Below, one piece after another: positions 1-64,000 of a DNA stretch of 64,000 bases. A model generated the notes under the pieces. The model worked only from the letters and a program-made list of their open reading frames with translations. It made no database searches and was not told the origin of the DNA. Position numbers and translations under genes: made by a program. The stretch is taken from positions 5,699,261-5,763,260 of the forward strand of contig SMSO01000031.1 of NCBI GenBank assembly GCA_004764695.1, written 5' to 3'. The stretch's first letter is position 1. The number at the start of each line of letters is the position of its first letter. The stretch comes from Schizochytrium sp. TIO01. Taxonomy: Eukaryota; Sar; Bigyra; Thraustochytrida; Thraustochytriidae.

Positions 1-3000
1 TGCCTAAAATGAACAGAACGGATTAGAACGCAGCTTTTTTTTTTTTCTTATTTTATCGATCATTCGATATGATCGTCAATATTGCTGCGGAGTTCACTTT
101 TTTATAGTAGACTCCTTCGAGATGGTCACCGCCTTCAAGCAAAAGCACTCTCGTGAGGCTATCGACTAATGCTGGTTGGGCTTGGAAAAGTCTGGAAAAC
201 CTGTCCGGTGGTGCTTATTATGGGCTCAGCTGACTGTATGTTTAACGACGGTGGGTAATTTGCAGGTACTACTGGGACGCGGCGCAATTATGCCGCTGGT
301 TTGAGCCGTGCGTTGCGACGGTTTTCTCATCTCGACGAATTGATCCTGTTGACACCAACTTGTTGTGTAGTCTGAGCAATTTGCCTGTAAACTGTAGGCG
401 TAGCAGATGTATTAGGCATATTGATAGTGATTGCTGCCTTCAAGTTGCTTTTGACAAGCCAAGAACTTGAAGAGCATGTGTCTCGTGAAGTATAAAGAAT
501 TTAACCAGTATAAAGAGATGCAGCCCACGGCCATCTGAGCTATGTGTTTTCAGACTAAGCTACGACGAACCATTTTGGAAGAGCTCGTCAGTCAGTCAGT
601 GATTAGGAGTCTTCTATGTAGAACTCGTCTTTGCTGTAGATGCCATATTTTATATTCAAGTGAGATTACATACACCCACATCCCAGTTGCAGTGCTAGGG
701 TTATCCCCTCTGTGGAGTTTTAGTGGTCGACGATTACAACGCAGATGTTGTTCTTCGCTTTTTACGAAAGGAACTTGCTGAAGCAGAAAGCTGCATTGCA
801 AGATTTTCAAGATTATCACACTCAAATTTAACCATGGCATAAAAAGAGGTTGATTCCATCTGGTCCACTATATCACAGAGCCACGAGCATTGCGCGAAAG
901 GAAACTATTCAGTAATCACCTCAACACGACTTCATGAAGAGTGAGCTTCGCAAGTTTGTTTGTGTAGTGCAGCGTTGCGCGTAAGTTCCTCAATGCTCCA
1001 CAGCGGTTTGCACCATGAATGCGAATGCTTCGAGAAATGTATCTCAATCAACCATTGAACTTTGAGAGTTGTGTCAGCAGACAGTGCCCGAATAAAATCG
1101 CATTTGCTCAGACTTGTGGATTGTTGTGATGTTAAATCTCCCAGAGGTCCCATAGTCGAGGCCACAATAGCGATATTGATCGTAGTGTTGCCGGACGGGC
1201 TTGAATCAGTGAGGTAGTAGCTACTAGCATCAGCAAATCATCTTGAAAATAATAGAGACAGAACAACTTCAGAAAGACGATGATAGGTATTCTTTGTAGC
1301 AGAAGTGCCAGAAAGTGAACATTGCAATTTTCGAGAGTGAAACTTCACACATTGTTGTGCCTGAAATCCCTGTAAAGTCCGCGGTGAAAGCCTATCGCTC
1401 TCCTGGGCCTTTTCCAGATCTCTAAGTAATAGCAGCAACTAGACAGCTCACAGAATTCCCACTGCTCGGTCTCAAATATACTTTGGTGAAGCGGCAACGA
1501 CACAGGCAATTTTGCTGGAACAGGTTTTGACGTGAACAAGTCAGTTCTACTAAAACACAATGCCAATACTAAACAGAACTTGCAATCAACGATGATGCTG
1601 TTGTGACGATAGTGATGAGTCATAGCATGGACAATGATTAGGAGCATGTTAAGCTCTAGAAGACCCAGACTGAGGACAGCTCTATTACAAACAGTGTCGT
1701 GTCAAAGCACGTTATATGCTCGATTTCTACTTTTGCACTCTTCGCTACCACCGCTTTCCTGTCCTCGCCATTCATCTGTACGGATGAAAGTTGTTTTTCT
1801 TCCCACCACACTTTTACCACGGAGACCTAGGTCCGGTAGTAGTATTCATGTAGTTCTTAGCGAGGTATTCCCTACTTTCAATTAATAGTGCTCTTATAAT
1901 ATTTGGTATCTGTTGTCATAATACGAAGTGAATAGAGATTTCTGGATAATTTCAAGCTCATGTTGCTAGCTTTTGAGTGAACACACCCCATTGAAATAAA
2001 CAGAGTTAGCTTGAGGAATTGGATAATATCAGGAGAGGCGAGTCTCCGTCAAATCCTGCACATTGCGCTTAGCAGCATTTGTGGCCAATGAAAGAGAGTG
2101 TCTTCTAAAACACCGTCAAATTTATTCTTCTCTAGAGAACTGCACGGCAAACTACCGGACACTAGTTTATTCTTTGCATGGTTTCCGTTGAGGCTCTTCT
2201 CTGATCTTGTAGTTTGATGCCAACTCGCCTCAGTGATTTGAAGCTTTTAAAAAAATACTGTACAAACCTTTGTGGTAAAAATGTAGCTTGAAGCTTTTTA
2301 CATATCTAAGTTTCTTTGAATAAACTATGTAGGAATTTAAGGTTTGCTCGCTTCATTTGGGGATGCAGCTCCTACAGAAGGTAATTTTTAGGGCCTTAAC
2401 AGGAAAGCTTGAGTTTATAAACTATTCACTGGCCTTGTCTTCAAGCTCAGGCGACAAGTCAACAGAGGATCCTGAATTTAGAAAGATAAGTTAACAACAA
2501 ACCTATGCTAAACTAAACTACATGTTCTTCATTACATAACATGATCATGGAAGCAAAGATGCAAGCAAGAGACATATCAAGATAAGCAAAACTTTATCTA
2601 CTCTTAGGAATGACCAAATGGCATTGTAAAAGCGGATGTTTTATGACCAACACGGAAGGAACCAGGTGTATGCATTAAACTATAGTATAGCTTGCTCCGC
2701 CTCTCCTCTTCCACAAAGAAATGTGCAGTCTTTTGCGATCTCGGAGTTTTTTTTACGCTATGGCACTCATGCATCGTTCTCATTGCCCTGGCAAGACGGA
2801 GTAGATTATTATAAAATCAAGGCTTGGAGGGGCTGGGCTTGTTGATAAGTGTTTACGTTTCGCACGTGCTCAATTTCTTTATTTCCAGTAACTACCAGAG
2901 CATAACATCAATACCTGCCCATATTATGCCATCGCAGCCAGAAGCGGAATTAGGCCATCAGTTCCCTCTCGCACGCTTTCAATCACGCAAAATACCTTTG

Positions 3001-3739
3001 TGAACTATTTGAACTATTGTCGTCTCTTTCGGTAAGAATCTATGCTGTGGCTAGACAATGACCTGGCATTTCAGCAAAAACAACTCGAGGTATGCAGCTT
3101 GCTCTAACTTTTGGCATAAAGCTAGGAAGCAAAAGCGAACCGGGCGTTTTGTAGGAATAAACACAGACAATCGAGCTGCCCCCCTCACTTAGAAGTTGTC
3201 CGTTTTCGCCTAGCCACCACACCCTCTCATGTGTATCTGGGCCCCATGTTTTGCTTTTTACCTCGCGCATCTCTCTTTGTATCTATATTCACCCCACCAT
3301 TGATAGCCATCCGCTGTCTTCACGTTACATATTTATTTGCAAGCTTTGCTGCACATCTCATATACCTCTATAGTCTCCCACATATAAATACATCCACTGT
3401 ATAATTTGCAGAGCTTCTACTCGTCACCTGTTGACATCAATGGCACTGATGCTGACGCCATTTTGTCATGCCGCCCCACTGCAAATGGTTGAAATACACC
3501 TGAGAGCGCATCAGATTCACACATTCACCGGCGTGCTCCGGTACAGACGTCCTGCAGGTGATCCAGCAGCGTTTTGTCGCTGTTGATTCTTGAATATAAC
3601 CCATCGCCACTGCTCAAAGACGGTATTCCTCTTCGTAGGTCCGGGTTTGAGACACCGGTTAGTAAAGAGCAAAGAGCAAAGACATCAATAGGCACGTGTC
3701 CAAACCGGATGATCCATTCACAGTGAGTGAGTGAGTGAG
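1..3739. other. Left-end region without a recognisable gene
   Basis: AT-rich DNA with stop codons scattered through all six frames. The short open frames here (mostly under 100 codons) show no family resemblance, no consistent codon bias and no domain motif. An intron-rich gene with very small exons cannot be excluded, but I cannot point to one. Confidence 0.5.
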
Positions 3740-3740
3740 T
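3723..3740. repeat. GTGA tetranucleotide microsatellite
   Basis: About 4.5 perfect copies of GTGA. The tract directly follows the stop codon of the small minus-strand frame at 3740-3964. Confidence 0.9.
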
Positions 3741-3964
3741 TACAAATCTGCAGCTGCCTGCTTCAAAACACTCCGCAGGATTTCTGCACAGCACCTCATT
3801 TTCGCCAGCTCTCCCCGAGCTCCTGCGCCAGGTTCAGTCCACACCCCGCGAGCCGAGGCGAGGTTGATCGGTTGTAAAGGTACTGCTGCTGTCTTCGTCG
3901 CGGTTTGATGCGTCGCCGAGTGCTGTACTTCCAGATCTGCTTTCGCGGCTTGGACTCCCTCCAT
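3740..3964 (-). CDS. Possible small ORF or first exon, unknown function
   Basis: An ATG-initiated minus-strand frame of 74 codons with a more coding-like composition (Ala, Glu, Lys and Arg rich) than the surrounding DNA. Its last third (residues about 55-74, ending in LKQAAADL) looks like an amphipathic helix with spaced Cys, Leu and Ile. It faintly recalls the first helix of a bromodomain, but no later bromodomain element is visible on the same strand. The sequence after the codon for the last Leu begins GTAACT, so the stop could lie inside an intron. I do not recognise the product, and this may be a chance frame. Confidence 0.2.
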   Translation of the reverse strand: MEGVQAAKADLEVQHSATHQTATKTAAVPLQPINLASARGVWTEPGAGARGELAKMRCCAEILRSVLKQAAADL

Positions 3965-4838
3965 CCAGCGGTATCCTTTTAAGCCTTTTTAATTTTTATC
4001 GATTGATTTGTTTGTTTGTTTGATTGATTGATTATAATTTATATTTTCATCACTTGTAAAATTAAATTAAACAAATAAAATAAACTAAAATCTTTTAAAA
4101 TCGTCTTATTGTCTGTGTCTCTATATAGATAGATATATATGCGCAGATTCATTTCATCCCTTAGCGAATTCATCGCAGATCACACATTTGATCGAATCGT
4201 CAAAACACGATGCAACGCAAAATCGCATGCCGAGTTAAAACGTATGGTCAGTAGGTCGGCGCTTACCCACCTACTGCCTACCTGGCCGCCTACCTAAGTA
4301 TTTGCCGATCCGTGCAGTTTGGTTTTGGCTGCACAGCAGTGGTTGGCTTATTCCCAGCTAGAGTCCGGACCGTCCTTTGCGTTCTACTTTTTAAACTAAA
4401 TTAAAAAATAAATCACTTTTTAAAACGCCTTTTTTAAAGTCTTACTAGTATGTCTTTTATTAGAGGTTCTTGGGAGTTGCAAGTTTTTACTTTTTATTTT
4501 ATTTTAATATATTTAATTTGAAATGAAATGAAGTAATATATTAATTTAAAAGAACAATACTGTTTAATTAAAAGGAATCATTTAAAAATTATTTTATAAG
4601 TTGAAGAAATGAAAAGAGGGAAAAGGGAAAGCAATGGCTCTCGCGTAATTTTAGAAAATTATCATCGTCGTCATCATCATATCATCATTAGTCTGCTTGG
4701 AGGTACCTGCATGCGCATTTTGATCAGAGAAATGACCAAACCTAAGCTTTCTGAGTCCCTCTTCGGGGTCTTTCTTGTTAACTTCGCATTTTTTTTCACT
4801 ATAACTAATTGATTAATTAACTATTAGCCAGCAAATTA

Positions 4839-4893
<55 letters not shown>

Positions 4894-5773
4894 AGAGGTA
4901 GCACCTCTAACAGGGAATCAAAGAGAGAGAGGTCAAGAAAATGAAATAAACTGAAATGAAATGACCAAAAATAGGGTCGCGCTGGCCCTTGGTCACGATC
5001 GACCTTGGCTTGGCTCCGACGCGCGCCCGCGCTACGCTCTGCAATGAGTTAGTGAATACTCTTGCTACCGCCTTTCCTACAGGCCTCGGGCCTCTCACCA
5101 GAGAGAGGTATGTTACTTTCGTGTAATTCTAAACGAGTTCCTGCCGTCTATCCGATCCTTGCCTCGAGATCATTCATGCCAAGTGTTACATATTCACGGC
5201 AGCTATGGTCTCTAATACACCTGGCTAGCCGTTGGGCGCACTATGGCCAAAGTTTACTTGGCAAACCTTTTGCAACTTGAGCGGAATGGGATCATCAATG
5301 CAGTGCACGAGCATATGGGATGGAATTTGCTAAGAGTCGCTGCATGTGAGAACAAGTCATGCAACAGCAGCTTCAGTGGCAATACCAGAGCTGTATCGTT
5401 TTGTCATATCCCACATGGATCTCTGTTCTTTCCTGTATTTATTACTATTAGAAGTATACATAGCCTCTGCGGCACCAAAACTTTCTCTATACAGTGGTAA
5501 TCTATCAGAAATATTGTGGCAATCATGATGCATACATGCCGTGCAGATTCCAAACCTTACAACCTCGGTTGTTGCAGCACTTTACCCGTTGATGGCAGAA
5601 ATTAGTTCAATTATTGCGAGCATGCCCCGATTCGATGGCCGTTCTAGCTTTAATTTAAATTTTAAATAGGTTTTTCATGAAACAAATGAATAATCATCAT
5701 GGTCCCGAAATAGATCCAAAAAAGAGTCTATAGCCTTTGCAAAGCTGGAGAAAGTAAGATGATATGTACTTAC
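3965..5773. other. Gene-free AT-rich interval
   Basis: Long A/T runs, an ATAG/ATAT tract near 4125-4140 and an ACTA microsatellite at 4841-4893. A moderately GC-rich patch lies at about 4975-5100. None of the short frames here is convincing as coding sequence. Confidence 0.5.
4841..4893. repeat. ACTA/AACT tetranucleotide microsatellite
   Basis: Fifty-three bases of uninterrupted ACTA repeat, about 13 copies. It is the longest perfect microsatellite in the window. Confidence 0.97.
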
Positions 5774-5888
5774 CTGCCGGCAGACTGATACTCGGACTAA
5801 ATGTATTGAAAATGCGGTTTGTGTTCTGGTCTGTCATGATGAGGTAACTTCCTAGCCCCTCGACAACGTCTGAGTTTGAAGGCACAAA
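5774..5888 (-). other. Possible isolated exon with a consensus splice donor
   Basis: On the minus strand an open stretch of about 38 codons runs from a possible acceptor (GTGTAG, ending at 5889) to a near-perfect donor, GGCAG followed by GTAAGTAC at 5773. The encoded segment (ending SISLPAG) looks protein-like, with evenly mixed hydrophobic and polar residues. I found no convincing partner exon on either side, so gene structure and product are unknown. The donor consensus is what is directly seen; the exon is inference. Confidence 0.25.
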
Positions 5889-6024
5889 CTACACAACTAT
5901 CTATTCGTCAGGCCTCTCATTTTCATATCTGGTCGCAAGATGCGCTTCGTTTCCTCAAGAATCCACACGAGGATTCTCATAGTTCTCAATTCATCAAACA
6001 GCTCAACACACTAGAGCAAGCAAG

Positions 6025-6035
6025 CCCCCCCCCCC
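6025..6035. repeat. Poly-C run
   Basis: Eleven consecutive C residues. The run is flanked by the short inverted pair CAAGC/GCTTG. Confidence 0.9.
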
Positions 6036-6233
6036 AGCTTGTTCAGATGGTGCTTCTAATACCCACCTTTCAGGGTTATAGTACTTTAAACATAACCTCT
6101 ATCGAGGTCTTATATTAAATGCACTCATCTCCTCTCCTTCCCTATCACATTACATTTTTCCAAAGAAGAACTTCTTCTTTTGCGAAACAGGCAGAAGAAA
6201 AAAAGGGCCCAGTATTTCCACAAGGCTGAGAAG

Positions 6234-6269
6234 CTGACAGACTTGCAGCGCAACGGAGCCGTCTGTCAG
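6234..6269. other. Nine-base-pair hairpin in a GC-rich island
   Basis: CTGACAGAC at 6234-6242 is the exact reverse complement of GTCTGTCAG at 6261-6269, with an 18-base loop. It lies about 90 bases before a second perfect hairpin. It could be part of a structured RNA or a chance palindrome. Confidence 0.4.
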
Positions 6270-6360
6270 GTACCTCGTCGCTGCTTTACGGCCTTCCTGC
6301 GAGACCCTTGCGCCGGGCTCCGCTCGCACCCCGACCGGCGCTCCACAAAACCGTAAAAAG

Positions 6361-6395
6361 GCCCGGCAGACTCCGAGCGCGAGCCTTTGCCGGGC
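6361..6395. other. GC-rich hairpin (GCCCGGCA stem)
   Basis: GCCCGGCA at 6361-6368 pairs perfectly with TGCCGGGC at 6388-6395 across a 19-base loop, in otherwise AT-rich DNA. The sequence then becomes T-rich. A structured non-coding RNA is possible, but I recognise no known RNA family. Confidence 0.4.
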
Positions 6396-6559
6396 ATTAT
6401 TCTACGCTATTTCTTTCTGTTCTCTGGTTTTCATGACTTTTTCAGTTTTCCATTCTTTCATGATTTCGGGTTATACTTTTAGAAAGAAAGAAAAATTGAA
6501 AGGGCATATCTGTGCCGACTAGGTTAATAGCAAGAAGCGAACAGACAGTTTTGCCTCGT

Positions 6560-6748
6560 CCTTGCCATCTCACCGTGAGACTTTCTGATCAACTGGAACG
6601 CGGACTTGAAGTTCTGGGCCGATGCGATCGTGATAGCCGCGCCTCTGGCAAAGGCGCTCTGCTTATTGCTGATAAGGATTATACGGGAGTCGCTGCGACA
6701 GTTGTAGTACGTAGTTCATGCCCGGAGAGGCAGAAGGTGGCGATGGAG
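6560..6748 (+). other. Possible exon, unknown function
   Basis: An open plus-strand stretch whose translation (including GKGALLIADKDYTG, then VVVRSSCPERQ) looks more like a globular protein than the surrounding frames. It ends at ATGGAG followed by GTGAGG, a plausible splice donor at 6749-6750. The frame has no convincing ATG: its only upstream in-frame start-like codon is a GTG at 6512, so any real gene would need an upstream exon. I recognise no family, and a chance open frame remains possible. Confidence 0.22.
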
Positions 6749-6972
6749 GTGAGGGAGGGCGAGTTCTTTGAGCCTTTTAAAGGTCCTTTTAGACTCTTTT
6801 CAAACCTCGTATTCTACCTGTCCCATTTCCTTTCAGACAGTTGTTATTTCATTTTCAAGAAATTAATTAAAACTGAAGGAAATGGAAAGGGCTGTAAAAT
6901 TAACAAGGAATGTCTTCTTGAGCTTCTTTCGGATCTCTTTAAGAACTCTCACAGCGTATGCATATGCATATC

Positions 6973-7015
6973 CCTGCTCTGTTCTGCTGCTCTGCTCTGC
7001 CCTGCTCTGCCCTGC
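6973..7015. repeat. Imperfect CTGCTCTG repeat
   Basis: Degenerate tandem CTGCTCTG/CTGCCCTG units covering about 43 bases. Confidence 0.75.
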
Positions 7016-8442
7016 GGTAGTTTCTGTTGTTGATGGATGCTACATGGGCCACAACTTCGTTTTTGAAGTTTCTTCTGGAGCTGCTGAGGGCCTGCTGCCG
7101 TGGACTTCACCTTGTCCTCTCATTGCTAATTGAAGTTCTCTTTCATCTTTTGGGGCAAACTTAAAGAGATTGTTTTCCTGAAGGAATGAATATCTACGTA
7201 GGTAGAACTGGTTGGTAAGTTTCACGATTTCCTCATTTCCTCACTTCGCTTTCGCTTTCGCTCATGGAATCAAACTTCTCTCTTCCCTTGCCAGCGGTCA
7301 ATCATTTACATGTGCCCAAGCCGAAGTGCGAGAACTGAAGAGACTCTGTGGACTGCGTCCAAGTCCTTGCTTCTGCTGCTGTCTGCTACAAAAAGCTGAG
7401 AACCACGGTAACAGTAGGTATTAATACTTCACTGCCATGCGCAATGCGAGAGAGAGATAGAGAGGAGAGTCCTACGATTTTTGCATTTACGTATGCGACA
7501 TGAACAGCTTGTTGGAGCAGAGCTGCATCTGGGGTGGCGAAGCGGGCTCATTGAACTTGACTGTAGCGGTCGTTCTCACGTTGATGGCATTGGATCAAAG
7601 CGAGAGAAGAAGGATTTGTGGAGGACGGAGCGAAAAGAATAAGGAATGGTCGTGTACAGCGAAGAAGAGCTTCTCCGATAAACGCGCTGCACAGCACCTG
7701 TAGGAGGGAAAGATCTGTCGAGCCTTCGCGGCATTTTCGCACCGTGCGAAGCGCACCGTGGCTGGAACAGACCCTTTCAAGACAGCATCAGCGTCGTCAC
7801 AGCACAAGCTATTCACATTGCAAAGCCAAAGCTAAAGCCAAAGCGGAGACCAATGGCGATTTTCATTTCGCTTGAAAGTAATGCGGGGACGATCGGCGAA
7901 GAAAGAAAACCACAAGTCGGCGGCTGAATGATCGAAGATACATCAATGGATCCTGATTGATCAAACGGTGCAGGTTGGCGGCTTAAAACTTCAGGTCCTC
8001 TTGCTCCTGGCATTCGTCCAAGAGCGCAACTAACGACTACACCCTGCTTCTACCCATTGCCAAGGAAGCAGGCCGCTGACCTGCGGAATCACTACGGAGC
8101 CGGCCCTCGGTTTTGCCCCGTTTGCTGGTGAAGTGCCTCGCTACCCGCTGCTCTTCGTCCTTCGAGGTGGTCGTCGGCGCCCCGCTCTTCGCCACCATCG
8201 ATCAAGTCGTCCAACAAACCAGCAAAGTAAGCTCTGGCGAACGACCACCTCGCTAGTTCTCTCTGGTGGCGCAAATCGTTTTGCACGAGAGGCGGCTCCA
8301 GGAGATGCCCGACTAGCTAGAGTGCGTGGTGGACGGACTCGTAGCACTTCTCCAGCAGCAGCTGCTCCTGGTTTTGGCGAATACTGATTGTTTCGTATTC
8401 GATCTTTCCAAATCGCAAAACTTCGAATTTCGAAATTTGAAA

Positions 8443-8487
8443 TTTGAACTTTGAACTTTGAACTTTGAACTTTGAACTTTGAACTTT
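8443..8487. repeat. Seven-base tandem repeat TTTGAAC
   Basis: Six perfect consecutive copies of TTTGAAC followed by a partial copy. It is preceded by diverged relatives (TTTCGAAATTTGAAA), which suggests expansion from a degenerate precursor. Confidence 0.9.
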
Positions 8488-8908
8488 GGCTCTGTCCTTC
8501 GATTTCTTGAATTCAAAAAACTACGAATTCAAAATCCAAATTCTCAGGTGCTTTGTTCCTTTCCTTTAGACATTCCTTTTTTTCTTTGTACCTTGTTTAT
8601 TATTATTTTATTATTATTATTTTTTTTTTTAATTTGAGACGAATAGAGAGAATGATGCGCGTTGTTCCACCTACCCAAGAAAAGAAAAGTACGCAAAGAA
8701 CTACGACTACGCCCCTACTACGAGGTAGGTAGTTACTATCTAAGTGTCGATTTTGAGCATGAGGGTCGCTAGAGGGGACAGAGGGTGACTGGGCGAGACA
8801 CTTTCCGCCCGAGTTCTCCATTTTGCTCCCTTGCCATAAGCCAGAAAACTAACCGGAAAAACGCCAAGAAGCTGCAAGGAAGAGCGAAGGGATGCATAAT
8901 CAGCCCTG

Positions 8909-8931
8909 GAGAGAGAGAGAGAGAGAGAGAG
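8909..8931. repeat. GA dinucleotide microsatellite
   Basis: About 11.5 perfect GA copies, in the upstream region of the dioxygenase-like gene. Confidence 0.95.
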
Positions 8932-9494
8932 CCCACACATGGGGGTAGGTATGCGCTTCCTTCCCTTGGTTTACAGTCACTACTACTTTCAGGTTGTTAG
9001 GAAAGCTGAGAACCTCTCGCATTCCTGTCGTTTCGTATGTATCTAAAGAGACACATCATTTTGTTTTTCTAGTTTAAGTTTAAACTTATTTTTAATTTCA
9101 ATTTGTTTTCAATTTAGTGGAAGAGCGTGAGGGGTTTAAAATATGATTGTCGCCTTTAAATTTAAAAACAGAGTTTTAAAAATAATAAAGATTGCGCAGG
9201 GTTTTAAACTTTTAAAAACCCAAGAATAATCATTATTTTGTGAGAAAGCTGTAAATAAATAGGTAATCATTGAAAAGGGTTTAAAGAGGAAAGGACCCGA
9301 AAGAGAAAGAGAAACATCTGAAAGAGACAGAGATACAAAGAGAAAGAGGAACAAAAACAAATAACTCGAAGCAAACCATTAGTATTATATGAGAAAGTGG
9401 GAAAAGAAAGAGAGGTCCGCGAGTAGTCCAAGCAGACTCCGATCGATCGATCGCTCGCGGCTCTTGCGGTGCAGAACCAACAGAAGACAGCAGG

Positions 9495-11033
9495 ATGACG
9501 GGCGATATTGTGGCGGCAGCAGCTGCGGCGGCGGCTTCGACAGGTGCAGAAGCCAGACCCCCCTCCCGTGCGATGGATGCGCAGCTGGATGTTGCGCTAG
9601 ATGCTGATGGACGCGTGCAAGGCAGCTTCGCGAGGGACCTCGCGTTCCACTGCCGCGTTTGGGAGAACTTCTTCGATGCCGAAAGCGGTGACGGGCAGAA
9701 AACTGCAAAGCTCGCAAGGGAGGAGTCTGGTAGCGGCGATGAGACCGCCGAAGAGTCTAAGCCCGAGGAGGACGCGACCAAGCCGGAAAAAATCGAAGCT
9801 GCAGAAACTAAGGAAAAGCAGCAACAAAAATCTGAAAACAAAGACGCTGTCGTTGCTGGCACTAAGCGAGAGCGCTCTGAAAGCTCCTCCAACTCATACC
9901 TGGAAGCTGTGACCGCGGCATGCCTGCGTCTTGATGCACTCTCAAAACGCGAGGAGGACGTGGACGCTACGTTCTGGATCCCGGCCAATAGTATCGCTCG
10001 TGTGGATGAACAGGAGAACTGGAACCTTCTTGAGGCGCTTGCTAGTCGCATTTTCAGGATACATACGGCTGGAGCAGACTTTGATGCTGAGCATTCTGGT
10101 GTCGAATGGTGGGTTCAGATCAGAGATGCGCCTTCTGATGGCACCGACGGTGAGTCTTCAGATACTTCAGATGGCACCCCCAAGAGACGCCGCAGGTCTT
10201 CTTCTGGATCAGAAGCAGCAGCGTCGGCTCAGGCTGCACCGGAGGAGAATGAGTCTGATAAAAAGATAAAGACTGCAGTAACTGCGGACGCTACTGCCGA
10301 AGACGAAGACGAGGATGCTGCCAGTGAGGACAGCGAGGTGTCCAGTATCCCGTTTCACATCGATAAAGACGAAACCCTCTCCGCATTGGCTGCCGTATAT
10401 GTGACTCCTGCTTTGTCAACAGTAACTTACCTCTCAGATGTTGGCGCACCTACGGTTGTCACCCCAATTATCTATTCTAACGAAAAGAGTGAGTTCGAAT
10501 ACACCTCTGAAGCGATCCCTGGCAACATGGCCGTATGCTACCCCAAGCCGGGCCGCCATCTCGTCTTTGATGGTCGTCTGATGCATGGCGTACCGTCATC
10601 ATTTGCTCGCGCGGGCGCTGCCGTTGGTGGGCGTCGTATCACATTTCTTGCCAACATCTGGCTCAACCACGAGCCTGTGGGTATCGAGCCAATTCCTGCT
10701 CAGGTGAAACGCAGCATTTACAACCCTGAGTCGCCCTTGGCTGCCTTTAAGGGTCTTGATCTTGGACCAGAGGTGAAGCCATCATCCGTAGAGGAAGCGG
10801 GCCCCGTTGCTACCATTGCCGCTGCAGGGGATAACAACAACCCTGCAACCGAGGATTCTGCATCTCCCCAAATCTTTCCCCTAAGTGAAGCCCCTGAGAA
10901 CATTGTCGGCATCTCTCTCGCCCCGCCCTCAGCTGTTGGCACTTTTCAGGTCCATAAAGATTCCAAGTTCCGCCCCAAACTTGTCATGTGCCAGGCTCCT
11001 CAGACTGCCAACACCCGCACCGCCAGCGAGTAA
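9495..11033 (+). CDS. 2-oxoglutarate/Fe(II)-dependent dioxygenase-like protein
   Basis: A 512-residue, apparently single-exon protein. The C-terminal half carries the residues expected of the 2OG-Fe(II) oxygenase double-stranded beta-helix. There is an HxD metal motif (His288-Ile-Asp290 in PFHIDKDE), a distal His364 in RLMHGVPS, and Arg380/Arg381 in GGRRITFLANIW as the likely 2-oxoglutarate anchor. The substrate is unknown; hydroxylation of a protein or small molecule would be the family expectation. Two low-complexity acidic or Lys-rich stretches (about 64-130 and 213-284) interrupt the fold. The second sits just before the HxD motif and includes a basic KRRRR patch that could serve as a nuclear localisation signal. 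The ATG at 9495 is the first in frame after the upstream region; a later in-frame Met (residue 27) is a possible alternative start. No signal peptide is evident. Confidence 0.75.
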   Translation: MTGDIVAAAAAAAASTGAEARPPSRAMDAQLDVALDADGRVQGSFARDLAFHCRVWENFFDAESGDGQKTAKLAREESGSGDETAEESKPEEDATKPEKIEAAETKEKQQQKSENKDAVVAGTKRERSESSSNSYLEAVTAACLRLDALSKREEDVDATFWIPANSIARVDEQENWNLLEALASRIFRIHTAGADFDAEHSGVEWWVQIRDAPSDGTDGESSDTSDGTPKRRRRSSSGSEAAASAQAAPEENESDKKIKTAVTADATAEDEDEDAASEDSEVSSIPFHIDKDETLSALAAVYVTPALSTVTYLSDVGAPTVVTPIIYSNEKSEFEYTSEAIPGNMAVCYPKPGRHLVFDGRLMHGVPSSFARAGAAVGGRRITFLANIWLNHEPVGIEPIPAQVKRSIYNPESPLAAFKGLDLGPEVKPSSVEEAGPVATIAAAGDNNNPATEDSASPQIFPLSEAPENIVGISLAPPSAVGTFQVHKDSKFRPKLVMCQAPQTANTRTASE

Positions 11034-13550
11034 TATTAGTACATTTCACCGGTGCCTTCCGCGGCTTTTTTGGTTTACAAGGATGCATCTGCCAAGGCAT
11101 ACGTGTGTCAGAGCCTAAACATTCTTAAAGGCTCCAACTGTTCTTGGCAGGCCAGACTTTAAACTCTTGTTAAGCTATGTGAAGGCAAGACGAACAACTC
11201 AAGTACTACTACTACTCCTCCTGACGATGATGTTGATGATATAGCTCTGCGACTGTGCTGACCATGATACTTTTGATTGATGAACGAGAGCTGTGCGAAC
11301 AGCCCGCATTTGTTGCTTGCCTAGATTTCTTCTTCCCCCTTTTCTCTCTTTACATCACTTGCCCGCCCTCAAGTGTGTCCCATTTCCTCACTACAAAACT
11401 TTCTTCCGCTCATCTTACCTGCCTCATCTGCTCGAGTGTATTTCCTCCTATGAAGGCGAGCAGAACGGTCCTTCTATAAGGATCATCCCTAGTCAAGCGC
11501 CCATTTATTATATTTTACTACGTATTTTTCCTCTTCTCTCAACAATATGTCGCGGTTCCCATTCTCTAATCTTGCCTCTTGCAGAGTGATATCCTTGTCG
11601 AGCATCGCGGGTATTGACTAGCTTGGGCAACTAAACAAACGATGGACAACCATAATTCTGGACAACTATCTAGAGGTGTGGGAAGCTCCAACAAGATTAA
11701 GTTATTTTCAAAGAGGAAGGTAGTCCTGCCAACTGACTTGCATTTGGTGAACCCTTTCGTATGTTCAAGGTTGGCCTGTGGCAGGAGATGATTTAAACTC
11801 TTTTTCTATTTCCTCTTTACATCACAACGAGAAGAATCGAAGAAGCATAATACTTATATAAGGTGACAGTAGTTTTATTCATGGCACATGAGAAGTTGGC
11901 TTTGGGATCTCTCACTCTTTCGCTCGTTCGCGCTGAGCAGCCAGCTTTCAATCGCGCGCGCAGCCTGTAATCGCAGCTTCTAAGGACTGTCTGACAAGTA
12001 TTTTTTTTTTTTAAATTAATTTTCAACTTCGAAAAGTGCTTGATGATTTATAAAACTGATACTAATAAAAATTATCATTAATAAGAGAACCGGGCCGTGG
12101 CTGGTTCCAAGAGGCCTCTAAATCCCCGACAAATGTGAAAAAGATGCCGATGGATGAACTTAGAAAGCAACAAGTTATCTTCAATTGATTACAACTTTTC
12201 AAAGCCTTCAACATTCCTGGTTATTCATTATACTCCTGCATCATGGTAAAGGCTCTAAAGCAGGCAGATTGCAATTATGTGATGTAATCCCAATTCGCAC
12301 GGGACATTACGCACTCTGTAGCAATACTCGTCAAATCAACGGCGGTGGCAGAACGCACATGTTCGATTCCGATCGAGGACATTTATAGGATTTCTCACTA
12401 CCATGAGTATATATCAGTAAAGATTGATGCTCTGATGTTCTGATGTAGTACCTACTATTGCTTTAAACCATCGTAGAAAATGAAATTTATATTTGAATGA
12501 TTCGCAGATTTTAATTTTAATTTTTAAAAACGAAGATCAAACAAAGCTTTCTTCTCGTTCTACATTCACGCGAGGGAACCCATCTGTATCTTGGGATAAT
12601 TTACCACCACTTTAGAGACAAATGAAAATAACAAAACAATTTATGAGGAGCGGCCCACTGAAGTGGTAGTAACGACTTTATTTGGGCGGATTTTGCTATT
12701 ACGAGGACACAGACAATATAACAAACCTATGCGACAGAGCCTTGCGCCAAATTGAGTGTGGTTATTAACAATGCAGCCCTCCATAGTCATCTTCAGAAAA
12801 CGTGAATTCTTTAAAAATTTCAAAAGATGGTGAATTTATTTTTATTTTATTGTTTGAATTTGGTTTCAAAATCACCCGCATGAACCCCGAAAATGGAAAG
12901 TAAATTTTTATTTGATTTTCCCTTTTTCTTTCCTTTTAAAACAAAAGAATCAGTATTCTAACTTTTAATCTATTATAATTTTTTCAAACATGACAAAAGT
13001 CTTTGCTTCGCTGTAATTCTTGGGCAGCGTAGCGCAAACCAACATTTTATTCTCCATCTTACATCACGCGTTTGTTTCTAATCCAATACAGAATTGCCTT
13101 CGCACAATCAACTTATACCAAAATAATGAGTAACTTGTGGGTTACTTACTATACAGCTCGATTGGGAATGCGCCTCATTTGAAAAGTAGAACGATGGTCC
13201 ACGAAATTGCCCGAGGAAAGGTTTTTAAATTTGTAATTTACTGGTAGACCTGTAATTTTCAAAAGGAAAAGAAAAGAGAAAAAGTAATGTTTGTTTTATC
13301 TTATCATAGAAGAAAAAATTAAGAATAAAATTATCAAGAACAAGGACGAAAAGCTGCGTCCTTCGCAATAATGGCTTGGTAGTACTTTACAGCAGCAACA
13401 ACTGCTTCTTCGAAGGCACTCATGCATTAGTGCGCCTCGACCTAATAACTGACAGTGACATAAATTTTCGCGATCTCTGCGCAGCTCGTCAGGTCTCCTT
13501 CCTTTGCGATACTGACGCAGATATCTAGGGAATTTCATAATCATTAAAGC
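11034..13550. other. Interval between convergent genes, no gene seen
   Basis: It lies between the 3' ends of the dioxygenase-like gene (+) and the SAM-domain gene (-). The DNA becomes strongly AT-rich after about 11800. It contains only short non-conserved frames, a T-run near 12001-12012 and A/T-rich patches. I see no tRNA, no repeat family and no coding signal. Confidence 0.5.
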
Positions 13551-15902
13551 TTATCGCGGAGCAGGAAAGCGACGCTTGCGCATCGCAGTAACAATTTTTT
13601 CGCGGGGGCCAAGCTTGGCAATACCAAGCTCGCGCAGAGTGTCGCGCAGCGAGGGCTCGTCCTCGGACATTTCCTCCAAAAGATCCAGATCTACCTGCTC
13701 TGCACGGAAGGCGGGGAGATATTCAGATAAATGCAACTCTTCGAGAAGCTGAGCTAGTGCATCTGGTTGCTCGCGCGAAGGCGCACCTGAACTGCCACCA
13801 GTAGCACTGCTCGATACAGATGCGGCACGTGACAAGCCAGACATCATTACATCTTGTTCTTCAAATGTATAGTTACACCGTAAAGACCAAGGAGTATTAG
13901 GACTCCAATCGATTAGACTCAGCTCAGCCACTGTGGTTGCCTTATAAGGCTCAACAAGAACTTCGCGTTTTAGCGGTGCCCCTGGCGTATGATCTTTAAG
14001 TGCAAGATTTGAAGACCCACTGAAGTCACTGCAGAATGTGACTTGTGTTGGTTTGCGCACTTCAAGCTTGTACCGAATACGCATGGGCTCACCAGGAATG
14101 CGCAGTGTTGTTAAGAATACGTTGGATGCAATCTCTTTACAGTCTGCTGAAGACTCATCTTTGTCAAACTCAGCTGGGTAATCATTCACAGGGGCCGGTG
14201 GAGCAGTCGGCAGCTTAACGTGGATAGGCGGCCTTATAATGTCCTCGCCATCGGGACCAATTCCACTTGAAGTGGAATTGTGACGCGGCTTGGATTTCCC
14301 AGGAGGTGGCATACTGCTAATGCCAACCGGATCAGCTTTAGCACTCTCCTCGCCAAGGCTGAGAGGTGCCAGATTCGGACGCCGACCTGCAAGAGATTCT
14401 GCATTAGATTTTCGATGGCCCGATGTAGTAGTAGGAGGCGAGGAAATGGGGGGCGCGGGGGGGAGCGCTTGAGGCGCTGAAGGTGCTGCAGGAGCAGGTG
14501 TTTTGGGGGCGCTTGGCTCTGGCGCTGGTGAAGGAGATGTTGCTGGAGAAGAAACGTGCTCTGGGAGTGTTGGCGCATGCCGATTCGGGATATGCGCTGC
14601 TGGTGCGCCTGATGCTGCACCTGATCTTGCAGCATTTGAACTACTGCTACTTGTGGCGTGTGTCTCACGAGACGATGATGCAACTGAGAAGGATCTTGGA
14701 GAACTTGTTGCTGTAAGACTTGGAGCCTCGCGCGACGGCGGCATTACACTAGAAGAAACACGAGGGTCCATGGTGACTGAGCCAGGTGCTCGAGGTGCCT
14801 CATCTTCATCAAGTATACCTTGGGAATTCCGTTCCACATGAACGACATTTATCTTGGCATTGTTGTCCTCCTCGGCAATGTCGAGAGACGACACCTGCTC
14901 AGTGATGGCATCAACCGCAGCATTAGCTGAGGATGACGCATCCTCCGTGGCACCAGAACCTGGCGAAGACGAAAACGTTGGTGGTTTAGGTGATCTCTCC
15001 GTCCACGAGAACTTGCACTTTAGTGACCATGGCTTGCCCGGCTGGGTGACGAGCACTGTGCCAACATCCACGCGGTCCCAAGGTTGAACTACTGTGCGCA
15101 CGGATGTTTCTCCATCGCGAAGGGACATGTTTGTACTGAATGAGCAATCAAGGCGAAAGTCAATAACTGAATTTTTAGAGCAGGCCAGCTGGTACCTAAA
15201 GGCGTCAGCACCACCAGCGTCTGTGCGGGTGGTGATGAGCACAATACCAGGGCTGAGTTCTCGGCGCTCCGGCTTCCCTAATACAGGACGGTCAGCCATT
15301 TCCTCAGACCATTGAAACTTGCATTTTAATTTCCACTGCAACATGGGATTTATCACCTGAAGGTACCCTACCTGGGCAGTGGACTCTGGCTCGACCACTG
15401 TGCGAAGCTTTAAACCACCCGTGGCTAGGTCCAAATTCTCACTTCCTGTGAAGTCCATCGTAAATACCACACGTTTCCGAACAGCAGAGCGCAGTGTGTA
15501 CTCAATTGCCGTCATGGACCTTCCCTTAGTCCACATGTCCGTGGTCTCGAGCACAATGCCGCTAGCCACCTCCTTGGCGGTGGTTTCCTTCTCTGTCCAT
15601 GTATATCTGCACTGCAAGGACCAAGGTTTAAGCTTGTCTACTACCGAGACCCTGCCTACGAGCGCTCGGTCCGTGTCGGCAGCTACACTGGTTTTTCGCA
15701 TAAGCCCGCTTCCATCGTGCAAGCGCAGATTTTCTGAGCCCGTGATGTCTACGAGAAAGACTACGTCGCGCCCAGAGCCTACACAGACATCATACTGAAA
15801 GCCCACGATTTTGTTGGAGGCCTCGGAGACCACGTCGCTCGTCACTAGTCGAACCAGCGGCGAGAGTTGCTCATCCTTTACTTCTACGGCACGCGTGGAC
15901 AT
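13551..15902 (-). CDS. Four-repeat, SAM-domain protein
   Basis: A 783-residue protein in a single open frame, starting at an ATG with a favourable A at -3. The first ~310 residues hold three consecutive ~100-residue repeats. Each has a core like DxTGSENLxL, then a VxP/VG segment and a WxLKCxFxWxE ending (for example PWSLKCKFSWTE). A fourth copy lies at about 585-690 (DFSGSSNLAL to PWSLRCNYTFEE). A Ser/Pro/Ala-rich, probably disordered linker of about 270 residues separates repeats three and four. Residues about 714-778 form a typical SAM domain (LHLSEYLPAF ... LRELGIAKLGPREKI), which usually mediates protein self-association or partner binding. I do not recognise a named family for the repeats; their pattern suggests a beta-sandwich, by inference. 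No signal peptide or membrane segment is visible, so it is probably a cytoplasmic scaffold. Confidence 0.8.
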   Translation of the reverse strand: MSTRAVEVKDEQLSPLVRLVTSDVVSEASNKIVGFQYDVCVGSGRDVVFLVDITGSENLRLHDGSGLMRKTSVAADTDRALVGRVSVVDKLKPWSLQCRYTWTEKETTAKEVASGIVLETTDMWTKGRSMTAIEYTLRSAVRKRVVFTMDFTGSENLDLATGGLKLRTVVEPESTAQVGYLQVINPMLQWKLKCKFQWSEEMADRPVLGKPERRELSPGIVLITTRTDAGGADAFRYQLACSKNSVIDFRLDCSFSTNMSLRDGETSVRTVVQPWDRVDVGTVLVTQPGKPWSLKCKFSWTERSPKPPTFSSSPGSGATEDASSSANAAVDAITEQVSSLDIAEEDNNAKINVVHVERNSQGILDEDEAPRAPGSVTMDPRVSSSVMPPSREAPSLTATSSPRSFSVASSSRETHATSSSSSNAARSGAASGAPAAHIPNRHAPTLPEHVSSPATSPSPAPEPSAPKTPAPAAPSAPQALPPAPPISSPPTTTSGHRKSNAESLAGRRPNLAPLSLGEESAKADPVGISSMPPPGKSKPRHNSTSSGIGPDGEDIIRPPIHVKLPTAPPAPVNDYPAEFDKDESSADCKEIASNVFLTTLRIPGEPMRIRYKLEVRKPTQVTFCSDFSGSSNLALKDHTPGAPLKREVLVEPYKATTVAELSLIDWSPNTPWSLRCNYTFEEQDVMMSGLSRAASVSSSATGGSSGAPSREQPDALAQLLEELHLSEYLPAFRAEQVDLDLLEEMSEDEPSLRDTLRELGIAKLGPREKIVTAMRKRRFPAPR

Positions 15903-16470
15903 TTTTTAAAATCGCTCAAGCCCTTTCACGTCAGCCCAATGCGCTCCGTGAGCTGCTCGCGTCTTTGCTTAGCTCGTTCGCTCGGCTCCTGCTAATCAGT
16001 AGCAATTCTTCTGCGCCTCAAGAAAGAAAGCCACGACCTCCACGCAGTTTCACCCCACCACGCTGAGATCGCTGCTTGTTAATATCGACTACTCTGCACC
16101 ACCGACACTCTTCAGCGCCTCGCGCGATCTTCTTAACGCGAGCGAAGGCGATAGTTTCTGGTCTTTTCAATCTTCATGATGATCGATCGTCCTTGCTCCC
16201 TTTGTCTCTTCTTCCATAGCTAAGTACCTAGCTAGCTAGCTACTTACTACTATGATTATTATCTTTTTGTTTCGACTTCCTCTTTATGCTACAGGAAGAA
16301 AGGAAGAAGCTGACTGCTAGTGAGAGGTAGTAGGTGCCTAGGTAGGTAGGCCTCGGTCAACAGCTTATCATAATTCCTATTTTTCATCATAAAAACATTG
16401 AAACTTTTTGCCAAAAACCTTGAGAATGGAAAAGGGCCCAGGTCTCTTCCACCTGATTGCTTCAACTCTC

Positions 16471-16518
16471 GCTTGCCTGCATGCCTGCTTACTTGCTTGC
16501 CTGCTTGCCTGCTCGCTT
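16471..16518. repeat. Imperfect CTTGCCTG repeat
   Basis: Degenerate tandem GCTTGCCTGC/GCTTACTTGC units. They create artefactual open frames on both strands. Confidence 0.8.
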
Positions 16519-17611
16519 GAAGATATTTCATCGAAATTCTTGTTTTGCCTCGTGGCTACTGAGGCATCTCTCACGGTTTCAGTCAGCGTCTGACAGGTCC
16601 TCAACGCCGGTCCGCTGCGAGTGAACCAGGCAGCAGACGTTTTATTTGTCGACGAGCAGCAACTCAAGGAGGAGCGTTGAGGATGGCCAACGCGGGCTCG
16701 ATCTGGAGGTGGCGGCAGAGAAGGAGAAGAAAGGTTTGGAATTATGGATTCGGGCTGACATTCATTTACATATGGACAGGCTAGAATTGAAGGAATTAAT
16801 GTGTCCCGCACTCTCATACGGATTCACTTAAGAGTTAAAGGCTCTAAGGTCTGACAGGATTGATTGGGTTGGAGCTTGGAGCTTGCCACTCGTGCACGAT
16901 GGTGGGGACCAACCAGCCTTTTGCAGGATCTCATGCTGAGGGGCTACCTAGGCACCTTGCCTTCCAACTACGAAATGCCGTCTCGGTGCCGGTGACAGCC
17001 AATCGGATACCTACAGCTTTGCTTGCAACTGCCGGGCTGTCTGTGTCAGCGTTGGTCTCCGAGACGCTTAATTCGTCGTCGATCGCGACGGTTGCTAAAA
17101 TCTAGGTCGAGCTGGCGTACATGTCTCCCTTGTGGATCCCTTGACAGTCGAATTGATCAACCCCACATTGGCACTGGTCGTTCTAATGCCACGAGGTGGT
17201 CTCAAAGGCCTCCTCAACGCCGTGGCAGCCATAATGAGCTGCTGCTGTAGCTCTCCCTCCGTAGCCATTGCACATCCGCCATCAGCAAGCAAGCAAGTTA
17301 ACGGAGGGAAGGAAGCATTGCTTTCGCGGATTCGACGACAGCTGGGACGCTCGTATGGTGAAAAACGAAGTGGCGCACCCCCACAAAGCAATCGAGAAGT
17401 TATTGAGTAAGTACCACGCAACGCCAACGCACGAGTTCGAAAAGCGAGCTCGCCATGGACAGCGAGCCCGGCTGGCACAGAACCAAAAGATAAACGCCAA
17501 GACGAAGGTCGAAACTACGCATAGTCTGGCGTGCGGTGCGGCAGAGGCGTCGAGCTAAATGATCCGTTTCGTGGGCTTCTCCCTCTTTCTTTCCAGTCTC
17601 CATTGAAGCAG

Positions 17612-17630
17612 CTACCTACCTACCTACCTA
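17612..17630. repeat. CTAC tetranucleotide repeat
   Basis: Nearly five perfect copies of CTAC. Related CTAG/TACC-rich patches occur at about 16220-16245 and 16330-16350. Confidence 0.85.
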
Positions 17631-18773
17631 GCCCACCTAGGAGTAGGCCTAAGATGGGTTCATATATATTCTACCATATGATCTTTTTCTATTCCTCTTT
17701 TGCTCTCTTTTCCTTCCAAAGGTAGTTTTCTAAGAAACAATAGATTTGCAAGTCACGAGACTGTTGCAAATGGCCTCGAAGAAAGACCAAGATCCTGGAA
17801 GGCTCGGCAGCTTCGAGAGGGTTTCAAAGACAGGCACCGCCTCGAGTTGACCTGGACTGCATGTGAACCCGTGCCGGCGATGAAGCTAAGAGGGAGCGAA
17901 TGAATGTTGGCTCTGAGCCAGCTCGCTCCAAGTTCTGTCGGGCCCATCTCCAGAAAAGAGAAGAAATATGATGAAAAACGGAGGAACCTGGAAAAGACAG
18001 GAAATCTCAATTACAAACTGATCATTGCAATGCGATTCCGACGGCCAGCCGCCTCGACACTGGATGTGGCGAGCCGCCTGGAGCCCGCGGAGACCACCTC
18101 TAGCTCCTGCATGGAATGACACCCTCTGGTGCATCTACGAGACGGTCGCAGGCAAAGGGTGGGTGGGTGAATTTTGAATTTGATGCAGTTTCGGGTTGAA
18201 TTCGTCGAGCTTTTGGCGGTAGTCACACTGGTGCCTTCTGGACATGCGGGGCACATCGATGCTGCTCTTCACGAGTATGAAGGCCGCTTCCGAAGATAGT
18301 TTTTCGTGGGTACAACCAGAAATAGAAGAAGCGCAGACGAGGCGGAGTCTCATATTTCGGGGAGCTGAGAAATCCAGGTCTCCAAGAAGGCAAAGCTTCG
18401 CCATCTCGCGTCACTGGCGTCTTCCGGTGAATTGCACCTCGAAGGAAGGTGGTTTTCCGCGGAACTACATCGCGCCTTCGCCGCCCAGTCAACCTCGTCG
18501 CGCGTTTCCATTCGAGCGCTGCGCTTCCTCGGATCCGTCATCATCTTGCATTTTCAAATTAGCGCTCTGTGGCACTCTGACTCATCTTCAAATCAATCGC
18601 ATCACTGCAATCCACTTGCGCAGCCATTTCTGCGACTGTATTGTTACTGCAATAAGTGAAGTATATATCTATAACCTAGTTGACTGCCTGTCATAAAGTA
18701 GAGAATAGCGAACCGCAAGTGAAGTATGTTAACGTCATTTGGCGCGCAGTAGAGTCACTATAATGCACCCCAT

Positions 18774-18804
18774 GTCCTATACTACACTTATATAGGTCCT
18801 ATAC
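18774..18804 (+). promoter_or_regulatory. Candidate core promoter: TATATA between two GTCCTATAC copies
   Basis: TATATA at 18789-18794 lies about 185 bases upstream of the ATG of the PH/DUF1336 gene. It is bracketed by two perfect copies of GTCCTATAC, at 18774-18782 and 18796-18804. The placement fits a core promoter with flanking factor sites, but this is inference from position and sequence only. Confidence 0.3.
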
Positions 18805-18977
18805 ACTGGGGGTTACAAAATCGGCGAAGCGCAGCGATTTGAATTCGCTCGGCGTCGATTGAAATTTGCTGCGTGAGCGGGGAAAGGATCGAGCCGAATC
18901 GAGAGGATCCGCAGATCTTGAACTGCGCAGGCATCGCGACCTTGGACAGGAAGCGTGTCGGGCGGAGGCTAGGCGCA

Positions 18978-21644
18978 ATGTCCTCTCGTGGCAGCGCCAT
19001 CGGTGGCGGGGAAGACGGCCTCAGCACCACCGCAAAGACGGATGCTGGCAACAACGCCGAGAGATCCAGGCCAGCATCGGCCAGGCTCGCGGAGCAGTCG
19101 CTCCGCGGAGCGCTCTCAGATACACCGCAGCTTGTGAACACATCTGTGGACGAGCTTCGCCACATGATGGAGGACCTCTTTGAGGAGAAACTGAAAGCCT
19201 TTGCCCAGCAACAGCAACAGAGCTCGACTCTATCAAGCGCAGCAGCATCAAACTTAGGCTCTCCAGCGAACTCGCAGCCAGCTTTAAGGCAGCGCGACAG
19301 TACAATGACAAGCGGTACAATCACAGCACATGGGAGCTTCAGATCTAATAGCTTCGATGAGGATGATGACGATGACGATGGCCTAATGCACAGCCCAGCA
19401 TCGAGGCCGCAATCTGGGATTTTCGAGGAGTCTAGCCAGCGCGTTGCCTCAAGAGCCGTGTCAGGTCGCACAGGAATGAGTTCAAACGTATCACTATCTA
19501 GCGGTGACGATGGTGAACGGTCACCACGTATTCCAGGTTCGCCCTCGAATGCAAGGGGACTCAAATCGTATTTGTCATCCTCTACAGCAGAGCCATCCAA
19601 CGCGATTCAGTCAGTGCTGAGTACCGTGAGTGCCACCTCAGCGCCCATTCGCAATTCAGGCACAGGAGAAGCGTATACTGAGAGCCCGTACATTTACGAC
19701 TGTGATCCGCGCGGCTGGATCTTGGCGGCAGGTCGTCTCGAAAAAAAGCGCGACGGAAGCTGGAAGGCTGGCTGGGGCAAGCGTTTTTTTGTGCTCACGA
19801 CCTCAACCTTATACTACTATCTTGTTCCCAAACGTGGTGGAAAAGGGGAGACTACCGCCTTGCTCGGCGACGAGCGTGGGCAGATCCGGATAGCGGATAT
19901 CCGTGGTATCTACAGTGAGAGACACAGCGAGGGATGCTTGATTCATCTGGAGTGTGAAGAGGTAAAAAAAAATAGTATGACTCAATCTTCCAACCCAAAC
20001 ATTGTCCTTCGTGCTAAGTCTTTGGAACTTGCAGACAAGTGGGTTGAACTGATGCGCCGTGCCCAGGCTCTGCTCAAACAGTCTTCTGATCATCACAAAA
20101 TCGGCGGTGGCACTCTTCTCGAAGGTTATGTTCCGGCTTCTATGTTTTCCGTTTTTGACCGTGAAAGGGATCCTGCAATCGAAGCATCAGTTAATGATGC
20201 TGTCACCTCTGAACTTAGCCACGAACTTGCACAGATTCAGTATGTTATTCATGAACACGTTCTCCCCATTGTGGAATCATCAAAGAATATTGTCAGGGGC
20301 GATGGCCAACGAGCAAGCCGCATTGATCCGTATTTTGCTCTCGCATGTCTTGTTGGTATTAATATGATTTGCTACATGGGACCATCCATGGGCAACATTT
20401 CTGTAGCCATGCTTCTTAACCTTGCCTTTCTGTCTTTTGTAGTGTACTATGAAAAACTTGCGAATGAGCATGACGCATCGGTATTTCGTTATAACAAGGC
20501 TATCAAGATTCTCCAGGGCAAGTTTGACCGCGTATCCCACTTTCTTAAGAACCCACAGCTGGTTGAATCTAGTGCCGAGCCAGGCTCACTTCAGTCATCG
20601 CCTATGATTCGCCCAGGCTCTCGCAAGTCTATAGGAGCGAGCTCCTTTGCTAGCGACTTCAGTGCAGCACCCTCAACCACTGTACAGCAAGACTTCGCTG
20701 GCGACAAGGCTGATGTTACGATGCCAAGTGTCGAAACGCCAACTATTCCAGAGGCCTCAGCTTCCGCGGAAGGGGCCTCGCCTGTCATTCGTAGCCCTTC
20801 TCCTTATGAGAAAAATGGCAAGCCTGCCGCCGGTCGCACAATGGACCAGGTTGATGAAGACGAGCAACAACAATGTACATGGTCGCCTTGTGATGCATCT
20901 ATTTTCAATATCCGTCAAGTTGGCTACAAGGTTAATAAATTAAAGGGACCTTCTGAGAGTGCTCTCTATGATCTTATTGGTATGGACTTTCTCAAAGGTG
21001 ATACACGTCTCGACGACATTCATACCATGATCAACATGCCGCCTCCTCGTCCATGTGACAATCTCGAGATGATCAAAAACGCAGGCTTGCCACGCATTGT
21101 CACAGTTAATATCCAGGTTCCGCTTAAAGCTCCGTCGGTCTTTGGAGGGGAAGATCCTGGTGTATCAGTTGTTTTTTACTTCTCAATTCGACCTGAAGTT
21201 GCAAAAGCTGCTGCAGAAGGCGAGGAAAGGCCAGAAATTCAGCTCTGGAAACGGTTTTACACAGAATTTGAGTATAATGAAGATATTCGTCGCCGCTTCA
21301 AAGGAATTGGTTTAGCTGCCAATATTGCAGAGTTGCCTATCCCAAAGCGGCTTCACTCCTTGAATGGCAAGCCCATCATTCTTTTTAAGTCAGCTCAAGT
21401 GCAACATGCCCAGCATGTTGAGGGTGGTGGCCTAGAGATTACTGTTATGGTTCATAAGTTTGGTATGATCGCACGGACCTTATTCAATCAGTTCCGTGAG
21501 ACAGCAGAAAACATCAAAATTCGGGCTGCCTTTCTTGTTCAAGGAGAAGAGGATTATGAACTTCCAGAATGTATTTTGGGTTGTGGCAAGATTACTCGCC
21601 TCAATTTTGATGCTGCCAAACACATTGATCATCTTGGCGCGTAA
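18978..21644 (+). CDS. PH and DUF1336 (EDR2-type) membrane protein
   Basis: 888 residues from the ATG at 18978. The frame is open upstream to about 18873 but only from a GTG, so the ATG is preferred. The N-terminus (about 1-245) is Ser/Gln-rich with an Asp run and probably disordered. A PH domain follows at about 247-365 (AGRLEKK, KRFFVLTTSTLYYY, then the helix with ADKWVELM) and should bind phosphoinositides. Two adjacent hydrophobic segments at about 450-468 and 473-491 look like a membrane hairpin. The C-terminal ~250 residues (from CTWSPCDASIFNIR through HRLNGKP-like and QFRETAENI-like motifs) match DUF1336, the C-terminal domain of plant EDR2. Plant EDR2 has a START domain between PH and DUF1336; here I see none, and the membrane hairpin occupies that place. 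The likely role is lipid sensing or transfer at a membrane contact or endosomal membrane. It appears to be a single exon. Confidence 0.82.
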   Translation: MSSRGSAIGGGEDGLSTTAKTDAGNNAERSRPASARLAEQSLRGALSDTPQLVNTSVDELRHMMEDLFEEKLKAFAQQQQQSSTLSSAAASNLGSPANSQPALRQRDSTMTSGTITAHGSFRSNSFDEDDDDDDGLMHSPASRPQSGIFEESSQRVASRAVSGRTGMSSNVSLSSGDDGERSPRIPGSPSNARGLKSYLSSSTAEPSNAIQSVLSTVSATSAPIRNSGTGEAYTESPYIYDCDPRGWILAAGRLEKKRDGSWKAGWGKRFFVLTTSTLYYYLVPKRGGKGETTALLGDERGQIRIADIRGIYSERHSEGCLIHLECEEVKKNSMTQSSNPNIVLRAKSLELADKWVELMRRAQALLKQSSDHHKIGGGTLLEGYVPASMFSVFDRERDPAIEASVNDAVTSELSHELAQIQYVIHEHVLPIVESSKNIVRGDGQRASRIDPYFALACLVGINMICYMGPSMGNISVAMLLNLAFLSFVVYYEKLANEHDASVFRYNKAIKILQGKFDRVSHFLKNPQLVESSAEPGSLQSSPMIRPGSRKSIGASSFASDFSAAPSTTVQQDFAGDKADVTMPSVETPTIPEASASAEGASPVIRSPSPYEKNGKPAAGRTMDQVDEDEQQQCTWSPCDASIFNIRQVGYKVNKLKGPSESALYDLIGMDFLKGDTRLDDIHTMINMPPPRPCDNLEMIKNAGLPRIVTVNIQVPLKAPSVFGGEDPGVSVVFYFSIRPEVAKAAAEGEERPEIQLWKRFYTEFEYNEDIRRRFKGIGLAANIAELPIPKRLHSLNGKPIILFKSAQVQHAQHVEGGGLEITVMVHKFGMIARTLFNQFRETAENIKIRAAFLVQGEEDYELPECILGCGKITRLNFDAAKHIDHLGA

Positions 21645-22776
21645 GGATCTGACTTAACATTACCTTATATAAAATCTAAGTGATAGGAACCTCATTCGCC
21701 AGTTTCTTCAGGAAAAGTTAAATTTGGCATTCATTCGCCCATTTTACCTGGGGTGGTAATGTCAACATCACTTCTTTTCTTTAAAAGGTGAAGATAGAAA
21801 TAGCAGTGATGCTGCCATGTAGATCACCCAATGAATTCTGGATTTACAAAATCAGTATGCCAGCTTCTGCCAGACAGGTGCTATTCAAATCCCCCTATAT
21901 CCAAGTGGAAAAATATCTCACTGGCGCAAAATTTTTAAAGCTAACAAAATAATAATACTAAACCTAATGGAAATACATAAGACGTATCTAGTAATACCTA
22001 GGCAGGATAAAATTTATCAACCGAATGTACTGAAACCTCTTTTGTGAAGGTTATGAGAAACAGCGCTTCCTCGGCGACTGCTCGAGTTCGCCCGGTTATT
22101 TTCATGGAACATGGTGCCTATTTGTAAGTCATCTTGAAAGCAACCAAGACTTTGTGGACTATCTTCGGGTTCGGGATTTCTTTGTCTAGTTTAGAGAGAG
22201 TAGTGAGAGATAAATAAAGATCGAAAAGTTATACATTTTGATGAGATCCAGGGCTTAGGAAGTGGATAAGCAGTATCTACTTAGGTGGTAATAAGTTAGT
22301 CGTTGTAACCACAACAAAGCTAGGTAATGAATTTTTAAGTTTATATGCAAGCGGCATTTTTAGTGCTACTACTACGAACAAAAAGAAATTAACTACATCT
22401 TCTAACTAACTACTCGGCAGGTGCTGCGCTAACAGGGAGTTTCTAAAGATATAGTACACCTCTCGCACCGGGTGCACTCGCCTAATATCCAAATTTATCT
22501 CAGAAGCATGTATGGCATAATATCCATTGTACCTGATTCACCTTCGTCCATGTCTTCTGTAGACTTGATCATTTTTTTATTTGCTTTTCGTTATTGTTCT
22601 GGTCATATTATCTTCTGACCATAACAGCATTACTCATAGCAAATAGCTATAGAAAACTATAGGGGATGTAGATTAACACCCTCAAAGTAGATCTTCGTGA
22701 TGCATGAAACAAAACCCGAACCCTGCTGAGGCTTTGCCGATTGAGACCAAGAAAACGACTAGCACAACTTCTCAAG
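21645..22776. other. Intergenic interval, nothing recognised
   Basis: About 1.1 kb of AT-rich DNA between two plus-strand genes. It should contain the 3' end of the PH/DUF1336 transcript and the promoter of the glyoxalase gene. I see no coding frame and no strong poly(A) hexamer. Confidence 0.5.
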
Positions 22777-23565
22777 ATGGAGGTCATCCCTGTTCCCGTG
22801 TTGCAGGATAACTACGCCTATCTGTTGGTAGACTCTGGCAGCGAGACCTGCGCTGTGGTAGATCCTGTTGAGCCTGCAAAAGTGATTGCAGCTGCCGAGG
22901 AGCGCGGCGTTAAAATCACTCATGTTCTCACCACACACTCGCACTGGGACCACTCTGCTGGCAACGAGGAAATTGTCAAGCTTCTTGACAAACCTGACGA
23001 AAAACTCGTTGTAGTTGGTGGCAAGAATGATGGCATCCCGGCCTGCTCGCAGCCGGTCGCACAAGGAGATGTCATTTCGATTGGAGCCACCTCTGTAGAT
23101 GTGTTAGACGTCCCGTGTCACACGCCAGGACATGTCGCATTTCTGGCTAAATGCGGCGGCGAGACCCCTGCGGTGTTTACCGGAGACACCCTCTTTATTG
23201 GCGGTTGCGGTAATTTCAACTCTGGCACTCCGGAGCAGATGCACCACGCTCTTATCAACGTTCTCGGCAAACTGGACGATAACACTCGCATCTTTGTGGG
23301 TCATAACTACACTGACAAGAACCTGCGCTGGGCTCTTCACGTGGAACCGGAAAACCCTGCTGTGAAAGCTAAGCTTGAAGAGACTCGCAAAGCCAATGCT
23401 GAAAACACCTTCATTTCCAGCACAATTGGACAAGAAAAACAGTTTAATCCGTTTATGCGTTGTGTCGTGCCTGAGATCCAGGAAGCATTTCAAACTCCAG
23501 GTGATGAGGTCGCCACTTTGCTTCGTATCCGCCGTGGCAAGGATGAGTGGGGACGTAGCAACTAA
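22777..23565 (+). CDS. Glyoxalase II (hydroxyacylglutathione hydrolase)
   Basis: 262 residues, the usual length for glyoxalase II. It hydrolyses S-D-lactoylglutathione to D-lactate and glutathione, the second step of methylglyoxal detoxification. The metallo-beta-lactamase metal ligands are all visible: THSHWDH (His54, His56, Asp58, His59), His115 in CHTPGH, Asp137 in FTGDTLF and His176 in VGHNYT. The C-terminal substrate-binding helices are present (FNPFMR, then RIRRGKDEW with the expected Arg and Lys). The loop after GGCG reads NFNSG where human GLO2, as I remember it, has KFYEG, so two residues that contact glutathione seem changed. There is no targeting sequence, so a cytosolic location is likely. 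The ATG at 22777 has a strong context (AAGATGG); an upstream in-frame TTG at 22741 is not needed. Confidence 0.93.
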   Translation: MEVIPVPVLQDNYAYLLVDSGSETCAVVDPVEPAKVIAAAEERGVKITHVLTTHSHWDHSAGNEEIVKLLDKPDEKLVVVGGKNDGIPACSQPVAQGDVISIGATSVDVLDVPCHTPGHVAFLAKCGGETPAVFTGDTLFIGGCGNFNSGTPEQMHHALINVLGKLDDNTRIFVGHNYTDKNLRWALHVEPENPAVKAKLEETRKANAENTFISSTIGQEKQFNPFMRCVVPEIQEAFQTPGDEVATLLRIRRGKDEWGRSN

Positions 23566-23990
23566 GTTATGCTTTGAAGATACCAAAACAGATGCGGTGG
23601 TCACAAGGTATTCAGTTTTCATCTCCTAGTGGCCTTGTATATGCTTGTGTATCCATACTTTCTTTGGAATAAAGCCGTCATAGCGAAACCTATAATTTTG
23701 ACAATTCTTTGACTTTCTCTTTGCAAGCAAGTGTCAAATCCATCTATTCAAAAAAAACAAATATTGTGTCTCGTCAAAATCTTTTATCTTCTATCTATGA
23801 CCTCGTCGTTCTATTTTACAATTCCCCTTTCTTTATGAGGGATATAAGACTAAGCGAGGAAATAAAGTGACTCTAACGATTTCTGGGGTCCCTATTGATT
23901 CCTTGCCTATGTAACGTTTGAGTAGAACATCAAACTAATGCAAAGCTTGGGGCTTTGTATGATGAAAACACAAAGGCATGTTGAAGAAAA
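23566..23990. other. Short interval between convergent genes
   Basis: 425 bases between the 3' ends of the glyoxalase gene (+) and the giant fibre gene (-). It carries an AATAAA for the former and no obvious matching hexamer for the latter. The transcripts may overlap at their 3' ends. Confidence 0.6.
23668..23673 (+). promoter_or_regulatory. Poly(A) signal AATAAA of the glyoxalase gene
   Basis: A canonical AATAAA lies 103 bases after the glyoxalase II stop codon, at a typical 3'-UTR distance. Confidence 0.55.
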
Positions 23991-26900
23991 TTAGCTTGCA
24001 ATAAGACCATGTGTTCGCAACTTCACCAAGAGATCATTGAGTGTCGTTCTCAGCTCATTATTAAAATCGCGCAGCTTTTCACATTCGTCGCGCAAAGCCA
24101 TCACCTCAGATTGCGATGGAGTAGCTGAAAAGCTCAGCGAACCAATGGTACCATCGCCAGGATCATACGTAGTCCCCACACTAGTCACAGCAGCCTGCTG
24201 AGCGCCAAGCACCTGGGTACTGCCTACACTTAAGGTTGATACCCCACTCACAACGCCTCCGTTCATGGTAACTCCTTCTGCAATTAAATCGCCCCCACTA
24301 CTAATGGTAAGAGCTGTAGCCCCAGAATGAACAATACTTGCGGAAGCACTTGATAAAGTTAGATCACTACTCATCGACAATGTCGTGATACCAGACACTG
24401 CCGCAGAGTTCATAGTGACACCTTCCGCTATAAGATCACCCACGCTACTAATTGTCAAAGAGGAACTGCCTGTATGAGTGATAGCCGCAGCAGTTTTTGT
24501 GAGACTCAAGTCATCGCTCATGACCAATGTTGTGACACCAGAGACCGTGTTGTCGCTCAATGTGACACCATCCACTACAACGCCTCCCCCCGACGTAATA
24601 CTAAGAACAGATGTGTCCGCATGCGTAATGCTTTGACCTCCAATTTTACTAAGGACGATGTTACCACCTGTGTTCTCCAAATTACTGCTCATTGATAAAC
24701 TTGTAATCGAGGAAACTGCACCTGCATTTATTGTTACACCTTCGGCAATCAGGTTTCCGCCACTACTAATCGTCAGGGAGGTAGAACCTGAGTGCACGAT
24801 TGATGACGCCGCACTACTCATTGTCAACTCAGTACTCATGCCAAGAGTTGTGATTCCTGATACTGCACCTGCATTCATTGTTACACCTTCTGCAATCAGG
24901 TTTCCGCCGCTTGAAATAGTCAACGACGTAGCACCAGAGTGTACAATTGATGCTGCGGCGCTAGTAAGTGTAAGATCGTTGCCCATGGCAAGAGAAGAGA
25001 TACCACTCAGTGCACCTGTGTTGATGGTGACTCCTTCCACAACTACATTTCCTCCACTACTAATCGTTAGAGAGGTGGCCCCAGAATGTATAATTGAAGC
25101 AGCCGCACTGCTCATTGTCAAGTCACTTGTCATAGATAATGTCGAAATTCCAGACACAGCACCACTATTCATTGTTACACTTTCTGCAACAAGATTTCCT
25201 CCGCTGCTTATCGTCAGAGATGTTGCGCCTGAGTGCGTAATTGCAGCTGCAGCACTACTTAAAGTTACATCACCCACCAGGCCAAGAGCAGATATTCCAG
25301 ACATGGCGCCAGAGTTCATGGTAACTCCTTCGGCAATCAGATTTCCGCCACTACTAATCGTCAGGGAGGTAGAACCTGAATGCACGATTGAAGATGCCGC
25401 ACTACTCATTGTCAACTCAGTACTCATGCCAAGAGTTGTGATTCCTGATACTGCACCTGTATTTATTGTTATACCTTCTGCAATCAGGTTTCCGCTGCTT
25501 GAAATAGTTAACGACGTAGCACCAGAGTGTACAATTGATGCTGCAGCTTTGCTTAGACTAATGTCGTCTGTCATAGAAAAGGTACTGACACCAGACAGGG
25601 CATGATCGTTCATTGTAATACCATCTACGACAACGCCGCCACCAGATGTAATGCTCAGCACTGAAGAGTCTGAATGCACAATGTTCTGTGCGCCCACTTT
25701 ACTAAGCAATATATCACCACCGGAATTAACCAAATTGTTGGTCATCTGAATTGTTGTCACAGCAGATAAAGATGCACTGTTCATTGTGACCCCCTCCACG
25801 ACTACGTTGCCGCCAGAAAGTATCGACAAATCATTGCCTGATCCTCCAGTATGTTGTATTATTTGCGACCCAGTAGAGCTCATGAGTAGATGCCCTGCAC
25901 TAATCTGAATGTCTCCAGCCGTTGCTATTAAGTCATCTTGCAATGTCAGGGTAGAAACTCCAGATAGTGCACCGCTATTAATTGTTACGCCTTCAGCAAC
26001 CAAGTTGCCCGATGAACTAATTGTGAGTGAAGTAGCTCCAGAATGGGTAATACTTGCAGTGGCTTTAGTAAGTGTTAAGTCATCGCTAAGGGCCATAGTC
26101 GTAATACCTGCAACAGCTCCATTGTTCATAGTGACGCCTTCAGCAATTAAATTGCCTCCCGATGTAATTGTTAACGATGTTGCTCCAGCATGTGAAATTG
26201 TTGCAGCTGCCTTGCTCATAGTGAGATCTCCAGACATTGCAATGGTGCTTATAGAGGATAGGGAGCCTCCATCCATAGTAATCCCTTCAACGACAACGCC
26301 TCCACCCGAAGTTATACGTAGCTCTGATGTATCAGCGTGAGTGATAGATTGTACCGCTGAGCCAGACATTACAATATTTCCTCCAGAGTTGATATAGTTA
26401 CCAGACTGTGTCAATGTAGAAATACCAGAAACTACTCCCGCATTCATTGTTACACCTTCTGAAACCAAATCCCCTGCGCTACTAATAGTCAAAGAGGTTG
26501 TTCCTGAGTGCAAAATGCTCGCTGCACTCTTGCTCAGCATAAGATCATCAGTTATAGATAATGTTGAAACACCACTAACCATACCTGCATTCATTGTAAC
26601 ACCATCTACGATTACACTTGCAGAGCTTGTAATGCTAAGAGATGTTGCTCCAATATGGGAAATTGTTGCTGCACTTTTACTCATAGTAATATCATCCGTT
26701 AAACTGAGTGTGCTAGCTCCGGATATAGCAGCGTTATTCATCGTTACTCCGTCTATTTCAACCGCCCCTCCAGAAGAAATACTTAGCAGAGATGAATCCG
26801 CATGTGTAATACTTTGTGACCCTGATTTACCAAAAACAATATTGCCACCTGTAAGGGACAAATGGCTTGACATGTCAATTGTGCTTACGGATGATAGTGC

Positions 26901-29900
26901 GCCACTCTTTAAAGTGACACTTTGGACAACAACATTTCCTCCAGACGAAATCGTAAGGTCCCCCGTAGAGCTTCCCGTATGAGCAATTGACTGGGCTGAT
27001 GTTGACTGCAGTTGGATATTCCCTGCAGTAAGTTTTAGATTGCCAGAAGATGACGTCAAATCTCCAGAACTTGCTAGTGATGATATACCAGAAACAAGTC
27101 CAGTGTTTATTGTCACGCCCTCGACGACAAGATTGCCTCCGCTACTGATCGTCAGAGATGTTAGCCCAGAATGTACGATCGAAGCGGCGGCTTTACTCAG
27201 TGTCAAGTCGTCCGTCATAGCTAGTGATGATACACCTGACATTGCGCCCGTGTTCATCGTCACGCCCTCTGCAACCAGATTCCCACCGCTTGAGATTGAT
27301 AAGGATGTAGCTCCAGAGTGTACAATCGAGGCAGTCGCTGCGCTCATTGTCAGATCACTACTCATCCCAAGTGATGTCACAGCCGAAATCGCTCCGTTGT
27401 TCACCGTGACACCGTCCACAACTACGCAGCCCCCACTGCTGATTGTTAGCTCAGAGCTATCACTGTGCGAGATACTTTGAGCGCCAGCCTTTGACAGTAT
27501 CAGATTGCCTCCGGAGTTAGTTAGGTCACCAGAGATTCCTAGCGTTGAGACGCCGGTCACAGCGCCGGAATTTACTGTGACACTTTCAGCAATGAGATTC
27601 CCCCCACTGGTGATTGTCAAAGAAGTTGCCCCAGAATGAGAGATTACAGCTGCACTTTTGCTTAACGTGAGGTCGCCACTCATGGAGAGTGTGGATACTC
27701 CGGATACAGCACCGGTGTTAAGAGTGACCCCTTCGGCGATCAGGTCGCCCCCGCTGCTAATCGTAAGAGACGTTGCACCAGAATGACTGATGGATGCTGA
27801 AGCACCCGAGAGACTGAGGCTATTTGATAAACTCATCGATGTTGCGCCAGACATGATACCATTGAGTACAGTGACATCCTCCACGACAACACCTCCACCA
27901 CTGCTTATAATAAGCTCTGAAGTATCAGCATGAACTATACTCTGAGTACCTGTCTTACTAAGCAAAATGTTGCCCCCTGAAGTTGTTAGACTGCCGCTCA
28001 AACCCAGAGATGTTACACCAGATATAGCACCTGTAGTTACGGTCACGCCATCAAGAATAACATTGCCGCCACTAGTTATAATCAAATCTGCTGCAGCACC
28101 TCCCGAGTGGGTAATGTACTGTGAACCGCTAGATTGCATTAAAATATCTCCAACCAAAACCTTAACATCGCCACCTGAAAGTGTGATATCTCCGCTTGCG
28201 CCAATCGATGTTATTCCAGAAACTGCGCCTGCATTCATAGTCACACCTTCCGCAATAAGACTACCTCCACTACTGATCGTCAGAGATGTTAGCCCAGAAT
28301 GTACGATCGAAGCGGCGGCTTTACTCAGTGTCAAGTCGTCCGTCATAGCTAGTGATGATACACCTGACATTGCGCCCGTGTTCATCGTCACGCCCTCTGC
28401 AACCAGATTCCCACCGCTTGAGATTGATAAGGATGTAGCTCCAGAGTGTACAATCGAGGCAGTCGCTGCGCTCATCGTCAGATCACTACTCATCCCAAGT
28501 GATGTCACAGCCGAAATCGCTCCGTTGTTCACCGTGACACCGTCCACAACTACGCAGCCCCCACTGCTGATTGTTAGCTCAGAGCTATCACTGTGCGAGA
28601 TACTTTGAGCACCAGCCTTTGACAGTATCAGATTGCCTCCGGAGTTAGTTAGGTCACCAGAGATTCCTAGCGTTGAGACGCCAGTCACAGCGCCGGCATT
28701 TACTGTTACACTTTCAGCAATGAGATTCCCCCCACTGGTGATTGTCAAAGAAGTTGCCCCAGAATGAGAGATTACAGCTGCACTTTTGCTTAACGTGAGG
28801 TCGCCACTCATGGAGAGTGTGGATACTCCGGATACAGCACCGGTGTTAAGAGTGACCCCTTCGGCGATCAGGTCGCCCCCGCTGCTAATCGTAAGAGACG
28901 TTGCACCAGAATGACTGATGGATGCTGAAGCACCCGAGAGACTGAGGCTATTTGATAAACTCATCGATGTTGCGCCAGACATGATACCATTGAGTACAGT
29001 GACATCCTCCACGACAACACCTCCACCACTGCTTATAATAAGCTCTGAAGTATCAGCATGAACTATACTCTGAGTACCTGTCTTACTAAGCAAAATGTTG
29101 CCCCCTGAAGTTGTTAGACTGCCGCTCAAACCCAGAGATGTTACACCAGATATAGCACCTGTAGTTACGGTTACGCCATCAAGAATAACATTGCCGCCAC
29201 TGGTTATAATCAAATCTGCCGCAGTACCTCCCGAGTGGGTAATGTACTGCGAACCGCTAGATTGCATTAAAATATCTCCAACCAAAACCTTAACATCGCC
29301 ACCTGAAAGTGTGATATCTCCGCTTGCGCCAATCGATGTTATTCCAGAAACTGCGCCTGCATTCATAGTCACACCTTCCGCAATAAGACTACCTCCACTA
29401 CTGATCGTCAGAGATGTTAGCCCAGAATGCACGATCGAAGCGGCGGCTTTACTCAGTGTCAAGTCGTCCGTCATAGCTAGTGATGATACACCTGACATTG
29501 CGCCCGTGTTCATCGTCACGCCCTCTGCAACCAGATTCCCACCGCTTGAGATTGATAAGGATGTAGCTCCAGAGTGTACAATCGAGGCAGTCGCTGCGCT
29601 CATTGTCAGATCACTACTCATCCCAAGTGATGTCACAGCCGAAATCGCTCCGTTGTTCACCGTGACACCGTCCACAACTACGCAGCCCCCACTGCTGATT
29701 GTTAGCTCAGAGCTATCACTGTGCGAGATACTTTGAGCGCCAGCCTTTGACAGTATCAGATTGCCTCCGGAGTTAGTTAGGTCACCAGAGATTCCTAGCG
29801 TTGAGACGCCGGTCACAGCGCCGGCATTTACTGTTACACCTTCAGCAATGAGATTCCCCCCACTGGTGATTGTTAAAGAAGTTGCCCCAGAATGAGAGAT

Positions 29901-32900
29901 TACAGCTGCACTTTTGCTTAACGTGAGGTCGCCACTCATGGAGAGTGTGGATACTCCGGATACAGCACCGGTGTTAAGAGTGACCCCTTCGGCGATCAGG
30001 TCGCCCCCGCTGTTAATCGTAAGAGAAGTGGTTCCTATGTGCGAAATAAGTGCAGAAGTCTGTGTGAAGGTGAGAGTACCTGATGTAGTGGCTGAAGTAA
30101 TGCCAGAAAGAGCCCCATCATCGACTGTAATCCGTCGATAAGAACCCCACCGCCCGAAGTTATGCTTAACGTGGAGCTATCCGCATGAGTAATGCTTTGC
30201 GCACCAATTTTACTGAGTATAATGTTACCTCCAGAATTAGTAAAACCTCCTGACATTTGCAATGAAGTAATACCTGAGATTGCTCCTCCTGAGCCCACGG
30301 TAACACTCTGTACTACCACGTTTCCACCGGAAGAGATCATCAAGTCTTTATCAACAGCCCCTGTATGTGTGATGTATTGAGCTTGAGTTGATTGTAGTAG
30401 AATATCGCCCGCTCCCAATAATAGGTCACCACCTGTCGATTGAATCTGGCCGCTCATAGTCAAGGTGCTAACTCCTGACATAGCTCCACTGTTCATCGTT
30501 ATACCCTCCGCAATAAGTATTCCACCACTAGAAATCGTTAACGAGGTCAAACCTGAATGCGTGATCGCTGCAGCAGCTTTACTTAGTGTCACATCATCTG
30601 TCATGGACAGTGTACTCACTGCTGAAACGGCGCCATTATTGATGGTAATACCATCAGCAATAAGGTTCCCCCCACTGCTGATGGTCAATGATGTTGTGCC
30701 AGAGTGACTGATGGATGCTGTAGCCGCGCTCAACGTCAGGTCTCCAGACATCCCAAGGCTAGTAACAGATGATAAAGCGCCATTTGCCACAGTCATACCG
30801 TCAACAATCACGCAGCCTCCGCTACTGATAACAAGGTCAGAAGCGTCTGCATGAGTGATTGCTTGAGCCCCAGCTTTGGATAGAATGATGTTACCAGCTG
30901 AGTTGGTAAAGTCACCAGAAGTTGCTAAGCTGGACACGCCAGAGACTGCACCATTATTGACTGTAACGCCTTCCATGATCAGGTTTCCAGCACTGCTGAT
31001 TGTGAGCGATGTAGCTCCAGAATGTACAATTGATGCGGATGCTTTGGTCATACTTAGGTCGTCAGTCATCTGGAGAGACGTAACTGCAGAGACCGCTCCT
31101 GAATTAAACGTTACTGCTTCTATAATGATATTTCCGCCACTGATTAACGATAGAGATGTGGTGCCAGAGTGTACTATTGTTGCTATTGCCTGTGTCATTG
31201 TAAGACTGTCAGTCATTGATATGGTGGAAGCTCCAGATATAGCAGCATCATTGAGTGTAACTCCATCAACAATCACGCCACCACCTGATGAAATACTAAG
31301 CACTGAATTATCTGCATGACTTATACTCTGCGCGCCTGCTTTGCTGAGGATAATATTACCTCCCGAATTAGTAAAGTCGCCACTCATTTGCAAAGATGCT
31401 ATTGACGAAAGACCTCCAGAAGAACCAATCTTGACACCCTGGATTGCAACGTTTCCGCCAGAAGAAATTGTTAACCCAGCTCCAGATGCACCGGTATGAC
31501 TGATAAGTTGCTCTTGAGATGATTGTAGTAGAATATCGCCCGCTCCCAATAATAGGTCACCACCTGTCGATTGAATCTGGCCGCTCATAGTCAAGGTACT
31601 AACTCCTGACATAGCTCCACTGTTCATCGTTATACCCTCCGCAATAAGTATTCCACCACTAGAAATCGTTAACGAGGTCAAACCTGAATGCGTGATCGCT
31701 GCAGCAGCTTTACTTAGTGTCACATCATCTGTCATGGACAGTGTACTCACTGCTGAAACGGCGCCATTATTGATGGTAATACCATCAGCAATAAGGTTCC
31801 CCCCACTGCTGATGGTCAATGATGTTGTGCCAGAGTGACTGATGGATGCTGTAGCCGCGCTCAACGTCAGGTCTCCAGACATCCCAAGGCTAGTAACAGA
31901 TGATAAAGCGCCATTTGCCACAGTCATACCGTCAACAATCACGCAGCCTCCGCTACTGATAACAAGGTCAGAAGCGTCTGCATGAGTGATTGCTTGAGCC
32001 CCAGCTTTGGATAGAATGATGTTACCAGCTGAGTTGGTAAAGTCACCAGAAGTTGCTAAGCTGGACACGCCAGAGACTGCACCATTATTGACTGTAACGC
32101 CTTCCATGATCAGGTTTCCAGCACTGCTGATTGTGAGCGATGTAGCTCCAGAATGTACAATTGATGCGGATGCTTTGGTCATACTTAGGTCGTCAGTCAT
32201 CTGGAGAGACGTAACTGCAGAGACCGCTCCTGAATTAAACGTTACTGCTTCTATAATGATATTTCCGCCACTGATTAACGATAGAGATGTGGTGCCAGAG
32301 TGTACTATTGTTGCTATTGCCTGTGTCATTGTAAGACTGTCAGTCATTGATATGGTGGAAGCTCCAGATATAGCAGCATCATTGAGTGTAACTCCATCAA
32401 CAATCACGCCACCACCTGATGAAATACTAAGCACTGAATTATCTGCATGACTTATACTCTGCGCGCCTGCTTTGCTGAGGATAATATTACCTCCCGAATT
32501 AGTAAAGTCGCCACTCATTTGCAAAGATGCTATTGACGAAAGACCTCCAGAAGAACCAATCTTGACACCCTGGATTGCAACGTTTCCGCCAGAAGAAATT
32601 GTTAACCCAGCTCCAGATGCACCGGTATGACTGATAAGTTGCTCTTGAGATGATTGTAGTAGAATATCGCCCGCTCCCAATAATAGGTCACCACCTGTCG
32701 ATTGAATCTGGCCGCTCATAGTCAAGGTACTAACTCCTGACATAGCTCCACTGTTCATCGTTATACCCTCCGCAATAAGTATTCCACCACTAGAAATCGT
32801 TAACGAGGTCAAACCTGAATGCGTGATCGCTGCAGCAGCTTTACTTAGTGTCACATCATCTGTCATGGACAGTGTACTCACTGCTGAAACGGCGCCATTA

Positions 32901-35900
32901 TTGATGGTAATACCATCAGCAATAAGGTTCCCCCCACTGCTGATGGTCAATGATGTTGTGCCAGAGTGACTGATGGATGCTGTAGCCGCGCTCAACGTCA
33001 GGTCTCCAGACATCCCAAGGCTAGTAACAGATGATAAAGCGCCATTTGCCACAGTCATACCGTCAACAATCACGCAGCCTCCGCTACTGATAACAAGGTC
33101 AGAAGCGTCTGCATGAGTGATTGCTTGAGCCCCAGCTTTGGATAGAATGATGTTACCAGCTGAGTTGGTAAAGTCACCAGAAGTTGCTAAGCTGGACACG
33201 CCAGAGACTGCACCATTATTGACTGTAACGCCTTCCATGATCAGGTTTCCAGCACTGCTGATTGTGAGCGATGTAGCTCCAGAATGTACAATTGAGGCAG
33301 CTGCACTGCTTAAAGTAGCATCTCCTGCCATATCGAGGGCAGATACACCAGAGATGTGACCACTCGCAACTGTGATCGACTCTATGTGTACATTACCAGC
33401 TGTAGATGTTATGAGAAAATCTTGTCCTGAGCCTCCAGTATGCTCTATAGATTGAGCGCTAGTAGAAGTGAGCATAATGTTCCCGGCAGAGTTAGTGAAC
33501 TGGCCAGACATAGTGAGCGAGGAAACAGAGGACACTGTGTTGCCAGAAAAGGTTACACTTTCAACTGCCACTGATCCTGCTGATGAAATTGAAAGGCCAC
33601 TTGCACCAGTGTGCAAAATATTGGCGGACGCAGCTGACATCGTCAAGTCGCTATTCATATTTGCAGAGACAACTCCAGAAAGTGAGCCTTCAGAGATAGT
33701 TAATCCATCAACTATGACATTACCTCCTGAGGAGATTGTAAGATGTGAAGATGCCCCCCCGGTGTGTGTGATACGTTGAGATGATGTTGATGAAAGTAGC
33801 AAGCTACCAGACGACAACGAGAGGTCCTCCGTCATTGATAAGGTAGTAACTCCTGCAACAGCCCCACTACTGATCGTAACACTCTCGATTGCTACTGATC
33901 CTGAAGAAGAAATACTAAGAGAATTGGTGCCAGAGTGGGTAATGGTTGCTGATGCTGCTGTCAGTGTAAGAGAACCAGACATTGACAACGAGGAGACAGA
34001 GGACAGCGCACCATCATTGATAGTGACCCCATCAATGACCACATTGCCTCCTGAAGAGATACTAAGATCCTTTCCAGTTCCTCCTGTATGTGTAATCGAT
34101 TTGCTTGCAGTGGAGGTCAAACTCAGGCCTCCGCCAGATGACACAATATCTCCTGACATTGATACCGACCCCACAGATGACATATCGCCACCGGAGAAGA
34201 CAACATTTTCAACACTAACAGTACCTAACGAGCTGATTGCCAAGGAAGTAGCACCAAGATGTTGAAATGTAGCTACCGCCTGTGTCATTGTTATACCCCC
34301 GTTCATAGAAATAGATTTAACTGAGGATAAGTCACCAGCCGAGACAGTTAGGCCGTCTACAACAATATTCCCACCAGATGAAAGAATGAGATCTTCTCCT
34401 GAACCACCAGTATGCGCAATACGTTGACTTGATGTGCTTGACAAAATAATATCGCCTTCTGCATTGTCGAAGTCTCCAGTCATAGTGAAGGAATCAACGC
34501 TAGATATGTCTGCTCCAAGAAATGTGACAGACTCTAGCTGAACATAACCGGATGACGCGATAATAAGAGCAGTTGTCCCAGAATGGGAAATTCGTGAAGT
34601 AGCTTTTGTCATGGTTAGGTCGTCGCTCATGCCGAGCGAGGAAACTGCTGAAACAGCTGAATCACTAATGGAAACTCCGTCAACAACAATACCACCACCA
34701 GATGAGAGTGTTAACAGTGAGGAGTGTGCATGATTTATCACTTGTGCTCCTGATTTGGATAGAAGTATATTTCCACCACTATTTGTGATATCGCCAGTCA
34801 TGGCAATGGCGGAAACTCCGGAAATGCTTCCTGTATTCATAGTAATACTTTCTATTATAACATCTCCACCGCTACTTAGTGTCAAAGACCCGGATCCAGT
34901 ATGCTGAATTATTGAGGCAGCCTTTGACATTGTAAGGTCTCCTGTCATGGCAAGAGATGTAACACCGGAAACCCCGCCCTCGTTCAATGTTACCGCTTCT
35001 AAGATAAGGTTTCCTGAAGAAGATATAGAAAGGGATGTTGCACCGGTGTGTGAAATCACTGCATTTGCCTTGGTCATTGTCAAAGCATCGGACATAGAAA
35101 ATGTGCTGACACCACTCATGGCCCCTTCATTAATCGTCACTCCTTCTGCGATGAGGTCGCCTCCCGAAGAAAGAATCAGGTTTGATACATCAGCATGAGA
35201 TATCGTTTGTGCGCCTACCTTTGATAAAATAATGTTTCCTCCTGAATTGACAAGATTGGCGCTCATTGAGACCGATGCCACTGCTGAAATATCCGAATTC
35301 TGAAATGTTACCTGTTCAACTACAACATTTCCAGCAGATAAAATGTTGAGCTCACTGGCACCTAAGTGCTGAATGTAAGTATGGGTGCTGGTTAAAGAGA
35401 TATTCCCTGACATTGCAACCCCTGTGGCGCCAGATATAACATGTTCATTGAATGTTACGCCCTCTACCACAACTCCGCCTCCAGACTCAATGACTAGCTC
35501 AGACGCATGAGGGTGGGATATGGTCTGTCCACTCGCACTTGTTAAGAGGAATGCCTGTCCGGAGTGCGTCAAGTTTCCTGTCATAGCTAGAGAAGAAATT
35601 GCAGAAACAGAACCTGCGTTGAAGGTGACCCCCTCCACTGTAACTAGACCTGATGTAGAAGCTATGGTTAGTGCAGTCGCGCCCGTATGAAGAACAGAGG
35701 CTTCTGCCCCACTAAGAGTTAAGGTTCCCGAAGAAGTTAAGTCTACGAGCCCTGTTATAACACCTGAAGAAACCGAAATGCCCTCTACTATTACACTTCC
35801 GGTTGTACTAGTGATCGATAAGGCTACGGCTCCGGCGTGAACAATTGAAGCAGAGTCAGAAAGTAGAGTCAAGGCATTGGACATACTCATCGTGCTCACG

Positions 35901-38900
35901 CCAGTGACAGCCCCATCACTGATTGAAACACCATCAAGATTCAAGCCACCCCCGGATGATATAGAGAGAGTAGAGGCATCACTGTGCAGTATACTTTGAG
36001 CGCCAGCTTTGGAGAAAACCAAGTTTCCTGAGGTACTTTCTAAGTTTCCGCTTGCAGAAAGTGTAGAAACTCCCTGAACACTGCCATCATTTACCGTTAT
36101 CCCGTCGAGAATTAAGTTTCCATTTGATGCAATACTTAGTGAATCTCCTCCCTGGTGGACAATCGTTGCTGACGCATCCGTCAAGGTCAATGATGAAGCA
36201 GCATCTAGACTACTGACCCCAGAGATTGCGGACCCGACAAATGACACACTTTCGATCACAACACTTCCAATAGTAGAGGAGATAGCAAGAGAAGTTGCAC
36301 CTGAATGAACGATTGATGCTAAATCTGAGGCAAAGCTCAGGCTTTGGTCAACGCTTACCGAGGTTACTCCTTCCATAGACCCAGCGTTCATCGTAATACC
36401 TTCCACGATTATATTGCCTCCAGAAATCAAACTCAGGTCTTGCCCAGCACCCCCAGTATGAATTATTGATTGAGATGATGAAGAACTGAAAATTAAACTT
36501 GCAATTTGGATGTCAACGTTCCCTTCTGCAGTTGTCAAATCTCCAGTCATGGCAACACTCGCGACTCCTGAAAGTCCTGCATTATTGATTGTAACTCCTT
36601 GAGTAATAAGATTTCCACCTGATGATATAATTAAGTCCTCTCCAGAACCACCTGTGTGAGCGATAGCTTGACTTGATGTTGAACTTAATGTTATATGTCC
36701 TAAACCAAGCTCAAGTCCTCCAGATGACGAAGAAATGTCACCACTCGCACTTATTGAAGATACCGAAGACAGTGCTCCTGAATTTACTGAAACACCCTCC
36801 AGAATGAGGTCTCCCAAGCTTGATATAGACAACGAGGTCGTTCCTGTATGGGAAATAGTAGCGGTTGCACCTGTCAGTTCAAAGGAGTTAGTGAGAGAAA
36901 GTGAGGAAATAGCTGAAACAGAACTACTTTGGAACAGTACCCCCTCGACTTCAACACCTCCACCTGAGGTTATATCAAGGAGAGAGCTATCAGCATGGGT
37001 AATTGATTGGCCTCCTACCTTGGCAAGGAGAATATTTGTCCCTGATATGGAGAGATCTCCTGACATGGTGAAGCTTTGAACACCCGATACAGCACTGTCG
37101 CTGATTGTAACACTATCAAGCACAAGATCACCGCCAGAAGTGATACTCAAAGTGGATGCATCATCATGGATGATACCTTGTGCTCCAGCTCTGGACAACA
37201 GTATATCACCTCCGGAGTTAGTCAAGTCAGATGTCATATGTAAAGAAGTGACATCAGAAATTGCTTGGTCACTCAGGCTCACACCCTCTATGACCACATC
37301 TCCAGAGTTACTAGTGATAGAGAGAGAACTACTTCCAGTGTGAAGAATAGAAGAAGAATTAGCTAAGAATGTGAGGTCGCCACTAAGCGAAACGTCAACC
37401 ATGTCAGAAATGCTTCCCGCTGCAATTGTGACACCTTGAACCACCACATTTCCCCCTGACGCGATTGTCAAATCAGCCCCGGATCCTCCCGTATGAGTGA
37501 TAGTTTGAGACCCAGTCGAAGTTAGTGCAATGCTTCCTTCGCTGCTTAATTCTCCCAGGAGTGAGAGAGTCGAAACTCCAGAAATGGCACCATCATTGAT
37601 CGTTACACTTTCTGCAACTAAATCTCCACCTGAAGTAATAGCTAGTGTAGATGCATCACTGTGAGTTATGAATTGTTGTCCTGCTCCGCTTAAAACAATC
37701 CCACCCCCTATATTAGAAGACGTAACATCTCCAGAAGTTGTAAGTGACGCAACTTCCGAAATAGCTCCATTATCAAACAAAATATTCTCAATACTAACTG
37801 TACCGATTGTAGAGCTAATAGATAACGTAGTAGCACCAGAATGAATAAGAGCAACAGAATTGCCAGTCATAGTCAGCGTCTGATCCACGCTTAATGTTTG
37901 GATTCCAGAAATCTGCCCGTCATCGATAGTAATCGTTTCTAAAATTACGTTTCCACCAGATGATATCGCCAAGTCCGCACCTGAACCCCCAGAGTGGATA
38001 ATTTGTTGGGAAAATGCTGATTCAAGAATAATATTCCCTGCCTCAAGCTTCAAATTCCCTGTGGTAGATGACAAAGTACTCGACATTGACAGAGTTGATA
38101 TACCACTTATGGCAGTACCATCAAAAGTAATCTCTTCAACTAGTACATTCCCTCCAGAGCTAATACGAAGATCTTCCCCAGAGCCCCCACCATGGGTAAT
38201 TTCTTGGGAGGTCGTTGCTTGAAAGAGTAAATTGCCTGACTGCAAAATGAAGCCTCCGTTAGAAATACTTAGAGTATCGGACATATTTAGTGTAGATATC
38301 CCAGAGACAGCTCCTTCATCGACGACCACATTTTCCAAGAGCAAAAGTCCTGATGAGCTAACAAGTGATAATGATGTAGCCCCAGTATGAGAGATGAGCG
38401 CGGCGTCTTTTGCGAGAATAAGATCACCATCCATTGCGAGTGTCTGAAGATTTGAAAGTTCTCCGCTAAGAAATGTTATGCCTTCTATGACAACGCCACC
38501 CGTGGAAGAAATATCTAGCTCGCTGGAATCTTGATGAACAATAGCCTGTGCACCAGTGGCACTTAAAACAATATTTCCAGCTGTATTCGTAAAGTCTCCT
38601 GTCATGGACAAGCTAGAGACTGCGGAAACATTGCCCGCACTTAGACGAACACCATTTACTACAACATCACCCCCAGATGCAATGGCCAGGTCGCTGGTAT
38701 GAGGATGGCTAATTGATTGAGTGTCAGCTTTCGATAGCAGAATCTCCCCGTTCGAGCTAGTAAGATCTCCGGATAAGGTAAGGTCCGAAATACCACCCAC
38801 ACTGTTTGTGTTAAAAATCACTCCTTCGATGTTAACATTTCCCCCAGAGGATACACTTAAATCTGCACCATCATCGCCAATATGAGCAATGTTTTGAGCT

Positions 38901-41900
38901 TCCGTTGATTGCAGACTAATCTGTCCGGAAACAAGTGCAAGATCTCCTCCGCTCACAGTTAGTGAGTTACTCATTTGAAGAGTTGTAATACCAGAAACTG
39001 CCCCTCCATTTAATGTCACATCTTCTACAAGAACATCTCCTCCAGAGGATATCTGGAGGGATGAAGCCTCTGGGTGAGAAATTGTTTGAGAGCCCACCCC
39101 ACTAAGAACGAAATCCCCCGCACTGTTCGTAAGTGTTCCAAATAAGCTCAAATTGCCAAGGCCTGAGATATCTTGGTCTGCAAAAGTCACTGCTTCGATT
39201 GTAACTGTTCCAGAGGTTGATGCGATATTTAGGCCAGTTGTACCTGAATGAGTGAAGCTAGCCAAATTTTTACTGAGAAACACATCATCTGATGCGACAA
39301 TAGAAGTAATACCAGATAAGGAACCAGCATCCATTGTTATGCTGTCGACGATGACGATACCATTTGATGAAGAAATTGAAAATGAGGTTGATCCAGTATG
39401 GAGAATGCTCGCAGACGAGCCACTCAAGTAAAGAGTATCAGAGAGAAAAAATTCTGAAACGCCACTCATAGTTGAATCAGCATGGGTCACCCCAGAAACT
39501 ATTACATTCCCACCTGAGCTGATCGTTAGATCTTCTCCAAGGCCTCCAGCATGAGTAATTAGCTGACTTTGAGAACTTGTTAACTCAATATTGCCACCAG
39601 ATACGGATAGGTCGCTGCTTAATGCAAGGGATGTAATGGCAGATAAAGCCTGCCCATCAAAAAGAATACCCTCAATTTCAACCGAACCAAACGTAGACGT
39701 AATACTTAGAGAAGTTGCCCCAGTGTGTACTATGTCTGCAATATCTTCTGTAAGGGTGAGGGACCCGGAGGTTTCGAGGTTTGAAACTCCAAGCAAAGCC
39801 CCGCTATTCAGGGTTATGCCTTCTACAATGGTATTTCCGGCAGTAGAGCCTATAATAAGATCTCCAGAGCCGCTACCCACGTGAGTAATATGTTGACTAC
39901 TACTAGATGTTAGCTCAATATTGCCTAACCCTGAAGTGAAATCCCCAGAAACGTCCACAGAGCCAGCTGAGGTTATATTGCCTCCAATAAAAGATACGTC
40001 TTCTATTTGCACATATCCAGAAACTGATTCTATAAGAAGAGAGGTGCTGCCTTGGTGGGAGATACCAACCTCATCTCCACTTAAGGCAATACTTCCGCTC
40101 GCCTCAATTTCATTGATGCCTGTTATTGAACCTAGATTAAAACTGATACTTTCTACGATTACATTTCCTCCTGAAGAAAGTGTCAAATCTCCAGCTCCAC
40201 CAGACGCCCCAGTATGAATGATACTCTGAGCACCTGTACTTGAAAGCTTCAGCCCTCCACTTGAGCTTTCCATATCTCCAGAGACAGAGATTGAAGTTGC
40301 CCCACTAATATCACCAGAGTCAAATATTACGTTTTCAACACTAACCGATCCCAGTGTAGAACTGATGCTAACCGAGCATGCACCAGAATGGACAATACTT
40401 GAAGTATCTTCACTCAAAGTCAACAATGTCCCTAGAGAAATCTCGCTCAAACCATCTAGCGTTGTTGAGCTAAATGTCGCGCCCTCGATTGCAACAGTGC
40501 CAAACGTTGAACCTATAGCCAACCCAGTAGCTCCCGCATGTGTAATCATAGCACTGTCAGCAGAAAACTCCAGTTGCGAAGTAAGTGAAGCACTCTCTAC
40601 ACCAGTAATCACACTCTCTGCTATAGTCACCCCATCAATCTGAACGTTCCCACCAGAAGATGCAATCACAAGATCAGATCCAATGCCACCTGTATGAAGA
40701 ATGGACTGCGAACCAGTACTAGATAAAATCATGTTCCCACCCTCCATTACCAAATTATCTGTCATATCGATGTTTGAAACTCCAGATAGTCCATTGGAAT
40801 TGATTGTTAAATCTTCAATTTGAACTGTACCACTAGTTGAGGCAATGAGTAATGCTGTCGTTCCAGAATGAATAACATTAGACGTTGCTTGTGTCAATGT
40901 AATGTCTCCATTCACCTCAAGACTTGTTACTCCATTTACAGAGCCGCCATCAAACGAGACAGACTCGACAGAAACAGTGCCTAATGCTGAGCTTATGGAA
41001 AGAGAAGTAGATCCGGTGTGTGAAATAAATGATGTATCTCCTCCAAAATCGATTGAACCAAAAAGTCCAACAGAATCCACATTCGAGATACTATGGTTGT
41101 CGAATACCACGCTTTCGATAGCAACCGTTCCAGAATCAGAGAGGACATTCAAGGCAGTCCCCCCTGTGTGTCTAATGACTCCAAGATCCGCAGAAACTGT
41201 CAAAGAGCTTTCCAACGACAGCATGCTAACACCGTCTACGCTTCCTGAAGCATCGATCATTACACCCTGAATAACAACATCCCCACCTGAATTTATTTCA
41301 AAATTTTCGCCTGAGTCTCCGACATGCATAATCCCCTGTGCTGCTGTACTTGAAAGCACAATGTTGCCGGTGGAAACTTCGATTGGGCCAACTGCAAAAA
41401 GCTCCTTAACACCATTGACTTGACCATTTTCGAAAGTGATCCCTTCCACCTCTACTGTTCCAGCGTTTGAAGAAATTAACAAGGAATTTACCCCAAAGTG
41501 CGAAATGACAGCATCATCTGAAATAAAGCTAAGCTCACCGCTAATCTCCAAATCTACAATGCCTGTAAGATCTCCATTATTTACTGTCACGTCATCCACT
41601 ATAACATTCCCACCCGAGTTGATGAGCAAATCCTCTCCAACTCCCCCAACATGAGTAATACTCTGCGACAATGTACTGCTCAGCGAAATACTTCCACCAC
41701 TACTCTCAATCGTCCCAGATGCAACCATACTACCAACACCAGAAACACTATCCCCATCAAACACCACATCTTCAATACCCACCGTTCCTGATGTTGAAAT
41801 AATACTCAAAGATGTACTTCCGCTGTGAACAAACTCTGCAGAACCCGACGACATCTCCAGATCTCCAGACATCCCCAGACTCGAGACCCCCGACACAGCA

Positions 41901-44900
41901 CCGCTCTCCATTGTTACACCGTCAACAACAACATTGCCACCTGAGCTGATCAAAAAATCTGATCCGCTACCACCAACATGATTCAGTGACTGCGAGGCAC
42001 TGGAGCTCAGCGATATATCACTCGCAATGTCAAGCGTCGATATACCACTCACAGCACCGCCATTCACAACAACGTCCTCAACTTGTACATAGCCTGAGCT
42101 CGAGCTTACTTCGAGAGATGTCGCACCGCTATGCACAATGCTAGTGACATCTTTGGATAGACTCAGGTCATCGCTCATTGACAGTGTACTCACACCTGAC
42201 ACCGCACCTCCATTGAATACGATATCCTCAATACCTACCGTGCCAGATGTAGACACAACAGAGAGTGACGTCGTGCCACTATGTGTAATGTACGCTGTAT
42301 CAGCACTGAGACTCACCGGCCCACTCGCGGATATACCGCCAACGCCACTCAGTGCACCTCCATTCACGGTCATGCCGTTTACAATGACATTGCCACCAGA
42401 GCTGATGTCCAAATCTGCTCCTGTGCCACCATTATGAGTAATGGATTGTCCAAGAGAGCTCGCCATGAGTAGACTACCGGCAGAGTTTGTTAGGTCACCA
42501 CTCATTCCAAGATCACCCACTGAAGACACGTCGGTGGCGTCAAACGTGATACCCTCAATAGCTACATTGCCCCCAGATGAGATCAGTAGCTGGCTACCAG
42601 TGCCACCAGTGTGTGTGATAGCTTGCGAGCTTGTCGAAGCAAGAAGCAAACTTCCAGCAGAGGTGGTGAAGTCGCTGGTCATAGTCAAGGTTGAAACACC
42701 ATCGACAGCGGTGCCTGTAAAGGTGACGTCCTCGACTGCAACAAAGCCAGACGCCGACTCGATAGTCAACGACGTAGCGCCTGTATGCAAGATTTGTGCT
42801 TCATCTTTAGAGAGCACCAAGTCATCCGAACTGTCAACCCCGGACGCTCCAGAAATAAAACCGTCCTTCAAGGTAACCCCATTGATTACAACATTGCCTC
42901 CAGACCCGATTGTGAGGTCCTCGCCAGACCCACCTGTATGTGTAATGGCTTGTGCTAGAGAAGAGGCCAGCAAGACATTCCCTGCACTATTCGACAGGTC
43001 TCCACTCATGCTCATCTCACCTATGGAAGAAACCGATGTCCCATCAAAAATGACATCTTCCACCAACACACTTCCACTTTGCGAGCTTACGCTCAAAGAT
43101 GTGGTACCAGTATGAAGAATTGAGCTCGTATCTTTAGTCATCGCCAAATCATCATCCATGGTCACGGCCTGCACACCAGTCATTGTGCCATGATCGATAG
43201 TGATCCCGTTGATTACAACATTGGCACCAGAGCTAATAGTGAGATCTTCACCTGCGCTACCCGTGTGCGTGATGGCTTGACTACTTGCAGATGCAAGGAA
43301 TATATTGCCAGTATCAATACTGAGATCACTGGACATCTCTGCCGATGCAATGCCTGTGAGAACTCCATTTTTCACAGTGACCCCATTCACGACAATATTT
43401 CCAGCTTGAGAACTGATCAAGAAGTCTTGGCCGGCTCCTCCCGTGTGCGTGATTGCCTGAGACAGCGAGCTTGTAAGGTAGAGATTGCCAGAAGAAGATG
43501 AAATATCGCCTGACACTGAGATTGTCGATATCGAAGAAATACTTTGACCATCAAAGACAACGTCTTCAATTTGCACGGTTCCTAACGTCGATGAAAGTGC
43601 TAGAGATGTAGCTCCAGAATGCTGGATACGCGCAGTGTCTTTTGAGAGCGAAGCATCGTCACTCATGGTGATGCTGGTGACTCCAGACAGTGCTCCAGAG
43701 TTGTGCACTATGCCATTGATAACGACATTGGCTCCGGAAGATATAGTGAGATCTTGTCCTGTCGAGCCTGAATGAGTAATTGCTTGTGCACCTGAGCTGG
43801 ATAGTAGAAAGTTGCCTGTTGCAATGGTAAGAGATTCTTCTATTGCAAGATTTGCCACGCCACTAATATCGCCTTGGTCAATAGTAATGCCTTCGAGAAG
43901 GACAGAGCCTCCCGATTCAATTGTGAGACCTTCGCCAGCATCACCCGTGTGGACGATGCCTTGAGCTACAGTTGAGGTGAGCAAAATGTTGCCTAATGAT
44001 AGTTCGAGCATTCCCTCCATTTCGATTGTGGTAATACCAGAGATGTTGGATTCCTGAAAAAAAACATTCTCGATCGCAACAGTACCTGTAGATGAGGAAA
44101 TCTCGAAACCAGTTGCTCCCGAGTGAATCAATCGAGAAAGGTCGTCTGAAACTGTGAGTTCACCGGACATTGAAATATCTTGTATTCCTGAAATATTTCC
44201 TCCCTTCATTGTGACATCATTAACAACCACATTTCCATTCGAGGATATTGACAAGCCCGATGTAGTTGTTCCGGTATGGAGAATCGATTGAGAACCAGAG
44301 GAGCTCAGAACTAAGGAACCATCAGCCATTGTCAGATCTGAAGTCATGGACAAAGAACTTATTCCTGATACTGCGCCTGTCAACGAATGTGCAACTCCAT
44401 TTATCTCAACATTTCCACCTGAAGAGATTATGAAATCCCCGCCTGAAACTGAGCCCGTATGTGCAATATGTTGATCGTTTGTTGAATCAAGATAGATATT
44501 TCCATCAGAGTTTCTAAGTTGTCCAGACATTGACATATCTACGATACTATCCATACTACCACTGGCAAATTGAACAGAGTTAATATTAACATTTCCACCC
44601 GATGAGATGCTAAGATCTTCTCCTGCAGCACCCGTATGGGCAATAGTTGCAGCAGAGACTGTTTGGAGCTCAATAGTTCCTGCAGTAGAAAGAAATGACC
44701 CTGAAATAGAGAGATTTGATACTCCAGACACTTCGTTGCTATTAAACGCAACACCTTCAATGATTGAGGCCCCTGTAGCTGACGAGACAAAAAAGTCACC
44801 GGATCCAGTATGTTCGAGCACAGAGTCTGCTCCACTTATTGAAATAGAATTTGCAATTTCAACCGTTTCGATGCCATTAACGTAACCATTCTGAAAGGTA

Positions 44901-47900
44901 ACATCTTCAACAGTGACAACCCCACTAATGGACACAATTTGCAGTTGGGAGGCTCCAGAATGCAGTATCTGCGTATTGTCATCGACAAACTCGAGTGAGG
45001 ATGAGGCTGTAAGTGAATCGATCCCGGTCACAACTCCATCAGCAAATGTAGTACCATCAATGACTACATTTCCTCCAGACATAAGGCTCAAATCTGCTCC
45101 TACGCCTCCGGAATGACTGATTCGTTGCCCTAAATTGTTGACAAGCAAAATGTTCCCAGAACCAATAATTAAATCATCATTGATACTAGCACTCCCGATT
45201 TCGCTGACATCCCCGTTATTAAAGGTTACTCCTTCAACACTCACTATTCCTAATGTAGATGCAATATCGAGCGCTGTTGACCCCGTATGCATCATTTGAG
45301 TGTTCGCATTCGAAAAGGCCAAGTTTCCAGAAAGATCTATGTTTGCAATGCCTGTAAGATCTCCATTATTTACTGTCACGTCATCCACTATAACATTCCC
45401 ACCCGAGTTGATGAGCAAATCCTCTCCAACTCCCCCAACATGAGTAATACTCTGCGACAATGTACTGCTCAGCGAAATACTTCCACCACTACTCTCAATC
45501 GTCCCAGATGCAACCATACTACCAACACCAGAAACACTATCCCCATCAAACACCACATCTTCAATACCCACCGTTCCTGATGTTGAAATAATGCTCAAAG
45601 ATGTACTTCCGCTGTGAACAAACTCTGCAGAACCCGACGACATCTCCAGATCTCCAGACATCCCCAGACTCGAGACCCCCGACACAGCACCGTTCTCCAT
45701 TGTCACACCGTCAACAACAACATTGCCACCTGAGCTGATCAAAAAATCTGATCCGCTACCACCAACATGATTCAGTGACTGCGAGGCACTGGAGCTCAGC
45801 GATATATCACTCGCAATGTCAAGCGTCGATATACCACTCACAGCACCGCCATTCACAACAACGTCCTCAACTTGTACATAGCCTGAGCTCGAGCTTACTT
45901 CGAGAGATGTCGCACCGCTATGCACAATGCTAGTGACATCTTTGGATAGACTCAGGTCATCGCTCATTGACAGTGTACTCACACCTGACACCGCACCTCC
46001 ATTGAATACGATATCCTCAATACCTACCGTGCCAGATGTAGACACAACAGAGAGTGACGTCGTGCCACTATGTGTAATGTACGCTGTATCAGCACTGAGA
46101 CTCACCGGCCCACTCGCGGATATACCGCCAACGCCACTCAGTGCACCTCCATTCACGGTCATGCCGTTTACAATGACATTGCCACCAGAGCTGATGTCCA
46201 AATCTGCTCCTGTGCCACCATTATGAGTAATGGATTGTCCAAGAGAGCTCGTCATGAGTAGACTACCGGCAGAGTTTGTTAGGTCACCACTCATTCCAAG
46301 ATCACCCACTGAAGACACATCGGTAGCGTCAAACGTGATACCCTCAATAGCTACATTGCCCCCAGATGAGATCAGTAGCTGGCTACCAGTGCCACCAGTG
46401 TGTGTGATAGCTTGCGAGCTTGTCGAAGCAAGAAGCAAACTTCCAGCAGAGGTGGTGAAGTCGCTGGTCATAGTCAAGGTTGAAACACCATCGACAGCGG
46501 TGCCTGTAAAGGTGACGTCCTCGACTGCAACAAAACCAGACGTCGATTCGATAGTCAACGACGTAGCGCCTGTGTGCAAGATTTGCGCTTCGTCACTTGT
46601 GAGAGTAAAAGCATTTGCTGTTTCTAGGTTAGAAACGCCTGAAATTTCACCATCACTTATAGTCATGCCGCTGATTACAACATTGCCTCCGGAGTCGATT
46701 GTGAGGTCCTCCCCGGACCCACCGGTATGCGTAATTGTTTGTGCTAGCGACGAAGTTAACAGAATATTTCCAGATTGAATAGAAAGGTCGCTTTGCATAT
46801 TAATCAAAGAGATGCCGAAAAGGTTTCCGTCTTTAGTTGTAACACCATTGAATACTATATTTCCTCCTGAAGAAATAAAAAGGTCTTCGCCAGAACTTCC
46901 ATCATGTAAGATGCTTTGCGAGTTTGAGCTTCCTAGGTAGATATTTCCTGACGACACAGTCAAATCGTCTGCCATTGTGAGAGTGGTCACTGAAGAAATG
47001 TCTGAACCAGTAAACGCTACGCCTTCGACGAAAACACAACCCTGCGAAGAGCCAATGTATAAATCTGCTGTACCGGTGTGAATTACATTTGCCGATGCTT
47101 TACTCATTGTAATATCATCAGACATGTCAAGGGAGCTTACACCAGACACCATACTACCAACAAAGGAAACGTTCTCAATAGCTACAGATCCTAATGTTGA
47201 AACAATCGAGAGACCTGTAGAACCAGAATGCGTCAATAGAGCACCGTCATTTTGTAAAATCAGAGATCCACTCATCGAAAAGTCGGACACGCCAGAAATG
47301 ACATTGGTATTAAAGCTCACACCTTCAATGTCAACATTACCTCCAGACATAATAGTAAAATCGCTTCCAACGCCTCCAGAATGTTCAAGAAATTGAGATT
47401 CTGTTGAAGTCAAGAGGATATTTCCTGCGGTCCCGGTCAAATCTTCCGAAAAAGTAAGCGAACTAACTCCGCTCAAAGCAGAATTAGAGATCGAGATTCC
47501 CTCAATACTGATTAAACCTGCAGAAGAGCTAAGAGAAAGTCTGGTTGCACCAGAATGATGAATTGATGCTAAATCACTAGTGAACTCTAAATCTCCGCTT
47601 TGGGAGATACCAGTTACTCCTGAAAGGGAACCACTGTTCATGGTTACGTCTTGAAGAATCACGTTTCCACCAGACAAGATAGAGAGGTCGCTTCCAACGC
47701 CTCCTGAATGACTAATCTGCTGAGCTCCTGAACTTCCAAGAAGAATACTTCCATTTGCAATATTCATATTGTTGAGGATTGAAGCAGTATGAATGCCATT
47801 CAAACTATTATTGTCGAAGGTCACGCCTTCTACAATCACAAAACCTGCAGTGGATTCAATACTGAGCTCTGTCGTGCCAGTATGTTGAATGTTAGCGACA

Positions 47901-50900
47901 TCTCCTTCTAAGATCAGGGAGGAATCAACTATGATGCCTCCAACACCACTGATCAGATCGTCAGCAAACGTGATTTGCTCGACCTGTACAACTCCAACAG
48001 ACGAGGTTATTAAGAGTTCATTCGAGCCCGTATGTCTTAGCGAAGAGCTAGGACCACCTAAGGAAATTTCACTTTCTACATCAAGGTTTTGCACACCCAA
48101 AACATTTCCGCTAGAAACTGTGACGCTTTGCATAATCACATTCCCAAAACTGGATGAAATATTCAGATCCTCTCCAGCTCCTCCGACGTGAGAGATTGCC
48201 TGTCCACTTGTTGAAGACATCAAAATATTACCGCTATCAATATTCAATGACCCAGCCATAGACAATTCGCTTATACTAGATAAATCACTCGTAGGACCGA
48301 TGGATACCCCATTTATCACTACGTTTCCACCAGAAGTGATATCTAGGTCATTTCCTACGCCACCAACATGCGCAATAGATGCTTCAGATGAGCTATCCAA
48401 TACAATATTTCCGCTTTCAGATATAATATCTCCTGCTGCAGTGAAAGTTTGAACGTTGGAAACATTGCCACCATTAAACAATACGTCATCCACTAATATA
48501 GCACCAAACAAAGATGATATTGATAGAGAAGTAGTTCCACTGTGTACAATATTTGATACATCTTGTGACATAGACCAGTCACCTGACATAGCAAAGTTCT
48601 CTACTCCCTCCAAAGAGGCCTCTGAAAACGTCACTCCTTCAAGAACCACATTTCCATTCACAGAATCTATGGAAAAATCATTTCCAGAGTCTCCATAGTG
48701 TGTCATTTCTTGCGAAGACGTGGAACTAAATAGTATATTCCCAGACCTAATTTCTATGTCGCCAGTCATACTGATACTAGAAATTCCATCCATGGCCGAA
48801 TTCTCTACCGTCACGCCATCCACTATAACATTGCCACCCGAGTTGATGAACAAATCCTCTCCAACTCCCCCAACATGAGTAATACTCTGCGACAATGTAC
48901 TGCTCAGCGAAATACTTCCACCACTACTCTCAATCGTCCCAGATGCAACCATACTACCAACACCAGAAACACTATCCCCATCAAACACCACATCTTCAAT
49001 ACCCACCGTTCCTGATGTTGAAATAATGCTCAAAGATGTACTTCCGCTGTGAACAAACTCTGCAGAACCCGACGACATCTCCAGATCTCCAGACATCCCC
49101 AGACTCGAGACCCCCGACACAGCACCGTTCTCCATTGTCACACCGTCAACAACAACATTGCCACCTGAGCTGATCAAAAAATCTGATCCGCTACCACCAA
49201 CATGATTCAGTGACTGCGAGGCACTGGAGCTCAGCGATATATCACTCGCAATGTCAAGCGTCGATATACCACTCACAGCACCGCCATTCACAACAACGTC
49301 CTCAACTTGTACATAGCCTGAGCTCGAGCTTACTTCGAGAGATGTCGCACCGCTATGCACAATGCTAGTGACATCTTTGGATAGACTCAGGTCATCGCTC
49401 ATTGACAGTGTACTCACACCTGACACCGCACCTCCATTGAATACGATATCCTCAATACCTACCGTGCCAGATGTAGACACAACAGAGAGTGACGTCGTGC
49501 CACTATGTGTAATGTACGCTGTATCAGCACTGAGACTCACCGGCCCACTCGCGGATATACCGCCAACGCCACTCAGTGCACCTCCATTCACGGTCATGCC
49601 GTTTACAATGACATTGCCACCAGAGCTGATGTCCAAATCTGCTCCTGTGCCACCATTATGAGTAATGGATTGTCCAAGAGAGCTCGCCATGAGTAGACTA
49701 CCGGCAGAGTTTGTTAGGTCACCACTCATTCCAAGATCACCCACTGAAGACACGTCGGTGGCGTCAAACGTGATACCCTCAATAGCTACATTGCCCCCAG
49801 ATGAGATCAGTAGCTGGCTACCAGTGCCACCAGTGTGTGTGATAGCTTGCGAGCTTGTCGAAGCAAGAAGCAAACTTCCAGCAGAGGTGGTGAAGTCGCT
49901 GGTCATAGTCAAGGTTGAAACACCATCGACAGCGGTGCCTGTAAAGGTGACGTCCTCGACTGCAACAAAGCCAGACGCCGACTCGATAGTCAACGACGTA
50001 GCGCCTGTATGCAAGATTTGTGCTTCATCTTTAGAGAGCACCAAGTCATCCGAACTGTCAACCCCGGACGCTCCAGAAATAAAACCGTCCTTCAAGGTAA
50101 CCCCATTGATTACAACATTGCCTCCAGACCCGATTGTGAGGTCCTCGCCAGACCCACCTGTATGTGTAATGGCTTGTGCTAGAGAAGAGGCCAGCAAGAC
50201 ATTCCCTGCACTATTCGACAGGTCTCCACTCATGCTCATCTCACCTATGGAAGAAACCGATGTCCCATCAAAAATGACATCTTCCACCAACACACTTCCA
50301 CTTTGCGAGCTTACGCTCAAAGATGTGGTACCAGTATGAAGAATTGAGCTCGTATCTTTAGTCATCGCCAAATCATCATCCATGGTCACGGCCTGCACAC
50401 CAGTCATTGTGCCATGATCGATAGTGATCCCGTTGATTACAACATTGGCACCAGAGCTAATAGTGAGATCTTCACCTGCGCTACCCGTGTGCGTGATGGC
50501 TTGACTACTTGCAGATGCAAGGAATATATTGCCAGTATCAATACTGAGATCACTGGACATCTCTGCCGATGCAATGCCTGTGAGAACTCCATTTTTCACA
50601 GTGACCCCATTCACGACAATATTTCCAGCTTGAGAACTGATCAAGAAGTCTTGGCCGGCTCCTCCCGTGTGCGTGATTGCCTGAGACAGCGAGCTTGTAA
50701 GGTAGAGATTGCCAGAAGAAGATGAAATATCGCCTGACACTGAGATTGTCGATATCGAAGAAATACTTTGACCGTCAAAGACAACGTCTTCAATTTGCAC
50801 GGTTCCTAACGTCGATGAAAGTGCTAGAGATGTAGCTCCAGAATGCTGGATACGCGCAGTGTCTTTTGAGAACGAAGCATCGTCACTCATGGTGATGCTG

Positions 50901-53900
50901 GTGACTCCAGACAGTGCTCCAGAGTTGTGCACTATGCCATTGATAACGACATTGGCTCCGGAAGATATAGTGAGATCTTGTCCTGTCGAGCCTGAATGAG
51001 CAATTGCTTGTGCACCTGAGCTGGATAGTAGAAAATTACCAAGTGAAAGGGTAGCATCCCCGGAGACAATCTCCAGCTGGCCATTCATAGTTAAATCTGT
51101 CACCCCAGAAATATCAGTCCCATCCATTGTGATCCCCTCTACGGTGACAGAGCTAGCTGAAGAGATTGAGAGTGAACTTGTTCCAGAATGTTCGATTGTT
51201 GCACTGTCTTCTGTGAAGGTAAGGTCTGCGCTCATTGTAAGACTCGTGACCCCCGTAACAGTACCCTCGTTTACACTGACACCATCTAGAACAAGATCAC
51301 CGTTTGAACTAAGAACGAATGCTGAGTTATCTGTGTGCGATATTTCTTGGGATCCAGTACCTGAAAGTATGATGTTTCCACCACTATTCGTAAGGTCGCC
51401 CTCCATAGTGATGCTTATCGCACCGCTGACAGCTCCATTGTTGATCGTGACATCATCAAGAATGAGGTCCCCACCGGAGGTTACTTCTAAAGTACTAGAG
51501 TCGTCATGCGAAATCAGTTGAGATCCAGCTTTACTAAATGTCAGATCTCCGCCGGAGATTTCGACACTGCTAGACACTGTCAAGGTTGAAACTCCAGTGA
51601 CAATGCCATCTTGTACTGAAACACCATCTAAAACTAGTTTCCCACCAACAGATGATACCTCAAGATCACCTCCACCGGTTTGTGATATAGTTTGTAGGCT
51701 TGACGATGAGAGTAAAAAATCGCCACTTTCAAGCGTTGCTCCTCCAGAAGAAAGAACAAGATCCCCGCTCATGTCAATGGTTGTAACGCCAGAAAGTGCA
51801 CCAGATGACACTGTAACACCATCCACAAGTACATCACCGCCAGACTCAATCGTTAAGTCGACTCCAACCCCACCAGTATGTGTAATCTTCTGACTACCTG
51901 AGGAGGTAAATAAAACACTTCCAGAGCTAAGCTCTATATCACCTGATTGTGTTGTCATAGTGTCTGTCATTGTTAGCGTCGAGATACCAGATAAAGAACC
52001 TTCATTTATCGTAACACCCTCCGTAATTAGGTTACCTCCAGTTACGATACTTAATGATGATGTTCCAGAGTGTGTGATAACGGCATCTTCACTTGTGAGC
52101 GTGATGCTGTCTGCTACTGCTAATGATGTGACTTCGGAAATGGAACCTTCGTTGATTGTAACACCATCTAGAACAACAGCGCCACCAGAATCAATAATTA
52201 GTTCGGAGCTATCAGGATGCGTAATTGTCTGAGAACCTTGACCAGAAAGCTGAAATGTTGTACCTGTGCTAGAGAAGGTGCCAGACACTGAAAGATCAGC
52301 AACCCCATCAATGTTCCCTGATTGGTGTGTTACGCCATCCGTAACAACACCTCCACCAGAGGAAATAGTCAGCAAAGATGAATGCGTATGAATGATGCTT
52401 TGCGGTCCCAGTGCACTTAAGGTAATGCCACTGCCGGACACATCAAGACTGCCACTCATCGCCATAGACCCAGCTCCTGAGATGTCGCCAGCATTAAATG
52501 TTACTTCCGCCGCAATAAGACTTCCAGAAGTGCTTATCTCTAGAGAAGTCGTTCCAGTGTGAAGAATCGTAGCCATATTGTTGGTGAACTCAATACCCTC
52601 TGTAAGTTGAAGATTGCCGACATCAAACATATCTCCATCTTGGATCGAGACCCCATCTACCACAACATTTCCGCCTGAAGAAATTAAAAGATCCTCACCA
52701 GATCCACCTAAATGACTTATTGCCTGTGAGGTTGCGCTATCAAATACAACGTTACCATTACTTAAAGAAAGATCTCCACCACCCATGCTTAAAGCACTGA
52801 TCCCGCTCATCTCACTGCCATCAATATAGATATCCTCCATAGCAATGGAGCCTGAGCTTGCACTCACGGCTAAATCACCAGATCCAAGATGAAGTAATTG
52901 TGCTGCAGAACCACTCAACATGAGGCTCTGAACTGCTGAGATCTCTCCCTGATTTATTGTCACGTCATTTACTACAACATTTCCTCCAGAGGAAATACTT
53001 AAATCTCCTCCGCTTGTGCTACCAGTGTGCGTAATATGTTGACTTGCTGAATTTGTGAACAAAAGACCTCCGGCTGCTAAAGAAATGTCATTGGCCGTTT
53101 GCAAAGTGCTCACCCCAGTAATATCCCCAGAATCGAATGTGATATCGTCTATCATAATTATGTTTGAAGTAGAGGTAATTGACAAAGAAGTACTTCCGGT
53201 GTGAGCCAATGAAGCAAGCTCCCCACTTAAAAGTAAGTCCGCTGACATTTCAATGCTCGATACACTCGTTATTGCGTTGCCATCAAAGACAACATTTTCG
53301 ATGCCCACAGTTCCTGATGATGAAAGAATGCTGAGGGAAGTAGCGCCAGTATGTGTAATGGTGGCATCGTTTTGTGTCAATATTAAACTCCCGGACATTG
53401 AAAGGTCAGACACTCCTCGCAGTTCTCCATCATTCAATGTGACGCCATCAACCACAATGTTTCCACCTGACGTGAGTGTTAAGTCCTCACCAATACCTCC
53501 GGTGTGAGAAATTGATTGAGCTGTTGAGCTTCCTAAAAATATGCTTCCGAGAGAGAGAGTTAGGTCTCCAGACATTCCCAACCCATCGATGCCTTCTACT
53601 TGCCCTGTTTTAAAAGTAGCTCCTGCAATCACGACATTTCCTCCTGATGACAGGATTTCAAGATCTGCGCCAGCACTACCGATGTGCGTTATCTTTTGAG
53701 CGGATGTTGAAGAAAATAGAATACTACCTGCGCTCATCGAAAGGTCTTCAGACATTGAAAGAGATCCAACGTTTGAGAGATCACTACCATCGAACGCAAC
53801 ATTTTCAATAGTTACCAAACCAGAGGTCGACTCGATTGACAGACTAGTGCTTCCAGCGTGTGTGATTGCTCCAATGTCTTTGGTCATTGTTAAATCCGCA

Positions 53901-56900
53901 CTCATTGAGAGATCCACCACTCCTGAAACAGATCCTCCATTGAAAAGAACATCCTCAACGCGGACGATTCCACTAGACGAAGTAATGACAAGACTGGTGC
54001 TACCAGTGTGGGTGATCTGGGCAGCATCTTGACTCATTGTCATCGAGTTTGACATGGAAAGCGTGGAAATACCATCCACAGCTCCTGTTGCAAATGAGAT
54101 TCCTTCTACAACAACGTTACCACTAGAAGAGTCAATAGTAAGGTCTTGTGCTGCGGCCCCAGTATGTAAAATTGACTGAGCACCGCTGCTCGTAAGCAAG
54201 ATTTGCCCACTTGAAATGGAAAGATCATTAGTCACCGAAAGCGATCCAATACCAGTAATATCACCGCCATTAAAGACGACATCTTCTACAGATACAGTTC
54301 CAGATGAAGAAGAAATTGCAAGAGATGATGATCCTAAGTGAGAAATTTGGGCGATCGACTTTGTCAGTGATAGGTCTCCTGACATGTCAACTGTTGTAAC
54401 AGAGGAAAGAGCTCCATCAGAGATGATTACATCCTCAACCCGAACAGGACCTTGATCTGATACCACATGGAGTTCAGTTGCTCCGGTATGTCGAATAGTG
54501 GTAGTTGACTTGGACAGAGAAAGGTCATCCGTCATGCCCAAGGTAGAAACTTGTGATATTGCTTGATCTTGAAAGAGAACACTCTCAATATTCACCAACC
54601 CTAAAGCGCTTTCCAATACAAGTTGTGTGTTTCCTGTATGCTGAATTCCTACGGAGTCCCCAATCATGGTTATGTCACTAGCTATGCTCATAGAAGATAT
54701 GCCAGAAAGAGCAGAGTTAGCATGGGTAACGCCATCTACAACTACATTTCCACTTGAAGAAGAAATGTCAAGGTCAGCTCCGGCCGCCCCACTATGCGTG
54801 ATTTGTTGAGAGGCCGTTGATTGTAAATCGATATTTCCAGATGCCATAGTGAGGTCTCCATTCATCGAAACAGTCGAAACAGATGAAAGTGCAGCTCCCT
54901 GAAATATTACATCTTCAATTTTTACAGTACCAGAGGTCGAGACTACCTCCAAAGAACCTGCACCTGAATGTTCTATGCGCGCTGTGTTTGCAGTCAGCTG
55001 CAACGGCCCTGCCATGGTCTGCGAAGACACCCCCGAAAGTTCTCCATTGCTAACCGTTACTCCATCTAGCACAACATTACCTTCTGATCTAATCGTAAAG
55101 TCTTGTCCTGATCCACCAGAGTGAATGATGGCTTGAGCATTGGAAGACTGCAATAAGATATTTCCTGTACTCAATCTCAAAATACCATTTATGTCAATAT
55201 CTTGAATATTTGACATTGAGGCGCTGTCAAACAGAATATCTTCAACACTGATGCATCCACTTGTTGAAGTGATGCTAAGAAGAGTTGCTCCCGAGTGATC
55301 AATATAAGACATATCAGCACTCAACTCAAGACGATTTTCTATCTGTAAATCAGTAACGCCACTCACTGCCGCAGCGTCAAAGGTTATATCCTCAATCAAT
55401 ACAGTCCCAGCTGAGGAGACAATAGTCAACGAAGTCACTCCTGAGTGCGCGATGGTTGCGGTATCTTTGGACACCGTTATATCGCCACTGGCCTGGAGTG
55501 TAGAGACTCCGGTAATTGTAGTGTCCTGGAAAGTAACCCCTTCAAGATAAACAACTCCTGAATCTGATTCAATCGTGAGAGATGTCCCGCCGCTATGCTG
55601 GATACGCGTCACATCTTTTGAAAATCGCAAATCATCTGACATATCGATAGTAGAAACCCCAGATAATGCATCGCCTTCAAACGTTACGCTTTCAACAATA
55701 ACATTACCTTGTACACTAGACAACGAGAAATCACCTACTCCACCTGGACTACCAGTGTGTACAATTTCTTGACTTGAAGTTGATTGAAAATAAGCATTAC
55801 CCAGTGTACTACTGATATCACCAGAAAGGTCAAGATTTCTGACTTCGGAAATATCAGGGCCGTCAAATGTAACACTCTCAAGAGATACATAACCCGACTG
55901 AGACGCAATAGTGAGAGATGTAGTACCACTATGCGTCAAAGAAGCAGCGTTCTTACTCATAGTCAAATCATTGGACATTGATAAAGTTGTTACCGAAGAC
56001 ATCGCGGACCCACTAAAAACTACGTTCTCGACCACAACATTGCCTGCAGTGCTTACAAGATGAAGATCCCCATTCGCGCCTCCAGTATGGCGGATTCGCT
56101 GAGTAACTGTGCTCGTAAATGAGACGTCGCTATTAACAGCGATTGTTTCCACGTTTGAAACAGCTCCGCCACTAAACTGGACATCTTCTATACTTACTGT
56201 TCCCGAGGCTGAAGATATTGCAAGACCTATAGCTCCGCTGTGCACTACATGAGCTTCTGATTGAGACATTATCAGATCGCCCGACATTGAAACAGTTCCA
56301 ATCGCGGATATATCTGCTCCGCTAAACGTGACGTCTTCAACAGTCACAGCACCTTGATCACTAATAATTTGAAGATTACCTGTTGTACCAGTGTGTACAA
56401 TGTTTTGCTTGGTGCTCGCGGAGAGAATAAGATCCCCACTCGCAAGTTCCAAATCTCCAGATGTTTTGATACGGCCACCGTCTTGAAAAATTACATCTTC
56501 CACAACAACATTCGCATTGGTAGATGTTATAAAAAGGTCTTCATTGGAAATGCCTTCATGAATGATATTTTGTGTGCTGGTTGAAGCTAAAATCAAGTCC
56601 CCAGTTTGCAGAGTCAGTACATTCGGGATCACAAGAGATCCGTTTTTTGCTGTTACGCCATCGATTTGTACATTTCCAAATGTTGAGAAAACAACAAGGT
56701 CCTCTCCCACGGCACCTGTATGCAAAATTCTTTGTGATGTGACGCTTGTCAGATCCACATTTCCATTTAATGAAAGAAGACCATCTTCAAAAATAGCATT
56801 TTCAATGTCTACTGCCCCAGAGCTTGATGTAATAGTTAATGGTCCGTCAGATATGATCTCACTTCCTTCGTTGTTTGCATCGAGTATAAGGCTTTGTACA

Positions 56901-59900
56901 TTGCTAACAGTGGTGTTTTCAAACAAGATGTTCTCTATCTCAACTCCCTCGTTGGTAGAAGTTAATTTAAAGCGACCTTCTTGAGCTGTAAGACCTCGGG
57001 GAGAAACCCAAAGGGTTTCATTGAGGATAAGAGTGTCATTTTCATGCCGGAGATTCATCGTTGTAAGTAATCCGCCTGCACCATATACAGTGATATATTC
57101 TGCAGGCTGAGATTTAGCGCGCAAATCAAGCGCTGCAAATTCATAGTTCCCAATATCTAGATCAGCTGATGCGGTAAATGATGTGATACCGTTAATCTCT
57201 GCACTACTAGATATTTCTCGCCAGGCTACACCATCAAATATGAGCAAGACACTTCCTCCAGGTGGTATTGCAATATCCCCAGATGTAACCTCTTCGTCAT
57301 CATTTTGCAAAAATAATAACTGTCCAATAGAAGCCTGTGAAGTTGATATGGTCACCAGATTAGACTCCTGCGCACCATCACCTAAAATGCGGACAAAGCT
57401 TTGGTTGGTGAAAACATTTATTGAAGACCCAGCATTTACATTTGCCTTGTCAAAAATAACTTGTCCATTAGCATAGAAGGCGCCCGATGCAGTGATAGAA
57501 GCGCCATTCTGGGTACTAATAGCTTCTTCAGTCAGAATAGGCCCAAAACCAGGCTGTATGCTACCCACAGTTAAATTCCCTGTCATATTAATATCTTCCA
57601 TGTTGCCTGTAGTCAGAATGGTACCTGTTATAACTTTTGTGGGCACGACAAGGGTAGTGTCAGCGCTGTTCGGCGCTTGATCGATGCGTAAGATGACTTT
57701 GTAGGGGTCTGTTCGAGACACTTTAAAGTTGAGAGGTTCACTTCCAGTAATAATTGTGTCAAAGCGTGCAAAGTCATCATGACCATCGAGACCAACAATC
57801 ACATTGCCCGGTAGATACGTTATGCTATCCGAATCTCGATTGTTTTCAATATGCACGTCTCCTTCGCTAATGAGCTGGTCGCCAGTAATGCCAAGACCGC
57901 CCTCGATCGTTAGATTATGTATTAGACTGAGATGCATCTGTTTGAAGTTGACGCGTGTCAAGTTCAATGCCCCGACCGTGATGTATTCAATGAAGTTTGG
58001 CGGATTGAGTTCACGACTAACGATAGTTGCGTTCGTTATATCAATTGCATCCAATACATTCAAACGGCTAGCATTGAGTGTTTCTCCCACTTCTGCACTC
58101 GACACCATGACTTGACCTGCGCGAATTGTGTTTTCAAGGCCAATGTTAATATCTCCGAAACCTTCAGAGATAGATCCAGTCTGCAGTTCACCTCCGACAT
58201 TTAAGTCACCGTCAATTGTTACGTTGTATAATGCGTGAAGAAGTGGCGTGATCACTTGCATCTGACTCGTGTTTAGACGAAGCAGTGTCTCGGATCCAAT
58301 CCGGGTCTGCAGGTCATCCGATGTGCGAATCAATTGTGCACCTTCGGTCAGGTTGGTGCTTGCAGAGTGCGCAAGCATAATTGCTGCACCTTCTTCTGTA
58401 ATACCAACCTGGATCATAGGAAGATGCTCATGGTTTCCTGAATCCTCATTTGTCTCAAGGGGTGTCACCAGCAATGATGGGGCTTCCAGAGTTCCATATG
58501 CTTTCAGAGGAGTTGAGATTTTCAGAATTTCATTCTCATAGAAAAGAGTGGAAGAGTCGATCGAAACCGAGCCATCTACTTGGGCATCTCCAGAGACGTG
58601 GAGTCGCTTCTCCGGATTGCCTGTACCAATTCCAACCCTCGATGTGTTGGTGGAACTGCCAATTGCAATAACTGAGGATACACCAGAGTCAATAGCTACA
58701 TCATTTGCTGCACGCATCTCGAGTTTGGCATCAGAAGAACGAAGATAGCCGGTCATTCGAAACGAGTCGTCAAAAAGGTGTTCACCAAACTCTAAGATGG
58801 TATATTTGGTGGTCTCCAGACTCCGTCTAGGTTGTGGTTTGGATGAAGGGTTGGACTTCTCAGCCTTAGTTCCCGGACTTTCTCCAGGGGAGATTTCTGA
58901 TTCGGATGTGCTTGTGTGTGCTGTTGTTGCGATTTTAGATGAACCATATAAAAGCCATGGTGCTGGCGAATAAATACTTTGAGCAGGTGTTTGAACTTGA
59001 TTGGAGAATGCTGTTTTCTTAGGTTTGGATGTGCGGGCATCCCCAAGCACGCGTCTTTCCCTGCGGCGTGCTGCCTCACTTTCTGTTTCTTTAGTTGATA
59101 ACCTAATGGTACTAGTGCTTGTGTCTGACGCCTTTGACGAGACTTCGAGCTCGACTTCAGGATTTAGACTGTGGATTCCAATACTTCCATCGGGGGTGAC
59201 GATCGAGGACTCTTGGATTAGGAGGTTCGAAACGTCGAATTCAATACCATAGTACTGACGCAAAAGCACAGACATGACCCAAAGCACGAAAAGAATCGTC
59301 AAACTTAATAAAGCGCCCCAGGTAGCAAATAAGAGAGCACGTTTACGATATCGAAATGGGTTATATGATAAATCTCGCGCTGTGAGAAGCTTTTCTGCTT
59401 CTTTGTCTGGAAGAATTCGAGCCCCTCGTCCAGTCAAAAATCCTCGAAGTTGTGTACCTGTCTTTGTCATTGGGTTCGCCCCGCGCGTTTCAGCATTTGT
59501 GTCTTCGTCGTCAGATTTTTCATCACCCTCTGTATCTGAATCATCCACTAGGTCTTTGTCTACCACGCCTTTTGCCCCAGCTTCCCTCAGAGCTTCTGCA
59601 AGCATGTCCTTTGTATCGGGCATATTCAGGTCGCTTCCACTATCATCAACTTCTCCTTTCCCCTTAGTATCGCTCGCTCCAGTTTTGGCGCCCCAAGCTT
59701 GGCTCGGAGCTTTTGGTGAATCCGGTTCAATGCCTACTGAAGAAATCTTTCTCCATCCGCGTTTCTTTTTTTGTTTCTGTGCTACATTCTTCAAGCCTTG
59801 AGTTTCATGCGCCTGCCTTGTTGTGGATAATTTATTTTTGCCAACTTTAGAGCTCAACATGTCATTCTGTGAATCATTGATGCCTTCTTGAGTATCTTCA

Positions 59901-59998
59901 AGATTGGTTGATTTCTTCTTCGTGTTATCAACAATTTGGGACGAGGCCCCTTCGTCCTGTGACTTCCGCCTCTCGGCCCACGTGAGGTATTCGTCCAT
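23991..59998 (-). CDS. Giant repeat-built membrane-anchored fibre protein (~12,000 aa, one frameshift)
   Basis: This minus-strand gene starts at an ATG with strong context (ACCATGG) and ends at TAA at 23991-23993. It is open for 9,955 codons to about 30131, where one base is missing, and then continues in register for another ~2,045 codons to the end. Allowing for that base, the product is about 12,002 residues with no evident intron. Residues 1-220 are acidic, Lys-rich and probably cytoplasmic. Residues 221-246 are a membrane segment preceded by RYRKR, which predicts a type II topology. Residues 250-1080 form a head with tail-fibre-like motifs. About 200 units of 49, 57 or ~66 residues follow, each with I-x-H-[ST]-G or H-A-D, then L-x-I-x-S, G-x-[VL]-x-[VI]-[ED] and S-x-[VI]-x-[ST]-[LM]. 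The last ~38 residues form a leucine-rich coil ending HGLIAS. I infer an extracellular, probably trimeric, beta-structured fibre; no function is established. Confidence 0.85.
23994..24110 (-). other. C-terminal coiled-coil of the giant protein
   Basis: The final 39 residues (SEVMALRDECEKL, later LNDLLVKLRTHGLIAS) show heptad-spaced Leu/Val with charged flanks. The ending resembles the terminal coil of many phage and viral fibre proteins (LNxLLxxLRxHGLI), where it is thought to register the chains. Its presence in frame is also evidence that the 3' part of the gene is real and under selection. Confidence 0.7.
27143..30026 (-). repeat. Tandem array A, 1128-bp period, 2.56 copies
   Basis: Copies begin at 27143, 28271 and 29399, the last partial and diverging at 30027. 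They are nearly identical with scattered single-base differences, for example GCGCCGGAA versus GCGCCGGCA in the copies around 27570 and 28690. The period is 376 codons and contains seven fibre units. Confidence 0.95.
30130..30131 (-). other. Single-base frameshift in the giant gene
   Basis: On the plus strand GTAATCCGTCG stands where sister units have GTAAC(T/G)CC(A/T)TC. Restoring one base between 30130 and 30131 gives a normal DGVTVDDGALSG-type unit and rejoins two open frames of 9,955 and ~2,045 codons. Without it the frame ends after about 33 abnormal residues, at 30035. The site lies in the single-copy spacer between tandem arrays A and B. No slippery heptamer is visible. Confidence 0.85.
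30389..33295 (-). repeat. Tandem array B, 1131-bp period, 2.57 copies
   Basis: Copies begin at about 30389, 31520 and 32651, the last partial and diverging at 33296. The copies are almost identical. The 377-codon period also contains seven fibre units, in the same cyclic order of length classes as array A. Confidence 0.95.
41557..43810 (-). repeat. Long internal duplication C, copy 1
   Basis: About 2.25 kb. Bases from 41586 onward match 48810-51034 at an offset of 7224 with very few differences, and the first ~1.25 kb matches copy 2 at an offset of 3789. It encodes repeat units of the giant protein, so the duplication kept the reading frame (all offsets are multiples of three). Confidence 0.93.
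45346..46592 (-). repeat. Long internal duplication C, copy 2 (short)
   Basis: About 1.25 kb nearly identical to the first part of copy 1. Similarity ends near 46592, where different units follow. Confidence 0.93.
48810..51034 (-). repeat. Long internal duplication C, copy 3
   Basis: About 2.2 kb nearly identical to copy 1, with small differences such as GAACGAAGC versus GAGCGAAGC near 50870 and 43650. It ends at the same unit position as copy 1. Confidence 0.93.
57213..57404 (-). other. Tail-fibre-like head segment of the giant protein
   Basis: It encodes a stretch from SFVRILGDG through QLLFLQNDDEEVTSG to LLIFDGVAWREIS. From memory, this N-to-C pattern (value list, 'ISTSxASxGQLLF', then a Gly/Ile strand and 'FDGxAWR') is common in bacterial and phage tail-fibre-type proteins. 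It is non-repetitive and lies just before the repeat array. Confidence 0.5.
58565..58639 (-). other. VGIGTxNPxKRLHVSG motif of the giant protein
   Basis: Residues about 454-478 contain RVGIGTGNPEKRLHVSG followed by DAQVDGSVSI. This signature is typical of the head or shaft start of phage and bacterial tail-fibre-like proteins that often end in an intramolecular chaperone. I see no S74-type chaperone peptidase at the C-terminus here; a plain coil is found instead. Confidence 0.65.
59261..59338 (-). other. Single transmembrane anchor of the giant protein
   Basis: Residues 221-246 (ALLFATWGALLSLTILFVLW and following) are a strongly hydrophobic span. It is preceded by RYRKR and followed by RQYYGIEFD. 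The positive charge on the N-terminal side predicts that the N-terminus is cytoplasmic and the repeats extracellular or lumenal. Confidence 0.85.
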
Positions 59999-60986
59999 GG
60001 TTCTTCAGGGCAGTGAATCCCACACAGTCCTGCACAACAAGTCTTCTTGACGTCTGCAGTGACGCCGCGTGTGAAACCTTGTTGCGTTTTCACTGTCGAG
60101 GTTTGATCCAGTTCGTAGTAGTTTTTCCCTTGCGATCGTTGATGCAGCCCTGCTTACTTTCTTAACGGGCCAACGGAAAGTGCTGATCTCCACCCTGGGC
60201 TCTACTCACCGTCGGTTCAACTAAGAGTCTAGACTGGTCCACGTCAAGGATCCCTGGCAACCCTGGACTTCGGGTTAGGGGCTTGGTTCTGTGATTGCTT
60301 GCTTCAGCAATGAGTTCCACCGGAAATTTGTTTTCTATGTCACGATTTAAATGAGATACAATGTGTATCACATTTTGAATCCCTAAAGCCAAAGTTAGGT
60401 ACTACTAGGCTTATTTGTAAAAATTTCCCTAACCACTATTATTGCCAAAGACTGCATACTAATACTCAGAGTTATTGTATCATTTGTTATATGGGCTTTG
60501 GCGCAAACTATGTTTTGTGCGACCCGAATGAACGGTACGAGCTTTTAAATCACAAGTCTGATTTGACAATCTCTTTTTGGTGGCGATCAAAGCGGCGTGT
60601 TATTTTTCGTAAATGTATAGTAATTGTGGGTATGGGGATTAATTGACTAGAAGTGAAACTCATGGAAATCCTATGGATTAGGTTGTTCATTTGGAGGGAA
60701 AGACAAAAAGCACAAAGAAGCAGGGAAAGATAAGTATGGCTGCTCACAGGGTTTGATGGTTGCTTAGTTCATGTATGTTCGAATTGGGTATTACAAACTA
60801 TATATGCCACTAAATCAAATTGGAGCAGATACCTTGCCTACGACTGCTGTGTTATCTCTATTTCATTTGAAAGAGGAAAGTGAAGGAGCGGGAAACTATA
60901 AGCAAGATATGGTTACTACACACGGGGAAGGGATGAAATTGTGAATGAATGAAAGGCTAATGGCGGGCAGGAGATGTATCCAACGT
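59999..60986. other. Interval between THOC7 and the giant gene
   Basis: About 1 kb on the promoter side of the giant gene, behind the 3' end of THOC7. It has only short frames without motifs. A GGTGAGTAG on the minus strand near 60208 could be a 5'-UTR splice donor, but this is speculative. Confidence 0.45.
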
Positions 60987-62037
60987 TTATGTTTGCAGGG
61001 ATTGTGAGAGCTCTGCAACAGCATGCATAAGGAGCTGAAACTGTTTGCGTCGAAGATCGAGCTGGTTGAGTACGTCCTGTTCACGATTACGGAGAGTCTC
61101 AAGCTCTGCCTGTACCTCCGCAACAGCTGCCTGGGATACCGCGCGGGGAACCTCGGTGTTGACTTGCGAGGCCAAGGTTTCGCACTCTTCTTTCCGTTGG
61201 CGCATAAGTTTTTCGTTTACGAGTTCCGTTTGAAGCTGTGTAATATCCTTTTCGGCCTCACCAATGCGTTTCTCTGTGTGATGTAAAGACATTATAATGT
61301 TAGAGACTTGATCTATCACAATGATGATAATTTAGATGTTGGCAGTTCCAAGTTCACGTACGAATTTCGTTATCCAAATGCTTGTATTGGTTGATCTCCT
61401 CCTCGGCAAGTTTGGCAACCATGCTTGCCTTGTCGAACTCTAGCTCAAGCATACCAAGTTCGCGCAAGAATGTGTTCAACGCTGATTCACTGTGTCCGTA
61501 GGAAGTAAATGTCTGTCAGTTGAGAGGCCCTTCAATCTCACATCTCTTCCTAAGCATAACGTACCTGCCAGCATCTGTTTCGCCCTGCAAAGCAAGGAAT
61601 GCCCTGGTGCATTGTGCTACCGATGGTTCGCTTGCTGGCACCACCGAATCTCGCGCCACAAGTCTCTTGTTCACAATCGCTGCAGAATCACCATTTGAAC
61701 TATGTCAGTTTTCAGCCCTACGCAACCTTGTTCAGTGCGCTACTAAACATTTCAATATGCTTGAAATGGATTCCTTCCTCGCATGTTCCAGACTTTTGCA
61801 CTCTCACAGCGTCGCGTTCCTTGCGAGATCGAAGTCGCGCTCGCAGCACAGAAGTTCGGGTGTGCCTGCATCCAGGCGTTTGAACTTCAACCTGTGCTTA
61901 CCTTGGTCCATGCTGCTGTTAGGAGTATTCTCCCCACTAGCCTGTGCTCTGGCGGAGGTCTTGGACTTCCTTTGCGTGCTCTTAGGCGGCAGCTCGAGCA
62001 GCGCTGCGTTGCGGCGAAGCGGGTCTGAGCCCTCCAC
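60987..62037 (-). CDS. THO complex subunit 7 homologue, four exons
   Basis: I reconstruct four exons: 62037-61902, 61679-61565, 61489-61362 and 61273-60987. The introns are 222, 75 and 88 bases, all GT-AG, and all junctions keep the frame (for example MDQ then AIVNKRL, and LDNEI then QKRIGEAEK). The product is 221 residues; human THOC7 is close to 200. The match to THOC7 is clear along its length: the VNKRL start, the predicted coil with HLDNEIQKRIGEAEKDI, the RKEECETLASQV segment and the hallmark LDLRRKQFQLLMHAV. THOC7 is a coiled-coil subunit of the THO/TREX complex, which couples transcription to mRNP assembly and nuclear export. The start at 62037 adds a 42-residue basic leader; the Met at 61911 (MDQ) is an alternative start closer to the human N-terminus. 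The identification rests on recalled family sequence, not a search. Confidence 0.88.
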
Positions 62038-63841
62038 AACAAAATTAAGACCTTACTAACCTATTACTTACCTACTAAGTACCTACAGGTCCTAGCCGCC
62101 TCTAGAGTAACATGCGAAAGCACTGACCTTGAACGGAGTACAAAGTATAAAACGTTCGGAGCGGAGAGAAGCAAAAGCAACAGCCTCGTAAATGTTACTC
62201 TGAAAGAGTAGTAGATTATGACACCTTATGCAAGGAAATTGTTGACGTCAAGCTGCATCTTCCGCTAGCTTGCTAGCTAATTTCAGGTCCTTAACCTCTG
62301 GAAAAAAATGCGACATTGAAATGAAGACGGGGTGGTATACTCGACTTGCGAAGCCGACCCGGGCAAACGCTACACAGGTTCTTCAAGATCCGCTGTGTCT
62401 TGTTCGCGATTTTGCTTGTGATGTTAGTAGTTTTGCACAGTCTACGTATGACGAAGAGCACACATGGTGCATCGAGCTCAACCCAGTTTCCCCTCTACGT
62501 CTCGTGCTGTTCTGCATATTCTGTGCAAGAATCAGTTTTGAGGGTTTAAATCTAGCTCGGGAATGAAGACCAAGTCTGGGTCAAGTTGCCAAATGATTGT
62601 CTGGAGAGGAAAGTCAAATTACACGCGCTGTGGTTTACTTATCGTGACGATTTTTTCCCAGTTCGAGCAATACTTTTATATCGGTACTCTCAAAACCACT
62701 TCGCAGTATCTATAAGGTGTTTGCCGGTAACCCATGCTTTTGTCTTTGTGCGTTGCTAATTTTCATTAAAGATTTCGTGTCAGGTTCACCACATAATCTT
62801 ATGATATATATGTATCTATTTATGGCTCATCGACTACGATTCCAAACTATTCTGCTCTTTACTAAATGCCATAGTGAGCCATTTGGAACAAGCACGAGTT
62901 ATTTCAGCATCGACAGGGAACTACTTTTTTGCAGATTGATTTTGTTTTATAATAATAAATTATGACATCTTCAAAGCTGGAAACAACAGCGATGCTTGCA
63001 GTTAAGAAACTCAATTGCATCAGTCCTTCAGGTCAGAACAACCATACCGCCCGTGAGAGCTCTGCCCGATAGCAAGTCAAATCTCTCTGTGCAATTGAGC
63101 CAATGTAAGTCCTCCAACCATCTCAAGTATCAGCTTCAACGCTTCTTCACCCAATCCGAAGACAAAGTTTGTTTCCACGCTAATGACAGTGCTAACTTCA
63201 CACAAGTAAACTGCAAATTTTCACCCGCTCTCACAGACTTTCCCTTGATTGCGCTCGCGCCAGCAAGTTCCAGCCCTCCGCACCTTGCTGCGACCAGAGT
63301 TTTCGTTCATTGAACCATTTTCAGCCTCTTCAACTCAAGTTCATTCAACAAGTGATCCAAAAATCACAATGGATACCATCGTAGTCCCTGTCGTCATATC
63401 TTTCCTTCTCTGAGACTCGCCTGACCTGCCGTAGCCGCCCATAGGTAGGTCCTAGTGGTACACAAGCAATTCTTTTCTCTTTCTCAATTTTAATTAAAAC
63501 TTTGAATTAAAATCACAGTTAACATTGAAATTAAAATTAGAGTTATTAAGAGAAAAAAAAAAGAAAAAAAAAAGAAAAAAAAAAAAGGAAAAGATCCTCT
63601 TGTAAATCAAGAACACGAAGCCCTAGCCACTGCTAGTGTATGTGGTAGGAGGCGGTCCTAACTAGGTACTTTGTTGCTCACCATACAACAAAAGGCCTCA
63701 AAAAAGAACAGGGAGAACAAGGAGAAGAAAAGAAGAAAGGCCGCCGAAGCGGAGCCCAAGCAAAGCCCGAACCAGCCTCGCCGAGCTGCCCTTCGAGCCG
63801 CCCTCGTGCTTCGACACCCCCGACTCGCCCGCCACCTCACG
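62038..63841. other. Intergenic interval upstream of THOC7 and of the right-edge gene
   Basis: A divergent promoter region between THOC7 (-) and the gene beginning at 63842 (+). It is AT-rich with an A-rich tract at 63551-63594. A consensus-like donor (ATGTAAGT near 63104) could belong to a 5'-UTR intron of the right-edge gene. I recognise no coding exon. Confidence 0.45.
63551..63594. repeat. A-rich tract with interspersed G
   Basis: Runs of 7-12 A residues separated by single or paired G residues. It resembles an old poly(A) tail or a simple low-complexity tract. Confidence 0.8.
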
Positions 63842-64000
63842 ATGATTCCGGCGGCACTGCGAGCGGCCTCCCGCCGCACCTCTCTTGCCGCGCTCCCTCG
63901 CCGCCACAGGTTCCATGCCGGTTCCGTCGCAGTGCTGCGCTCCATGACATCCGCCTCGAGGCCCATCTCGGGCCTCCAAGACGCCCCCGTAGCGGCTCCG
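63842..64000 (+). CDS. 5' end of a probable mitochondrial protein gene (partial)
   Basis: From the ATG at 63842 the frame stays open for 53 codons to the window edge. The translation begins MIPAALRAASRRTSLAAL and continues PRRHRFHAGSV, with many Arg and Ala, Ser and Leu and no acidic residue until position 46. This is a typical amphipathic mitochondrial presequence. GC content rises sharply here, as expected for coding DNA. The mature protein lies outside the window, so its function cannot be assigned. Confidence 0.55.
   Translation, partial: MIPAALRAASRRTSLAALPRRHRFHAGSVAVLRSMTSASRPISGLQDAPVAAP

Follow-up and report, generated by a model that had tools for sequence, protein, structure and literature searches.

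A 36-kb gene of Schizochytrium sp. TIO01 for a putative membrane-anchored surface fibre of about 12,000 residues

The trimeric tail fibres of phages and bacteria are built on a general plan of head, repeats and coiled-coil end. Among eukaryotes, stramenopile mastigoneme proteins of the PPTG_02441/PnMas1 type are described in the available part of PMC12223298 as having a signal peptide and lacking a transmembrane domain. EGF-like domains are presented as a feature of hair proteins in general (PMC5756292, available in part), and for the mastigonemes of small ocean heterokonts a figure of 1–2 µm is given (PMC9310263, likewise in part). No membrane anchor of such filaments is named in the partly available literature covered by our non-exhaustive search; nothing relevant to hair terminal filaments in thraustochytrids (sources available in part) or to a giant repeat protein in Aurantiochytrium was found among the literature matches listed. 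Here we describe a giant gene in a 64,000-nt stretch of Schizochytrium sp. TIO01 DNA (the window). The 18S of this genome is thraustochytrid in appearance: of two labyrinthulomycete primers, LABY-A fits it exactly and LABY-Y with 2 mismatches, in both copies inspected. It occupies 23991..59998 of the minus strand, as do all the features below, and comprises about 12,000 codons without a visible intron, for a product of about 1.18 MDa. Judged from its sequence, it is probably a single gene under selection; its product, at ~12,000 residues, would be a type II protein that crosses the membrane once and forms an oligomeric, multi-chain surface fibre.

The minus-strand frame running from 59998 to 30035 is open for 9,987 amino acids (open reading frame list and translation). 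A second frame of the same strand is stop-free from 30176 to 23991 (2,061 codons; 1,982 amino acids, 29939 to 23991, if counted from the first ATG), and the same repeats go on in it. Where the two open frames overlap (30035..30176), the repeat pattern is lost near 30130, and reading by eye indicates that the frames are split at this point by one base too few; the stop at 30035, ~95 bases further on, closes an out-of-frame tail. Apart from this break-linked stop there is none across about 12,000 codons. At the base composition of the region, 9,987 open codons would arise by chance with a probability of ~10^-250 and 2,061 with one of ~10^-52, and the third frame of the strand contains 817 stops within the region, which together rule out a chance open frame. 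The frames and the codon odds thus confirm the preliminary description, in which ~36 kb of one strand were read as open save for one missing base and as encoding ~12,000 residues.

Copies of long blocks within the gene reveal how it has been changing. Downstream of the break, the copies of a 1,128-base higher-order repeat (27129..30026) are 98.9% identical and differ by 15 synonymous and 5 nonsynonymous changes; 15 synonymous out of 20, against an expectation of 27%, has a binomial p of 9e-6. On the other side, two overlapping comparisons of middle blocks gave about 30 synonymous differences out of 61 and 30 out of 64 (p 6e-5 and 2e-4). An excess of synonymous changes both before and after the break argues, from sequence, for one selected gene in which the break is an assembly error or a very recent event. 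Two further duplications are nearly identical: a 1,131-base higher-order repeat (30382..33295; copies 99.9% identical) and a 2,235-base block whose copies, 41576..43810 and 48800..51034, are 99.5% identical. Such recent block duplications would alter the length of the fibre. More diverged pairs of units had a mean pS of 0.73–0.81, above a pN of 0.37–0.41, with synonymous sites near saturation.

The predicted protein begins with a charged segment, residues 1–227 (59318..59998), which starts MDEYLTWAERRKSQ and is predicted to be cytoplasmic. This agrees with the cytoplasmic tail claimed previously, except that, at 227 amino acids, it is not so short. A transmembrane anchor follows at residues 228–246 (59261..59317). 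With a mean hydropathy of 2.45 it is the only strong hydrophobic stretch, as the preliminary description had it; three weak ones (1.60–1.62) fall within the repeats or the out-of-frame tail. The basic flank NPFRYRKR precedes this single internal anchor and, by its charge, suggests an N-inside, type II orientation. The head, residues 247–1090 (~840 amino acids; 56729..59260), contains the GIGTGNPEKRLHV motif (58595..58633), or GIGT..P..LHV, which we take to be typical of tail-fibre-like proteins. An ~840-residue head is present, and its assignment to the fibre type goes back to that one motif, with no family match in the part scanned (to residue 999). The first 999 amino acids had no match in PHROGs, NCBIfam or a PDB sequence search, and in Pfam only NMB0537_N, below the cut-off (E 0.17), in the N-terminal part; a cathepsin match of the head profile (E 0.12) was taken as noise, and when the whole first frame was used to search for related proteins, none of 3,377 candidates proved a relative for region 200–700. 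The structure model of the head was poor (pLDDT 35.8).

Beyond the head, a profile of the repeat unit (E 1e-3) matched 163 times in the first frame (30131..56728) and 38 times in the second (24240..30130). Partial units flanking the break merge into one, so that the earlier count of about 200 repeats holds. The gene ends in an 82-residue C-terminal cap (23991..24239) that includes the predicted coiled coil SQSE...LRTHGLIAS (23994..24116). There the earlier claim of a terminal coil is borne out by a helix predicted at pLDDT 85–96, with hydrophobic residues at eight of nine a/d positions in the most favourable of seven registers, a result equalled by 294 of 20,000 shuffles. The monomer model of the repeats, on the other hand, had no strands (pLDDT 64–81; pTM 0.36 and mean pLDDT 72.8, the other four models reaching 56.9–67.4), and fold searches of the PDB with the cap and the repeat model returned no matches, one of the two being able to align one chain only. 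Given these values we assign the repeats no fold, whether a beta-solenoid or triple-beta-helix fibre with regularly stacked strands or another, and offer the trimer as a proposal. Strandless repeats beside a confidently modelled cap helix are compatible with, and no proof of, a chain that needs partners. Ankyrin-like matches that the repeat profile gave in the PDB (best E 0.041) were dismissed as noise; two Pfam matches in the last 1,982 amino acids, DUF7712 (28 bits, cut-off 27) and DUF2884 (26.7 bits, below its cut-off of 30.6), were dismissed as repeat artefacts, no single stretch passing.

The search of the genome turned up one further gene carrying these repeats, on contig C24 (G000:C24:653025-668333). 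It is intact and encodes 5,102 amino acids by translation and in other search rows (5,474 in three rows). This sister has 70 units of the same repeat family and the same cap (69% identical), but differs in having an EGF head of secreted type, a 5′ intron, an unbroken frame and no anchor in its 5,102 residues. Two Pfam EGF families exceed their cut-offs (EGF_Teneurin, 43.7 bits; EGF_2, 43.3 bits) and EGF_TEN falls below (49 bits, cut-off 65); by eye, the 5′ exon holds a further cysteine module, and a hydrophobic leader, for which no start codon was found, lies ahead of the first cysteine module. Outside this genome, a search that requires shared 5-residue words, is limited by length and scored 8,000 candidates found only one relative of the head, P0004 (recorded as Durusdinium trenchii SCF082_LOCUS51719). 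It has the same start, with most of the N-terminal segment conserved, the anchor, two head blocks (44% and 53% identical) and 15 repeats, and differs in its size (1,632 amino acids on an 11.4-kb contig) and in a cap absent from the record. The SCF082 reads held contaminant microbial DNA, and contaminant scaffolds are said to be filtered out (PMC11259175, available in part); P0004 may therefore be a thraustochytrid contaminant that escaped the filter, or a true homologue. The uniqueness implied by the preliminary description is not supported: besides the intact sister, an open frame listed at 16,277 amino acids and unrelated to either gene lies in the same genome. "New class" is too strong for what so far amounts to a two-gene family here with one outside relative.

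The sequence shows the frames, the units, the homology of the cap, the selection on the frame and a relative with the same start and anchor. Topology, oligomeric state and surface location are what we infer. The N-terminus would stay in the cytosol and the anchor would span the membrane, while the head and about 200 repeats would form a long, acidic, Ser/Gly/Thr-rich fibre outside the cell. The cap would oligomerise the chains, probably as trimers, and set their register; the repeats of several chains would then zip together into a single fibre whose base sits in the membrane and whose tip is shut by the C-terminal coiled coil. Of the giant cell-surface filament suggested earlier, the single selected gene, the anchor, the repeats, the coiled-coil end and, by inference, the surface topology stand, and no choice is shown among adhesion, net, scale and hair. 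If the proposal is right, a very long membrane-anchored extracellular fibre is made as one polypeptide, and the intact, shorter sister provides a built-in comparison.

It is quite possible, if short of probable, that the fibre belongs to the surface of vegetative cells, in the ectoplasmic net, in the wall or in adhesion, where an anchored thread would hold the cell to a surface or form a coat; this differs from the explanation above in place only. P0004 as the only head relative found is what a lineage-specific structure would give, and PMC12221091, in its available part, sets out to find membrane and extracellular proteins of the net that are specific to labyrinthulomycetes. However, none of the 18 candidates in Table 1 of that partly available source is described as a giant repeat protein, and the EGF module of the sister points to hair-type proteins. 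That module also occurs in Triparma, as well as in proteins of the same genome whose layout is that of known flagellar-hair proteins of stramenopiles. Because the only sister found carries it, the lead we follow for the most likely place, tentatively and from sequence, is the flagellar hair (mastigoneme) or a hair anchor. Triparma has EGF-type fibres, yet the 5-residue-word search, within its length limits and 8,000 scored candidates, did not find the head there; any role in hairs would therefore need to be specific to the lineage.

Should each residue add 0.15–0.2 nm, as in intertwined fibres, about 11,000 fibre residues would extend 1.6–2.2 µm. This is near the size given for mastigonemes of small ocean heterokonts in the available part of PMC9310263. 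A more doubtful step further is that the giant protein serves as the membrane-anchored core or the length ruler of a stramenopile flagellar hair, one polypeptide passing from the cytosol through the membrane and along the hair, with the EGF-headed sister as a second filament that ends in the same cap. The number of repeats would then set how long the hair is. The EGF-headed sister turns the flagellar-hair guess into a testable one.

Other readings concern the gene itself. Decay, in which the break is genuine and the whole protein is no longer made, would fit a frame that is broken in the assembly and for which a search with the first 999 amino acids found no second copy there; we consider it unlikely, since the synonymous excess in duplicates on both sides of the break, seen in copies only about 1–4% diverged, and the lack of any further stop in about 12,000 codons count against it. 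Two independent genes, a 9,987-residue protein ending near 30035 and a separate one of 1,982 residues, are what the deposited assembly literally reads. This is very unlikely, and we rejected it: the first product would finish in an out-of-frame tail without a cap, the second would begin in the middle of a repeat without a hydrophobic entry signal, and the downstream frame has both the synonymous excess and a cap shared with the sister. Least likely of all is an integrated viral or phage-derived tail-fibre gene, suggested by the fibre-like head motif and by weak PHROGs matches of the last 182 amino acids (tail needle family, E 0.0011) and last 1,982 (E 0.0098 and 0.096, to two families without an assigned function), and rejected because neither viral contigs (0 of 11 pattern matches for the cap, 0 of 3 for the repeats and 0 of 5 for the head) nor phages (cap or head) yielded a confirmed relative, while the protein has a membrane anchor and a cytosolic part and, of nine neighbouring frames scanned, three belong to ordinary cellular families and six gave no match. 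A scan of prokaryote genomes likewise gave no relatives among 36 pattern matches, and Rfam no match in the window.

As a membrane-anchored fibre, the protein can be set beside three described systems. It follows the general plan of the phage and bacterial trimeric tail fibres, but has a eukaryotic membrane anchor and showed no sequence relation to them beyond the weak match in the coil region: the tail-needle hit was all that PHROGs, Pfam, NCBIfam and phage genomes returned towards a tail-fibre family, for the first 999 and the last 1,982 or fewer amino acids. In Triparma, TrRE_jg12443 (P0006) and TrLO_g6161 (P0007) have the sister's EGF module followed, by eye, by fibre-like GG-repeats; these are partial records of 684 and 745 amino acids, in which no relation to the window head was found. 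From the PPTG_02441/PnMas1-type mastigoneme proteins, as far as the available description goes, the window protein differs in its membrane anchor, internal at residues 228–246 in place of a signal peptide without a transmembrane domain, and in lacking an EGF domain: Pfam detected no EGF family when given the first 999 and the last 1,982 amino acids, and across both whole frames the 10 cysteines that follow the anchor include no pair within 7 residues of each other. It is the sister's EGF module, together with a 643-residue protein of the same genome, that resembles the mastigoneme layout as described in that source, and the window protein would in turn be a concrete candidate for the means by which surface filaments of stramenopiles, perhaps including the group's characteristic flagellar hairs, are attached to the membrane and have their length measured.

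The minus strand of the window (G000:C30:5699261-5763260, in an assembly of 64.06 Mb and 37 contigs) carries two long open frames. The first runs from an ATG at 59998, with an in-frame stop just two codons upstream, to a stop at 30035 (9,987 aa), and the second from 30176 to 23991 (2,061 codons, or 1,982 aa counted from its first ATG); at the region's composition, the chance of such open lengths is ~10^-250 and ~10^-52, respectively. By eye, the first frame drops its repeat pattern near 30130 and then adds ~31 out-of-frame residues before its stop, and the second frame resumes the pattern at that place. One base too few accounts for the frame switch, in agreement with the preliminary description of a 36-kb strand open apart from a single missing base. 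Plus-strand open frames of 155-315 aa lie opposite the gene (including 24658-25605, 42441-43115 and 49665-50339) and are probably mirror frames, not genes. The window also encodes a SAM-domain protein (13551-15902), an EDR2_C/PH protein (18873-21644) and a hydroxyacylglutathione hydrolase-like protein (22741-23565). Third-position G+C is 0.37-0.39 in the giant gene (23991-59998) versus 0.48-0.52 in three neighbours.

The giant gene contains near-identical blocks, and therefore recent duplications: 41576-43810 with 48800-51034 (99.5% identical), a 1,131-base unit at 30382-33295 (copies 99.9% identical) and a 1,128-base unit at 27129-30026 (98.9%). Downstream of the break, 15 of 20 inter-copy differences are synonymous, against 27% expected (p = 9 × 10^-6). 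Two mid-gene comparisons gave ~30 of 61 (p = 6 × 10^-5) and 30 of 64 (p = 2 × 10^-4), and are not independent, because they have one block in common and the second block of one nearly duplicates that of the other; the remaining two pairs (5 of 12 and 1 of 2) hold too few differences to tell. The synonymous excess shows that the giant gene, well supported as a gene, is under selection and that, until very recently, both frames were translated. The break falls between two nearly identical arrays, and its simplest reading is an assembly error; alternatively, it is real and recent.

The whole protein has a mass of ~1.18 MDa. The single membrane anchor proposed earlier was recovered as the one strong hydropathy stretch, residues 228-246. 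Residues 1-227 are charged, with NPFRYRKRAL near their end, and few charges lie directly past the anchor; under the positive-inside rule, this probably places the N-terminus in the cytosol. The head (residues 247-1090) had been called fibre-type. It does carry a GIGTGNPEKRLHV motif typical of tail-fibre-like proteins, yet a scan of the first 999 aa yielded nothing in PHROGs or NCBIfam and, in Pfam, nothing above cut-off. A profile built from the repeats found 163 + 38 units in the two frames (median spacing 53 and 49 aa), or 200 once two partial units at the break are merged, as many as previously estimated. Ser, Gly and Thr abound in the repeats, which are strongly acidic and almost lack Pro and Cys. 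The cap (last 82 aa) is modelled as two short strands at low confidence (pLDDT blocks 48-55) plus a helix at pLDDT 85-96. Of the 7 registers of this helix, which upholds the proposed terminal coil, the best has hydrophobic residues at 8 of its 9 a/d positions, and so does the best register in a sister gene described below; as good a score was reached by 294 of 20,000 shuffles (58 of 20,000 for the sister).

Such a protein could form a thread that is rooted in the membrane and closed at the tip by a coil. In the monomer model (pTM 0.36) the repeats have moderate confidence and zero strands, and the cap helix is confident; modelling of the head was unsuccessful, and no solved structure was matched to the cap or repeat model. 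Fibres of several intertwined chains often appear strandless and of moderate confidence when one chain is modelled alone. Because the strandless repeats and confident cap helix fit this behaviour, we favour a model in which the cap would gather chains, probably three, and the repeats would zip between them. A fibre part of ~11,000 residues would be 1.6-2.2 µm long at a rise of 0.15-0.2 nm per residue, but only ~0.2 µm long if one chain formed a solenoid of 25 residues to each 0.48 nm turn. Mastigonemes of small ocean heterokonts are put at 1-2 µm, with terminal filaments of 0.3-0.4 µm (PMC9310263).

Within the genome the first 999 aa matched only their own locus, and the repeats and cap one further locus, the sister gene (G000:C24:653025-668333), in a search that scored best candidates only, so that more copies are possible. 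The sister has an uninterrupted frame of 5,102 aa with 70 repeat units and a cap 69% identical to that of the window gene. Its front, however, differs, consisting of cysteine-rich EGF-like modules and a hydrophobic leader, the latter encoded by an exon further upstream (read by eye); the intron has GT-AG ends, and joining the exons keeps the cysteine pattern going. The same module occurs at 10 other loci, in open frames of 306-814 aa. Near the sister gene lies a 1,142-aa open frame (G000:C24:637822-641250), the start of which is presumably kinesin-motor-like. Nor is the giant gene unique in size within this genome, where a frame around G000:C32 920765-921031, unrelated to it, is reported as 16,277 aa; a PA14 domain lies within the 666 aa examined.

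Searches of viruses, phages and prokaryotes confirmed zero relatives. Of 8,000 candidates scored against the first 999 aa, one passed, a 1,632-aa protein recorded as Durusdinium trenchii SCF082_LOCUS51719. Its start is nearly that of the window protein (MDEYLKWAERRDSQ), its juxtamembrane and anchor segment is the same, and its head blocks (44% and 53% identical) are followed by repeats of similar kind. The gene sits on an 11.4 kb contig. According to the strain's genome paper, the reads contained contaminant microbial DNA, and contaminant scaffolds were filtered from the assembly (PMC11259175); the source of the protein may be the alga itself, or a thraustochytrid present in its culture and missed by the filter. 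The sister's EGF front retrieved 20 of 8,000 scored candidates, including proteins of Triparma retinervis and T. laevis that likewise run on into fibre-like repeats.

That the window gene encodes a membrane-anchored fibre is well supported as to the gene and reasonably so as to topology. Its place on the cell is a matter of leads, of which the flagellar hair is ours. Against it count the absence of the window head from other haired stramenopiles in a limited search and the lack of an EGF domain in the window protein (zero cysteine pairs within 7 residues in either frame); the fibre may instead belong to the ectoplasmic net, the wall or an adhesion structure. The 18S gene of the assembly looks thraustochytrid and close to Aurantiochytrium (Labyrinthulomycetes, within the stramenopiles). 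One study describes zoospores of Aurantiochytrium losing flagellar proteins on settling, including a putative mastigoneme protein (PMC12221091). We tentatively suggest a flagellar-hair component because the repeats and cap are common to the sister, the sister carries the EGF module, and the module leads to the described layout of hair proteins. Among the module's carriers, a 643-aa protein ~90 kb from the giant gene (L059:205-2136; G000:C30:5849208-5849474) has a leader-like N-terminus, three EGF_2 stretches (Pfam) and nothing above the hydropathy threshold used for anchors and, compared by description alone, matches the layout of mastigoneme proteins.
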